Assembly: GCA_928724745.1 (NCBI GenBank)
Contig: CAKMXJ010000009.1
Span: 1 to 64,000 of the forward strand
DNA from: Anthracocystis setariae
Lineage: Eukaryota > Basidiomycota > Ustilaginomycetes > Ustilaginales > Ustilaginaceae
Length of the DNA: 64,000 bases
Direction: 5' to 3'
A program made the translations under genes and the position numbers. Numbering within the stretch: position 1 is the first letter of the stretch; each line of letters starts with the position of its first letter. Below are positions 1 through 64,000 of the stretch, in pieces. The notes beneath the pieces were generated by a model that did no database searches, was not told the DNA's origin, and saw only the letters and a program-made list of their open reading frames with translations.

Positions 1-2191
1 GAAGGCTGGCACTGAGCGGACCTCCGCCGTGTAGCTGGCTTGGCATGTCGGCAGATGGGTGACTCCAGAGATAGCGATGGCTCAATAGAGCGACGTAACC
101 TGCGCGTTGGAGGAGGAGGAGGCAAGCGATGTGCGATCAGATCGACTCTGCCATCTTGGTTCATGTACTGCCGCTGAGGAAAAGTGGTCCTCGTGGTGGT
201 GCAAAGAGCGAGGGGCTTTGGCCTTGCTACTCGCCTTCAATTCGGACCACAGCCGTCTCGGCAGATGCGGCGACAACTAGATGACTAAGGAGCAGGATGT
301 GACGAGAGGGGAGCCGCTTACAATGACACAAGTCGGGATGCCAAGTGAAGAAAGAGGTCGTGACGATACACCGATGCGTGGGAGCGTCGAGTCAGGACGT
401 CCGACGCTTACACAATTGAGAGACCAAGGCGTACCAGTACAAAAAGGCAACGGCCGGCGCAACTCGGCGTGCTGTCGTTGGATTATCGAGCTGTGCGCAG
501 AGGAATGCTGAGCGTGCCCGGTGCGATCTAGCAAGGAGGGGTGTATGCAGTTGAAAGGACGTCTGTCGGATCACGGCGTAGCAGAGTTGTGAGGGTGTGC
601 TTCAGGGGTCGTTGACTGCAAAAGTATTGGTTTGGACTCGCGTCGCCATCCCCTTTCAAGCCGCAGGTCAACACCAGCCATTCACATTGTCTTTGGGTTA
701 GCTGGACTGTATTTATTCGTGATTAGTTATTGAAAATGAACAATAGAGTATTAAGAATCACACCAATTAATCAAGATTTCATTCAAGTCACACAGCTGTG
801 CAGTGCAGAGTAGTGTGATACCGTAGGAAGTCATCCCCTACTGGTGCGCAATCGTCCTGGTTTCGAACGCTGCAGCGCTCGGACAGGAAAGGTCCAAGAG
901 ACTGGAACACGAACCGGAAGCACCCACTTTTCCCTCGTCAGTACTGTAAAGTCACCAGAAGGAAAGTGCACCGTATAGCACAGGTATTGGAGGCGCCGGA
1001 AGATCCGAATCAGCCCACCTCTCTAGTTTGGTCCCGACCGAGAGCTGCTTTTGAGATGTCCCACGATCCCTCGTGCTCAGCCGGCTACCGATGCGAATAC
1101 GAATCAACGTCGACTGGGCAAATTAGCAGAATCCTCAAAAGCGTGAGTGAGTGAGTGAGTGGGAGACATAAACCTCGATGACGCTTTTGGAGTCGTTCAT
1201 CACCAGCATACAGTATCTCGGTGGTGGTGTATGCTGTGGAGAAAAAGAATCTTCGTCCAGGCAATCAGCTGCAACCGAGCCGTCTTCTTTCTTTCTTTCT
1301 TTTTTATTTGAGCAGTCCAAAACGCAGCTTTTCCGCGTTTCGCGCACTTTACGTCACGTGCCGAAAGCCTGGGTAGCCGCACATCGTCCGCATGAGCCAT
1401 ACAAAAGGCGTGAGAAGAACAACGAGAACGAGGGAGGTATGTGCCCACGCGACGGGCTTGTTTGAAGACGCGCATCATTTCTTTTATAATTATTAGAAAT
1501 CTTGGCCTTTGCAGTCGGCGCCCTTCTCGAGGCACATTCTGCACGCTCACACTGATCTGTAGGTGTGGAGGAGGAGGAGGAGGAGGATGCTAGTTTGCCG
1601 CTTCCGCTCCAGTCGCAACACACTATTGTATCCTACCCAAACTTCTCCTTTCCCTCCTCATCATCATCACAATCAGCCCCCCTACAATCGGATTGTCCGA
1701 ATCGATTCACGCTGCATATTTGCACATCGGCGGGCGTGCGAGACCACATCAAGTCCCAAATCTACGGCCACCTTCCGAAGACGCACGGAACGCTTCTCTC
1801 CGGACCCCAACGGCGCTTCGACTTGAATCTGTCTGTTTCTCCTTCGGACCGCCGACACCTTCGACGCCTGCATCGCTCGCCATCATCTTGATCCCTGCCG
1901 TCGACTTGGTCGATCGCATCCCATCTCATCTCATCGCATCCCATCGCATCCCATCCCATCATCATCATCAACCGGCCCGTCTCTGCTCGAATAGGGGCGT
2001 TTCAATGCTCAGATCCCTTTCCTGATCTTTCAACTCCGCAAGCCTACTGCGCATCAGACCCTCATAGCCTCCTAGGTAAGGATCGTCCGCAACCAACCTG
2101 ATGCGAACCTCCTTCGAGATATAGCGAACGCTTCCAGATCCTTGCACAGGCTTGACCTCCATCCTCTTTCCAACATTTTGGGTTTGCAAGA
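1..2191. other. Intergenic and upstream region of rap1, no gene supported
   Basis: I see no convincing protein gene here: the short open frames have no recognisable domain and overlap each other on both strands. The stretch holds simple repeats: a GTGA microsatellite near 1142-1160, a pyrimidine tract (CTTT repeats) near 1286-1307, a GGA run near 1567-1587, and a CATCC/CATCT-rich tract at about 1918-1975. The CATCC tract lies about 220 bp before the rap1 ATG and is probably promoter or 5' leader. A small upstream gene outside what I can recognise cannot be excluded. Confidence 0.5.
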
Positions 2192-5100
2192 ATGGGTGAG
2201 AGCGACAACGAATTCGTTGAACCGGCGCCGCTTACTCAACGAGCATCCGCTGTTGGCCCGACCTCCCCAACTGCCGATCCATCTGTGTCAGAATCAAGGC
2301 CACCTATCGATTCCCGCAAGGATGGTCACAGCGACGTCGTTTCAGCACCGACCTCATCAGACCAGCCACATCCTCAGGCCGACTCCAGCGAAATCATCGC
2401 CAATGACGAGTCAGAAGCCGGCATTGACGCACCTCCGACCTTTACAGCCTCTAAACCTAAGTTTTTCCTCAAATCCACATCGCCGGACTTGCCTCTTCAC
2501 ATCCACGTCCAAAATGAACTCGACAGCCTTGTTCGCAAAAAGCTCCAGATTGCAATCAGAACTAACGGTGGCGTACTCGAGTCTAGGCTCGCTTATTCCG
2601 ACTTCGTAGTTCTCGATCCCAATCTGTTCGGCCCATCCAAAAGGCTTTTTCGTCGAGCGAGCGAGATTGGTCAGCCCATTCCAGTGGTTTCGCTTGACTA
2701 CATATACGACTGCGTAGCTCAAGGACAAAGGCTGGATCTTCAAGATCCGAAGTACAAGTTCGATGGCACACAGAAACCTGCCGATGCTCCCAAAACCACC
2801 AACGGTGCAACAGCTGGTCGATCCTTGAACGGTCGCAACGCTTTCACCGAAAGGGATTGGCAAGCTATCATCTCGTATTTCGTCGACAAGCCCGAAGCCA
2901 GCTGGAGCCTCAATGCATGCGCAAAGGAACTCGCCGAGAGCCTCTCGACTCATTCCCGCACAAGCTTTCAGTCGCATCTGCAGGCCAACTTCGACGCAGG
3001 CTTGCATCTCAGAAAAAGAATCCTCCTCGCACGTCGAGCTGTCCTCGAAGGAGAGCCATCGCAGCTGCAAGCTCGTGTCCTCAGATCGCAGTACAGCGCT
3101 TCGCCTGCCCTTGTCGAGCAGACTGCACCCTCGGACGGCTGGCCACGCGATTCGCCTTCAGCATCAAGGCGTGGATCGAGGTCAGCTACGCCGACTACGC
3201 CAGCTCAGGCTGTCGACCGTGCAACGACGCCCAGCCAAGGCGACGGAGAGGATGAGGAACTCGAAATTCGGCAACCTAATCCTGGAGCTGCCTTGGACTC
3301 TGTCGAAAAGAGTCCGACAAAGGTGCACCTGGCCGTCGTCTACGCTTCCTCTGAGCCGTCTGAAGTTTCGTCGAGCTCCGATTCTTCGCTGCTGCGCAAG
3401 ACCAGCGATCCGACAGCACCAGGACTGGGACCAAATCCCGTCAGATCACCCTCAGTGGTCGAGGAGTCGGATCCAGAAGAGTACTCTGCCAAGATTCTGG
3501 ATCAAATCAACAAGGCATCTTCTCGCTCAAAGCCATCCGAGAACAATCAGCAGCGAGGCCGGACGCGCCAACGCCGTCAATCTAGCGATTCCGAGTCCAA
3601 TCTGGCATCAGACGATGACGAAGTGGACGAACTCGACTTGAGTAGCGAGCATCGGCTTGAAGAAGCGAGCATCGCTGGCGAGGTACCTCATCCGGCACTA
3701 CCAGACGCAACCGAGTCCGAAGACTCGGAGTGGGAAGGAACACGGCTTGCCAATCGAAGGATGCGCGAAGCGTTTGGCGACCGTATCAAAGGCAACAGGG
3801 TCAAGTTTGTTGACGAGGAGAAGAAAGAGCTGATCAGGCAATTGGCCAACTACGTTGTCGAACACGGCCGCGCACCAGATGGCCTCACACAGGATGTTGT
3901 GCTTGCCAAGCCAGCGGATGACTTTTGGGAGAGTTTCGCCGCAGCCAATCCGTCTCACTCGACCATGTCTTGGAGAAGCCACTATCTCAAGAATCGTGCG
4001 AACTACAAGCAATTGATCGAGATCGAAATCGAAGAACGCAACAGCGATGGCGAAGTACAATCGCAACAGATTGACGAGCCCGTTCCAGGCGAGCTTGACG
4101 ATGGCCCAGAAGCAACGAGCGAGCAAGGAGCTGAGACTCGGAGTCAACGCGGTTTCGGCATCGACAATTTCCTCAATCGCTTGGTCTCTTCTCTGCAGCC
4201 ATCACCTCAGGCGAGCAAGATGGTCCAGAAGCCTCCTTCGGAAACGTCCCAACCGCAATACTCTGACAAGATGAGCATGCCCGCAGATGGCATTGTAGTC
4301 ATGCTTCCAGCTCACACTGAAGAAGAACCCATCTGGTACAAGAAGCAGCAGAAGAAGAAGCGCAAGCGGTCGGATCAGGTGCAGGGTAAGGAAGCGAGCA
4401 GGGAGCAGGAGCCTACCGAAGCGTCGCCCGAGGTTCTTGAGCAATGGCCAGAAATTCCTTCACCGCCTTTGATGGATGACGAGGATCAAGATGCGATGCA
4501 AGTCGAGGCTGAAGTCGAGGCTGAAGTTGATGCTGCTGCGGAGGCACCACTTGCAGAGCCTCAAAGGGGCAGCCAACGGAGCCGTCCGTCTATCGCTGTC
4601 GATAACCCTGTGATGGAGCAAGAACCGGAGAACAATGGGCTGGAAGCAAGCACTGACGACGTTGTCTACTTGAGTGATGGAGAGAGCGTCATTGATAGGG
4701 AACTGATAGCAGAGACTGCCCGAAGCTCGAACCCCGCTTCGCACTCTGCTCAGCAACAAAGACGCCAACCAGTCGATGCCGGAACACCTGTGTTGGCCCG
4801 TCACAGGAACGCTGTGTTCTACGACTTTAGCATGGACAGCGACGAGGAGCAACGCATGCGGAAAGCTCGCTCTCGTCCCTCGCTACCGAATCTTGGAACT
4901 CAACGACGGCAAGTTGCGTCAGGGACCACCGTTGCGAGCAACCGCGTGGTCAGCCATATGGCGACCCCATCACGCAAACCCATTCAAAGAACGGAGCAAA
5001 AGGAGCAGTCTAGACGATCTTCACTCGTCGAGGAGCGTGCGCAACGCACGCGAGAGTGGGCGCGCAGTGTCTCACGATCGTCATCATCTGCTTCGCCATA

Positions 5101-5767
5101 CTCGTCGCCTAACATTCCAGCTACTGCAGTGACGGAATCGAGCAGGGCTCGAGCGCAACGTATCGACCGGACGCCTCGCCTCGGAACCAGTGCCGGCCCC
5201 GACCTTTCCCCCCGCTTCCAGCAAGAACGAAGAAGGCGAGCTTCTGGTGGCCGAGCCTCGATCGGAATTGCTACAGTACGTCCAACTGTGGTCAGAGATG
5301 TGCAGGAACAGTCTCGAAGCCCGACTGCTCGCAGGGTATCAAGGACAGGCGAGGAAGCAGCGCGTGCACAGTACCGTGCTGATGTTGAACGCTTCCGAAG
5401 CGACTTTGGCCTGGACAAGGAACAGGTGCGTACCGTGCTGATGCGTTTCAAAGCTAGTGTCAAGGATGCGCGCAACTATATCGAGCGGTGGCTGCACGAC
5501 ATGGAGAAAAGGTACGGCGTGGCGCCAGAGTTGGCGTTCGAATACGTAAAGACGGCCCAAGGAGACGTTGAACAGGCCGAGACGTTCCTTAGGCTCGCGA
5601 GCGTCACGCGGTCCAGCAGTATGCCCGATGTGCTGGGAAAACGGTCGTCGTCACGAAGTGCATCTTACTCTGTGAGTCCTGCGAAACGCAAGCAGTTGGC
5701 AGACGGACCAAGCTTGAGCCGTCAAGGCAGCCGTCGACGCGAATCGTCAAGCAAGTATCGTCGGTAG
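2192..5767 (+). CDS. rap1: Rap1-type telomere protein (BRCT, two Myb-like regions, RCT)
   Basis: This intronless gene of 1191 residues encodes a Rap1 homologue, a shelterin subunit that binds telomeres directly or through a TRF-type partner. From the N-terminus: an acidic Ser/Pro-rich leader; a BRCT domain at about residues 88-182 (ending in the DYIYDCV helix); a Myb-like domain at about 214-275 (FTERDWQAIISYF); a second Myb-like stretch at about 535-615; a long disordered, acidic and Arg/Ser-rich linker containing a basic KKQQKKKRKR patch; and a helical C-terminal RCT domain at about 1060-1140 with the YGVAPELAFEYVKTAQGD core. This order matches the Rap1 family, while the two Myb units and great length fit basidiomycete forms. 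The ATG gives the full BRCT leader and lies in a usable context. The gene is convergent with the RecQ gene across a MITE. Family assignment is firm; the direct DNA-binding mode is inference. Confidence 0.88.
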   Translation: MGESDNEFVEPAPLTQRASAVGPTSPTADPSVSESRPPIDSRKDGHSDVVSAPTSSDQPHPQADSSEIIANDESEAGIDAPPTFTASKPKFFLKSTSPDLPLHIHVQNELDSLVRKKLQIAIRTNGGVLESRLAYSDFVVLDPNLFGPSKRLFRRASEIGQPIPVVSLDYIYDCVAQGQRLDLQDPKYKFDGTQKPADAPKTTNGATAGRSLNGRNAFTERDWQAIISYFVDKPEASWSLNACAKELAESLSTHSRTSFQSHLQANFDAGLHLRKRILLARRAVLEGEPSQLQARVLRSQYSASPALVEQTAPSDGWPRDSPSASRRGSRSATPTTPAQAVDRATTPSQGDGEDEELEIRQPNPGAALDSVEKSPTKVHLAVVYASSEPSEVSSSSDSSLLRKTSDPTAPGLGPNPVRSPSVVEESDPEEYSAKILDQINKASSRSKPSENNQQRGRTRQRRQSSDSESNLASDDDEVDELDLSSEHRLEEASIAGEVPHPALPDATESEDSEWEGTRLANRRMREAFGDRIKGNRVKFVDEEKKELIRQLANYVVEHGRAPDGLTQDVVLAKPADDFWESFAAANPSHSTMSWRSHYLKNRANYKQLIEIEIEERNSDGEVQSQQIDEPVPGELDDGPEATSEQGAETRSQRGFGIDNFLNRLVSSLQPSPQASKMVQKPPSETSQPQYSDKMSMPADGIVVMLPAHTEEEPIWYKKQQKKKRKRSDQVQGKEASREQEPTEASPEVLEQWPEIPSPPLMDDEDQDAMQVEAEVEAEVDAAAEAPLAEPQRGSQRSRPSIAVDNPVMEQEPENNGLEASTDDVVYLSDGESVIDRELIAETARSSNPASHSAQQQRRQPVDAGTPVLARHRNAVFYDFSMDSDEEQRMRKARSRPSLPNLGTQRRQVASGTTVASNRVVSHMATPSRKPIQRTEQKEQSRRSSLVEERAQRTREWARSVSRSSSSASPYSSPNIPATAVTESSRARAQRIDRTPRLGTSAGPDLSPRFQQERRRRASGGRASIGIATVRPTVVRDVQEQSRSPTARRVSRTGEEAARAQYRADVERFRSDFGLDKEQVRTVLMRFKASVKDARNYIERWLHDMEKRYGVAPELAFEYVKTAQGDVEQAETFLRLASVTRSSSMPDVLGKRSSSRSASYSVSPAKRKQLADGPSLSRQGSRRRESSSKYRR

Positions 5768-5880
5768 ACAAGATGTATGTGCATACAATGAAATCATATC
5801 GACAATCTCATCGCAGTAACGCCGCACCGTGTCAGGTCTCAGACCTTGAGCGTTGTCAACGTGTGTAAAGAAGTAACGTA

Positions 5881-6342
5881 ATTACAGTAATACCGACGCA
5901 TCTGTAGTACCGACGCAGAAGCGTGTTTTTTTTTTTTTTGAATCCTATTGCAGATGGCGACATTGATAAAAAGCACATGCTCTTTTTGAGATGGTGTAGC
6001 TCCTCTGGGACAATGTTGATGAAGACCACTTGAATTGCTAATGCACAATGATTGAGCAGTTTTGATGATCACACGCCTTGTCCTGCACCTGCACAGCCTC
6101 AATTTATACTCTAGGTGTGCTAGTTTAGGCTGACATGCTGATTCACACCAAGTTTTGTGCCTGCGTGCTACTCCAACATGCTGTCTGGCATCTTGACTTG
6201 CTAAATTGCATGGTCGATGTGACTTTGGAGGAGCTACACCATCTCAAAGATAGCATGCTGTTTTCACAATATTGCCATCTGCTGTAGGATTCAAAAAAAC
6301 GCATCTGCGTTGGTACTACACATGCGTCGGTACTACTGTAAT
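5881..6342. mobile_element. Foldback MITE with TA target duplication
   Basis: The segment folds back on itself. The left arm (about 5881-6010) and right arm (about 6225-6342) are imperfect inverted repeats of roughly 115-130 bp, both containing ATTACAGTA, TACCGACGCAT, GAATCCTA, GCAGATGGC and GAGATGGTGTAGCTCC in matching order. The arms surround a short unrelated centre. The outer ends read TA-ATTACAG and CTGTAAT-TA, giving a TA target-site duplication at 5879-5880 and 6343-6344, as in Tc1/mariner-type MITEs. It carries no gene and lies in the 3' intergenic space between two convergent genes. Confidence 0.8.
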
Positions 6343-6441
6343 TAGAACCGCATACACTCGTGCGAAAGTGTGAGAGATAGGCACCACATGTGAAGAATGG
6401 CCTTTTGCGAGACCTGACAAGTCGACATGGGTGCGTTTGCT

Positions 6442-8808
6442 CTAATCTTCTACAAAGATGGCATCGATTGCTGATGCGCCTGCGCCGTTAGGTGGCGTTG
6501 ATGATTCGTTCTTGGATGCCACCGCTGCGTGCCTAGCTTTGATGCTTCCTGCCTTGGTTGCACAACTCGAGCCTAGAGCCTTTGTGCGGCTCTTTTTTGA
6601 CGCCGGTTCCGTCATCGTGGATTGGGTGGCAATTTCAGGGGTTGCAAACCGTTTGATGGTTGCCTTAATCCCCACAGAGTCTGAGGGTGGTAGGATCTCG
6701 ACCTTGGGTAAACACTCTAACCGTTCTGGCGAAGAGATGATCGAGAGCGGATGACGAAGGAAGCGGGTGGCTCTGGGACCCAACTTGAGATAAACATTGA
6801 CGGTATACGCCGTGGCCTGGTAGCCTTGCGCGATAAGCTGTGACAGGATGCCATGAACGATGAGACGGTCTACAATGTCGCGATGCATCGTAATTTTGCC
6901 TCCTGCTACTGCATCGATGTCGACGACACCTGCTTTGGCTGTGCGTGAAGCTGCGGATTTGGATTGACTATTGCCCGAGTCGGTTATATTGGGATCGAGG
7001 TTGAACTTGCCTCCACCAAGACCGCGAGCGACGTCAGAGAGGTTTGTCAAGGTAATCCTGCCTCCCTGTGCGCACATTGTGGAAAGGATGGCAAGCAGCT
7101 GATACATTTCCTTGCGTGCATCTATGACGAGGCTTTTCTTGTTGGCAGTACAATTGTCACATATGCCACAAGCTCGATTGCGTTGTTGGTCTGCTTTGTC
7201 GAACCTGTCGGAAAAGTAGTCTGCAAAGAGCTGACGCCGGCAACAGGCGGATTGTGCATAGTCCAACATGGCCAAAAGCTTTTCTGTACCAGTTGGCTCG
7301 TTTGCGACGAGAGAGCTGAGCCGGATGGCATCTTGGGGCCGATAGAAGAGGACGCAGTGGGATTGGGCACCATCGCGGCCTGCACGGCCTGTTTCCTGAT
7401 AGTAGCCGTCGAGCGATTTGGAAATGCAGGCATGGATGACAAAGCGGACGTTGGGCTTGTCGATGCCCATGCCGAAGGCAATGGTGGCGCATACGACCTG
7501 AATCTTGCCTGTTCTCCAATCGGTGTGGATGAGCTGCTTGCTCGTATCGTCGAGAGCTGCGTGGTAACGGCCGGTGGCTATACGCCCTCTGCTGAGCTCG
7601 GCGAGGGTTGTGGCGGTGGATTCGGTGTCGGCTTGCGATAGACAGTAGACGATACCACTTTGTCCGCTGTGATACTCGAGAATGTAATCTACGATGGCTT
7701 GTGCTGCTGCTTTGGCCTGCTGAGGGCGCTGAACGACGTGGTAGGTGAGATTGGAGCGAAACAGAGGCGCAGTGAAGTACAAAGTACGCTTGGGTGCTGC
7801 ATTTTCAGGTTGGGTGATGGGTGGAAGACGGATGATTTCGAGGATCTCGTTGAGCACTTTGGGGCCGCAGGTGGCTGTGAGACACATGATGGGTACGTCG
7901 GGGAAGAGTCGACGCAGGAGCGAAAGTTTGGCATAGTCTGGTCTGTAGTCGTGACCCATCTGAGAGCAGCAGTGTGCTTCGTCGATGATGATGCGCGAAA
8001 GTCGACCTTGCTCGTAAGCGGTTTGCAAAGCGGACAGGCAGGTCTTGGATTTGGCTATGCGCTCGGGCGTGACGTATAGTAGCTTGATCTCGTCGGCATG
8101 GGGTTGGCTTTGCGACCAGTTCGAAGCGGCAAGCTTGGAAGATGAAGAGCTGGCATGATTCGAATTAGCGCCTTGGCGCACCAGTTTGAGGATGGCGTTT
8201 GTGTCTTGGCGCGATGTGCTTGCGCAGAGGAGCTCGGCACGGATGCCAGCATCTTGCAGATGGAGTACTTGATCGGTCATAAGTGAGATGAGAGGAGACA
8301 CGACGAGAGCGATGCCTGGAGTGATTAGAGCGGGGAGTTGATAGCAGAGAGACTTGCCGCCGCCTGTTGGCATGACTACGACAGCATGTCTACTGTCGAG
8401 TGCTGCATTGATGACTGCTTGCTGGCAAAACCGAAAGGAGGAAATGCCGAAGATCGACTTTGCCACCTGCCTGGCTTGATCGTCCCATTGCGGTGAGGGT
8501 TGAGTGTAGTCGGTGCCGAGCTTGGAGCGAGAGGAAGCACGCTGAGCTTGAAGCTTCTGGAGATATGCGTCGTAGACTTTGCTTCGTTCGTCTTGGAGAG
8601 ATCGGTTAAGCTTTTGCAACTGGGAGATCTGACTTTGGACCGATGCGACTTCGGCATCAAGTTGTTCGAGCTTGGCTGAAACGTTTTCATCGTATATGGG
8701 CTCTACGCCATTCTCAGGGGTTGCGCGTTGATTTTCACCGGCTGTTGCTCTTCTATGGGAAGCAGAGACGAGCTCGATGTCACTGTCGTTGGCGGATTCG
8801 CTGTCCAT
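6442..8808 (-). CDS. RecQ-family ATP-dependent DNA helicase, RECQ1-like
   Basis: The 788-residue product is a 3'-5' DNA helicase of the RecQ family, acting in nuclear recombination and replication-fork repair. An N-terminal coiled coil (about 45-95) precedes the helicase core, as in animal RECQ1. Visible motifs: the RecQ motif 0 region (FGISSFRFCQQ), motif I GGGKS at about 149-153, the DEAH box at about 276-279, the SAT-like LTATC, motif V/VI region FGMGIDKPNVRFVIH and the ETGRAGRDG box, then a zinc-binding cluster with CGICDNC at about 546, and a winged-helix region. There is no HRDC domain, again RECQ1-like. The aromatic-rich loop reads CSQMGHDYR where the family usually has CSQWGHDFR. The C-terminal tail is basic. 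It is divergent from the downstream capping-enzyme gene, sharing a 619-bp intergenic region. Confidence 0.9.
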   Translation of the reverse strand: MDSESANDSDIELVSASHRRATAGENQRATPENGVEPIYDENVSAKLEQLDAEVASVQSQISQLQKLNRSLQDERSKVYDAYLQKLQAQRASSRSKLGTDYTQPSPQWDDQARQVAKSIFGISSFRFCQQAVINAALDSRHAVVVMPTGGGKSLCYQLPALITPGIALVVSPLISLMTDQVLHLQDAGIRAELLCASTSRQDTNAILKLVRQGANSNHASSSSSKLAASNWSQSQPHADEIKLLYVTPERIAKSKTCLSALQTAYEQGRLSRIIIDEAHCCSQMGHDYRPDYAKLSLLRRLFPDVPIMCLTATCGPKVLNEILEIIRLPPITQPENAAPKRTLYFTAPLFRSNLTYHVVQRPQQAKAAAQAIVDYILEYHSGQSGIVYCLSQADTESTATTLAELSRGRIATGRYHAALDDTSKQLIHTDWRTGKIQVVCATIAFGMGIDKPNVRFVIHACISKSLDGYYQETGRAGRDGAQSHCVLFYRPQDAIRLSSLVANEPTGTEKLLAMLDYAQSACCRRQLFADYFSDRFDKADQQRNRACGICDNCTANKKSLVIDARKEMYQLLAILSTMCAQGGRITLTNLSDVARGLGGGKFNLDPNITDSGNSQSKSAASRTAKAGVVDIDAVAGGKITMHRDIVDRLIVHGILSQLIAQGYQATAYTVNVYLKLGPRATRFLRHPLSIISSPERLECLPKVEILPPSDSVGIKATIKRFATPEIATQSTMTEPASKKSRTKALGSSCATKAGSIKARHAAVASKNESSTPPNGAGASAIDAIFVED

Positions 8809-9427
8809 TGTGTCCGGTCATCTGTTTCATACCGACGCTACAGATCGACGGTGGACGATAGCTTGCTCGACATCGAGTTTGCAGCCCGAGTAGCTTAGGT
8901 TGCGAATGCGAGTAGTGGATTATCGATGCAAGGGATTGCGATCCATGTCGAGTGTTGGTCTTGAAGCGAGAAGCTGAGCGTCAGAGGATGGCAAACAAGC
9001 AACTTTCATGTGGAGGCTTTGGTGTCAGGTGTCTAGCTGACTGACGCTTAGTCATCGGTACCGCTTCACATGCAGGTCTGGTGCATATCCTCCAATATTG
9101 TGCTCCTTTCGGATTCGGATTGCCTCGTCGGATTATCACTTTGACGCATAGAATCAATGCTGCATCAAAGGTGACAACACTCTGACGAGAAAATGAAGGC
9201 CAGAAAAAAAAATATCTCATTTATTTAATTGACAAAAATCAAGGCTCACAAATCAAGTCAAAAATCATTATTTTATTAGCCATCGGAAGTAGCGAGGATG
9301 AGTTGGGTTGGGTTGGGTTGTCACTACTGTGGACCCTTGTTGCTTTTGCTCGTCATCCACTTTGCTTGCTCATCATAGGCTTCTGCCGGTCGCAAGTCAA
9401 TCTCAACAACATTCCTTCGAGCCAACA
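8809..9427. promoter_or_regulatory. Shared upstream region of recQ and capping-enzyme gene
   Basis: This 619-bp gap separates two divergent starts, so it must hold both promoters. It contains an A/T-rich block at about 9205-9290 (runs of A, ATTTATTTAATT) and a GGGTTGGGTTGGGTTG run at 9305-9320 about 110 bp before the + strand ATG. No specific factor site could be assigned. No gene is visible in it. Confidence 0.4.
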
Positions 9428-10753
9428 ATGTCCTCCCCACAGCAGCACGCGCCTGAGCGCTCCATCTTTGGTGTGGATCCGCTCGATGATTTCACCACCA
9501 TGGTTGGAGACTGGATCTATCAGAATGGACGAGGACGTTCCAACCTAGAGGTAAGCCGCATCATCTGCCGTGAGACGCAAGGATCCCGAAGCATGGCACG
9601 CCTCGCCACGACAATCCACTGATTCCCTCCTGCATCGCTCTCGTCGTCGGTGCATGACTAGATCGAAGGCAAGATTGGACAGATCATCGACCAAGAGACA
9701 GGAGATCGCATACATCTGCCTGTGCGCAACGAGACCATCGTCGACTTGAGCCGCACAAGATTCGACAGCAAGATGACCGTCGTGAGTAAGCGCGCTTCAT
9801 ATCTCCCTTATGCTCATCCTGCCGCCATCCTGCTGACCTTGTGCCCATGCACTCTCATTCGAACCCTCGAACCCTGCAACTCAAAACAACAGTCTCAGCA
9901 TGCCTCGTACAATCGTATCCTCAACTCTCTCGTATCCAGATCCGGCGAGTCCTCCTACACCGGCGCCAAGGTCAGCTACCAGCGAAGAAAAGAGATCGAC
10001 TACTTTCATCCGGCTCCAGGAGGTAAAATTCGCGTTACCAGGGACGCTGAGACACTTGCCATCAAGCAGCATGGTATCGTCCAGAAGCAGAGGATCGCCG
10101 ATCTCAATATCTACTGCCCCAATCGCCTCTTCGACTATCGCATCAGCATCAATGTCGAGAATCCAGGTAAGTGTCTAACTCGGTGCAGTCGCCTCCCACT
10201 GATGAATGCAAATTCACACTGACACGATGACATTCCCTCCATCTCTGCTTGGCTCTCTCAATCGCAGCGCAAGAGCCCAACTCGGAACATGTGTCGCTGC
10301 GCGAAAAGAATCGTCTTTCGTACACGCATCAAAACTTTATCGTCGACCTAACCCAAGTTACGCTTCCAGAAAAGGTAAGCATTCAATCGACTACTGTTAA
10401 GTTGCAGCTCCACCTCTGCCACTCCGTTGACCGTACCTGCATCTTAGCCGCAAGAGCCGATTCACGAGTTGGAGATCGAGATTCGCGATGTTCCGCAGCT
10501 CATGCAAGCCGCAACACAGGCAAAGGCCAATGCCGTCGGCAACGGCCTAGCTCCCAGCGCACAGGAATGGTCACCGTTCGACGATCAGATCCTCATCTTC
10601 TTGAACAACATCCGCATGCTCATCAGGTACGTAACACAGTCGCCCATCCAATTCGCTAACCCTTCTCCAATCTTAACCGCTCACGCTGCAAGCTTTCCCT
10701 GGTGCTCTTGGCCCGCACACAGAAACGGCTCTGCCCCCGAAGATCGACGCTGA
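9428..10753 (+). CDS. mRNA-capping enzyme beta subunit, RNA 5'-triphosphatase
   Basis: This split gene encodes the metal-dependent RNA 5'-triphosphatase (Cet1/TTM family) that removes the gamma phosphate of nascent pre-mRNA before guanylylation. Exons read from the sequence: 9428-9550, 9662-9781, 9893-10166, 10268-10374, 10448-10626 and about 10723-10753, all joined by GT-AG introns of about 75-110 bp with phase preserved. The product is about 280 residues. The exons join into a tunnel-fold signature: the EGKIG beta strand after exon 1 supplies the first Glu-x-x motif, RRKEIDYF and the RVTRD/R-x-K-like strand supply basic residues, and the ELEIEI strand in exon 5 carries the second Glu motif. 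It is shorter than yeast Cet1, lacking a long N-terminal extension. The last small exon is the least certain; an alternative acceptor at 10692 keeps the same frame and stop. Confidence 0.85.
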
Positions 10754-10921
10754 GCCGCCTCAACGATTCCGCTCCGCTCGACAACAGCTGCACATACCAA
10801 AGACAAAGTCGAAATAGCGTCACAGTGCACAGTACAGTTACAAGGTCTACAGGGTATGGTTGGTGAGGCTCTATGCTTGTCCAAGCCAACAGTGTCGCGC
10901 ATATTATCACAGACGCGACCA

Positions 10922-12673
10922 TCAAACGCTTGGTGAGCTCGATACTGTCACTTGACGAGGTTGGTTGTTGGCTTTTCGCCGTGCCTCGATCTGCTGCCGG
11001 CTGCCTAGAGTTTGCGGATTGCGCAACCGATTGTTTGGGTCCACTTGCATTTTGATATCTTCAAGTCGTGGAAGCGACGACCCATAGTACAGACGCCTCC
11101 AGTCTTGTTCCTCGAGCTCGGCGTCAGCATAGCACGAATAACCGCCCCGACCCAACCCAGAAGCTTCAATGGCATCGGTGACAAGAGAATCCAGCTTGCC
11201 CGCAAAGGCACGACCAGAATGCGCAAGCTCCTCTCGCGCAATGGTTCCGGCCGAGATCTGGATCAGCCAGAGACCGTCGCGATTAGGGAAGCTACTGAGT
11301 TGCTTGGCTCTGGGTTGCGAGTAAACCGGATCGCCACCTCCGAACAGCTCGAAATAAATGTTCCAGCCCCAGAAAGTGGTTTTGCCATTGGCGAGTTGCT
11401 CTCGCTCACCGGCGGTCAAGCTGGTGTCCCAGAGATGCTGGAACAGTGGTCGAAGCGCTTGTTCGGTGAATCCTCTGCTGCGGTCGAGCGTGAGAGACGA
11501 CTTCATGACGAAATTGTTGTGCTTCTTATGGATAGCTTCGGTGTCGAGCTTTTTGCCACCGTCACTGAAATCGTCCCAATCCTCCATGAGCTGCAAGTAG
11601 CTGCGGCGCAGCTTGCTTTCGCGATCGGGTGCGGGTGCAGAGCGAGACTGCAAGCAGTCCATCAACTTGGCCCGCAGCGTTGACCATTCGTCGATCGAGC
11701 CGAAGTAGAGGCCCTTCATTTCAATGGCGATAGGGCGATCCTTGCGAGGCTGTGGGTCGGAGCTCGACGGTTTACGAAGCTGGATGTGGAAGCCTACATC
11801 GTTGGAAAGGTCGGGCTGGAGGGAAAAGTCTTGGATGGCCAACATGATGGCAACAGCGGCGTCGGCCGTGAAGATCGATGGGGTCCATCGGAATTCGAAC
11901 GAGGTGAGCGGTGAACTTGCATCGTACGACTGAAAGAGGAAGCGAGTGACGATGCCAAAGAAGGAGCCGCTGCCGCGAAGAGCCCAAAAGAGATCTTGGT
12001 GTTGTTTCTCAGAAACGGTGACCATGGTTCCGTTGGCAAGCACCAGGTCAGCTTCGAGGATGTTGTCGGTTGTGAGACCCCACTTTCTAGACATAGGCCC
12101 AAAGCCGCCACAGAGGCTGAGACCGCCAACACCGACTGCTGCACAAGTTCCAGTTGACATGGCACGTTGAGCATCGTGTTGCTCCCATAGCCCTTTGACT
12201 ACGTCGCCAAGCCTTGCTCCGGGACCAACGTCGACGGTGCCTTGATCTGGATAGGATGTGACCTGGTTGAGCTTGGCGAGATCAATGACGATGGAGCCAT
12301 CCATACCGCCGCTACCGTAGCCGGCGAACGAATGGCCGCCGCTCCTTGCAGCAATCGGGGCGTTCGAGTGTTCCGATGCGCAGAGCACTGTCTGCTGTAC
12401 CTGTGATGGGTTGCTCGGGTATGCAATCACGGTAGGATTGTAGTGGAAAACGACATTGTCAGAGGCAGAAGCTTGAAAGTAGATTTCCGGTTGGCTAATC
12501 TCGGCGGAAACGATTTCGACTCCGGCTTTGACCAAGCAATTTTGGAGACGATTTGTAGGGATGGCACGCGGATGATGCAAGGTTGCATTGTCCGGGAGAC
12601 CTTGACTGACTGCAGCCAGACTGGATCCGACTGCGGCAAGTAGCCAAGATGTGCTGCGACCCAATCGCACCAT
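10922..12673 (-). CDS. Secreted FAD-linked oxidase, BBE/glucooligosaccharide-oxidase family
   Basis: The 583-residue product has an N-terminal signal peptide (LLAAVGSSLAAVSQG) and a PCMH-type FAD-binding domain. The motif RSGGHSF puts His114 in the position that covalently binds the FAD 8-alpha methyl, and Cys177 in GTCAAVGVGG is placed like the second, 6-S-cysteinyl link, so bicovalent FAD is predicted. A substrate domain follows, and the C-terminus has the berberine-bridge-like stretch YYGSSLPRLEDIKMQVDP. Family members oxidise carbohydrates or secondary metabolites and release hydrogen peroxide outside the cell; the substrate cannot be read from sequence. The gene is convergent with the capping-enzyme gene, with stops about 170 bp apart. 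No metabolic cluster is visible around it. Confidence 0.88.
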   Translation of the reverse strand: MVRLGRSTSWLLAAVGSSLAAVSQGLPDNATLHHPRAIPTNRLQNCLVKAGVEIVSAEISQPEIYFQASASDNVVFHYNPTVIAYPSNPSQVQQTVLCASEHSNAPIAARSGGHSFAGYGSGGMDGSIVIDLAKLNQVTSYPDQGTVDVGPGARLGDVVKGLWEQHDAQRAMSTGTCAAVGVGGLSLCGGFGPMSRKWGLTTDNILEADLVLANGTMVTVSEKQHQDLFWALRGSGSFFGIVTRFLFQSYDASSPLTSFEFRWTPSIFTADAAVAIMLAIQDFSLQPDLSNDVGFHIQLRKPSSSDPQPRKDRPIAIEMKGLYFGSIDEWSTLRAKLMDCLQSRSAPAPDRESKLRRSYLQLMEDWDDFSDGGKKLDTEAIHKKHNNFVMKSSLTLDRSRGFTEQALRPLFQHLWDTSLTAGEREQLANGKTTFWGWNIYFELFGGGDPVYSQPRAKQLSSFPNRDGLWLIQISAGTIAREELAHSGRAFAGKLDSLVTDAIEASGLGRGGYSCYADAELEEQDWRRLYYGSSLPRLEDIKMQVDPNNRLRNPQTLGSRQQIEARRKANNQPRQVTVSSSPSV

Positions 12674-13981
12674 GCTGCTGCAGTTTGCTGATCGCTATCG
12701 GTGAGGGAAGCCAGGATCGATCCTCCTCGTTAGTCGAGCTCTGATTCGATGCGGTTGATAAGGTGAGGCATGCCTAGCGTTGTATGCGGAGAGATGATGG
12801 TAGCAATGAACAAGGAAAGCGGGCTGGTCGGCGTGTCCGAGCAGTATTCGTAGGATTCACATGGACGGATGGGTGAACGAAGGAGGTCCGGGGTTGAGTG
12901 GGTCGGAAGAGATGAGCAAAGCAAAGCAGAAACAAATTTGGTGGGGAGGAGGAGCTCCTTGCAGCCGCGGGTGGACCAACCGCAGCTGCCACACACCTCT
13001 GGTGATTCTGTCTCAAATGGAGAGCTGAGCAGCCGGAAGCGGAATTTGGATTTGAACAGAGAAGGAGTGTCTTTTTGGACTTCATATTATAAAATAATAG
13101 AAAAAGGCGGCGGGACGACGCAGCGCCGGCGACTTGTTTTCACTGCGCCATAGGGAATGGCTCAGTGCCAAGTTCAAACGAGATGAAGCGATGGCAAGCC
13201 CAAATTCTTGTTGCTGTGGTCCTTGGCTTTAGCACTCCTTCGGACAAGCCGTTCCATGGCCGTATAGGTTCCGATGAACTTTGGAAATCGGAACAGCCGA
13301 AAATTTCGGGAAAGCAGTGCACTGGCCTGTTGATGTCTTTGATCGAAAACGTACCCCGCGTTCTTGCAAAAGGGGACAGGCTCGGAAGAGCCGTGATGAT
13401 GCTGCAGCTGCTGCTACTATCACCTCTTGTCTAATCTCACGCCACAATGTGGATACTTTGTCAGCTGCGGAGGTTGGCCGGTCAAAATACGCCATTTGGG
13501 AGGCGCTGCTGCCGCTCAATTTCACTGCTGATGCCGTCTATGTTGTGCGATACCAGCATACACAACAAAACTCAAGATCAAGGCGGGTCTCGGATGGATG
13601 GTTATATTTAGGTTTACTGGCCAGCTCTCGCCAGCGCGTTTCCGTGATGGAGAAAAGCGCGCGTTTCTGAATTTCGCCGGTCCGAAGATTACTGAGGCGG
13701 GACGAGAATATCAGATCCTGTCCACCCAACCGACGGTGCCCCCATGCTGCGTTGGTGGTTGGTCACGATCCTCTGACACCCCAACCATCTAAGCATTGTA
13801 TCTCTCGACGACGAGGCGAGGCGAGGCGAGGCATCAGTGCTGGTCTGCCCACGCAGCCACAACGAGGCTCCTTTACACACGCATCTGGTCTTGTCGATCC
13901 ATCAACCATGGTCGCTTGAACTGATTCTCTCAGTTGACTGTCCCCACAAGACTGGTTCGCACACAACTGGCCCAATCCAAC
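12674..13981. other. Intergenic region between divergent oxidase and ABC transporter genes
   Basis: This stretch of 1.3 kb holds the promoters of two divergent genes. An A/T-rich block near 13083-13102 (ATATTATAAAATAATAG) and a GAGGCGAGGCGAGGCGAGGC repeat at 13812-13832 are visible. Open frames here are short, overlapping and without recognisable domains, so no gene is called. Confidence 0.45.
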
Positions 13982-16900
13982 ATGTCAGCGCTATCACCCT
14001 CTGCTTGGCTCTTCTCGAGATCCGATCCAGCAGATACTCGACTGCTCCACCATTATGTTTGGATCACTCGGCCATGCTTGGAGTCCTTATCACCTCGCAC
14101 AGCCTCGAGTGATAGAGTTGACGCTTCTGATTTGGCCGCTACCATCTCCCACCGTGCAAGCCCATCTTGGCCAGTGATCTTAGCGCGAGTCGCTCCTCTG
14201 CTTGCCATCCTGCTCTTACTCACAATAAGACTGTTGCAAATCCTTGAGCGTCGACGCTCATCATTCAGCAACAAGGCCAGCCGGAGCCAGTCTCCCACGT
14301 CCTTGTTCGGCTACTTGTCACCCTTTGTCACAGAACAAGATGTGCGTCAATACAGGGATGAGATGCTACGCGCGTCTCAGCATCATGCTGGTCCATCTTC
14401 ATCCGATGCTGATGCCGTCACATCTCCATTCGGTCATCAAGGCTTCCACAAACAACGGAGACGAAATCTCAAGCTGCTCTTCCTTACTCTGCTTCTGACC
14501 ATTGCCTGGACACTGACTTCGGGCTGGTCACTAACGCAATCACAGAACATCCAAGTCATCGCATCCATATCGCAAGTCAGCGGCTGGCTGGCACTCTTCC
14601 TTCACTTTTTCCTACGGCCTCCGCGAACACCGTCCTTTGCGCTCGTAGTCCTGCTACTTGCCCTCACCGTCTCTGCTCTTGTCAACCTGTTCCTGTTCGT
14701 GCCCCTCTTCCACGTCATAGCAGCTCGACAGAGTGCATCAACCATGTTCGGCTTTCTTTTAAGCGCGGCCAACGCAGCCCTTTGCGTCTACGTTTTCTCC
14801 CTCTGCCTCCAAATGCCAGTCACTCCCGGCGGGTATGAGGCTGTCGTCGATGTTCATGAGCGGCTACGAGAGGAATCGGACGCACCCAAGTACAATCCAT
14901 CGGCCGATCAAGATCTGGCAGCGACCTACCGTCTCTGTCCCACCAGCCCAGAAGACTACTGTAACCTCTTCGAATCTCTCTCCTATTCTTGGATGGCTCC
15001 GATTCAGAAACTTGCTCTCAAACGCACCCTCAACCCAACCGATGTGTGGCGTCTACGCACCATCAATGATACCCGTCTTCTCTTTCGCAAATTCAAAGCC
15101 TTGGACTATGCTTCTAGAAAACATGCCGGCAAACCTAGCCTCCTGTCGCGCCTCCTTCGCGCCAACGCCAACGACATTGCGCTCGACGCCTTCTTCAAGC
15201 TCGTCAGCGTCAGCTTCATGTATCTCGGTACCTACATTCTCAAGAGCATCCTGGATCAGATCCAGCTCGCTGCTACTCAGCAAGAGCAGGGGTCGATGCC
15301 CAACGCCTCATCAAACAACCTCTCCGAGGATGAACATTGGACACCGCGCCAGAAGGCGTTTGCATATGCCTGCATCGGCTTGGCACTCACTGTCGTTCGA
15401 TTCCTCGCCGAGCTTCAGAACTTCCACCACGCCCGCCAAGTAGGTATGCGCATCAGGTCTACCCTCGTTGTATCCCTGTTTGAGAAGGCTCTCAAGAGAC
15501 GAGACCTGAGCGGCCAGACCAAATCGCCGAACTCCAACGTCGAACAGAATGACGAGAACGCAGAGCCCATAACCGGTGGATCCACGTCCCCTACCCGTGT
15601 TCCATCACATTCAGCTGCGCCTCAGAATGCCTTCGATGAGGTTGAAACCCAGCCTCTCCTTCACACAGATCCGTCCCAGGCTGCGCCCGACAGTTCCAAA
15701 GTGCGTCCCGGACGTTCTTGGCTTGAATCACTCAAGATCGTTGGAGTCAAGAAGAAATCAGCTCAACGTAAGACGAGAAAAGCCGAAAGCCACAAGGAGC
15801 AGCAACACGAGCAAGGCGCAGACGTAGGCAAAATTGTCAACATGATGGCCTCAGATATCAACATCCTTCTTCGCATGGGATGCGATCTTCATCAGCTATA
15901 CGGTGCCCCGCTAGAGGTTACCATCGCCGTCATCTTCCTCTACAAGCTTATGGGCTGGAGTGCGTTGGCTGGCTTCGCCATTCTCGTCGCAGCCATCCCT
16001 GTCAATTTCTATTGGGGTGAAATTGCCGTCAAGAAACAGCGCGAATACAGCTCGGCTCGCGACGTTCGCATGAGCCTCATGACGGAGCTCATCGATGCAA
16101 TGCGCTTTGTCAAGATCCAAGGCTTCGAACCACAATGGGAAGAGCGTATCGGCGCTGCAAGACGCAACGAGATCCGCAAACTCATCTGGTCCCGCGTCAT
16201 GACCTTCCTATTCGAACTCCTTTGGACCGTCATCCCCGTCCTCGTAACGCTGGTCAGCTTCTTCTTCTACGTGCAAGTTGCAAAGCAAGAGCTCACGGTC
16301 TCTACCGCTTTTACGGCCATTGCACTCTTTACCATGATCCGCCCTCCCCTGAACGCCATCCCGGGCTTCTTGATGGGCGGTCTCATTGCCATGGTCAGTG
16401 TACAGCGTCTCGAATCCTTCCTGAACGAGCAAGAGGTAGATGAGGCCGTAAGCCAACTTTCTGGAAAGTACGCAACTCAGTCAAAACCGGCTACGTACAA
16501 GGACGAAGACGATGAGACGACAAACGACAGGACATCCAGCGATAACGACCTTGCTACAGACAACGACCTCGCGTTCAAGGGCTGTAGCTTCCACTGGCAC
16601 GGAAAGACGACGACCATGTTGCCTGACCTCAGCTCGCCAGACTCGTCCACCCACGATCTGCGAACGCGAGAACAGGATCACTTTGCACTTCGCAATCTCG
16701 ACGTCGACTTCCCTCCAGGCCAGTTGAGCTTAATCATCGGACCCACTGGGTGCGGAAAGAGCAGCTTGCTGGCTGCCATACTCGGCGAGATGATTCAATC
16801 CAACGACGGCGTCATCACTCGCAACAAGTTCGATCAGGATGGCCACAGTCGATTCAGTTTTGCCAGTCAGTTGCCCTGGCTCGAGGCTGGCAAATCCGTG

Positions 16901-19459
16901 AGAGAGAACATTCTTTTCGGCACAGCCTTGGATCAGTCCCGCTACGACATGTGCATCGCTGCTTGCGCACTTCAAGACGATCTCGAAACCATGGACGATG
17001 GCGATCAGACCCGTATCGGCTCGCACACTGTGTCTGGAGGCCAAAAGGCTCGAATCTCGCTCGCACGTGCTCTATACGCGCGATCGGACACGGTTCTTCT
17101 GGATGACATCCTTTCCGCCGTGGATACGCGGGTGCAGAATCACATCGTCAAACATGCACTGCTTGGTCCCATTTCGAGGAATCGCAGAATCATCCTAGTC
17201 ACCCATCATGCGAATCTGCTCCTCGACAGCGCAGCTTTGGTGGTCAGTATGAGACTCGGACGGATCATTCACCAGGGATCTCCGTCTGAGCTCCAGGCAC
17301 GAGGCTTGTTGGCTCTCTCCGATCATCCAAGACACAGGTCTTCGGAGGACCGTGAAAAGGTGGTCCCTTCCAATTCCACTCTCCCAGCTCCCGCCAACGT
17401 ACAGGGAGGTGTCGAAGCATCCGGGCAAAGTAGCACTGAAACTTCCAAGACCGAACTACCGACTGGATTGACCTCAGGTGCGCGGACGCCTCGTCTGCTG
17501 CATGAGGAAGAAAAGCGTCGAGAGGGAGCTGTAAGCTGGGTCTTTTACCGCACCTATCTGCAAGCGTCGTCGTTGCGCGTGTGGGCCCTACTGGTGCTGT
17601 TTCTGCTGCTGCTACGACTGTCAGAGTCATTCGGCCAATACTGGCTCAAGGTTTGGGGCGAAGCCTACCAGGGCTATGGAATTCAATCTGCGCTCTCGAT
17701 CTTGACCGCTCTACCCTCACGCTTGCCCTTCGATCTTCCTCCAGCTGGCAGTCAACCTGGCTTCTACTTGGCCATCTATGGACTTAGCGGCTTCGCCGTG
17801 ATTGGATTCAACAGCTCACGAGCCGTCTGCTTCTATGTTGCGTCCATTCGAGCTTCTCAGAACCTTTTTTCGACGCTTCTGGCCAACGTCATTCGTGCAC
17901 CCTTGCGCTGGTTCGATATCACTCCTGCCGGTCGGATCATGAATCGCTTCGGCACCGACATGGACTGCATTGACAATATTCTCCCGCAGTCGATCATGAA
18001 TATCAGCAACAACGCATTCTCCATCTCCGCGTACTTCCTCATCTGTGTCATCATCGTACCATCCTTCCTCATCCCGTCGGCCACACTCATTGTGCTCGGA
18101 CCATGGTTGGTAGGCGGCTTCCTCGCCTCAGCTCGAGATATGCAGAGGCTCGAAGCAACTTCGACCTCTCCCATCTACGGACACTTTCAGCAAGCGCTCT
18201 CTGGCATCGCTACCATCCGTGCCTATGGCGCCGAACCAAGGTTTCTAGAATCGATGCTGGATGCCGTCGACCTCTATCAGGCACTGTGGTGGGCATTCTG
18301 TACCTTGGACGTTTGGTTGAGCTTCAGATCACAGGTCCTCGGTGGTGTATCGGTGTTTGTCGTCACTCTGCTTGCTCTCACGGGCACGGTATCACCAGGG
18401 TCGGCTGGTCTGGCGATTTCGTCCGCGCAGCTGCTTTGTCAGCTCGCTCTCTACCTAGTCAATGACTTCAAGAACCTCTCGAATAGCTTCAACTCGCTCG
18501 AGCGTGTCGCAGAGTACCAGCGGATGCCTCGCGAGGAAAGTGATGCCGTCGCGGCTCGGTACTCCAACGAGCTGGTACCGGCAGCGTGGCCCTCTGCACG
18601 CGGTCGAATCGTCTTTGACAATGTCAGCCTCAAGTATGCGGAAGACCTGCCGACAATTTTGAAAGGTGTCAGCTTTGATGTCAAGCCAGGCGAGAAAGTC
18701 GGTATCATCGGTAGGACTGGCAGTGGGAAGAGCAGTCTCGCCTCGAGCCTCTTCCGTGCTGTGGAGCTAAGTGGTGGTCGAATCCTGATCGATGATATTG
18801 ACATCAAGACGATCCCGCTGCAGCAACTGCGCAGTCGGTTGAGTATAGTCATGCAGGACCCGGTGTTGTTTTCTGGCACAGTCAGGGACAATCTGGATCC
18901 CTTCCACGAGCATGATGACGCCGAGGTGCTGAGTGCGCTTGCTAAGGTCGGGCTCACGGACCCGACTACCTCGGCGAGCGATCGTGGGAATGACGAGCAT
19001 CTTGTAAACGTCTCCGACGCCAACGAAAGTGCTGATGTGGACACGCACCGACCCAACCTCAGGTTGCGACTGGACACGCCTGTCTCATCTGCCGGGGCGA
19101 ACTTCTCTGCCGGTCAAGCTCAATTGGTATCGCTTGCTAGGTCGCTCCTCCGCTCGAGCCGAATTTTGATCCTAGACGAAGCCACGTCATCGACCGATAT
19201 GGAGACGGATGCGATGGTACAGCGTGTCATCCGCACAGCGCTCAAGGACTCGATCGTCATCTGCATCGCGCATCGACTCAAGAGCGTGATCGACTACGAC
19301 CGGGTGGTCGTCTTGCAAGACGGCAAGCTCGTTGAATGCGGCAGTCCCAAAGAGCTGCTGTCCAAACCAGACACCGACGCCAAGGCGTACTTTAAATCTC
19401 TCTGCAAGCACTCGGCTGAGTACAAGCAGCTGTGCGCCTCTGCTGGCGTCGATCCTTAG
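13982..19459 (+). CDS. ABC transporter, ABCC/MRP subfamily, full-length
   Basis: This 1825-residue protein is a full ABCC exporter with the layout TMD0-TMD1-NBD1-TMD2-NBD2. The first 250 residues hold several hydrophobic helices (TMD0), followed by a six-helix TMD1 interrupted by a long acidic/basic cytosolic loop (about 510-620). NBD1 has Walker A GPTGCGKSS at about 920, the signature VSGGQ at about 1017 and Walker B VLLDDILSAVD, with Asp in place of the catalytic Glu, as is usual for MRP proteins. NBD2 has Walker A GRTGSGKSS at about 1577, a divergent signature FSAGQ at about 1708, and Walker B ILILDEATS with the catalytic Glu. It probably exports glutathione conjugates, organic anions or drugs at the vacuole or plasma membrane; membrane and substrate are unknown. 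The ATG at 13982 is the first in frame. No introns. Confidence 0.92.
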   Translation: MSALSPSAWLFSRSDPADTRLLHHYVWITRPCLESLSPRTASSDRVDASDLAATISHRASPSWPVILARVAPLLAILLLLTIRLLQILERRRSSFSNKASRSQSPTSLFGYLSPFVTEQDVRQYRDEMLRASQHHAGPSSSDADAVTSPFGHQGFHKQRRRNLKLLFLTLLLTIAWTLTSGWSLTQSQNIQVIASISQVSGWLALFLHFFLRPPRTPSFALVVLLLALTVSALVNLFLFVPLFHVIAARQSASTMFGFLLSAANAALCVYVFSLCLQMPVTPGGYEAVVDVHERLREESDAPKYNPSADQDLAATYRLCPTSPEDYCNLFESLSYSWMAPIQKLALKRTLNPTDVWRLRTINDTRLLFRKFKALDYASRKHAGKPSLLSRLLRANANDIALDAFFKLVSVSFMYLGTYILKSILDQIQLAATQQEQGSMPNASSNNLSEDEHWTPRQKAFAYACIGLALTVVRFLAELQNFHHARQVGMRIRSTLVVSLFEKALKRRDLSGQTKSPNSNVEQNDENAEPITGGSTSPTRVPSHSAAPQNAFDEVETQPLLHTDPSQAAPDSSKVRPGRSWLESLKIVGVKKKSAQRKTRKAESHKEQQHEQGADVGKIVNMMASDINILLRMGCDLHQLYGAPLEVTIAVIFLYKLMGWSALAGFAILVAAIPVNFYWGEIAVKKQREYSSARDVRMSLMTELIDAMRFVKIQGFEPQWEERIGAARRNEIRKLIWSRVMTFLFELLWTVIPVLVTLVSFFFYVQVAKQELTVSTAFTAIALFTMIRPPLNAIPGFLMGGLIAMVSVQRLESFLNEQEVDEAVSQLSGKYATQSKPATYKDEDDETTNDRTSSDNDLATDNDLAFKGCSFHWHGKTTTMLPDLSSPDSSTHDLRTREQDHFALRNLDVDFPPGQLSLIIGPTGCGKSSLLAAILGEMIQSNDGVITRNKFDQDGHSRFSFASQLPWLEAGKSVRENILFGTALDQSRYDMCIAACALQDDLETMDDGDQTRIGSHTVSGGQKARISLARALYARSDTVLLDDILSAVDTRVQNHIVKHALLGPISRNRRIILVTHHANLLLDSAALVVSMRLGRIIHQGSPSELQARGLLALSDHPRHRSSEDREKVVPSNSTLPAPANVQGGVEASGQSSTETSKTELPTGLTSGARTPRLLHEEEKRREGAVSWVFYRTYLQASSLRVWALLVLFLLLLRLSESFGQYWLKVWGEAYQGYGIQSALSILTALPSRLPFDLPPAGSQPGFYLAIYGLSGFAVIGFNSSRAVCFYVASIRASQNLFSTLLANVIRAPLRWFDITPAGRIMNRFGTDMDCIDNILPQSIMNISNNAFSISAYFLICVIIVPSFLIPSATLIVLGPWLVGGFLASARDMQRLEATSTSPIYGHFQQALSGIATIRAYGAEPRFLESMLDAVDLYQALWWAFCTLDVWLSFRSQVLGGVSVFVVTLLALTGTVSPGSAGLAISSAQLLCQLALYLVNDFKNLSNSFNSLERVAEYQRMPREESDAVAARYSNELVPAAWPSARGRIVFDNVSLKYAEDLPTILKGVSFDVKPGEKVGIIGRTGSGKSSLASSLFRAVELSGGRILIDDIDIKTIPLQQLRSRLSIVMQDPVLFSGTVRDNLDPFHEHDDAEVLSALAKVGLTDPTTSASDRGNDEHLVNVSDANESADVDTHRPNLRLRLDTPVSSAGANFSAGQAQLVSLARSLLRSSRILILDEATSSTDMETDAMVQRVIRTALKDSIVICIAHRLKSVIDYDRVVVLQDGKLVECGSPKELLSKPDTDAKAYFKSLCKHSAEYKQLCASAGVDP

Positions 19460-19656
19460 CTTACAGCATTCGTTTCCAACAAGGAAAAAATCCTACCCTT
19501 CCTCGTTCACTTCGGAATCCATCCTTCCGTCACACAGTATTGTATAGAAGGAAGTGCAAAGACAAATCATGGAATCGCATGGGAGCGTTGTTATAAGACA
19601 TGGGCATCAAGATCGTACCTTACGTTGCACCATTATCGCGTGAGAGGGAGGCGTTT

Positions 19657-20847
19657 TCATTCGTCTACACTGGCCCCCGAACGCAGCTGCTCCATGATGA
19701 GGTTGGTGAGGTTGGGATCCTTATGCCAATCCTGCTGTTGGTGCTGTCGAAGGATGGGGCCGACGTAGGCTACTGTGATGGAGAGCAATGCGTGGATGGT
19801 AATGTCCGAGATCGGGTGATGGTAAGCGTCGAGGATGTGGATGCATTTGGCGACTCGCTGAATCTGGTGTCGCAGCTCGACGGACAAGTCGGGATCGTTG
19901 TGGTCGGAGTAGGTGGCATCGATGTCCATGCCTACACCTGAGCCGGCCAGACCGCTCTGCTGCTCGGAATTCGTGGCTGGCCCACCTGCCAAGTTGCTCG
20001 GATGATTGTAAGGGAGATGCTTAGCGATCCAAATGTAACCGTTCAATCCGATGATCAAGTCGACATCGAGCGAGATGGCATCGTCCTTGAGATGTACGAA
20101 GTGACTCTTGAGCCTTTGAATCAAGTTGGGACTCACGACGACGAGCACGCCGTTCTTGAGCTTTCCGTACCTCAACGATCTGGTATGCAGCGATGAAGAG
20201 TTGTCCTGAAACATCATCTGTACTTCAGCTACCAACAAGTCGTTCTCCTGAAAAAAGTTTCGCATTTGCAGCTCGTCGCTCTCCACTTTGCGTCTTTGGA
20301 TTCCGCCTGGCAAGTTGATGGATGAGAGCTGAAGCGCCGAATCGGTTTTCGAGTTGATATCGACCTTCCATCGTTTGGGACCCACCTCGGTTACGCGGCC
20401 AATGACGAGGTCACCCACTTCGGCCGCATAGCGAGAGCGCGCCGGTCGGACAGATATGAGTTTATTGACTCGCTCTACTGTCCCACACATGGACGAAAGA
20501 ATCTCGTCCGAGTTGCTGGAGAGGAAGGTACCGTGACCTTTCATGAAAACGTGGGACGAGGCGATGGCTGTGCCTGCCACAGCAATCTTGACCTCTTCAT
20601 CTTCAGAACTCGCTTCCATGTCGCCGTTGTCAACATCCATGTCATCTTTGGTGAACGTAGCTGTATAGCGTGAAAGTCGAGAGGAAGACGAGGCAGGGTG
20701 CACCTCTCCCGAGTAGTGAATGAGGCGAGATGGTGTGTTGGTGCCTTTGAGTCGTCGCTGTGTGTTTGATGTAGATGGACGGGAGCTACTGGCTCGAATG
20801 ACGAATGGCGGGAGCTCATCAGAGCTCAAAGATGCTGTAGCTGCCAT
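19657..20847 (-). CDS. rrp4: Exosome complex RNA-binding cap subunit Rrp4
   Basis: The 396-residue product is the Rrp4 subunit of the RNA exosome, one of three cap proteins that guide RNA into the nine-subunit barrel for 3'-5' processing of rRNA and decay of nuclear and cytoplasmic RNA. After a disordered Ser-rich leader with acidic stretch (EASSEDEEVK) comes the N-terminal GHGT motif typical of Rrp4, an S1 domain (about 135-170: GDLVIGRVTEVGPKRWKVDI), the SSINLPGGIQRRK linker and a KH-type domain with GLNGYIWIAK near 290. The N-terminal leader and a Gln/His-rich stretch near residues 310-330 make it longer than yeast Rrp4. It converges with the ABC transporter gene, stops about 200 bp apart. 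Confidence 0.9.
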   Translation of the reverse strand: MAATASLSSDELPPFVIRASSSRPSTSNTQRRLKGTNTPSRLIHYSGEVHPASSSSRLSRYTATFTKDDMDVDNGDMEASSEDEEVKIAVAGTAIASSHVFMKGHGTFLSSNSDEILSSMCGTVERVNKLISVRPARSRYAAEVGDLVIGRVTEVGPKRWKVDINSKTDSALQLSSINLPGGIQRRKVESDELQMRNFFQENDLLVAEVQMMFQDNSSSLHTRSLRYGKLKNGVLVVVSPNLIQRLKSHFVHLKDDAISLDVDLIIGLNGYIWIAKHLPYNHPSNLAGGPATNSEQQSGLAGSGVGMDIDATYSDHNDPDLSVELRHQIQRVAKCIHILDAYHHPISDITIHALLSITVAYVGPILRQHQQQDWHKDPNLTNLIMEQLRSGASVDE

Positions 20848-21497
20848 TCCGAGTCGATGTCAGGCAGAGAGATGTGCTGTAAGGTTATGTGTCAAGATAG
20901 GGATCGAGGCAACGAGGGAACGAGGATGATGGCTATCAAAAGACAAAGTGCATTTCTCAGAAAGCTTTCCATTTTTAAAATTTCCAACCTCGCCTCCACT
21001 CGCATCGTGCCGATCTACACTATCTCCCCGATTTGATCGCCCATTTCAGATTTGTCTTCCCTTGTAACACCTCCTGCCAGTACACCCGCCTCGCACCATC
21101 CTGATGCAACGCCCGCCGGGCGCTCTCACTGCGGCTGTAACAGAAAGCGCCCGGGGTGGGTCAGTGAATGGGTTCGCGGACGCAATCTTCCGCTTTTCCG
21201 ATATGATCACCTTTCCGCCGCCCGTAAAGCTGCGTTGCTCTGCCTCGGAGGTAACGAAAAGATGCAAAAGCCGTCTCGATCAAGCAAGCCACAGGATCGT
21301 ATTCGGATGCAAACACAGATTCATAAAGATCGTAACAAGCATCCCGACACTGAGTATCTATGCAGAAAACGCCGGATCCAGCTGAGGAACCAAGCAGTTG
21401 TCAAAACAGCCGTCGAGGATGCTGTCAAGAACATTCCCAAATCATGAAATTGGTCCAGGCTTAACCCTTTGCTCTACACGTTTACCACGTTCGCCGC
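20848..21497. other. Intergenic region with one TIR-like repeat end
   Basis: The 650 bp between rrp4 and the large DNA transposon contain no gene. At about 21160-21212 is a repeat reading GGGTTCGCGGACGCAATC then TTCCGCTTTTCCGATATGA, which matches in the same orientation the right end of the MITE at 31395-31430. A hairpin-forming GCGCCCGGGG/CCGCCGGGCGC stretch precedes it. It is probably a remnant of the same short TIR family. Confidence 0.5.
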
Positions 21498-21500
21498 AAT

Positions 21501-21583
21501 CACATCGAAATTTGTATCGATCTGCGCCTACGACCCGCTTTATACGCACGATAAGCGGGTCATGTCGGGGTCGTGTGACGCCG
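21501..21583 (+). repeat. Left terminal inverted repeat of the Plavaka-like element
   Basis: It begins CACATCGAAATTTGT and pairs, with a few small gaps, with the complement of 29596-29678. Shared blocks in order: CACATCGAAATTTGT, CTGCGCC, TTTA, GGGTCA and GTCGG. Confidence 0.8.
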
Positions 21584-21938
21584 GTCTAACACGATGGCGT
21601 CATAAACGACGTCGTTAGGCGTTAGATTATGGCGGACCCACGAGGCCGGCGTCGAGGACGCCGTTCATGAGCATGATCTGCGTCCAAGCAGCACAGATCA
21701 TAAGGACGCAGATCATGGTATTGGATTGGAACGTCGACGACGCCGGCCAAAAACTCTCGCAAAGCCTGAAGCGGGTCGTCAAGCAGCGTCATGCTGGCCG
21801 ACGCTGTTCATTGAGACTTAGCGAAATCACGATCGTCACACCTCCTGTTCAGCTGTGTCTTGTATCTTAGCTTGTCATCGTAATCCTAGCTTGCTATTAC
21901 CATCATCTTCAACCATAAAGTCTTTACCAACATCAGCT

Positions 21939-24900
21939 ATGCCGCCCAACAAGCTCCGACTGTGTCGATGTGCGGAATGCTCGTTGAACGAGAGAGGGTT
22001 TAGCATGATACCCTATCGGCGGTGGCGCTACCACAATCACGAGCGTCCACGCATACTCGCCCGGCCGCAGCACACTGGATTTGCCCTTGTACCTCCTGCT
22101 CACAGTTCAATGCAATACCATTCCGACTCGCAGCTCATGGACACTACCGACGATGTCTGTGCTTCTCCGGCCGTACTTGCAGAGAACAACGTCGTACAGG
22201 ATGATGGGCAGGTGCAGTGCGAAGAGTCTCAATCAGACTCCGAAGATGACAGAAGGTCAGTTTTGAGTACAGACTCGAGCGCGGAACAGAGTCTCGATAG
22301 CATTGATGTCTTGTTTGATGGTGCCGAGACAGGCGACAGAGCCAGCGAGGATGGCATTGATAACATTGGCATACTGGCAAGTCTTCCAGCGCCATTGGAG
22401 CCTCCTCCTGCGCCTCTACAAAGCGAGCCAACACCGCCCGAAGGAGTCGCTGCTTGGGCAAAGCAACTTTACCTCCTTGTTCTGTTCCTCATTGCCTTCG
22501 GCGGCATCTCAGATCGGCTGGCAACGCTCGTTGTCATCTCAGTAAAGGATATCATTGCTTCGGCCTTGCAGCAGGTTGACGACGGCATCAACAACCCCAA
22601 CGAACGGTCAGACGTTCCTCACACCTCCGCCAGGACCATGGTCACGCCGGCAAGCATTCGCAGACATGTTGGAATACAAGATGATTTCAATAGATATGCT
22701 GTATGTCCTGCCTGTGTGAAGCTCTACTTGTGGAACGATGAGCCAAACCAGGTTCCTGAGAACTGTTCTCACTGTGGTCGCGGACTCTACAACGGGCGAC
22801 GGCCAGCCCTCATCTACTCGCATCGTCCGATCACAGCGATCCTCACCGCAGTTCTACAAGATAGGAAGAACGAGGATGGATTGGAAGAATGGAAGCGTTA
22901 CATCGTGCGGCCTGGATCAGCAAGCAATGTTGCCTACAACAGTCTGTGGTCTGGGCAAGCGTGGCAAGCCGACTGCCATCTCGCAACCTGTACATCACCC
23001 TGCCGTCGTCACATGTCCTTCGTGGACTTCAACGAGAACATCAAGATCACACTGTCTGTCGACTGGTTTGGTGCATTCAAGGGTCGTTATTTGGGCTATC
23101 ACACAAGCGGAGCGGTCTTGATGCGCATCGACAACATCCCACAGAGCCTAGCCTCGCTCAATCGCCGTTGCTCAGGAATACATCTTGTTGGCATTCTCCC
23201 TGGCCCGCAAGAGGCAAAGCTTGCGCAGCTGACTGCTTATCTCAAGCTTGTGACGGACGAGCTGAAGCAACTGTACATTGACGGTGTGGTAATCAAGACA
23301 GCGGCTCATCCAGAAGGTAAGTTCAAACACACTGCGGCGAGCCACACGAAGAACAAGCTGATACTGACAAAGAAGCTTGTTGCAAATGCTGATTACATTG
23401 TTGATGACTTCTTGCTGGTATCACAGGTCGAACGTTCCGAGTGAAGCTCGGTATGGTTGTTGCAGACAGCCCAGCGAGGGCAAAGGTCGGAGGCATCACC
23501 TCGCGCTTCTACGAGGGCAGAGGATGTCCGTATTGTTTGTTTGACATGGCCGACCTCGGCAATCCAGACGCCATGCCAGCCGAGACACGAGACCACTCAC
23601 ATCGCATGCAGTCTCTAGATTGCCTGAACCAAGAGGGCCAAGAGAGGCACAAAGACGCTGGTGTGTGGTACAGCGTCCTCAACGAGCTGCCGTACTTCTC
23701 GACCCCGTCCATGTGCCCGCCTGACTACATGCACGCCATACACCTTGGAATGTGCAATCGTTCTACCATCTCTTCCTCGTGCGTGCGTGTAAGAATGTTG
23801 GAAAACGGCTCCTGGCTCTGCAACGAGTGTTCCAACGAGCTTGGTTGCCATCGACAGCTCAGAGGCCAGACCCACGCGTAGGAGATCCCAGCGGCGGGAA
23901 CCCTACAGCTCAGCAATGGGTCTCGCTCTTCAGGCACCAGCTGTTGTTCGGCCTCATGGAGATCTGGGCTGGGTCTCTCAGTGGAGCAGAACAGCTTCGA
24001 TTGAGGTTCGCGCCGGAGCAAAGCAGCGTGCGGCGAGAGATCTTCGAAGGGGACAAGCCTGTAGAAGATGTGTTCGAGTCAGCAGTGCTCCTCGTCGCTA
24101 TCGTCGACTACATGGAGCATGACTTCAGCGAGGACAAGGTGCAGCGTCTCAACGACCTTATCAAGCAATTCAATTGACATCAAGCAAGACTCTTGGGACC
24201 GGGATGGCTGACATTCAACAGTCACATCGCCGAGCACATCCCCGAGTTCATCCGAAGGTATGGAACCCGTAAGTATCACTCTGTCTCACGATTCCACGCG
24301 CAAACGATGCATGTTGACACTTGTATTGACTCTGTCTATTCGGCGGTCCTGGTTTGCTCCGAGATCTAGCGAGGAACTTCTCGTGTTATGCCTTTGAAAG
24401 CTACAACGGTGTTCTCGGTCGGATGCGCAAGACAACAAGGAAGGGTGGTGCTCTGGAGGAGAGCATGATGCGAATTGCAAGTCTACAAGCTGGAGTGGAG
24501 CGGGAGCTGAACGTCTCGGGGTCGGACTTGATGAGGACTGAAATGGAGAGGTTTATCAAGGGAAAGAACAGGAGGATCATCGGCGATATCACCGAAACAA
24601 CGATGGCAAAGACGGTTCTGGACGACAAAACAAAGCAGCTCCTCATCGAGCATCTCAACAGGCCGCGCAAGACCATCCAAGGCAAGTACAAATCTTCGTT
24701 GGATCCATCGCTAGGCACGGATGACGTCGGGATCACTTCGACGGCACAGCATTTCCACAGTCTGGTCAAGGAGTGGTTCCCCCGTCCCATCCGGTACTCA
24801 TCAGCAAATCAGGGCGGTAGCATCAACATCGGGAACACCTTTGTCCTCATGCGGGATGACGAACAACAGCGCTTACTGGTCGGGCAAATGCTCTGGATCT

Positions 24901-25172
24901 TCAAGAAACGAATTCGCTTGCACACAGACAGCGAGGACGGGGAGGACATGTACTTCGTTCATTTTCGGAAGCTGGAGGCGGTGGATTCGGTCGAAGCGCT
25001 CGGTGTAAATCACCCATGTCTGGAGTTGATGGACGAGATCAACGTCAAGTTCGCCAGACCAGATGGCTACGGTGGCGAAATGGTGGTCCGCTTGACCGCC
25101 GTCGAGGCTCAAGTATTGGTTTGCCCGTTCACGGGTCTCAACGGCACATTCTGGGGCATCAAGGTCGCATAA
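21939..25172 (+). pseudogene. Tnp2/Plavaka-like transposase, broken by one frameshift and one stop
   Basis: The gene starts at ATG 21939 (MPPNKLRLCRCAEC, an N-terminal Cys-rich motif). It is interrupted by two GT-AG introns, 23317-23426 and about 24269-24368, after which the frame resumes cleanly. Recognisable parts: a central zinc-binding motif CPACVKLY...CSHCGRG, the transposase core beginning LSVDWFGAFKGR (first catalytic Asp), the RGCPYCLFD motif, the PDYMHAIHLGMC motif typical of Tnp2, and the C-terminal FSCYAFESYNGVLGRM segment. Two lesions are visible: loss of one base in an A run near 23755, so the frame shifts right after HLGMC, and an in-frame TGA at 24175-24177. Upstream hydrophobic residues (about 180-200) are unusual. 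The gene encoded the DDE-type enzyme that cut and joined the element ends. Confidence 0.82.
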
Positions 25173-25230
25173 GATAGCTTCAGTTTGTACGTAGTCACTT
25201 GCATGGTCAATCGAGTATCTTCTAGCATTA

Positions 25231-26889
25231 CTATGTCTGTGAACTACGGTACAACAAGAAGGTGCAATTGGACCACAGCCGACAGCGAATCTGGGCGTGA
25301 CGACGGCAGGTGGGGATCAGCTGTCCACCACCACGGTGGATGGCGTCGGTGTGGAGGGTAACATCGAGGATGTTGAAACGGGTACCACGCATGGGCTCAT
25401 CGGCGCAGACACCCTCCTTGGTGGCCCACTGGAAGGCGGCGACACACGAGTCCTTGATTTCGTTGAGGTACTGAACACCCTTGGTTACGTCGACGAGAAG
25501 GTTAGGACCGGTGGTCTCGGGACCAAAGCACCAAATCTTACAGGCGTCGGTGACATCCCAGCCGTACTCGTCGGCGAGGACACGGGCACGAGCCTTGAAG
25601 TCATCACGGGGAGTCATCTTGCCGGCCTCGATGAGCTTGGAGAGCTCCTCGTCGATGGGCATGGCCTTGACGTAGAGACGGTTGTGCTTGTTCTGCGACT
25701 TGGAGAGGGCGACCATGGAGGATTCGGCCTGGACGGTCTCACGGTAACCGACGACGGGGTCCAAGATCTTGAGGGGAATCTGGGCGTGGTCCTCCTTGAG
25801 ATCTTTGAGGACGATCTCAAGGTGAAGCTCACCAGCACCGGCAACAATGTGCTCACCGGTCTCGGCGATCCAGGCCTGAACACATGGGTCGGACTTGGAG
25901 AGACGCTTGAGACCCTCGACAAGCTTGGGCAAGTCGTTGGCGTTCTTGACCTCGACGGCGACCTGCACGATGGGCGAGACGGAGAACTTCATGACCTTGA
26001 GGTTGTGGGCAGTCTCGGAGCTGGTGAGGGTACCGGACTTGAGCAAGAACTGGTCGACACCGACGAGACCGAGAATGTTACCGGCAGGGCAGTCCTTGAT
26101 GGGCTCGACGCAACGACCCATCGTGAGCACGGTACGCTGGATGGACTTGACGAAGAGGTCCTCCTTCTTACCGGGGGTGTAGTTGGGACCCTGGATGCGG
26201 ATCTTGGGATCGGACTTGACGGTACCGGAGAAGATTCGACCGAAGGCGTAGAAACGGTCCTTGTCCGAGGTGGGGACGATCTTGGAGACGTAGAGCATGA
26301 GAGGACCCTTGGGGTCACAGTCACGGATACCGATGGCGGACTCGTCGTCAAGAGGACCCTTGTAGAGGGTCTCGACACGGTAGCGCTGGGCGGTAACGGG
26401 CGAAGGGAGGTGGATGACGATCATCTTGAGGAGGGCATCGCCGGCAGGAAGGAACTTGCGCATGGCAACCTTGAGGAGCTGCTTGCTCTCGAGGATCTTG
26501 GGGATATCGTCCTTCTTGAAGTTCATGATGGCGTCGAAGACGCGGAAGATGGGGTCGAGGACGAACATGTTGAAGGCACGCTCGAGAGGCTTGCCATCGG
26601 CATCGGTTTCCTGGGTGGTCCACTTCTTGGTCTTGGGGTTGAAGAAGTTGTCGCCTGAGAGGTTGCCCATCATCTTGTCCTTGTCGACAGCGAACTTCTT
26701 GGCGTAATGGTTGGCGAACTGGCGGAGGGTGAAGGCCCAACTGTGGAGACCGGAGGCAAAGCCGACGGTACCCTTTTCGGGGTAAACCTGGCTCTCACCA
26801 ATGACGGGGTCGTTGTAGGTGGCGATGACAAGGTTGACGAACGTGATGGTGCGGAAGAAGGCTGTGACAGCGTCATCGAGGCTTGCCAT
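25231..26889 (-). CDS. Captured fragment of translation elongation factor 2 (domains II-IV only)
   Basis: The 552-residue frame is plainly elongation factor 2 from just after the GTPase domain ([30 protein letters not shown]) through domains II and III to the diphthamide loop of domain IV ([13 protein letters not shown]). It lacks the whole N-terminal G domain with the nucleotide-binding motifs and the end of domain IV plus domain V. The last 27 residues ([12 protein letters not shown] onward) are unrelated. An ATG (MASLDDAV) stands at the 5' break. The frame stays open for its full length and codon choice is strongly biased to C/G-ending codons, like a highly expressed gene, so capture is recent or the frame is kept. 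It lies inside the transposon, tail to tail with the transposase (59-bp gap). It cannot work as a translocase; whether it is made is unknown. Confidence 0.85.
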
Positions 26890-27330
26890 CGTCGTTTGGG
26901 ATCGGGGAAGTGTTATTTTGCTCCAAAATCGGGATCAATCGGTTAAGAACTTGCGGAGATCGAAATTTTTGGCATTACTAACACCATATGAGCGTACTTG
27001 TGTGAAATCTTGATGGCGACCACCTTGCTCCTTCATTGTCAGCGATAGCGAGCGAGACAATGTTACATTATACAGACATCATACTGACGGAGACCATTGG
27101 AATGAAGTTTCGGCCGGAAGAGCTAGGTACAGCGATCACAGAGGGTCAGTGCGCACGCGCGCGTGCGTTCATTTTTTGACTGAGCTTTATCGTCGCTTCC
27201 TCCTTCTTCTCCACATCCATCCCTCACCCGCTCCTGACGTTTCCACCACCATTACTGGCCTATTCGACACCATTTGCACGCTATGGTTGGCCGGTTCTTC
27301 CTGCTATCGACCTTTTCTCTTCGCTGCTGC

Positions 27331-27412
27331 CTTGGATCCGCTTCTCCAAGGTTCTCAGCGCAGTCTTGCCTCGCAAGGTCTGCGCTAAGAACCTTGGAGA
27401 AGCGGATCCAAG
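27331..27412. repeat. 82-bp near-perfect palindrome
   Basis: The left half starts CTTGGATCCGCTTCTCCAAG and the right half ends with its reverse complement. The first 25 positions pair perfectly, then a single mismatch, then seven more pairs (AGCGCAG/CTGCGCT), and the centre again holds a small CTTGC-CTC-GCAAG hairpin. The stop codon of the accessory gene (27385-27387) lies within the palindrome. It could form a cruciform or a transcript hairpin. Confidence 0.85.
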
Positions 27413-29193
27413 CGGCTGGTGAAGCTGTCTCGCACTTGCTCATTCGAACCACCATCTTTGGCGCCGCCAACAACAAGATCGAACGAGGGGTCTCGTCCCC
27501 ACTGCGCTGGAATGCGCACGACGCTTTCTTCGGTACTGGCTTTGGTAAGTTCGCGATTCTTTTGTACGTTCTGAACAGCTTCCGTATGGTGTCTCCTGAA
27601 TCTCTCCGCCACCATCCACCTATACACCGTCGCTGGAACAGGTTCGATTTCCTCAGGATCCACAGGAACTGCCGCGGTGGCAGGCCAAACAAGAGTGCGG
27701 GTTTGTCGGGCGTTGGATCCCTGCACTTCAATGATGCGGCGGTCCAATGCCTCGATGGCTTCCTCAAGTTCGGCTGACCTCCAAGGCACTCGACGAATAC
27801 GGCCCACATCCCTCGATCCCGGAACGATGGTGGAACCTCCTTGTCCTGTTACTTCGTCTTCTCCCGCTGTCTCATCTTTGCTCATGGCTTCCAGAGGAAG
27901 GAAGTCATGTTCACCATACCGCCTTCGGATGTCTGGACTGTTGCGCCAGGCATCCCTTCGAGCGTCCCACTTATGCGCCCTTCGTTGGCGTCTTCTCCTT
28001 TGCCTTTTCTCTTCCCCCTTCTCCTCTTCTGTTTTCTTCTGCTGCTCTCTCCAGGTTCTCGCCAGTCGCATCAACGACTCTTTACACACTCAAACGGCAA
28101 CCTCTTTTCCGATTTCTTCGATGTATTCCCGTACAGCACTGTTCTCCTTTACCTCCTCCGACGCTAGGTAGCGTGCAATAATCGGAGAGTTCCCATGCCG
28201 ATCCAAAGGCTTCGACCAGTTGATGTGCAGGAGGGGGTGACCCGCGTCACTGTTGGGCGCTGGACTCTCGTATGCAGGCAAGCGCTGTCCTCGGCTAATG
28301 CCCATAGCCTCATGGACATACTCTCCAAAGGACCTGCGCAATACGAGGTGCAACTTTGAGCCCCCACCGCCTCGGCCAGCAGGCAAGGATGAAGGTAAGT
28401 TCCTGTTCACGCTGGTTGTGGTTACGGCATTGCTGCTTGTCATTGGAAGTGATGGTTGCTGTTGGGTTCCAGCAATCGAACGTTCCATTACTGACAATCT
28501 CCTTTCCATTTCTGTGTTTTGGCTCTTTAGCATCATTACATCGTCTTTGACGATATCGAGCTGAGCCTGCGAGTCATCGAGGCGGTGGTGGAGCTCCTCG
28601 ATGTTGCTGCGCAGCTTGCGGAATTCTGTAGTGGCGGTGACACACATCGTAAGTATCAGACAAAGTCTCAGCGCGCGTGATAACAAGACTCTTTGGTACT
28701 GACCTTCTACTTCTTTCCTTTCTGGTCGGAACGTGATCCGATCCCGGGTCTCCACAACATCATCACGGCCGGTGAAATCTTCGATCCCACGCTCGTCGAC
28801 ATGCAAGTGGTCGGCGAGGTAGTTCAAAGTCGGGTGGACTTCTGCGGGTTTTGGCGGATAATCTTGTAAGTATTGACCAATGATGGATGGGAGCTCGCGG
28901 CGCAGCTGTTCGAGCTGTACAAGGACCCCTTTGGCGGTGGTTCTTGGTTGTCGATGGGCTCTCTCGACGTCACATAGTGTAACATCAGGGTACTGACTAC
29001 TTGCATTGCCTTCCATTTGACTTTCTCCGCCTTCTCTGCCCCCGACTTCCATCAACATGCTTGACTCGGCCTCCTCGACCGCAACTTGGTCCTGATTGCA
29101 ATCTGCGCCGCCGCCCTCATCATCCACGGCTCTCCGCTTGGCATCTCTCCTGCTCTCACTGCTGCTCACCGGTCTTGGACGACGGCCAGACAT
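27385..29193 (-). pseudogene. Plavaka-element accessory gene with coiled coil, one in-frame stop
   Basis: The frame starts at ATG 29193 (MSGRRPRPVSSSESRRDAKRR), runs through an acidic Glu/Gly region, an intron candidate at 28626-28703 (78 bp, GT-AG on the minus strand), and a coiled coil (RKLRSNIEELHHRLDD through MERRLSVMERS). After a TGA at 28090-28092 it continues in the same frame with a strongly basic helix (EKRQRRRRQRRAHKWDARRDAW) to a TAG at 27385. The single TGA would be CGA with one C-to-T change, so I read one broken gene rather than two. I recognise no named domain. Its position inside the TIRs and coiled-coil/basic make-up suggest a DNA-binding or transposition-helper role, which is inference. 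Confidence 0.55.
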
Positions 29194-29595
29194 GGTGATC
29201 TTTCGGAGCATTGACTTTGTTGGTGAGTACTGGATATGATGTTGTTGATGCTCGCATATGTGTTTGCTAACCCTTTGGCTTTTATGCTGTCCGCGCACAT
29301 GCTTCTGACTGTTCACACTCGACACACGGAGTAACTGACTCTCATGTTCTACTCATTTACATCCACAGACAGTTCTTGGCGACACAACGGCAATCGACTT
29401 CTTCATGTATCAAGACAGGATTGGCTGGTCGTGCTTGTGTGTTCGTATCTCTTTTGCAATGCTATCTAATCAGCGAGAACAATACCAAGCGATTTCTGTG
29501 GCTGTGGACGGGAGTAATCGGGAAAGCGGACCAATCCGGTGGCGCACAAACCCGCGTCAACGGTTGCCCCCTTTTTTGACGCGCGATGCGTCTGT

Positions 29596-29678
29596 CATTG
29601 GTGCGGGTCCGACCCTGACCCGCTGCTTCTGTGCCCTAAAAGGCGTCACGGGCGCAGAACAGGACAAATTTCGATGTG
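29596..29678 (-). repeat. Right terminal inverted repeat of the Plavaka-like element
   Basis: Complementary partner of 21501-21583, ending CGATGTG next to the AAT target duplication at 29679-29681. Confidence 0.8.
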
Positions 29679-29681
29679 AAT

Positions 29682-30157
29682 CTCAGTTTGGTAGGTGCCA
29701 ACACCGAGGTGATACTCCAGCGATTTGGTCCTCGTTCTCGTTCTCACCACTTCGATAGCCTCTGTGATGCGACGGACGGCCGCAATCGCTTCAACAACGT
29801 GTTGCACATGTGCAGAGTTCACAAAACATCAGGTTCACAGACAGCAGTGTTGCCTGCCCCTCAGCGGATGTACGACAGGGTCGTCATGCATGTTCCAGGG
29901 GCCTTTTCGAACAAGCAAAAAGGACGTTGATACCGCCGAAGCGGTGCGACGAGTTCTTCGATTTCAACGATGAAATTCGAGTGAATGATGTCTGTGGTAT
30001 GGACGATCGAATGAGTTCAGATCTCTGTGCTGAATACAGAGAACGCGAGATTTGACGGAGTTGAGCTTTGACGATTACGACAACACTATCTGTAATTATG
30101 ACACCCAAGGCCGGAAGGCTTAAAATTAAGCTTCGATATGCATGGATCTATAATACA
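29682..30157. other. Intergenic, no gene seen
   Basis: Short overlapping frames only, with no recognisable domain or repeat. It separates the Plavaka-like element from the next repeat cluster. Confidence 0.4.
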
Positions 30158-30560
30158 GTCATATCGTAAAAAAACAGAAAGTTGAGTTCGCGAACCCACC
30201 CACTGACCCACCCCGGGTGGTTGCTGAAGGGGTTCAACCAGGGACCCACCCCCATGCCCCCTCGGCACTGCGAACACACGACCCAGAACATTCAGAAAAG
30301 AATGCAGACGGCCAGCCTGGTTCCTTGCTAAGAGAAATTCCGTCCCTTTTACTGTCCCTGAATCGCTCCCCCTCGTCCCATACTACGCATCGACAGAGAG
30401 TGAACAAATATGTACCATCATTCTTGTTTTGGAGACACCAAAGAAATGTCTTGGTCGATAACAAATCACAAGTCCCTGAACGTTGTTGAGCATCGAAATC
30501 AGAGCAAGCGTACTGAATATGTTTATGTTTAACCTACGATATTCATATTGAAAAATCTGG
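30158..30560. repeat. Partial copy of the TIR repeat family at 30914-31430
   Basis: The segment begins TCATATCGTAAAAAAACAG, passes TTCGCGAACCCACC and CCCGGGTGGTT, and further on shares ATGCAGAC, GATAACAAATCAC, GTTGAGCATC, ATCAGAGCAAG, GAATATG and ACCTAC with 30914-31345 in the same order. It looks like a diverged copy of that element with its right end missing, lying in the same orientation. Confidence 0.6.
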
Positions 30561-30913
30561 ATTCTCCGTAGATGGCTGCGAGATGGATCCATTCCTGGTT
30601 GGAAAAGGTCTCAAAAAATAAATCTCAACATGTTCAAATGGCTCTGATTTCGATGCTAAACGTCACCTTTTGCATTAAGTATGTGTTTCACTACCGTTTT
30701 TACTTCAGATTTCATTTTGCTTTTCTGATTTTCATGCGTTATCTTTTTGGACAACCATCAAGGGAAAGAAGGTAATGTTGTACAGCGTTAAAAGAGGGAT
30801 TTTTGCCGGTCTGGCGTGCGGCCCGAAGCTCGACCCCGGAGAGATTTTTTTTCTTACAATGTGAATATTGCGGGGGATGACTGGGAGACAGATTTCTCGT
30901 TCTTATCGAGACA

Positions 30914-31430
30914 TTCATATCGGAAAAAGGCGGAAACTTGCGTCCCCGAACCCACCCCCTGCCCCACTTCGGGTGGTTACACCAAAAATCACCCCCCCCC
31001 CCCCCCAAAAAAAAAAAAAAAAAAAGATAAAAAACATGCAGACTGCCGGATTCGAGTCCGGAGGGTTTCTTGCGGAGAGGTAACTCCTCCTCCTCCCCTT
31101 TTACCTCCTCGCAGAGCGGTGGGGAAACCATACCGCAATCGCTCTGCCAACGTCCCCTTCTGCATATTCTTGGAGGGTGAGCAAGTGTATACCCACTTTG
31201 TTATTAAAAAAAAACCCCCCGAACGAGTTTGGGGACACTAAGTGAATGCCGTTGTTGACAACAGATCACAGATAATGGTGTTGAGCATCCATATCAGAGC
31301 AAGTTGAATATGATTTGACCTACAGCATTTTCTTTCCAAATTATCGCCGAACCACCCAAGCAACCACCCCCTCAGGGTAGGTGAGGGGACGGGCTCGCGA
31401 ACGCAACTTTCCGCTTTTTCCGATATGATT
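30914..31430. mobile_element. MITE-like element with about 65-bp terminal inverted repeats
   Basis: The left end (TCATATCGGAAAAAGGCGG, then CTTGCGTCCCCGAACCCACC) and right end (GGCTCGCGAACGCAACTTTC, then CGCTTTTTCCGATATGA) are imperfect inverted repeats over about 65 bp, including GGGTGGTT/AACCACCC. The interior has a C14-A20 homopolymer pair near 30992-31024 and a hairpin-rich stretch. No gene. Target duplication is not clear. Confidence 0.6.
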
Positions 31431-31752
31431 TTTCAGGGTAGCGCCAATAGTGAGTTTTCGGACACCCCCTGATCAGAGGGTAGGAGTACCCGGATAAACA
31501 TGTTTTCGAGCTCCGTGCATGATCGTACATGTAGTACTACCACCAAGACGGTTGAAACTCCGTTGTTGGGGTGCTCTTGTCTATGGTGCTACTCCCCCTA
31601 GCTTGGAGGAGATCAGGAGGTAGAGTTCAAGTAGTGCTTGTCGTCGTTCGCGTGTGTTGTATGTGTACTACCATCATATTGTCTGCAATATAACGCTATC
31701 CCACCGCTTTCCGCTACAAGACGTTGCTTAAGGGTCTGAGAGGCGCACGATC

Positions 31753-32901
31753 ATGCCAGGCGAATCCCTCACAGCTCGAGCTCGCAGACGCCAAATGCGC
31801 TTGCTCACAGTACTCTCTGTTCTGGCACGGAGACCGCCAACACCGCTCCATCCGCAGCATTACAACACCATCTCAGCATTGCTCAACAACAATCACTTCA
31901 AATCTATGTTTGGGCTAGCAATCAATGAGTTTGAACACATCCACTTTGCCTTGCTGCTGCCTGATCTGATAAGAACAAGTTCGTGCGACGTGATTGATAG
32001 CAAGACGGCCTTGCTGATGCTGTTGGCCTGGCTACGAGGATCTCGCCTTTGCTGCATGGAGGGTCAGTTTGGCTGGTCTCATGGCCGCTGCAGTCGCATC
32101 ATACACAAGGTCAGTCACACAACATACACTCTGTGGGGTAGGCATCTTGATGCCACCAGCAATCGCCACCGCTTGCTCCGTCCTGAGCGTCTCAATTACT
32201 ATGCCGCTGCCATTGAGCGCAAGACATGCATGCCAAGGTTCTGGGGCGCCGTCGATGGTACTGTGCGCCCAATAGCAATGCCAGTTGTTGACCAAGAGGA
32301 CTTGTACAACGGGCACAAGCGATGCCATGCTCTCAAGTATCAGTTTGTTGCAACACCGGACGGACTGCTATTCATATTGCCGCCTTACTCTGGACGACAA
32401 GGAGATGGATACATGGTTTCTGAGGAAGAGCTTGTGGAGTGGGCAGCAAGGCAAGCACATGGTGTTGACGGTACTCAGCAATACCTGTATGGAGACCAGG
32501 CGTATGGGAACTTGGCCGCCATCATCGCTCCGTTCAAGGGTAACTTCATCTCACGCAATGAGATGCTCACGAATCACATCATGAGTAAGTTCAGGATCAT
32601 TGTCGAGTGGGGTATTGGTATGGTCTCAATGCAGTGGTCACAATTTAGGGACAAGCAGTATCAGCGTACTGGTCTCACACCATGCGGTCGCGACTTCCTT
32701 GTTGGCATGCTGCTCAGGAACGCGAGGACTTGCTATGCTGGAGGCAACCAGATCAGCGATAATATGGATTGCCGGCCTCCAAGCCTCAAGGAGTACTTCT
32801 TGTCGGCAAGGGTTGCCTTGCCAACAATCACCGATGCAAGGTACGCAAGAACGAGCACAGGAACAAGCACACAGACGAGCGTATCAGGACCACAGGATTG
32901 A
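31753..32901 (+). CDS. PIF/Harbinger-type DDE transposase (DDE_Tnp_4)
   Basis: The 382-residue intronless frame has the catalytic triad of PIF/Harbinger transposases: first Asp in FWGAVDGTVRPI (about residue 170), second Asp in YLYGDQAYG (about 247), and Glu in SKFRIIVEWGIG (about 282). A helix-rich N-terminus with an SKTALLMLLAWLRG segment matches the region preceding the nuclease in this family. The frame is intact from ATG to stop. The C-terminal TSTGTSTQTS tail is low complexity. No Myb-like partner gene is seen nearby, and the right end of the element is lost at the Ty3 insertion that starts at 32976. The left end could be near 31440 (GGGTAGCGCC...), but I could not pair it with a right end. 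The triad suggests the enzyme may still be functional. Confidence 0.8.
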   Translation: MPGESLTARARRRQMRLLTVLSVLARRPPTPLHPQHYNTISALLNNNHFKSMFGLAINEFEHIHFALLLPDLIRTSSCDVIDSKTALLMLLAWLRGSRLCCMEGQFGWSHGRCSRIIHKVSHTTYTLWGRHLDATSNRHRLLRPERLNYYAAAIERKTCMPRFWGAVDGTVRPIAMPVVDQEDLYNGHKRCHALKYQFVATPDGLLFILPPYSGRQGDGYMVSEEELVEWAARQAHGVDGTQQYLYGDQAYGNLAAIIAPFKGNFISRNEMLTNHIMSKFRIIVEWGIGMVSMQWSQFRDKQYQRTGLTPCGRDFLVGMLLRNARTCYAGGNQISDNMDCRPPSLKEYFLSARVALPTITDARYARTSTGTSTQTSVSGPQD

Positions 32902-32975
32902 TTGCGCACACAATGTAGATAGAAGCGATGGATTGGAATGCAAAGGTTACTGTACATGAGGTCAAGCCTGGTGAC

Positions 32976-33258
32976 TGTTATGATTGGGATATCGGGAGAG
33001 TTAGTGTTTGGTTTTAGTATTAACATGGGCGGGGATAGTTCCCCCAATAAAGTCCCGGATCGGTGATCGGGGCGGACTGCGGCATCTCCCGGGGGGTATC
33101 CGGGAGGCCACATAATCTCACGCCCTGATCCCATCACACTCACGTTAGGACGTCGATTGTATTTTAGCTTACTCACTCTAGTAGGTGGAAATATCAGACC
33201 TTCTCCCGATCTCCCGCTCACCCGCTCCGCTATCTTGGCAACAATCCCGGGAGCAACA
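32976..33258 (+). repeat. Left LTR of Ty3 element 1
   Basis: It starts TGTTATGATTGGGATATCGG; the same start occurs at 44499 and 61567. The end is set at CAACA just before a TGG primer-site candidate; an alternative end is 33243. It contains the conserved block CGTCGATTGTATTTTAGC to GATCTC shared with the right LTR. Confidence 0.65.
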
Positions 33259-33380
33259 CCTGGTACCACGTCCCTGGCCTTGATACAGTTGCACAGCCAC
33301 GTTCCGAGGTTCTAAGACCCCAGGAGCGTAACATTACAATTGACCTCCCCGTTGCCATCAACGCGGAGACCCCAGCTACT

Positions 33381-36300
33381 ATGCAAACCCGTAGCCAGCA
33401 TCGTCCCGGCTCCCTGGACTCTGTTACGAGTTTGGGCAGCCCTACCCCTGAAAGTCCCGATTCGGGAGGCGACCCCGTCCAGGGGCTAGTTGCCGCCGTG
33501 CAGAGCCTAACCACCCTGGTCGGAGGATTGGCCGACCAGATCCGGCTGCTCAACAGCGGCCGAGCCCCTGACCCCGCCGTCCCGACCCCGGCAGAACCTA
33601 GCCTCCCGCCCATGGAGAATCCGGGAGACCTTTCTCCGGAACGCGAGACCTTGGGAGAAAAGTACGCCCGCGCTACTCGCCTTATGGGCAAGCGCGGGGC
33701 CAACCCCCAGCCGGTACCCCCGGGAGCTCCCGTCGTGGCTCCCAACTGGGACCTTGTGGAGGACTACTCCTCCCGGGTCAAGACCCCGGAGGTTAGCGTT
33801 GCCGCCCCTTCCTGGGACGGCAAGCGCGACGAGCTGGAGGCTTTCATCAAACAATGCACCCTCCATTTTGATCTTAACCCGGCACGTTTCCCCTCCGACC
33901 CCCGCCGGGTCTTATGGGCCCTCGCCCATATCTCGGGTGTACCCCGGGAGCGACTCCGCAACCTGCGCCAGGCCCGCCCGGAAATCAACCTGTTCCACAA
34001 ATGGGACACATTCTGTGCCAATCTTCGCCGCACCTATGGGGATCCTAACCCGGGACACACCGCCCGGGTCAAGCTCCAGCGGCTGCGCCAATTGGGAAGC
34101 GTTAGCGCTCACGCTGCCGAGTTCTTGGCCCTAGCCACTAAGGCTAACGCTACCGACAATCAGCAATTGCTGACGACCTTCCAGCTTAGCCTCCGGGAGA
34201 GCCTCCGGCAGAAGCTCCTCCACGTGGAGACCTACAATCTGCACGAGTACATTGACACCGCTATCCGAACCGAGCAGCGAATGTATGAGATCAGCCTGGT
34301 GACCCCGGGTCACTCGGACACCCCGGGTCGCCCGGAACGCCGTCCCGAAGTTCGGGGCGGCCGCTCACCCAATCCGACGGTACCCTGTCGCGAGCCCCCC
34401 AACAAGCGGGGTGATCCGCCCCGCCCCGGGTTGGCCAGCCGGGAACTTCCCGACAAGGTCCGCAAGTATCGTCGGGAAAACAACCTCTGCTACGGGTGCG
34501 GGGGCCCTCACGCAGTCCGGGACTGCCCCAAGGCCGCCCAGACTCGGCCCCTCCGGGCCAACGTGGCCATCCTGGACCCCGCCAACGGCGAGCTTCTGGT
34601 CCAACCCCTGGTCCCGGACGTCCCGGAGACCCGGTGGTCCGGTGAGGACGAAGCCACCCCTACCAACGGCGAGGATGACCTACCCGATGACCGCTCCGTC
34701 CTTTCCTATGATCCGGAGTGGGACCCCGAGTCCACCGACCACCCTCCGACTCTCCCGGTGAGGGCCAACATCGCCCAACTTCGCCAGGACCCGGGACTCG
34801 TGGATCTCAGGAGCCATGTAGCGGCCCTCATCCCCCCCGCCGAGCCGGTGATCAGCGGGGACACCATCCGGGTACACCGACACCCCAGCATCCCGGTGTA
34901 CGAGTGCTGGGTCACGCTGGCCGGGTGCCGTGCCCGGGCCCTAATCGACGGGGGCGCCACCGCTTCTTTTGTGGACAGGGCCATGCTGGATCGGGAGGTG
35001 GGCGTCCCGGAGGCCCTCCGGGCCCCGGTGCGTACAGCAACCTTCGATTCCCGCTCAGAGGATATCACCCACACTATCCGGGCATCGGTCAGCCTCGCGG
35101 GCGTCCCGGTTACCCCGAATCATCAATTCTACGTCGCACCCCGCATCTCTGATTATGATATCATCCTAGGAATGGATTGGATTGAAAAGACCGAACCGGT
35201 ACTCAATTATCAAACCCAAACCATGCACTTCCCGCTCCCGGGAGGAGGGGGTTACGCCACCACCCCAGTTCAACCCACCGGTCCTCCGCTGCTTACCAAT
35301 GGACAGGATCCCGTCCCGGGGGAGAACTGTTTTGCTATCCACCCCAGCTCTTTGGAGCCACCCCGGGCCCCAGGCCTCCCGGAAGAGTACCGGGACTTTT
35401 TGGACGTGTTCGATGAGGCCAACGCTGACGGGCTCCCGCCTCGCCGGCCCCACGACCACCAGATTAACCTCCTTCCCGGAGCTCAGATCCCACATGGCGC
35501 ACTATACTCCCTCTCCGGGAGAGAAATGGAGGAACTTAAGACCTATCTTGATAAGATGCTTGAGATAGGGTTCATCCGGCCGTCCAAGAGCCCGGCAGCC
35601 GCCCCTATCATCTTCGTCCCGAAGAAAGATGGCAAACTCCGCCTTTGCGTCGACTACCGGGCCCTCAACAGCATCACTGTCAAAGACAAGTACCCGATTC
35701 CCCTGATCTCCGAGCACCTGGACTGCCTCTCCCGGGCTAAGATTTACACGAAATTAGATCTTAAGGGGGCCTACAATCTTGTTTGCATCGCGGAGGGCGA
35801 CAAATGGAAAACAGCCTTCCGGACCAGGTACGGGAGCTACAAATACTTAGTTATGCCCTTTGGGCTATGTAACGCTCCGTCTACCTTCCAGCGTCTTATG
35901 AACCACGTTCTCCACGACCTCTTGGATGTCACCGTAATAGTGTATTTGGACGATATCCTCATATTTTCCGTCGACCCCGCAGAACACACCTCTCACGTCC
36001 GGGAGGTGTTGAGACGCCTCCGAGACCACAAGCTGTACTGTGCCCCGGAAAAATGTGACTTCAGGACCTCATCCGTCAAGTTCCTCGGGTACCGGGTCAG
36101 TCCCGGGGGGATCAGCATGGACCCCGGTAAAGTGGACGCGGTGACGTCCTGGCCAGAACCGGTCACCATCCGGGACATCCAGGTCTTCCTAGGATTTGCC
36201 AATTTCTATCGCCGCTTCATCCGGCACTACTCCCGGGTGGCGTCCCCGCTCACCGATCGGCTCAAGAACAAGGCCTCCGGTAAAATCAACTTGGAGCCCC

Positions 36301-38267
36301 GTGAGCGGGAAGCTTTCACCCGTCTCAAGGAAGCCTTCACTACCGCTCCAATCCTACAACACTTCGACCCCTCCCGGCTCACAGTGATCGAGACAGATGC
36401 TAGTGATTACGTCGTGGCTGCCGTACTCTCCCAGTGGCATGCCATCCCGGGAACCGACCCCGGGGCCGTACCCCGGCCCTCGACCCACCGGCTTCACCCG
36501 GTAGCCTATTGGTCGCGAAAGATGCAGCCCGCCGAGCGCAATTACGAAATACACGATAAGGAGCTCCTAGCAATCGTGGACGCGTTGCAGGAATGGAGAC
36601 ATTACCTCCACGGGCTCCAGGAGCCGTTTGAGGTGCTCACCGACCACCAGGCCCTCCAATATTTCCAAACAAAACGGCAACTTAACAGGCGGCAGGCCCG
36701 GTGGAGCATGGCTCTTGGGGAATTCACGTTTACCATTACGTACCGACCCGGGACCCAGGCAACCCGCCCGGACGCTCTGTCCCGGCGCCCCGATGGTCAT
36801 CCCAACACCACCACTACCAACCATCAGCATGACCCCGCTAACGTCGCGGTCCTCCTACCCCCTCACCTGTTCCAAGATTCCGGGCTGGCGGAACAACGAA
36901 CCCCGGCCGCGCACCGGATATCTGACGTAGCCCCGGACCCCGATCCCCTCCCGACCAGTCCCGTGTCCCCCGACGAAGTTAGACAAATCCTAGAACGCTA
37001 TCATGACCACCCAACGGCGGGACACCCGGGAGTGGCCGCGACCCTCGAATTAGTCCGCCGTCACCATTCCTGGTCGACCCTCAAGCAAGATGTCACGGAG
37101 TACGTCCGAACCTGCGGGGCCTGTAAGCGCGCTAAGGCACCCCGGCACAAGCCTTACGGACTGCTACTCCCGCTTGAGGCCCCGTCCCGGCCGTTCGGGA
37201 CCATCACCATGGACCATATCGAAGGTCTCCCGCCTTCCTGGGCGGGTGGCCTCACATTCGACTCCGTTCTTGTCGTCGTCGATCGCCTCACCAAATACTC
37301 GCTTTTCCTCCCGGCTCGCAAGTCCGATACGGCTAAGGACCTCGCCCACATGCTGTTCTCCCGTGTCTTTGCCTATTTTGGACTCCCGGACACCATCGTC
37401 TCGGACCGGGGGCGCACGTTTGTAGCATCCTTGTGGAAAGACATATTAGCCGCCCTCGGCACCACCCCGGCCCTCTCGACAGCCTATCATCCGCAAACCG
37501 ACGGCCAAACAGAGCATATCAACCAAAACTTAGAAGTTTTCCTCCGATTCTATGTTAACTACCAGCAAGACGACTGGGCTGCATGGCTGCCGTACGCCCA
37601 ACTTACGCTTAACAATAGGGTGTCAGCTACTACCGGACTCCCGGCCACCCTACCCCTATTTGGCTTCACTCCGCGAACCCTCCCCGGCTCCCCGGCCCTC
37701 TCCCCGGATGGTGCTCTGCCCTCCGACTCGTCCTTCCGGAAGCTCCTCAAACACTGCCAAGTCAACATCAACCACGCTGCCGGTATTATGTCACGATATG
37801 CGAACCGTTCCAGGATGGACCGGTCTTTTTCCGGGGGTGATATGGTGCTACTCCGCACCCGGCATCTCCGACAAGATCGACCGTCCCGGAAGTTAGGGAA
37901 CCCGCTAGCGGGACCGTTTCGTGTCCTCCAGGCGGTAGGCTCCCGGGCTTACAAGCTGGACCTCCCGCCTGCCTGGAAAATCCACCCGGTCTTTCATGTC
38001 AGCCTCCTGGAACCGCACTCCCCAGACACCCGGCCGTCCGAGCACGCCCCGACGTCCCGGCGCCTGGAGGACGACCGACAAGATTTTGAAGTGGAAGATA
38101 TCCTAGCTTCCCGGGAGACACGTCGAGGGCTACAATACCGGGTGAAGTGGGCGGGGTACACCCAACCTACCTGGGAGCCCGCGATTCACCTGGAAAACAG
38201 CCAAGAACTGCTCCAGGAATTCCATCAGCGGCGGCCCGGGAGCCAGGTTAACTCCCAGGACTGCTGA
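33381..38267 (+). CDS. Ty3 Gag-Pol polyprotein with chromodomain, intact
   Basis: A single 1628-residue frame carries all retrotransposon functions. In order: Gag (about 1-350, Pro-rich start then capsid-like helices), a CCHC zinc knuckle CYGCGGPHAVRDC at about 370, an aspartic protease with ALIDGGATASF (Asp near 523, DGG in place of the usual DSG or DTG), reverse transcriptase with YLDD at 855-858, RNase H with ETDAS at about 1004, an integrase with an HHCC zinc region near 1215-1260 and a DDE core (MDHIEGLP, SDRGRTF, HPQTDGQTEHINQNLE), and a C-terminal chromodomain from about 1568 (DFEVEDILASRETR ... VKWAGY ... TWEP). The chromodomain places it among chromoviruses, which target heterochromatin. 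No Gag/Pol frameshift separates the parts. The frame is uninterrupted, so it may be competent, but the right LTR is damaged. Confidence 0.92.
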   Translation: MQTRSQHRPGSLDSVTSLGSPTPESPDSGGDPVQGLVAAVQSLTTLVGGLADQIRLLNSGRAPDPAVPTPAEPSLPPMENPGDLSPERETLGEKYARATRLMGKRGANPQPVPPGAPVVAPNWDLVEDYSSRVKTPEVSVAAPSWDGKRDELEAFIKQCTLHFDLNPARFPSDPRRVLWALAHISGVPRERLRNLRQARPEINLFHKWDTFCANLRRTYGDPNPGHTARVKLQRLRQLGSVSAHAAEFLALATKANATDNQQLLTTFQLSLRESLRQKLLHVETYNLHEYIDTAIRTEQRMYEISLVTPGHSDTPGRPERRPEVRGGRSPNPTVPCREPPNKRGDPPRPGLASRELPDKVRKYRRENNLCYGCGGPHAVRDCPKAAQTRPLRANVAILDPANGELLVQPLVPDVPETRWSGEDEATPTNGEDDLPDDRSVLSYDPEWDPESTDHPPTLPVRANIAQLRQDPGLVDLRSHVAALIPPAEPVISGDTIRVHRHPSIPVYECWVTLAGCRARALIDGGATASFVDRAMLDREVGVPEALRAPVRTATFDSRSEDITHTIRASVSLAGVPVTPNHQFYVAPRISDYDIILGMDWIEKTEPVLNYQTQTMHFPLPGGGGYATTPVQPTGPPLLTNGQDPVPGENCFAIHPSSLEPPRAPGLPEEYRDFLDVFDEANADGLPPRRPHDHQINLLPGAQIPHGALYSLSGREMEELKTYLDKMLEIGFIRPSKSPAAAPIIFVPKKDGKLRLCVDYRALNSITVKDKYPIPLISEHLDCLSRAKIYTKLDLKGAYNLVCIAEGDKWKTAFRTRYGSYKYLVMPFGLCNAPSTFQRLMNHVLHDLLDVTVIVYLDDILIFSVDPAEHTSHVREVLRRLRDHKLYCAPEKCDFRTSSVKFLGYRVSPGGISMDPGKVDAVTSWPEPVTIRDIQVFLGFANFYRRFIRHYSRVASPLTDRLKNKASGKINLEPREREAFTRLKEAFTTAPILQHFDPSRLTVIETDASDYVVAAVLSQWHAIPGTDPGAVPRPSTHRLHPVAYWSRKMQPAERNYEIHDKELLAIVDALQEWRHYLHGLQEPFEVLTDHQALQYFQTKRQLNRRQARWSMALGEFTFTITYRPGTQATRPDALSRRPDGHPNTTTTNHQHDPANVAVLLPPHLFQDSGLAEQRTPAAHRISDVAPDPDPLPTSPVSPDEVRQILERYHDHPTAGHPGVAATLELVRRHHSWSTLKQDVTEYVRTCGACKRAKAPRHKPYGLLLPLEAPSRPFGTITMDHIEGLPPSWAGGLTFDSVLVVVDRLTKYSLFLPARKSDTAKDLAHMLFSRVFAYFGLPDTIVSDRGRTFVASLWKDILAALGTTPALSTAYHPQTDGQTEHINQNLEVFLRFYVNYQQDDWAAWLPYAQLTLNNRVSATTGLPATLPLFGFTPRTLPGSPALSPDGALPSDSSFRKLLKHCQVNINHAAGIMSRYANRSRMDRSFSGGDMVLLRTRHLRQDRPSRKLGNPLAGPFRVLQAVGSRAYKLDLPPAWKIHPVFHVSLLEPHSPDTRPSEHAPTSRRLEDDRQDFEVEDILASRETRRGLQYRVKWAGYTQPTWEPAIHLENSQELLQEFHQRRPGSQVNSQDC

Positions 38268-38586
38268 CTCCCGGTCGCCATCGCGCAGTCCCGGTTGGAC
38301 AGGCCGGCACGGTGTCGGTTACTACCGCAACCCCCCCCCCGAGGTAACCCGCGGACGGGGCGCGACTACTCACCTCGACCCGGGACGCGGGGTACTTGTC
38401 GGAAACAGCTCATCCCGACAGACGTGTTGCGTCCAGGGTTATTTCCCGACCCCCCATTCTCAGCCGAAGGACAGAACACTCCTCAACCACACACACACAC
38501 AGCACTCAGGGTTCGGGGACAAATACATTTTCATTCCCGGGGTCCTAATGACCCCGGACACACTACAAGACCACGCTCCCGGGAGC

Positions 38587-40518
38587 CTAACGACGCCCCC
38601 TACGAGAAGGAGTGCGGGGACGGGACTCGTACACATCCGAGTCCACCATCACCACATCCTCGTTGGAGTCCTCCCCGGACTCCCGGCTGCGGCCCTCAGC
38701 CCCCAAGGACTCCTCGTCGCGGGAGTCGTCCCGGGAGCCTTCCTGGGAGCTGCCACGGCGGCGGGGGCGGATGGGAGCCCGCATGTCCCTCACCACCGCC
38801 TGAGCGCGGCGACGCTGGGCACGCCTCTCCGGCTCGGGAGAGGCGGGGCGAAGCCCACTCAACGGGAGGCGCTTCCCCCCGGCCTGAAAGCTCCCCGGGG
38901 GGCGCTTTCCTCCCGTCTGGGAGCCCCCAGGCAAACGCTTCCCCCCGGTTTGGGAACGAGACCCTCCAGCCCGGGGGGGCCTTTCCCGCGTCGGGGTCCC
39001 GGGGCGCTGCCTTTTTGCGCGCGCCAACTCCGGGGTCGCCGGAGCATAACCCGGGGGAGAGGACCCCCGGGGGCGGGACGGCCCAGCCTCAGCATTGGGG
39101 CGGGGAGCGGCCGCCATGCAAGCGGGAGCGGCGGCGGGGGCAGGGGCGGGAGCAGGGGCAGGGGCGGGGGCGACCGGGGGCGGGGGAGGCGGCGGGACGC
39201 CCAGCTCCTGAGTAATGCCTCCAAAGGCATGACTCACACCCTCCACGTAACGGAGGATGTTCTCGTCCCGGTACGACCAGGCGAGACGGCGCTCCGCGCC
39301 CACGGCAGCGGTCCGGCGCAAGACTTGCACCAGCGCGGCGATGACGCCCGCTGCGTGCGAGGCGGCCTCCCGGGCCCCGGCCATATGCTGCTCCCCGGGA
39401 GCATCGAAAGGGCACATCTGGCGGAGGGCCAGAGGTGCGTCGTGCACGAGGGTGGTCTGTTTCCACCCCCGCTGGCCCCGGGGAGGCCGGGAGCTCGGGG
39501 CATTGCCGCCAGCGCCGGAGGACGCCCCAGCGGGAGACTCGGGAGCCCGGGGTCTACTCCCCGCCTTGGCTTGCCTCCGAGCCTCATACTGAGCACGCGC
39601 TGGGGCGTACTCGGCCGCCAGGTACTCCGGGAGGTCAGCCGCGGAGAACGAGGTAAAAGGCATCCCGGGGTTAGGACGTTGTCCCCGGGATCGGAGGATA
39701 AGGTAAGCCTCCATCAGGAAGCCACCCTCCTGGCGCCCCGTAATGTCCGGGACGCGACCTTGCCAGTTGCAGGGATACCCCACGGCATGGCACCTCTCAC
39801 ACGCGGCAGGCTGACCGTCCCGGGGGTCTCCCGGACCCCCGACGTCCCGGTGAGCAAAACCCAGGGAGCACTGCGGGTGGGGCTTTTTCTTGCTGTTGGC
39901 GCAAGACCAACAGTGCCCGTACCCCTCGGAAGCGGGAGGGGTACCCCGTGCTCGAACCTCCCGGACCAACTCCGCCAGTCTCCCGGGATCCCCAATTGGT
40001 ACGCCAGCCCCGGGAGTCGGGGCGGCCACGTTCGAGAATCCGGGGGTGACCCCACTGGGGGGAGCCACCGCGGTGCTGGCATCCTGGCCCGGGAGCCCGG
40101 GAGCATGCTGCCCATCTTCCCGGCGCGGAGATGTGTCCCGCGACGGGGACTCGTCCACGACCCTGGAAGCCGGGATCAAATCGGCTCCAGCTTCCCCGCC
40201 CTCCCGAGCAGGGGACTCGTCCGCATACAGGGAGACCACGTCTCCCTCTTGGGCCACGTATCGGCCCGACTCGTCCACGACCTCCGGGGCACTCACTCCC
40301 CGGGACTCGTCCACAACCTCCGGGGCACTAACACCCCGGGACTCGTCCACAGCCATTACATTTTCGGGGGCGGGGGCAGAGCCTCCCGCGACCCCAGAGT
40401 CGGGACCACCGCGCCGGGTGGAAGATCGTGTTGCTGCGTTCAAATGAGAAAGGCAAAAGATGTCAGTGATCAGTCCCTGCCTCGTACCTTGGGTCCCGGA
40501 ACAGTACTTACTACGCAT
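38587..40518 (-). CDS. Antisense gene of Ty3 element 1, Cys-rich proline/arginine-rich protein
   Basis: Between pol and the right LTR a minus-strand frame of about 640 residues is open. The reverse strand has a GT-AG intron at 40434-40511: exon 1 ATGCGTA joins a frame reading MRTTRSSTRRGG, which supports real expression from this strand. The protein has repeated VDESRGVSAPEV units near the start, then a Cys cluster CWSCANSKKK...CSLGF...CERCHAVGYPCNW resembling a zinc-binding motif, a Pro/Ala tract (repeated AP), repeated SQTGGKR units and a basic/acidic tail. I know no function; a nucleic-acid-binding or Gag-like helper is possible. An opposite-strand frame of similar length is open only because the region is GC-rich. 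The other Ty3 element in this window has an equivalent gene in the same relative place. Confidence 0.65.
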   Translation of the reverse strand: MRSKYCSGTQGTRQGLITDIFCLSHLNAATRSSTRRGGPDSGVAGGSAPAPENVMAVDESRGVSAPEVVDESRGVSAPEVVDESGRYVAQEGDVVSLYADESPAREGGEAGADLIPASRVVDESPSRDTSPRREDGQHAPGLPGQDASTAVAPPSGVTPGFSNVAAPTPGAGVPIGDPGRLAELVREVRARGTPPASEGYGHCWSCANSKKKPHPQCSLGFAHRDVGGPGDPRDGQPAACERCHAVGYPCNWQGRVPDITGRQEGGFLMEAYLILRSRGQRPNPGMPFTSFSAADLPEYLAAEYAPARAQYEARRQAKAGSRPRAPESPAGASSGAGGNAPSSRPPRGQRGWKQTTLVHDAPLALRQMCPFDAPGEQHMAGAREAASHAAGVIAALVQVLRRTAAVGAERRLAWSYRDENILRYVEGVSHAFGGITQELGVPPPPPPPVAPAPAPAPAPAPAAAPACMAAAPRPNAEAGPSRPRGSSPPGYAPATPELARAKRQRPGTPTRERPPRAGGSRSQTGGKRLPGGSQTGGKRPPGSFQAGGKRLPLSGLRPASPEPERRAQRRRAQAVVRDMRAPIRPRRRGSSQEGSRDDSRDEESLGAEGRSRESGEDSNEDVVMVDSDVYESRPRTPSRRGRR

Positions 40519-40801
40519 AGTCTTGATGTACGTTACCGAGCGTTAGAACGTAGGATGTGGAAGAAGGGAAAGAACCAGGAACGGGAGCGAGGCGAGTTTT
40601 ATATACAGAGGAGGGGTTAGCGCTCAGCCCGCTGCGCCACCCCGCTGCGCACGCCCCGCCAGGTACACAAAGCGCCCGTTCCTGACCCCTTTGTTTGCGG
40701 AGCGGGTTACGTGTGGTGGGGCCGGGGCCCCCGCGTGGTTCCTAAGATCCGGGAGCGCGCAAGTGGCCACGGGGACGTCGGCCATCCCGGGGGGGGGGTA
40801 A

Positions 40802-41031
40802 TGTTACAAACATCAGCGCCGGAAAGGAATATAGCAGTGTGACAAGCGGGAGGAGGCTTTCCCGATCCAGGTCAGGAATTGGGGTCCAGGGTGGGACTGC
40901 GGCAATCTCCGGGAGGGGCTCCCGGAAGTCATACCAAAGATCCCCCCTGCAACTAACTCATGTTCAGGCGTCGATTGTATTTTAGCTTACTCACTCTAGT
41001 AGGTGGAAATATCAGACCTTCTCCCGATCTC
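40802..41031 (+). repeat. Right LTR of Ty3 element 1, truncated
   Basis: It starts TGTTACAAACATC right after a G-rich polypurine tract. Its first 150 bp differ from the left LTR, but from about 40975 (CGTCGATTGTATTTTAGC to CCCGATCTC) it matches almost base for base. It stops at 41031 where element A begins, losing the LTR end. Confidence 0.75.
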
Positions 41032-43901
41032 TTACAAGGGGATCTTGTGGTAGGGCTGAAGACATAACACCCCCTTCTCTGTGCATTACTGGATAGTGCT
41101 AGGTGAGTTTGGCTGAAGTCATTAAGTGGCCCTACGCAAGTTGACTATAAAAACAGGTCAGGGCGGGTCACCGAAAGTAGGGTCGGGACCCCGGGTCGAG
41201 GTAGGGTCTGAGAACTTTTTTTGGATTTTGAGGGATCTGATGCCGCAGGAAGGTGCGTAATGGTGAAATAGGAATGTATGCAAGAAAGCAGGGATGGGGA
41301 ATGCATACTGAGGGTGTAGGGGCAGCAGAAGTTGAAAAACGGCCAAATCCAAAGGGGGGACCATGGGAGCATTTTGTGGACCAAAAAAGTGGCTTGGATG
41401 GACTGCATCTCTTAATGACATACATGTCAAATGGTGCCAAATGGCTGTATCTGCAAGGTCAATGCTGTACCGGTTGCGGTTGCAGCTGGGTAGGGTGAAA
41501 CGTGTCGGCCAGGCCCTACCCCCGTAGGGTTGGACTCTTCTGGCATAATAAGTGGCCATTTTTTGATGTGCGCTGGGGTTCTCTGGCATGCAGGAGCCAT
41601 ATCAGACACTATCTAAGCAAGTTGTCTTCCAGGCCCTAGGGCTAAAATTTTTTGGGACCTGAACCTAGCCCTAGCCCTACCCTGGTCAGGTAGGGCCGAC
41701 CTGAACTTGTATATTGAGACACTGCTGTTTAATGTGCGGTGAGGCTCTCACACCTTCTAAAGATGATTCAACCACTTTGCAGGTCTGTCTGCCTCTTTTG
41801 GTCAGTCACCGGTAGGGCCACCAAACACCACAGACAGGAAGGTGTAGACGTGTATACTATTATGTATTGGAGCGACTATTTACATGGTCTAGGGGAAAAA
41901 ACCCAGTGGGAAAAAAGTGCCCTAGACCCCACAACTATTTACATACGGAACACAGAACTTGGAACTTGGAACAGATCAGGGGAACAGGAGCTCATAATGC
42001 TGGGACTTGGCCAGGTGAAACAGGCCATAGTGGGGTCCCTCTGCATTGTGAGGGTAGATGGTGCCATGGCTGTCACCGGTCTGAGGGTCTATGCCAGAGT
42101 AGACCATGATTGAGATGCTGAATGCCTGCGCAATGGCCATGAGCATGATCTCGTCACCCCATGTTCCTGGCTTGGCCATGTTAGCCAGGTATGTGGCAGC
42201 GGAGAGATGCCCATCGCCCTGGGCCGCAAATGCCAGCAGGATGTCAGGATTCCGCTGCAGCCAGTGGATTGCTTTTGTCCTGACCATCATATGCTGGTCT
42301 TGGTTGCCTGTCAGGTGGTATGCCATGGCCCTGAACATGCAGTTGCCATCCCTGCCAATGATGTTGCTGACCTTCAGACCATACAGGTTGCGAAGCGTAG
42401 CAGCCAGTACAGTGACTCTGTCAACAGCATGGAGGCTGGGCTTGCTCTGCAGTGGCTGATGGGAGGGCAGGGTGACTGCTGGTGATACCACCAGCTCAGC
42501 CACAAAGGGGTTGGGTGTCTCCCTGCATCTGCGGTCTGGGCTGGAGACCAGCTCTGCATCAAGCTCATCCAAGATGGCCTGAATGCTAGCGCTGGTCTCT
42601 GCGCTGCTGCTCCTAACCACAGCAGGGGCTGGCAATGCTGCTGGGAGGAGCACCACCGCATCTGTGCCATGCGTGTGCAGCTCCACCGTTGGTGCTGCCA
42701 CTGCAGGAGAGAGACGCCTACGCAGACGGTTGCTCTGACGGCGTGGACCATGCAGAGGATGGACAGGAGCCTGGTCAGCTGAGGAATCAGAGTTGCTGCC
42801 AAGGTCAGGCATGTCGACATCCTCCTCCTCTGTAGTGACTGCCTCCATTGCTGCTGCCTCTGGCTCTGGCACTGGCTCTGGACCCAGGTCTACCGTCAGA
42901 CGGCCTTGATCAAGCAGCTGGCCAAAGTACTCTCGAGCCTGCTCTTGATTGAGGCGTGCCTTGCAGCCAGTGCACTGCAGGCGGAACTGACGGCGCCCAC
43001 CTTGGTTGTACAGTGCTGGCGCTGGCTTCTGACACTTGGGACACGGTGTCTGACCTTTGATCTGGCCAAAGAAGCTACGCAGAGCATCCATGGTGCGCAG
43101 ACGGCGCTTCAGGAGAGCCTTGGATGGCTGACGGCGCTCCTCAGCCTGTGTTTCCATCTCCACATCATTGCTGGTGATCACTGGTGCTTCTCCTTGAGAG
43201 TGGAGCCACCAGGCAGCTGGATGATCCCAGCGTGTTGGCTCAAAGCGTCCAGTATGCCAACCCAGCGCATTGAAGAGGTCAATGATGATCTGCTGGGAGT
43301 CAGGGTGAGGAGAGCGGCTGTTATTGCCAGAGAACACCTGTTGCTCATCTGCTTTGGCCAGCAGATCACGCAGGTTCTTGATGTAGTCCTCCTTGTTGAT
43401 CTTGATGCTCCGTATCTTGTACAGCTCCATTGCCTCAACCCGTGGCGTCATGTACTGGGTTATATTGAGCACAGGAGTAGCCGTGATGTTGCGTACAGCA
43501 AGGCTGAGGGTTGGGCTGGTGATCGTAGCCTCAACCCGTATGCCACCAAGCTGTTGGCTTGATAGCTTCTCCATGTGCGCCAGATGGCCAAGCAGGGTTG
43601 CTCTCCGCTTCTTGCAGATGTAGATTGACTTTGGCTTGTTGAGCATGTGGTTGCCAGCCTGTGCCTTGATCTGGTGGACGATGCGTGGATAGATCTTCAC
43701 CCGATATGTCTCACCACCGTACTGGACTGGCATCTGGACACCGCCAAAGCCCTGGCCCACCGGTGTGAGGATGGGATACTGCTGGAGGCCAGGGATGCTG
43801 TCATGTCGGTTGGTCACAAGCCAGATGTTCTGGCTGGGCCAGTTACATGCCAGGTCAAAGGTATTGAGGTCCGACATTGGGTGTTGAGGGTTGCCAAGGG
43901 T
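41032..43901 (-). mobile_element. OTU element copy A, truncated at its right (5') end
   Basis: The copy begins with the exact terminus TTACAAGGGGATCTTGTGG at 41032, joined to a broken Ty3 LTR, and matches copies B, C and D closely along its length. Similarity to C and D stops at about 43901 (GGTTGCCAAGG). On the minus strand it reads 5' end at right, 3' end at left. The first 940 bp (41032-41975) are the 3' untranslated part, rich in CCCTA/TAGGG motifs, and the rest encodes the OTU protein. The terminus can form a small hairpin, ACAAG-CTTGT. Confidence 0.85.
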
Positions 43902-44006
43902 TTGATGGGCAAAAAATCGTTGTTTGGACGCGTCCCTGAGAAAATGAGACGGTCCATTTGAAAATTGTGCTGAATTTTGAAATGCCAGGAAGACGTGCCA
44001 CTTCAA
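41976..44006 (-). CDS. OTU-type cysteine protease of element A (5' end replaced)
   Basis: The frame of 676 codons is the most intact copy of the element gene. Its C-terminal part holds an OTU cysteine-protease domain: the catalytic pair region IGRDGNCMFRAMAYHL (Asp and Cys) and a His near the end (SQHYELLFP). Upstream lies a CPKCQKPAPAL...LQCTGCKARL zinc ribbon, an acidic EEEDVDMPD stretch and basic patch RRQSNRLRRRL. The first 35 or so residues (from 44006 to about 43901) are not homologous to the other copies, because the copy is cut there; the native start is missing. OTU enzymes remove ubiquitin or process polyproteins, and several retroelement groups carry one. The rest of the protein matches nothing I recognise. 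Confidence 0.75.
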   Translation of the reverse strand: MKWHVFLAFQNSAQFSNGPSHFLRDASKQRFFAHQTLGNPQHPMSDLNTFDLACNWPSQNIWLVTNRHDSIPGLQQYPILTPVGQGFGGVQMPVQYGGETYRVKIYPRIVHQIKAQAGNHMLNKPKSIYICKKRRATLLGHLAHMEKLSSQQLGGIRVEATITSPTLSLAVRNITATPVLNITQYMTPRVEAMELYKIRSIKINKEDYIKNLRDLLAKADEQQVFSGNNSRSPHPDSQQIIIDLFNALGWHTGRFEPTRWDHPAAWWLHSQGEAPVITSNDVEMETQAEERRQPSKALLKRRLRTMDALRSFFGQIKGQTPCPKCQKPAPALYNQGGRRQFRLQCTGCKARLNQEQAREYFGQLLDQGRLTVDLGPEPVPEPEAAAMEAVTTEEEDVDMPDLGSNSDSSADQAPVHPLHGPRRQSNRLRRRLSPAVAAPTVELHTHGTDAVVLLPAALPAPAVVRSSSAETSASIQAILDELDAELVSSPDRRCRETPNPFVAELVVSPAVTLPSHQPLQSKPSLHAVDRVTVLAATLRNLYGLKVSNIIGRDGNCMFRAMAYHLTGNQDQHMMVRTKAIHWLQRNPDILLAFAAQGDGHLSAATYLANMAKPGTWGDEIMLMAIAQAFSISIMVYSGIDPQTGDSHGTIYPHNAEGPHYGLFHLAKSQHYELLFP

Positions 44007-44170
44007 AATTATTTTGGATTTGAATTCAGCAGATGACGGTCCACTTCAAAGAAAAAGACAGACGGTCTACTTCAAATTGGAAGACAGTCAGTAACAATTT
44101 GAAGACAATCAGTAAGAACCAGGAGACGGTTGGTAACAAAGCAGAAGACAGTCCACTACAATTGCAAAGG
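43915..44170. repeat. Degenerate GACGGTCCA-type minirepeats
   Basis: Short repeats of the form GAAGACGGTCCA followed by TACAAATTG or TTTGAAAATTG recur here with variation (GAGACGGTCCATTTGAAAATTG, GACGGTCCACTTCAAAG, GACGGTCTACTTCAAATTGG, GAAGACAGTCAGTAACAATTTG). The same family occurs at 50939-51037 and 61077-61260. They always lie just to the right of an OTU element copy. Confidence 0.7.
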
Positions 44171-44219
44171 CCAGGCAGACAGCTCATCTCACCACTGACC
44201 ATCCAACATCCACGCCGCC

Positions 44220-44498
44220 ATGACTTTCTTGCCGTGTCCAGTCTGCCACTTTACCTACTCAGCAACCAACATCACCAACCACATCCGCAAAGCCCATGCT
44301 GGAGTCTTTGTTACAGCAGCGCAAGCAGCTGCATGTAGGTTGACAGCATGCTCTTGTGGGCAGGTGGTCCAGAATCATGCCGCACTGAAGCGCCATCAGG
44401 GGATACGCAAGTGCCAAGTCCATCAAGAATCACCATTGTCTGTGCCAGCTACAGCTGTGGTCTCAGATCATGTGCCTCAAGCACAAGAGCAAGAAGAT
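44220..44498 (+). pseudogene. N-terminal fragment of a double zinc-finger gene, cut by a Ty3 LTR
   Basis: From ATG 44220 about 93 residues are open: a C2H2-like finger CPVCHFTYSATNITNHIRKAH followed by a second Cys/His unit CSCGQVVQNHAALKRHQGIRKC. Paired fingers of this type stand at the N-terminus of several site-specific non-LTR retrotransposon proteins and some other fungal mobile genes. The frame is cut at 44498 by the Ty3 LTR (TGTTATGATT), so nothing further can be read; translation into the LTR is artefact. Function is unknown; a retroelement N-terminus is a guess. Confidence 0.45.
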
Positions 44499-45940
44499 TG
44501 TTATGATTGGGATATCGGGAGAGTTAGTGATTGGTTTCAGTATCAGAGCGGGCAGGAGTGGTCCCCCCGATGACGCCCGGATCGGGGACCGGGGGCAGAC
44601 TGCGGCATCACCCGGGGGGTATCCGGGAGGCCACATAATCTCACGTCCTAAGTCCACCACACTCACGACAGGACGTCGATTGTATTTTAGCTTACTCACT
44701 CTAGTAGGTGGAAATATCAGACCTTCTCCCGATCTCCCGCTCACCCGCTCCGCTATCTAGGCAACGATCCCGGGAGCAACACCCGGTACCACGCCCCTGG
44801 CCTCGACACAGACGCACCGCCACGTTCCGAGGTTCTAAGACCCCAGGAGCATAACATTACAATCGACCTCCCCGTTGCCATCAACGCGGAGACTCCAGCT
44901 ACCATGCAAACCCGTAGCCAGCATCGTCCCGGCTCCCCGGACTCAGTTACGAGTTCGGGCAGCCCTACCCCCGAAAGTCCCGATTCAGGAGGCGACCCCG
45001 TCCAGGGGCTAGTCGCCGCCGTGCAGAGCCTAACCGCCCTGGTCGGAGGATTGGCCGACCAGATCCGGCTGCTCAACAGCGGCCGAGCCCCCGACCCCGC
45101 CGTCCTGACCCCGGCAGAACCGGGCCTTCCGCCCATGGAGCACCCGGGAGACCCCTTTCCGGAACGCGAGACCTCGGAGGAAAGGTACGCCCGCGCTACT
45201 CGCCTTATGGGCGAGCGCGGGTCCAATCCCCAGCCGGTGCCCCCGGGAGCTCCCGTCGTGGCTCCCAACTGGGACCTTACGGAGGACTATCCTTCCCGGG
45301 TCAAGACCCCGGAAGTTAGCGTTGCCGCCCCCTCCTGGGACGGTAAGCGCGACGAGCTGGAGGCTTTCATCGAACAATGCACCCTCCATTTCGATCTTAA
45401 CCCGGCACGCTTCCCCTCCGACCCCCGCCGTGTCTTATGGGCCCTAGCCCATATCTCGGGTGTACCCCGGGAGCGGCTCCGCAACCTGCGCCAGGCCCGC
45501 CCGGAAATCAACCTGTTCCACAAGTGGGACACGTTCTGCGCCGATCTCCGCTGCACCTACGGGGATCCTAACCCGGGACACACCGCCCGGGTCAAGCTCC
45601 AGCGGCTGCGCCAATCGGGAAGCGTCAGCGCTCACGCTGCCGAGTTCTTGGCCCTAGCCACTAAGGCTAACGCTACCGATAATCAGCAATTGCTGACGAC
45701 TTTCCAGCTTAGCCTCCGGGAGAGCCTCCGGCAGAAGCTCCTCCACGTGGAGACCTACGACCTGCACGAGTACATTGACACCGCTATCCGAACCGAGCAG
45801 CGAATGTACGAAATTGGCTTGGTGACCCCGGGTCACTCGGACACCCCGGGTCGCCCGGAACGCCGCCCCAAACTTCAGGGCGGTCGCTCACCCAATTCGA
45901 CGGTACCCCGTCGCGAGGCCCCCAACAAGCGGGGTGATCC
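44499..45940 (+). mobile_element. Ty3 element 2, left LTR and gag only, cut off at element B
   Basis: The left LTR begins TGTTATGATTGGG at 44499 (LTR to about 44782) and the sequence is a close relative of element 1 from its start through gag. It ends abruptly at 45940 (GGTGATCC); then come TTTGGG and the terminus of element B. No protease, polymerase or right LTR follows, so the rest was lost by truncation, not by internal insertion. Confidence 0.85.
44904..45940 (+). pseudogene. Truncated Ty3 Gag
   Basis: About 345 residues of Gag, highly similar to the first 350 residues of the intact Gag-Pol at 33381, are kept. The frame is cut just before the zinc knuckle at NKRGDP, where the element B junction lies. 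The few residues after that (LGYKGILW) are read from the junction and from element B. Confidence 0.88.
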
Positions 45941-45946
45941 TTTGGG

Positions 45947-47099
45947 TTACAAGGGGATCTTGTGGTAGGGCTGAAGACATAACACCCCCTTCTCTGTGCA
46001 TTACTGGATAGTGCTAGGTGAGTTTGGCTGAAGTCATTAAGTGGCCCTACGCAAGTTGACTATAAAAACAGGTCAGGGCGGGTCACCGAAAGTAGGGTCG
46101 GGACCCCGGGTCGAGGTAGGGTCTGAGAACTTTTTTTGGATTTTGAGGGATCTGATGCCGCAGGAAGGTGCGTAATGGTGAAATAGGAATGTATGCAAGA
46201 AAGCAGGGATGGGGAATGCATACTGAGGGTGTAGGGGCAGCAGAAGTTGAAAAACGGCCAAATCCAAAGGGGGGACCATGGGAGCATTTTGTGGACCAAA
46301 AAAGTGGCTTGGATGGACTGCATCTCTTAATGACATACATGTCAAATGGTGCCAAATGGCTGTATCTGCAAGGTCAATGCTGTACCGGTTGCGGTTGCAG
46401 CTGGGTAGGGTGAAACGTGTCGGCCAGGCCCTACCCCCGTAGGGTTGGACTCTTCTGGCATAATAAGTGGCCATTTTTTGATGTGCGCTGGGGTTCTCTG
46501 GCATGCAGGAGCCATATCAGACACTATCTAAGCAAGTTGTCTTCCAGGCCCTAGGGCTAAAATTTTTTGGGACCTGAACCTAGCCCTAGCCCTACCCTGG
46601 TCAGGTAGGGCCGACCTGAACTTGTATATTGAGACACTGCTGTTGAATGTGCGGTGAGGCTCTCACACCTTCTAAAGATGATTCAACCACTTTGCAGGTC
46701 TGTCTGCCTCTTTTGGTCAGTCACCGGTAGGGCCACCAAACACCACAGACAGGAAGGTGTAGACGTGTATACTATTATGTATTGGAGCGACTATTTACAT
46801 GGTCTAGGGGAAAAAACCCAGTGGGAAAAAAGTGCCCTAGACCCCACAACTATTTACATACGGAACACAGAACTTGGAACTTGGAACAGATCAGGGGAAC
46901 AGGAGCTCATAATGCTGGGACTTGGCCAGGTGAAACAGGCCATAGTGGGGTCCCTCTGCATTGTGAGGGTAGATGGTGCCATGGCTGTCACCGGTCTGAG
47001 GGTCTATGCCAGAGTAGACCATGATTGAGATGCTGAATGCCTGCGCAATGGCCATGAGCATGATCTCGTCACCCCATGTTCCTGGCTTGGCCATGTTAG
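45947..47099 (-). mobile_element. OTU element copy B, short 5'-truncated copy
   Basis: It starts with the same TTACAAGGGGATCTTGTGG terminus as the other copies and keeps only 1153 bp: the 3' untranslated region and the last 67 codons of the OTU gene (ending at 46891). The right end falls inside the gene at CCATGTTAG, which merges with a single TTAGGG at 47096-47101 that leads straight into copy C. Junction on the left: TTTGGG then TTACAAGG. Confidence 0.88.
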
Positions 47100-47101
47100 G
47101 G
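47096..47101 (+). repeat. Single TTAGGG between element copies B and C
   Basis: The hexamer TTAGGG stands between the truncated end of copy B and the terminus of copy C, in the same orientation as the telomere arrays at 50868, 61006 and 61662. Its first four bases overlap B's own GTTAG. Confidence 0.7.
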
Positions 47102-50100
47102 TTACAAGGGGATCTTGTGGTAGGGCTGAAGACATAACACCCCCTTCTCTGTGCATTACTGGATAGTGCTAGGTGAGTTTGGCTGAAGTCATTAAGTGGC
47201 CCTACGCAAGTTGACTATAAAAACAGGTCAGGGCGGGTCACCGAAAGTAGGGTCGGGACCCCGGGTCGAGGTAGGGTCTGAGAACTTTTTTTGGATTTTG
47301 AGGGATCTGATGCCGCAGGAAGGTGCGTAATGGTGAAATAGGAATGTATGCAAGAAAGCAGGGATGGGGAATGCATACTGAGGGTGTAGGGGCAGCAGAA
47401 GTTGAAAAATGGCCAAATCCAAAGGGGGGACCATGGGAGCATTTTGTGGACCAAAAAAGTGGCTTGGATGGACTGCATCTCTTAATGACATACATGTCAA
47501 ATGGTGCCAAATGGCTGTATCTGCAAGGTCAATGCTGTACCGGTTGCGGTTGCAGCTGGGTAGGGTGAAACGTGTCGGCCAGGCCCTACCCCCGTAGGGT
47601 TGGACTCTTCTGGCATAATAAGTGGCCATTTTTTGATGTGCGCTGGGGTTCTCTGGCATGCAGGAGCCATATCAGACACTATCTAAGCAAGTTGTCTTCC
47701 AGGCCCTAGGGCTAAAATTTTTTGGGACCTGAACCTAGCCCTAGCCCTACCCTGGTCAGGTAGGGCCGACCTGAACTTGTATATTGAGACACTGCTGTTT
47801 AATGTGCGGTGAGGCTCTCACACCTTCTAAAGATGATTCAACCACTTTGCAGGTCTGTCTGCCTCTGTTGGTCAGTCACCGGTAGGGCCACCAAACACCA
47901 CAGACAGGAAGGTGTAGACGTGTATACTATTATGTATTGGAGCGACTATTTACATGGTCTAGGGGAAAAAACCCAGTGGGAAAAAAAGTGCCCTAGACCC
48001 CACAACTATTTACATACGGAACACAGAACTTGGAACTTGGAACAGATCAGGGGAACAGGAGCTCATAATGCTGGGACTTGGCCAGGTGAAACAGGCCATA
48101 GTGGGGTCCCTCTGCATTGTGAGGGTAGACGGTGCCATGGCTGTCACCGGTCTGAGGGTCTATGCCAGAGTAGACCATGATTGAGATGCTGAATGCCTGC
48201 GCAATGGCCATGAGCATGATCTCGTCACCCCATGTTCCTGGCTTGGCCATGTTAGCCAGGTATGTGGCAGCGGAGAGATGCCCATTGCCCTGGGCCGCAA
48301 ATGCCAGCAGGATGTCAGGATTCCGCTGCAGCCAGTGGATTGCTTTTGTCCTGACCATCATATGCTGGTCTTGGTTGCCTGTCAGGTGGTATGCCATGGC
48401 CCTGAACATGCAGTTGCCATCCCTGCCAATGATGTTGCTGACCTTCAGACCATACAGGTTGCGAAGCGTAGCAGCCAGTACAGTGACTCTGTCAACAGCA
48501 TGGAGGCTGGGCTTGCTCTGCAGTGGCTGATGGGAGGGCAGGGTGACTGCTGGTGATACCACCAGCTCAGCCACAAAGGGGTTGGGTGTCTCCCTGCATC
48601 TGCGGTCTGGGCTGGAGACCAGCTCTGCATCAAGCTCATCCAAGATGGCCTGAATGCTAGCGCTGGTCTCTGCGCTGCTGCTCCTAACCACAGCAGGGGC
48701 TGGCAATGCTGCTGGGAGGAGCACCACCGCATCTGTGCCATGCGTGTGCAGCTCCACCGTTGGTGCTGCCACTGCAGGAGAGAGACGCCTACGCAGACGG
48801 TTGCTCTGACGGCGTGGACCATGCAGAGGATGGACAGGAGCCTGGTCAGCTGAGGAATCAGAGTTGCTGCCAAGGTCAGGCATGTCGACATCCTCCTCCT
48901 CTGTAGTGACTGCCTCCATTGCTGCTGCCTCTGGCTCTGGCACTGGCTCTGGACCCAGGTCTACCGTCAGACGGCCTTGATCAAGCAGCTGGCCAAAGTA
49001 CTCTCGAGCCTGCTCTTGATTGAGGCGTGCCTTGCAGCCAGTGCACTGCAGGCGGAACTGACGGCGCCCACCTTGGTTGTACAGTGCTGGCGCTGGCTTC
49101 TGACACTTGGGACACGGTGTCTGACCTTTGATCTGGCCAAAGAAGCTACGCAGAGCATCCATGGTGCGCAGACGGCGCTTCAGGAGAGCCTTGGATGGCT
49201 GACGGCGCTCCTCAGCCTGTGTTTCCATCTCCACATCATTGCTGGTGATCACTGGTGCTTCTCCTTGAGAGTGGAGCCACCAGGCAGCTGGATGATCCCA
49301 GCGTGTTGGCTCAAAGCGTCCAGTATGCCAACCCAGCGCATTGAAGAGGTCAATGATGATCTGCTGGGAGTCAGGGTGAGGAGAGCGGCTGTTATTGCCA
49401 GAGAACACCTGTTGCTCATCTGCTTTGGCCAGCAGATCACGCAGGTTCTTGATGTAGTCCTCCTTGTTGATCTTGATGCTCCGTATCTTGTACAGCTCCA
49501 TTGCCTCAACCCGTGGCGTCATGTACTGGGTTATATTGAGCACAGGAGTAGCCGTGATGTTGCGTACAGCAAGGCTGAGGGTTGGCTGGTGATCGTAGCC
49601 TCAACCCGTATGCCACCAAGCTGTTGGCTTGATAGCTTCTCCATGTGCGCCAGATGGCCAAGCAGGGTTGCTCTCCGCTTCTTGCAGATGTAGATTGACT
49701 TTGGCTTGTTGAGCATGTGGTTGCCAGCCTGTGCCTTGATCTGGTGGACGATGCGTGGATAGATCTTCACCCGATATGTCTCACCACCGTACTGGACCGG
49801 CATCTGGACACCGCCAAAGCCCTGGCCCACCGGTGTGAGGATGGGATACTGCTGGAGGCCAGGGATGCTGTCATGTCGGTTGGTCACAAGCCAGATGTTC
49901 TGGCTGGGCCAGTTACATGCCAGGTCAAAGGTATTGAGGTCCGACATTGGGTGTTGAGGGTTGCCAAGGTCTGGACCGTCATATGGGTAGTTGACCCACA
50001 TCTTCATGCCGTAGCCTTGGACTCTGACAGTATCAACACCTGCCTTCTGCAGACAGTTGATGAAGACACTGCAGGTGATCACCTGATTGCCCCGGATCAG

Positions 50101-50867
50101 AGCTTCAGGATAGTCGGAGCCCAGCATGATGATGTCGGCGGAGATGAGGACGTTGAGGAGCGGGATCTTGAACTTTGGGTGGATCTTGATGTTGAAGACG
50201 CACTGGCCAGCGCTGACCCAGTCCTTGAATGTGGGATGGTCCTTGATGGTGGGAGCGTGACTGACCAACTGAACAGGTGACATTGGCTTGAACACCTGGA
50301 GTAAGTCTTTGGGGTACAGGCTGATGTTCCACGCATCAAGGTCACGTGGAGCCATGAATCCTTTGGTGACTTGATGGTCCATCCTAATGGGCAATGGATG
50401 GTCCATTGTGACGCTCTCAAGGGAATAGAGAGGTGCTGAAAAGAAGAGAGGATTGCTTGGGCGTCTGTGCTGTGTCTGGCGCAAAGTGAGTTGATGTTGC
50501 TCGGTCGTTTGATTTGTCCAATGCTTGAGGTCTTGATGTCCTGGGATCTTGAGGAGGGTTCCTGTGGATGATAATGGGCTTGGTGCAACGTCAAGAAGAG
50601 GCTATTGACAAGGTCTTGAGGTGGTCTTGTTGTCTTGAGGTCCTTTGCTTTGGATTGCTTGATGCTCTTGAGGTTTGTTGACTTTTTTTGTTCCACCAGA
50701 GGTGATCTTCCAATCTCCACTAGATATGGTTGGCCAAGCCACGTCTAGCAGAGAATACAGAAGACAAGACGCTGGGCAGGAGCTCTGTATAGGGACTAGT
50801 CACCTAAGTCAAGAGACAGCACCAGTCGTCTTAGAACACGTCAACTCACTTGCAGACTTCTTGAGGC
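47102..50867 (-). mobile_element. OTU element copy C, full right part, flanked by TTAGGG arrays
   Basis: The copy runs from TTACAAGGGG at 47102 to CTTGAGGC at 50867, where a TTAGGG-type array begins. It is the longest unit type, about 3.77 kb, with a 3' untranslated region of about 940 bp, the complete but frameshifted OTU gene and about 460 bp 5' leader rich in CTTGAGG. It is almost identical to copy D, including the array and 140 bp beyond it. Confidence 0.85.
48047..50406 (-). pseudogene. OTU protease gene of copy C, one-base deletion
   Basis: From ATG 50406 (MDHPLPIRMDH) the reading frame runs through an N-terminal region absent from copy A. A single G is missing near 49585, in the GGTTGGCTGG run that reads GGTTGGGCTGG in copy A. 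After it, the gene continues in the shifted frame to a stop at 48047 with the same zinc ribbon and OTU domain. An intact product would be about 785 residues. The N-terminal 190 residues (FMAPRDLDAWNISLYP, IMLGSDYPEALIRGNQV, GYGMKMWVNYPYDG) match no family I know. Alternatively, an upstream frame start (50484) exists but the next ATG fits better. Confidence 0.75.
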
Positions 50868-50896
50868 TAGGGGGTTAGGGGGTTAGGGTTAGGGTT
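50868..50896 (+). repeat. TTAGGG-type array at the right end of copy C
   Basis: About four and a half units: TAGGGGG, TTAGGGGG, TTAGGG, TTAGGG, TT. Two units carry five G, so it is an imperfect telomere-type array. An identical array stands at 61006. Confidence 0.85.
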
Positions 50897-51037
50897 CTAA
50901 TGCTTATCCCCAGGTGGGCAGCTCGCGTCTGGCCCTCTGGAAGACGGTCCATTTGAAAATTGGAAGACGGTCCAATTGAATTGTGAGACGCGTCTGTATT
51001 CATCTGGCAAGACGGTCCAATACAAATTGGAAGACGG

Positions 51038-52149
51038 TGTCAGCGGTCGGGCGCCTGGTAAATAGGCCGATCTTGTTTCGAGAGCGGTGCGGTCCTGTTG
51101 GGCTGGGCCGCCGAGTTTGGGTTACGCGCCTGCGCAACTGGGAAGTACGAGGTGGGTTGTGCAGATACGTCGGCGGTCCGATGAGGACGACTGGGCCGCA
51201 CTCGACTTGGCGGCGGTGGAGAGTGGGCTTCTCGACCGCGTTCGACCTATTACCGACTGACGCTGTTGGCGCTCCGTTCAGAGGCAGCACGGCGTACTCG
51301 GTATTACGGCGTGTTAGCCTGGTGTCTCGCGAGCGCTCTTGACAAGACAGAAGGCTGGCTGGTTAGCTAGGTGGACACTGGACGTGATCACCAAGCTGTT
51401 AGAGAGACGGCTAAGAGCCTGCCGTCTCGGTGTCAGCGTGTAGCAGCGTTTACGCGCTGCGGTGTCGGTACACGTACCGACGAGGACTAGCTGTTCTCCG
51501 ACTTGAACGGAGGCACGCGAGGAAGCTGCAATGATACTGTATTGCAACTTACTAAACTAGTTACTGGAATGATCGTGAAGACGTCGTTAAGAATAGATAC
51601 TGAGCTGAAGACTGATGTTGTAAGAAGTAGAGTGGATGAGGAGCTCATCCACTACGAGCCAGACGAGGAGGCTTTAAGTACGATCGCTCCAAGCCCCTAT
51701 GGCAAGACTGACCCGGCGCTAGCCTATTGTCTAGCTGCATGGCCTGCGTGTGCGCATGTACTGACCGTGGTACAAGCAGCTGATCACCTCCAAGCCTCTG
51801 AGAGCGCCGGAGATGGTGCCCCTTGACTGTTGATCACCTCGAGATGGTGTTGTCGCGATCCGGCGTCCCTACGACGTCGAGCGGCCGCAATCCGATCGTT
51901 AGAAGCAACAGCGGTCGAGAACGACCTTCCAGGCCGCTTTCGCTCTGAGTGCGGCCGTAATGCGTGTTTTCCACCGCACCAACTTTTGCCGCCTGTGAGT
52001 AACGCCACCGCTAAATACGACGCACTGCCGGCAGCGTACCTCCTCTCTTTCAATGCCAGCGCGTCCGAATATACCTCTATCGACCGCGCTTGAGCTGAGA
52101 GCGGCCGAAAAGCAGGTTTTCCGCCGCCTCGGCTTCACCGCCTGTGACA
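51038..52149 (-). repeat. LTR of Ty3 element 3
   Basis: On the + strand it runs from TGTCAGCGG to CCTGTGACA, so on the element strand it has perfect TGTCA...TGACA ends and lies directly after a G-rich polypurine tract, as required of a right LTR. Length 1112 bp. Within it, two blocks near 51945-51995 and 52098-52150 (GAG(T/A)GCGGCCG then TTTTCC(A/G)CCGC then GCCGCCTGTGA) are a diverged tandem duplication. No second LTR is present to confirm the borders. Confidence 0.7.
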
Positions 52150-52296
52150 TTACCCCCCTTCCGAAACCCGAGCTCCTGCGAGGCGAAATGAAATGGGCTG
52201 CGCATCTTCCAGCCGCTGTGAGCTCGACGGCGGCAGAGTGATGAGTCTGAAGAACTACCATCATCACTTCCAGCCCCATTCGCCGCCATCAGCACC

Positions 52297-53935
52297 ATGG
52301 CGCCCAAGAAGAGAACCTCGCCTATGTCTGCCGTTCCCTCGCGTCGATCGGCTCGGCTCGCCAAAACGCCAGCCGATGCCGACACCCCTTCCGACTCGTC
52401 GTCCGGCGTCAGTAACGCCCCAGCGACGTCTGCCAGTACAGTCACGCCTGCAGTCCTCGTCGTCGCTGCCGCCGCTGTTCCTGTTCCCGACACCACGGCT
52501 GTGGTTACTGCTGCCGCCCCCTCTACCGCAGTGGACAAGACTGCTGCTGCCGCCGCCTCAGACGCCGCGGCTGTTACCGCTGTTGTTCCTGCGTCCGACG
52601 CCGTGGCTGTAACTGCTGTTGCCTCCACTGCTGACGCCATTACGCCCTCTGTTGGTGTCTCTGAACCAGTCGCCTCTACTCCCCCACAGAGCCGGATCCC
52701 GTCGGATGGGGTCGGCTCTCTGCTGGTACCATTGTTCCTCGGCCCGTCGCGCTCGCCGTCGTCGAGGGGTTCGGTCTCGCCGCCTCGCTCGCCAGTCTAC
52801 ATACGATCATCGCCGGACCTGTACGCGCCCCCAACGTCTCCTTCACGTATTCCTACCTCTCCGGTGAGGTTCACGGACGAGGAGCTGCGTGCGATGACGA
52901 GCGCGCAGCTCCACGAACACGGTCTAACGCCAGCGTCGCCCGTGGAGCCTCGTTCACCCGTTTACGGTACGGAGTCGAACGAACCTGCTGGTCCTGGGCG
53001 TTCCGGCACTCCTGTGGACTCTTGGGAGTTATCCGGCCGCCAAACGCCTGGCCTTGGCCCGCTATTGGGGTCACCCGACCGCCGTACGCCTGAAATCGGC
53101 CCGCCGCCCATCCGTCGAGCCGAAGACGTGGTGTCGCAACGTACTGGTCCACGAAAACCCTCCTTGGTCGAAATGTTGGAATGGACGGAACGATTTACTG
53201 CCCCGGCGCTGCTCATTGCCATCGTCAACGAGGCCTGGGACCGCAATTGGCAACTCGACGACGCCGGAAAGGTCTGGTTGCACCGGACAATGGTGCGACA
53301 CCTGACTGAGGGTAGCTCGCCATGGCCGAATTACAGCTGCCAGCACTGTACCAACCTTGATGTGCCGTAAGTATCGTTCTCGACATGAGTGGCTTGTCCA
53401 GTACTGACCATCTGCCTTGTCCTTTGATTACAACAGATGCTTCCCGGTCACCTATGGTGATCCCACGGGTCCTCGCCCTCGACCAGCAGCCTCGTCGTGC
53501 TGCCATTGCTTGACGAGCAAAAAGAAATGTGGTGGACGTACGATCTGGCGTGCCACACGCCACGAGTACGTTGGCGATAGCCCCTACACCACGTTGGGAA
53601 CGAACGAGCGGGCTGTGGTGCGTGCCCACCTATCGTACGCTGGAGGTCTTGGTTTGGGTGCGGTGCGGCGTCGCGACCGCCTGGTGGACTGGTTCAAGGA
53701 GCGCTCCTTCCACCTCGACGCTCGCGACGCCTTCTCAGCGGAGGGCGCAATCGGGACCCAAGTGCGTGAGACCTTGGCGCGGTACCACCGCGAGAATCGC
53801 TCTCTGCTCGGCCAGTACCTTCCGTGCGAAGTCATGGAGGAGGAGCCGAACTTCGAGGGTCTTGGCTGGTTCGTGGAAAGCCGTGGTGACGATGAGGCGG
53901 AGGTGCGATACCACCGCCCTGAAGTCTTCCGTTAA
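52297..53935 (+). CDS. Antisense gene of Ty3 element 3, Cys-rich protein
   Basis: Two exons, 52297-53366 and 53437-53935, are joined by a 70-bp GT-AG intron (GTAAGT ... CAACAG); the splice fuses CQHCTNLDVP to CFPVTYGDPTGPRP and keeps the frame. The product of about 522 residues has a basic start (RRSARLAK), a long Ala/Val/Thr-rich tract, several Arg-Ser-Pro repeats and a Cys cluster (CQHCTNL...CCHCLTSKKKC) like the one in the antisense gene of element 1 (CWSCANSKKK), followed by a charged C-terminus. Both genes run tail to tail with pol and are spliced, so this is likely a shared feature of these Ty3 elements. Function unknown; DNA or RNA binding is possible. Confidence 0.7.
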
Positions 53936-54159
53936 CTCCTGTCCCGCAATTTGAGGTCATTTCCGTTTCCTGCTGTTGTGCTTGAGACTCTTATGAATTG
54001 GTCGTAATGTCTTGAACTTGAGAAAAGAGTGTGAGTGTGTGGCGACGGGTGTCGATGGCGGCCGATTGCATATGCCAACACACCGCAGTCACATCACGGC
54101 GGCTGAATGACCAGCACCGCGCCGCCAAATTATCAAACGCGGTCGGATAGCTAATTTGC

Positions 54160-57100
54160 TTACCGCCGTCCCACTCGAGGAAGTCGTCCCCCCCGCTTTT
54201 CCTCATACTCCTGGATGAGGTCGGGGCAGGCCAGAAGTTCGACAGGCTCCCAGGACGCTTGCTCCTCAGGGTAGCCCTTCCAAAGGACGCGGTATTGAAG
54301 CCTTCCATCACGTGTACGATGACTTGTGATAGCTTCGACCTCATATTCGAGGTCTTCGTCGGGTAGTGGCGGAACAGCCGCGCGCTCTTCTCTGCCCGCT
54401 AGTTCGCTGGATCGTCTCTTTTCAAGCATCGAGACATGGAAGACGTCGTGGACCCGTAGTGACGCTGGCAACTGGAGGCGGTACGCTCGAACGCCGATAT
54501 GCTCGACAATGGGATATGGCCCGGCGAAGCGGGTGTCGAGCTTGGGACTTGGTCGGCGAGTCTTCCAGTTGCGTCGGCTGACGTAGACGAGCTCACCAAC
54601 TTTGAATTCGACGTCGAGATGCTTCTTGTTGTACTGTTCGACCGCACGAGCCTGAGCCGACCGGACTTGATCCTGCAAATAAGTAGTGAGCTCGGCTTCT
54701 GAACGAGCGAACTCAGCTCGCTGAGGGTCGAGCACGCCAGCACGCTCTGGTACCTCTGGATGCAGCTTAGGATTCCACCCGTAGCACGCAAAGAATGGTG
54801 AAACGCCGAGACTGCTGTGTACCGCGTTGTTGTAGACGAACTCGGCGTTGGCCAGCAGCGAGGCCCAGTTGTCCTGCTCGTAGTTGCAGTACATACGGAG
54901 GTATTGCTCGACGACTTGATTGACCCGTTCAGTCTGACCGTCTGTCTGAGGATGGTACGCCGTCGATAGAGAGTGCTGAATAGAGAGAGAGTCGGTGTAC
55001 CGTTTCCAGACCGCGGAGATGAACTGTCGGCCGCGATCAGAGACAATATGCTCGGGTGTCCCAAACCGGCGGAACACATGTTGCTGGAGGAGCTCAGCAG
55101 TGCGAGCCGATGTGATAGTCTTGACCGTGGGCGTGAGTACTGCGAGCTTGGTGAGCCGATCGACGACGACCAGAATCGAATCGTAGCCGTCGGAGAGGGG
55201 CAGGCCCTCGATAAAGTCCATGGATACCGATCCCCATGGTCTTGAAGGAGTGGCCAACGGCTTGAGCAGGCCGTACGGCCGGTGACGGGGTGCCTTGTAG
55301 CGAGCGCAGACCGGGCAACTCGCTACATAGTCGGCAATCCAAGCACGCATTCCCGGCCACCAGTAGTGACGCTGGGTGAGGGCTAGCGTTGCGTCACGAC
55401 CCGGGTGCCCGGCAGTGATGCCGTCGTGGCACTGCGTCATCACCATGAAGCGCAGGTGCTCTACCGAGAGCGACTGTTCGCTGGCAATCTTGGCCGAGCG
55501 TGTGTCGCAGCGACCCTGCTTTCCGGCCAGCGTGACCTTGGGAATGACAAGTCGGCCTTCGCGATACCAAAGACCGTCTTTGACTTCGAAAGGCGTGTGC
55601 TTGTGGAGCGCTTGGAGCTCGGTGTCGAGCGGTTGGAAAACGCGAACTAACTCCGGCAGGCCGCCCCTTACTATTGCCGCCATCGACGACTGCGGCTGAA
55701 TGACCCCCGTCAAGCCGCCATCGGATTCATTTTGGCCCGGTGACTGATTTTCCGGTAATCCAATTTCAAAAATGCGGGGGTGGAGGAGCTGCCGTACGTT
55801 ATGCTCGCGCTCTTCAGCCGACGGCTCCATGTCACTGCGTCGTGTCAAAGAGTCGGGCTCGCCAGCCTTGTCTCCCGGTCGGTACTGAACAACAAAGTCG
55901 AAGTCGGCCAGTAACACAGCCCAACGAGCCTGTCGGCCGCTAATTCAACGTTGTACGGTGAAGTACTTGAGCGCCTCGTGATCTGAGAGAACAGCAAACT
56001 GAGACGGGAGGCCAGCCAGCATATGTCGCCACTGATGGAGGCAGGCAACGATGGCGAGGAGCTCTTTGTCATGGATCTCGTAGTTTTTCTCAGCTGACGT
56101 CATCTTGCGCGAGTAGAAAGCCACGGGATGCCATCTGTTCTCCGTCTCCTGTTTGAGAACGCCGGCGATGGCGAAGTTGCTGGCGTCAGTCTCGAGGCGG
56201 GTTGGCTTGTGGTAATCGAAATGTCGCAGTACTCCCGCTGTCGTGAAAGCCTCGATGAGCTTGTGGAAAGCCTCTACCGCCTCCTCCGACAGTTGGAACT
56301 TCTTGAACCGCTCCGTAGGCTTGATGAGCGTTGTGAGGGGCTTTGATATCCGAGCGAAATGTGAGATAAACCGGCGGTAGAAGTTCGCAAACCCCAGGAA
56401 GCGCTGGATATCGTGAATCGTCTGAGGTAACGGCCACTCTTTGATGATTCGTACCTTCTCTTGATCCATTTCGATGCCTCCTGGCGTGATGACGTAGCCG
56501 AGGAACTCGACGGTGTCGGTGTGGAAAATGCACTTTGACAGTTTGGCGAAGAGTCGGTTCGCTTGTAGACGCCGCAGTACCTCGCGGACGTGATCAACAT
56601 GCTCGTCCTCCTTATTGCTGAAGATGAGGAAGTCGTCAAGGTACACTACCACGTAGACTCCGATGATGTCGCGAAAGATGCTGTTGACGAGCGACTGGAA
56701 ATGTGAAGGCGCATTGGCCAGCCCGAAAGGCATGACAAGGTACTCATACAGGCCGAGTTGGGTGCCGAACGCCGTCTTCCATTCATCACCGTCGGCTATT
56801 CGTACCAAGTTGTATGCCGCCTTGAGATCGAGCTTACTGAACACCTTAGCATTCCTTAGGAGGAACAGCTGCTCCTCGATGAGCGGCAACGGCGCTCGAT
56901 TCTTGACAGTGACCTCATTGAGCCCTCGGTAGTCGACACAGAGGCGGAGGCCGCCGTCCTTCTTCGGCACGAACAGCACTGGCGAGCGAGCTGGGCTCTT
57001 TGACGGTCGAATGAATCCCTTCGCAAGATTCTCGTCGAGGTACTTGCGTAGTTCCTCCATTTCCTTAGGCCCCTTGAGATAGAGTGGGCCCTGCGGAGGT

Positions 57101-57240
57101 TTGGCTCCCGGCACGAGCTCGATGGGCAAGTCCGTGCTGGTGCGAGGAGGCAGCTTGTCGGCCTCGACTTCACTGAAGACCGCCTCGAGATCCCGGTATT
57201 GCTCTGGGATCGACACTGGAGTCGGTGGTTCAGGCTCCAC
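54160..57240 (-). pseudogene. Ty3 Pol (RT, RNase H, integrase, chromodomain), 5'-cut and with one stop
   Basis: Read from 57240 the frame starts after the protease with EQYRDLEAVF, then reverse transcriptase (FVPKKDGGLRLCVDYR, YLDDFLIFS), RNase H (LETDASNFAIAGVL), a TGA at 55945-55947, then in the same frame RQARW, an integrase zinc region (HYWWPGMRAWIADYVASCPVCARYK), the DDE core (MDFIEGLPLSDGYDSI, SDRGRQFISAVW, YHPQTDGQTERVNQVVEQYL) and a chromodomain (YEVEAITSHRTRDGRLQYRVLWKGY). One C-to-T change at a CGA would give this TGA. Gag and protease are lost at the copy D junction. The element is therefore dead. Confidence 0.9.
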
Positions 57241-60200
57241 TTACAAGGGGATCTTGTGGTAGGGCTGAAGACATAACACCCCCTTCTCTGTGCATTACTG
57301 GATAGTGCTAGGTGAGTTTGGCTGAAGTCATTAAGTGGCCCTACGCAAGTTGACTATAAAAACAGGTCAGGGCGGGTCACCGAAAGTAGGGTCGGGACCC
57401 CGGGTCGAGGTAGGGTCTGAGAACTTTTTTTGGATTTTGAGGGATCTGATGCCGCAGGAAGGTGCGTAATGGTGAAATAGGAATGTATGCAAGAAAGCAG
57501 GGATGGGGAATGCATACTGAGGGTGTAGGGGCAGCAGAAGTTGAAAAATGGCCAAATCCAAAGGGGGGACCATGGGAGCATTTTGTGGACCAAAAAAGTG
57601 GCTTGGATGGACTGCATCTCTTAATGACATACATGTCAAATGGTGCCAAATGGCTGTATCTGCAAGGTCAATGCTGTACCGGTTGCGGTTGCAGCTGGGT
57701 AGGGTGAAACGTGTCGGCCAGGCCCTACCCCCGTAGGGTTGGACTCTTCTGGCATAATAAGTGGCCATTTTTTGATGTGCGCTGGGGTTCTCTGGCATGC
57801 AGGAGCCATATCAGACACTATCTAAGCAAGTTGTCTTCCAGGCCCTAGGGCTAAAATTTTTTGGGACCTGAACCTAGCCCTAGCCCTACCCTGGTCAGGT
57901 AGGGCCGACCTGAACTTGTATATTGAGACACTGCTGTTTAATGTGCGGTGAGGCTCTCACACCTTCTAAAGATGATTCAACCACTTTGCAGGTCTGTCTG
58001 CCTCTTTTGGTCAGTCACCGGTAGGGCCACCAAACACCACAGACAGGAAGGTGTAGACGTGTATACTATTATGTATTGGAGCGACTATTTACATGGTCTA
58101 GGGGAAAAAACCCAGTGGGAAAAAAGTGCCCTAGACCCCACAACTATTTACATACGGAACACAGAACTTGGAACTTGGAACAGATCAGGGGAACAGGAGC
58201 TCATAATGCTGGGACTTGGCCAGGTGAAACAGGCCATAGTGGGGTCCCTCTGCATTGTGAGGGTAGACGGTGCCATGGCTGTCACCGGTCTGAGGGTCTA
58301 TGCCAGAGTAGACCATGATTGAGATGCTGAATGCCTGCGCAATGGCCATGAGCATGATCTCGTCACCCCATGTTCCTGGCTTGGCCATGTTAGCCAGGTA
58401 TGTGGCAGCGGAGAGATGCCCATTGCCCTGGGCCGCAAATGCCAGCAGGATGTCAGGATTCCGCTGCAGCCAGTGGATTGCTTTTGTCCTGACCATCATA
58501 TGCTGGTCTTGGTTGCCTGTCAGGTGGTATGCCATGGCCCTGAACATGCAGTTGCCATCCCTGCCAATGATGTTGCTGACCTTCAGACCATACAGGTTGC
58601 GAAGCGTAGCAGCCAGTACAGTGACTCTGTCAACAGCATGGAGGCTGGGCTTGCTCTGCAGTGGCTGATGGGAGGGCAGGGTGACTGCTGGTGATACCAC
58701 CAGCTCAGCCACAAAGGGGTTGGGTGTCTCCCTGCATCTGCGGTCTGGGCTGGAGACCAGCTCTGCATCAAGCTCATCCAAGATGGCCTGAATGCTAGCG
58801 CTGGTCTCTGCGCTGCTGCTCCTAACCACAGCAGGGGCTGGCAATGCTGCTGGGAGGAGCACCACCGCATCTGTGCCATGCGTGTGCAGCTCCACCGTTG
58901 GTGCTGCCACTGCAGGAGAGAGACGCCTACGCAGACGGTTGCTCTGACGGCGTGGACCATGCAGAGGATGGACAGGAGCCTGGTCAGCTGAGGAATCAGA
59001 GTTGCTGCCAAGGTCAGGCATGTCGACATCCTCCTCCTCTGTAGTGACTGCCTCCATTGCTGCTGCCTCTGGCTCTGGCACTGGCTCTGGACCCAGGTCT
59101 ACCGTCAGACGGCCTTGATCAAGCAGCTGGCCAAAGTACTCTCGAGCCTGCTCTTGATTGAGGCGTGCCTTGCAGCCAGTGCACTGCAGGCGGAACTGAC
59201 GGCGCCCACCTTGGTTGTACAGTGCTGGCGCTGGCTTCTGACACTTGGGACACGGTGTCTGACCTTTGATCTGGCCAAAGAAGCTACGCAGAGCATCCAT
59301 GGTGCGCAGACGGCGCTTCAGGAGAGCCTTGGATGGCTGACGGCGCTCCTCAGCCTGTGTTTCCATCTCCACATCATTGCTGGTGATCACTGGTGCTTCT
59401 CCTTGAGAGTGGAGCCACCAGGCAGCTGGATGATCCCAGCGTGTTGGCTCAAAGCGTCCAGTATGCCAACCCAGCGCATTGAAGAGGTCAATGATGATCT
59501 GCTGGGAGTCAGGGTGAGGAGAGCGGCTGTTATTGCCAGAGAACACCTGTTGCTCATCTGCTTTGGCCAGCAGATCACGCAGGTTCTTGATGTAGTCCTC
59601 CTTGTTGATCTTGATGCTCCGTATCTTGTACAGCTCCATTGCCTCAACCCGTGGCGTCATGTACTGGGTTATATTGAGCACAGGAGTAGCCGTGATGTTG
59701 CGTACAGCAAGGCTGAGGGTTGGCTGGTGATCGTAGCCTCAACCCGTATGCCACCAAGCTGTTGGCTTGATAGCTTCTCCATGTGCGCCAGATGGCCAAG
59801 CAGGGTTGCTCTCCGCTTCTTGCAGATGTAGATTGACTTTGGCTTGTTGAGCATGTGGTTGCCAGCCTGTGCCTTGATCTGGTGGACGATGCGTGGATAG
59901 ATCTTCACCCGATATGTCTCACCACCGTACTGGACCGGCATCTGGACACCGCCAAAGCCCTGGCCCACCGGTGTGAGGATGGGATACTGCTGGAGGCCAG
60001 GGATGCTGTCATGTCGGTTGGTCACAAGCCAGATGTTCTGGCTGGGCCAGTTACATGCCAGGTCAAAGGTATTGAGGTCCGACATTGGGTGTTGAGGGTT
60101 GCCAAGGTCTGGACCGTCATATGGGTAGTTGACCCACATCTTCATGCCGTAGCCTTGGACTCTGACAGTATCAACACCTGCCTTCTGCAGACAGTTGATG

Positions 60201-61005
60201 AAGACACTGCAGGTGATCACCTGATTGCCCCGGATCAGAGCTTCAGGATAGTCGGAGCCCAGCATGATGATGTCGGCGGAGATGAGGACGTTGAGGAGCG
60301 GGATCTTGAACTTTGGGTGGATCTTGATGTTGAAGACGCACTGGCCAGCGCTGACCCAGTCCTTGAATGTGGGATGGTCCTTGATGGTGGGAGCGTGACT
60401 GACCAACTGAACAGGTGACATTGGCTTGAACACCTGGAGTAAGTCTTTGGGGTACAGGCTGATGTTCCACGCATCAAGGTCACGTGGAGCCATGAATCCT
60501 TTGGTGACTTGATGGTCCATCCTAATGGGCAATGGATGGTCCATTGTGACGCTCTCAAGGGAATAGAGAGGTGCTGAAAAGAAGAGAGGATTGCTTGGGC
60601 GTCTGTGCTGTGTCTGGCGCAAAGTGAGTTGATGTTGCTCGGTCGTTTGATTTGTCCAATGCTTGAGGTCTTGATGTCCTGGGATCTTGAGGAGGGTTCC
60701 TGTGGATGATAATGGGCTTGGTGCAACGTCAAGAAGAGGCTATTGACAAGGTCTTGAGGTGGTCTTGTTGTCTTGAGGTCCTTTGCTTTGGATTGCTTGA
60801 TGCTCTTGAGGTTTGTTGACTTTTTTTGTTCCACCAGAGGTGATCTTCCAATCTCCACTAGATATGGTTGGCCAAGCCACGTCTAGCAGAGAATACAGAA
60901 GACAAGACGCTGGGCAGGAGCTCTGTATAGGGACTAGTCACCTAAGTCAAGAGACAGCACCAGTCGTCTTAGAACACGTCAACTCACTTGCAGACTTCTT
61001 GAGGC
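57241..61005 (-). mobile_element. OTU element copy D, almost identical to copy C
   Basis: It begins TTACAAGGGG at 57241, directly after the Ty3 pol fragment, and ends CTTGAGGC before the TTAGGG array at 61006. It differs from copy C at very few places (for example one T/G at 58003 and one A less in the run near 58120). The gene carries the same single-base deletion as copy C. Confidence 0.85.
58185..60544 (-). pseudogene. OTU protease gene of copy D, same frameshift as copy C
   Basis: ATG at 60544 and stop at 58185 correspond to 50406 and 48047 of copy C. The same G is missing near 59723. The shared lesion means that C and D come from one already broken ancestor or that one was copied from the other. 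The domains are as in copy C. Confidence 0.75.
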
Positions 61006-61034
61006 TAGGGGGTTAGGGGGTTAGGGTTAGGGTT
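61006..61034 (+). repeat. TTAGGG-type array at the right end of copy D
   Basis: The same units as at 50868-50896 in the same order (TAGGGGG, TTAGGGGG, TTAGGG, TTAGGG, TT). Confidence 0.85.
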
Positions 61035-61566
61035 CTAATGCTTATCCCCAGGTGGGCAGCTCGCGTCTGGCCCTCTGGAAGACGGTCCATTTGAAAATTG
61101 GAAGACGGTCCAATTGAATTGTGAGACGCGTCTGTATTCATCTGGCAAGACGGTCCAATACAAATTGGAAGACGGTCCAATACAAATTCAACTTTTTTGA
61201 GCGTGCTGAGCAGGGAAGACGGTCTACTACAAATCCAAGACGGTCCACTACAAGTTACAAGGCTGTTCTCATGAGGCATCAAATACACCTTCAAATCTGT
61301 ACTAATCGGAGTTGTAGAGCTAGCTCAGAGCTGTCAGAAGCCGTTGAGTTTGGGTTAAAGTTTAACCTATTGACGGAGATACGGGCATTTGAAGTTGCCG
61401 CCAGGATTCTGTCGGGGAAGAATATTTTTTTTTCAAAGAGGAGGAAGGGTGGAGGCAATGTGTGGAACAGCTAGAAGAACCTATAGAGAGGCTGTACACA
61501 TGTCAAGAGTGGTGAAATTGCAAGTGGTTGTGGTGCTGCAGGGGTTCAAAGTTGACACCAAGGTAC
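61035..61566. other. Subtelomeric non-coding stretch with minirepeats
   Basis: Right of copy D, 61035-61175 equals 50897-51037, then the GACGGTCCA-type minirepeats continue to about 61260. The rest, with an A/T block near 61424-61436, holds no recognisable gene. Confidence 0.5.
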
Positions 61567-61661
61567 TGTTATGATTGGGATATCGGGGGAGTTAGTGTTT
61601 GGTTTTAGTATTAACATGGGCGGGGGTAGTTCCCCCGATGAGGTCCCGGATCGGTGATCGG
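61567..61661 (+). repeat. Broken Ty3 LTR capped by telomere repeats
   Basis: The first 95 bp of the element 1 LTR type (TGTTATGATTGGGATATCGG to GGATCGGTGATCGG) end inside the LTR and are followed directly by TTAGGG repeats. Confidence 0.85.
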
Positions 61662-61679
61662 TTAGGGTTAGGGTTAGGG
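61662..61679 (+). repeat. Three perfect TTAGGG units
   Basis: Three exact TTAGGG units join the broken LTR to the sequence TTACATAGGGG at 61680, which resembles the terminus of the OTU elements (TTACAAGGGG). Confidence 0.9.
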
Positions 61680-63221
61680 TTACATAGGGGTATCCTAGCC
61701 CTAGGCGGTTGTCCCCGATGGCTGGCGGGAGACAAATCTCCCCTGCCAAATTGACCTGACGCGTCTTGTCTCCCACCCCCAGGAGACAAGCCAAATTACA
61801 CTGCTCAAGTGCCGCAGGAGAATCAAATATTTTTTGGCTGAGCGGCAGGTTGGACCCTGGGAGACGCGTCAAAATTGGCAGAAATTGGTTGGGTGGTTCA
61901 CGTGTTTGGCCAGACTGCTGAAGTGCTCAGCGGACAAATTCAACTTTTCACACTCATGAAAGAGGGCAGGAGCAGCGGACAGGAGCAGCAGACAGGAGAG
62001 CAAGAACAGGAGACGGGTTAAGGAATTTCTGGAGGACTGTGACGCTGACCACTATGCCAGGTTAGCAATTTTTCACTGCACAGTCAAGTTTCTTTGTTAG
62101 CGGCAAACTCCAAACATACCTTTGTCTCCTGATGCTGTTCTGTGTGACAGCTCACCGCAAAACACTTTGCCGGCACTACCACCATCTCCCTTTGTCCACC
62201 AGAGCCAATGCCTCCATCTTCCTTTGTCTACCGGAGTGGATCCTTCCGTCTGCTTTTCTATCTGCCCTTTGTGTAGGAGCACCAAATAACCAATGACTCC
62301 TACAGTTCTGTTCTGTGCATGCGTGTCTGCACATGTGTCTCCTGCCCTGTAGCAGGATCAGTGCCATGTGTTTGATGCTGGCAGCGTGCATCTGCTTGAA
62401 CTTATATACAGCCATGTCTCCTGCTCCCAGTGCCGCCGTCAGCCCATCTATCTGCTGTCAGAAAACTGTATACACCATCAAGTCTACGCTGCAACTCTCA
62501 ATCTCCACCTACCATAACAATGTCTCAGCACAGTGTTACCCCTGCTGACGGTGCTGATGTGCCTCCTCCTGCAATCATTGTTGCAGCATCTCCTCCTCCA
62601 GCTCCAACTGCTGAGTTTGACAGGTACGTCAACCCATTTTCATGCATCACTACTTTCCCATCTGTTTCTGACCGCACCCTTTTCAATTCCACCTCTGCAA
62701 CAGCAATGCTCTCCCTACTGCCAACCAGGATGCTGCCGCTGGTCCGGTTGATCCAGACCTTGTTGACCAGCTGGAACGCTTCCAACTACGCCTGGTGCAC
62801 CATCCCCGGATCTTGGTCTGCACCCGCACCAACTGCCATCTTCAAGTTCCGCTGGACCCCTCCTTTGACAAAGTGCTTATGCACCTCCAGAGTGACCATC
62901 AACTTGCGCTTGGTGACCGGAGGATCTCCGCACTCAGGGAGCTGCTGTTGGCGCTGGACTTGGATCCTCCCAACACGGTGGTCATCAACAAAGACCTTCT
63001 TCCGGTGCCTATGATCAAGGAACTGCAAGTCATGTACGGTGGCTATGCCTGTCCCTTCTGCTCCTATGCAGTCATGGCACGCTCTGCTGCACGCAAGCAC
63101 CTTAAGAACAACCATGGTGATCCAAAGGAGGTCACGCTTACGCACCCAGTGGCTTTGCATCTTCTTTACAAGAATGGCCAGAACAAACGCTTCCTCTACG
63201 TCTACAACCAGGAGCTCAACC
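61680..63221 (+). mobile_element. Second subtelomeric element family (TTACATAGGGG start) with OrsD-like gene
   Basis: The segment starts TTACATAGGGGTATCCTAGCCCTAGGCGG right after the TTAGGG units. It contains about 840 bp without a gene (with ACGCGTC motifs and a CAAATTTTGGC-type repeat) and the OrsD-like gene on the plus strand. It ends at about 63221, where a sequence similar to its own start (CCTAGCCCTAGGC) appears again. Borders rest on this similarity only. Confidence 0.5.
62520..63221 (+). pseudogene. OrsD-like zinc-finger gene fragment
   Basis: ATG 62520 begins exon 1 (to 62623). A GT-AG intron of 80 bp (62624-62703) leads to exon 2, which reads SNALPTANQDAAAGPVDPDL and on. The domain ILVCTRTNCHLQV ... 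HLQSDHQL ... YACPFCSYAVMARSAARKHLKNNH fits the fungal OrsD-like (PF12013-type) double zinc-finger region, often found at the N-terminus of larger proteins including RecQ-like helicases of chromosome ends. At about 63221 the frame runs into the start of another repeat copy, so the gene is cut; the open frame to 63520 is not original. Function of the complete gene is unknown. Confidence 0.55.
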
Positions 63222-63490
63222 CTAGCCCTAGGCCGTGGTGCGCTGGCTGCACGCGACGGTCAAATCCGTCGCCCATTTCCCTGCCAAATGGCGGCCCCCT
63301 CCATTTGTACGTCACCCCAATGGACAGCCAAATTTACACTGCTCCAGTGCAGCAACGTCAAATGCCAGATTTTAGCAGGAGCAACGGGCAACGGGCAACG
63401 GACGCGTCAAAATTGCCAGGAAATTGGCTGGGCAATGGTCAAAGTGGAGGACTGTTCCAGTGCCTGATGTACAGATCCAACTTTGTTACT
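63222..63490 (+). repeat. Diverged second copy of the 61680 element start
   Basis: From CCCTAGCCCTAGGCCG at about 63222 the sequence follows 61690-61960 with many changes: CCCTGCCAAAT, CAAATT(T)ACACTGCTC(C/A)AGTGC, and ACGCGTCAAAATTG(G)CAGGAAATTGG.TGGG recur in the same order. It appears to be an older copy of the same family, joined to the truncated OrsD-like gene. Confidence 0.5.
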
Positions 63491-63751
63491 GGCGCCGTGC
63501 CCAAAGTACAGATCCGGTGAGCATGTCTGTGGGAGCATCAACTCCAGGTCAGCACCTGTTTTCCATCTGTCAGACCACCAGCACATCAATTGACCAGCGC
63601 ATCCATTTTCTTTGACTGTCAGACCGCCATCAAGTCTAGCAGACGGGAAAGCATGGGAACCACAGAAGGAGTACAAAGCGGTCTGTGTGGAAGATGGAGA
63701 GTCAAATCACGGAGAGCCTTCTTTCCTCTGCGGTAGTTGTATTTTCCAAGG
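63491..63751. other. Non-coding, nothing recognised
   Basis: No domain, repeat or RNA gene was found between the second family copy and the tandem repeat. Confidence 0.4.
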
Positions 63752-64000
63752 CAGCACAGCACAGAGGGGGACGTGTCTCTGAGAATCAGGTTTTTTCTCA
63801 GAGAGGCAAGTCCCCCTTTGCTGGAAGTCCGAAGCCAAATTGCTTGGAATTATTTTTCAGGCAGCACAGCACAGTGGGGGGACGTGTCTCTGAGATTCAG
63901 ATTTTTGCTCAGAGAGGCAAGTCCCCCTTTGCTGGAAGTCCGAAGCCAAATTGCTTGGAATTATTTTTCAGGCAGCACAGCACAGTGGGGGACTTGTCTC
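63752..64000. repeat. Tandem repeat of about 110 bp, continuing past the window edge
   Basis: Units start GGCAGCACAGCACAG at 63752, 63860 and 63971, giving periods of 108 and 111 bp. Each unit contains CTCTGAGA(A/T)TCAG, a T-rich spacer and CTCAGAG, an inverted repeat able to form a hairpin, then GTCCCCCTTTGCTGGAAGTC. The third unit is cut by the window edge. Confidence 0.85.

Follow-up and report, generated by a model that had tools for sequence, protein, structure and literature searches.

The window, that is the whole 64,000-nucleotide stretch analysed, contains four copies of an element that begins identically in each, as a sequence-only reading had claimed: a string search finds its exact 19-base start at 41032, 45947, 47102 and 57241, always on the plus strand and nowhere else in the window. 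By self-comparison, copy 1 has 2869 columns in common with copies 3 and 4, up to 43899, and the common part of copy 2 is 1153 columns, up to 47099. Copies 3 and 4 share 3937 columns at 99.95%, to 51038 and 61176 respectively, and their OTU part stops at about 50866 and 61005 with a short TTAGGG tract next. The features of the locus are as follows.

41032..43899, minus strand: OTU element copy 1 by sequence comparison, with the fixed end lying at 41032 and the cut at element position 2867; its acceptor is a cut Ty3 LTR (junction ...CGATCTC/TTACAAGG at 41032)
41976-44006, minus strand: OTU ORF of copy 1 (Pfam OTU match)
43901..44495, plus strand: unit with a class-3 terminus, GGG then TTTGATGGGCAAAAA..., following copy 1
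44496..45946, plus strand: putative Ty3 LTR and gag-like fragment, cut; acceptor for copy 2 (...GATCC, then TTTGGG)
45947..47099, minus strand: OTU element copy 2, which breaks off at element position 1153 (...CCATGTTAG)
47096..47101, plus strand: TTAGGG junction between copies 2 and 3
47102..50866, minus strand: OTU element copy 3, element positions 1-3765
50870..50894, plus strand: short telomeric tract behind copy 3
50895..51038, plus strand: unit with a class-2 terminus (TTCTAATGCTTATC...), within a composite common to copy 4
54160..57240, minus strand: ORFs for Ty3 integrase/chromodomain and RT/RNase H, with a cut at 57240; this end (...GGCTCCAC) is the acceptor for copy 4
57241..61005, minus strand: OTU element copy 4, element positions 1-3765
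61008..61032, plus strand: short telomeric tract behind copy 4
61033..61254, plus strand: unit with a class-2 terminus, cut (...CTACAAG)
61255..61567, no strand assigned: short class-1 unit (TTACAAGGCTGTTC...), 92-94% like units of other contig ends
61662..61679, plus strand: three TTAGGG repeats, then TTACATAGGGG sequence

The left flanks are cut native sequence, at times with a few telomere-like bases added. Copies 1, 2 and 4 are attached to Ty3 sequence that has been cut, where relatives of the flanks diverge past each join, and the flank of copy 3 is TTAGGG; the earlier description of three copies on broken Ty3 elements and one on a telomeric repeat stands, with the fragment before copy 2 read as Ty3 from its similarity to 32973-34417 and its position. 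The final six bases of that flank, TTTGGG, are missing from the sole parent found for it (94% identical). The class-3 unit at 43901 has one G added onto the native end of copy 1, and is itself interrupted by Ty3-like sequence at about 44496.

The same arrangement recurs across the genome. The search with 41032-42000 that had been proposed as a check gives 15 copies on 12 distinct 20-base left flanks, every one starting at the identical base and all in a single orientation, their fixed ends facing away from the contig end. Also borne out are the ragged ends toward the telomere, the fixed end toward the centromere and TTAGGG at many junctions. The variable right ends had been taken as truncations, and this holds in part: they are ragged, while those of C28 and C30 (at 2401) and of C6 and C8 (at 658) look like LTR insertions, and C18, C19 and C36 have common sequence past 3765, to about 4.4 kb. 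The string TTAGGGTTACAAGG occurs 175 times in the genome, against zero for the reversed pattern, and the layout is telomeric in each of the 100 places listed out of these 175. Three terminus classes, TTACAAGG, TTCTAATGC and TTTGATGGGC, behave alike: each usually follows GGG and is attached either to telomeric repeats or to native DNA that has been cut, with a distal part of variable length and composition.

Among 52 distinct left-flank strings from 13 contig ends (20 or 16 bases long, some of them near-duplicates), the last base is G in 46, C in six and never A or T, and 24 strings end in TTAGGG; two TTACAAGG sites of C9 below 40,000 fall outside the junction counts. Setting aside those 24 flanks, and one at position 51 of the C34 stretch that ends in C near the edge, leaves 27 for a parent search, and subtraction of three that have no parent gives 24 junctions. 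At 13 of these native DNA is joined directly at the exact terminus, mostly with little or no homology, and at the other 11 there are additions ending in G.

The sequence-only reading had equated the fixed end with one 3′ end of a gene. That is correct for the OTU class, but in C34 a gene begins just right of the TTCTAATGC terminus and reads toward the telomere (outward and inward being assigned by coordinate, and C30 and C31 being under 30 kb). Because of this gene, the fixed end seems to be a property of the DNA and not of a gene 3′ end.

That the element encodes an OTU protease is confirmed: the ORFs of the minus strand give Pfam OTU matches with values of 9e-12 and 6e-12, the family HMM for the cysteine protease (PF02338) is above its cut-off and the OTU fold is present. 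Most fold-search matches with the first structural model covered the OTU part only. For a model of the core domain, the top VIA matches listed are Rep_trans initiators and MOBT relaxases (PF02486), and counting on the model appears to place Asp, Asp, basic-x-Tyr and Arg-x-Glu in Rep_trans order on matching strands, with the Tyr and Arg-x-Glu predicted to be catalytic. The element encodes an OTU protease in fusion with a domain whose likeness to a DNA-nicking enzyme is weak. Assignment of the core to Rep_trans (PF02486) by sequence was rejected, there being no match to the family HMM or to a profile of four proteins and 12 of the 120 homologues among the matches listed. Searches against PHROGs gave scattered weak matches; those of the core profile against PDB sequences returned OTU proteins and one eIF5; and none of 10 pattern matches in viral contigs was confirmed.

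Reverse transcription had been the mechanism first proposed, to be backed by a reverse transcriptase gene in the longest copy or in a partner with the same 3′ end, and it finds no support here. The element ORFs scanned, from copies that may be truncated, contain no reverse transcriptase domain; the longest unit in hand, that of C36, has none in nine further ORFs of at least 180 aa, and a non-LTR reverse transcriptase ORF is likewise missing from the ORFs scanned, C36 included. Nor do these ORFs give a Pfam match to a Helitron or helicase domain (RepHel, HUH Rep plus helicase). Reverse transcriptases do adjoin the elements on the centromere side, as Ty3 at copy 4 and, at the C23 end, as an RVT_2 ORF of copia type that is cut. 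Genome-wide RVT_1 gives 150 scored matches among 206 candidates; of the 10 listed that lie no more than 15 kb from a contig start, just two, C2:11285 and C28:14203, read inward. The genome also has one TERT match.

A rival explanation is RNA-templated addition. An RNA with the 3′ end ...CCUUGUAA or ...CCUUGUAACCC would anneal to, or abut, a chromosome 3′ end and serve as template for telomerase, for a LINE reverse transcriptase or for a Penelope-like enzyme as yet unseen, and the ragged ends would come from copying that stops early. A more speculative idea is that TTACAAGG might derive by run-on from the sequence next to the template in the telomerase RNA. The register GGG/TTACAAGG is compatible with UAACCC pairing, the G-ending additions at 11 of 24 junctions fit, at one chromosome end a copy about 17 bases long precedes TTAGGG, the genome has its TERT match and many other reverse transcriptases, and the same attachment has been proposed for Terminons in PMC6431247. 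However, the element ORFs scanned lack the enzyme, the outward genes behind class-2 termini would require antisense templates, and composites span telomeric tracts. A cmscan of six loci (55,283 bases) found no hammerhead at E<=1, though divergent minimal types could escape it; the sole match to a known RNA at the fixed end in these loci, a weak group II intron at E 0.23, was below the gathering score and was discarded. Fold tests of the terminal 175 bases are mixed: on the gene-sense strand z is +0.83 for type A (seven sequences) and -4.24 for type B (three), on the other strand -3.16 and -3.66, and types A and B taken together show no conserved fold. A plus-strand terminal hairpin was rejected as a general feature (mean z -0.14, SE 0.29, 20 sequences), being strong in only two class-2 variants among the 20. 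RNA-templated addition is a live competitor of fairly low probability.

Break-induced replication is given the same low standing. Short or broken ends would anneal to interstitial TTAGGG next to an element, and the donor would be copied as far as its end, the terminus being whatever follows the tract; yeast Y′ elements are known to spread in this manner. The composites and the independence of gene direction follow naturally, 24 of the 52 distinct flank strings end in TTAGGG, and the C19 and C36 ends have a 13.3-kb block in common. Against it stand the 13 of 24 tested junctions at which the exact terminus follows native DNA directly, homology being slight or absent in most, and the working of the same rule in three terminus classes. 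Ordinary subtelomeric shuffling, in which a host gene family is duplicated together with the ends of chromosomes and there is no mobile element, would accommodate that common block, and subtelomeric families often duplicate, but the OTU element alone shows one exact terminus on 12 flanks, cut Ty3 included, and this explanation is very improbable.

The elements look like one-ended elements of chromosome ends that lack reverse transcriptase, and the reading preferred here, with a probability of roughly 40%, is that the element encodes a tyrosine nickase by which a displaced strand is attached, through its fixed 5′ end, to a chromosome 3′ end. The core domain would be the nickase, with a Rep_trans-like fold. 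It would cut the G-rich strand at GGG/TT, where the donor element meets its own telomeric tract, and stay attached to the 5′ end (TT...). A strand displaced in this way, running to the donor chromosome end, could then be passed to the free 3′-OH of another end, either a telomeric overhang or a break with G or C as last base, and telomerase would cap the new distal end, whether complete or broken. The probable role of the OTU protease is that of an accessory deubiquitinase shielding the nickase or the intermediate in which it is linked to DNA. Put forward slightly more tentatively is the wider proposal of a eukaryotic telomere-transposon family, with at least three terminus classes and one enzyme family. 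Its tyrosine nickase, Rep_trans-like and in fusion with an OTU protease, would attach a fixed 5′ end at GGG/TT to the 3′ ends of chromosomes, healing breaks and building arrays by DNA strand transfer instead of reverse transcription.

That the acceptors include cut Ty3 suggests that the element can heal breaks. If the proposal is true, an element that has no reverse transcriptase and attaches at one exact base, to ends both broken and capped and whatever the gene direction, solves end attachment differently. As a test object the protein is clean: it has one conserved domain, in which a Tyr and the Arg-x-Glu are predicted to be catalytic, and the junction, GGG/TT, is short and defined. Even if RNA-templated priming were right, a shared terminus and an OTU protein unaccompanied by reverse transcriptase would need explaining. 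Among the literature titles listed, mostly without subscription papers, there is no description of an OTU- or Rep-bearing telomere element.

The telomere-attached mobile elements used for comparison, of the HeT-A type, MoTeR/FoTeR and Terminons, are all retroelements. HeT-A/TART/TAHRE, MoTeR and FoTeR are non-LTR elements of chromosome ends truncated on one side. The OTU class is like them in having the gene 3′ end toward the centromere. It differs in that these are retrotransposons and its own scanned ORFs lack reverse transcriptase, and in a second class here the genes that lie behind such a fixed end read outward. Yeast Y′ elements are alike as subtelomeric units beside telomeric tracts that spread by recombination, whereas the exact termini here are on non-telomeric DNA too. 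Helitrons and Helentrons have a similar rolling-circle logic, and differ in the Helitron and helicase domains that the scanned element ORFs lack; OTU proteases occur in some animal and certain fungal Helentrons, according to PMC6431247. The Terminons (Athena) described there, endonuclease-deficient Penelope-like retroelements of bdelloid rotifers, form telomeric head-to-tail arrays with short telomeric stretches between units, one-sided truncation and accessory ORFs that include Rep proteins, and the elements here resemble them in these respects. Terminons carry a reverse transcriptase, and a hammerhead before reverse-complement telomeric repeats, neither of which is found in the sequence searched here. 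The model of the core domain resembles Rep_trans and MOBT proteins (PF02486) in structure match and residue order, not at the sequence level; unlike them, the domain comes from a fungus and forms one protein with a zinc ribbon and an OTU protease.

The OTU element is present in 15 copies in the genome (G000; 21.47 Mb in 36 contigs). With contig ends oriented with the end to the right, all 15 share an identical start base and direction, and their left flanks are of 12 different kinds. The four copies that the sequence-only reading had recognized in the window start exactly at 41032, 45947, 47102 and 57241, and the constant left end and differing right ends described for them hold genome-wide. 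Their source contig, C9 (67,822 bases, with the window at positions 1-64000), terminates with TTAGGG repeats and then a short tag; a tandem repeat of a 111-base unit (2.4 copies) occupies 63740-64000, up to the window's edge.

Right ends of the OTU element copies, by element position
500: C23 copy; the contig terminates in TTAGGG
984: C34 copy; 30 TTAGGG repeats
1153: copy 2
2867: copy 1
3409: C31 and C32 copies
3765: copies 3 and 4; a telomeric tract comes next
to ~4.4 kb: C18, C19 and C36 copies, where common sequence carries on

What look like LTR insertions interrupt the C28/C30 and C6/C8 copies. Copies 3 and 4 have in common, at 99.95% identity, a composite of OTU unit, telomeric tract and the start of class 2, one of three fixed left termini. 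The C36 and C19 contig ends share a 13.3-kb block from the OTU element onward (99.6% identity). At the ends of C9, C34, C36 and C8 (L009, L010, L015, L024) the sequence behind the TTAGGG tracts, GGTGCTGGTGTTACCGTGGGAATGAATCC..., resembles an untrimmed nanopore barcode, and as C34 has ~700 more bases past this tag, its end is possibly a chimaeric join.

The fixed terminus extends beyond the OTU element. There are 100 forward and 75 reverse occurrences of TTAGGGTTACAAGG and 0 of the same pattern read backwards; in 100 of 100 places listed, of the 175, TTAGGGTTACAAGG is '-' close to a contig start or '+' where coordinates are high. Its register is strict, with just 2 occurrences of TTAGGTTACAAGG. 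Several sequence families lie downstream of TTACAAGG in head-to-tail arrays, with TTAGGG between many units, and a ~17-base piece terminates one chromosome. A second class of left terminus, TTCTAATGCTTATC (14 flanks), and a third, TTTGATGGGCAAAAA (4 flanks), behave likewise; GGGTTCTAATGCTTATC counts are 52 forward, 50 reverse and 0 for the control, and TTACAAGGGGATCT ranked top in a 14-mer scan for common left boundaries. At the high end of C3 (C3:1800762-1810179) a single short unit is repeated in tandem, with TTAGGGTTACAAGG recurring every ~446 bases. TTACA starts behind telomeric tracts are also found in TTACATAGGGG, TTACATATGGG and TTACACTCGG (61680; C31, C32 and C36 contig ends), and the terminus family may therefore extend beyond TTACAAGG. 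The short palindrome CCCGACGTCGGGTT has 10 occurrences in the contig ends scanned, with at least 5 different flanks on both sides.

The intact OTU ORF (C18) is of 786 aa from its first ATG in an open frame of 851 aa, scores 45 bits against Pfam OTU (cut-off 23.3) and has metagenome relatives with 66-67% identity over 99%. N-terminal to the OTU domain are a zinc-ribbon-like CxxC...CxxC stretch and a core domain, the predicted nickase, without a Pfam match. A second subtelomeric family, P0010, shares this core; its OTU end is degenerate, and in our reading it has two zinc-finger-like stretches. Comparison of OTU copies gives dN/dS values of 0.18 (with 15 synonymous and 9 non-synonymous changes) and 0.25 (with 6 and 5), distant pairs being near saturation; the value is 0.58 for one ZF pair whose compared open frame includes a minisatellite. 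OTU matches at most 30 kb from a contig start point inward in 18 of 18 cases, and the best 22 of 44 core matches in the P0009 search are outward by coordinate. The match at C21:458577, near a right end, is outward: within C21:456001-460366 (L051) a 746-aa ORF of the OTU-core type points to the contig end and represents a second OTU subfamily of opposite direction. Behind it come nine TTAGGG, then three TTACAAGG units, of which one is cut short. Further OTU matches are at C4:356283, C5:923157 and C19:296088; the first and last, away from the low ends of their contigs, may be host genes. TERT has 1 genome match and Fungal_trans 38, the latter marking the host as a fungus, perhaps a smut-like basidiomycete.

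Among 52 distinct left-flank strings (34 + 14 + 4 over the three terminus classes) the last base is G in 46, C in 6 and A or T in 0, and 24 end in TTAGGG. A parental sequence was found for 24 of 27 tested flanks without terminal TTAGGG. The element is joined directly to native sequence in 13 of these 24, two of the 13 parents being themselves telomere-like.

Examples of direct joins, from the window
copy 1: Ty3 LTR ...CGATCTC^CCGCTC
copy 4: Ty3 pol ...GGCTCCAC^CTCAAT

The other 11 carry short additions (G, GGG, AGGG, TTTGGG, AGGGTAGGG and similar), all with G last, which look like telomerase work or templating, though with parent identity of 86-100% a few may be divergence. Recombination alone does not readily yield direct joins at a single exact base where homology is slight. 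Break-induced replication accounts for the composites and for junctions at TTAGGG, leaving the direct joins unexplained; we consider it a live rival, less likely than the mechanism that we favor.

We favor, at a probability of about 0.4, transfer of a DNA strand by the predicted nickase, which would account for the exact 5′ end, the ragged distal ends, the base preference at the acceptor, the composites and the indifference to gene direction; the steps past this anatomy are all ones that we infer. Priming of an RNA template on chromosome ends, likewise a live but less likely rival, accounts for register and additions just as well; it would have to rely on an RT supplied in trans and, for class 2, on antisense templates. 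Among the element ORFs scanned, Pfam detected no RT, nor was one found in 9 further ORFs of at least 180 aa in the C36 unit, the longest at hand. The RT adjoining copy 4 is part of a cut Ty3, and that at C23, on the side of the centromere, belongs to a copia-type ORF that is cut. A longer copy elsewhere may carry an RT. Of the telomere-primed retroelement proposed earlier, the constant left and ragged right ends stand; the RT gene expected in the longest copy or a partner was not seen in the ORFs scanned. The evidence does not support a strict retroelement.

Among the titles listed by a literature search of incomplete coverage, none is on a one-ended telomere element that carries an OTU gene and lacks an RT. 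The nearest systems in logic are the Terminons, which also have accessory Rep proteins (PMC6431247). In contrast to the OTU elements, whose scanned ORFs showed no RT, Terminons are retroelements.
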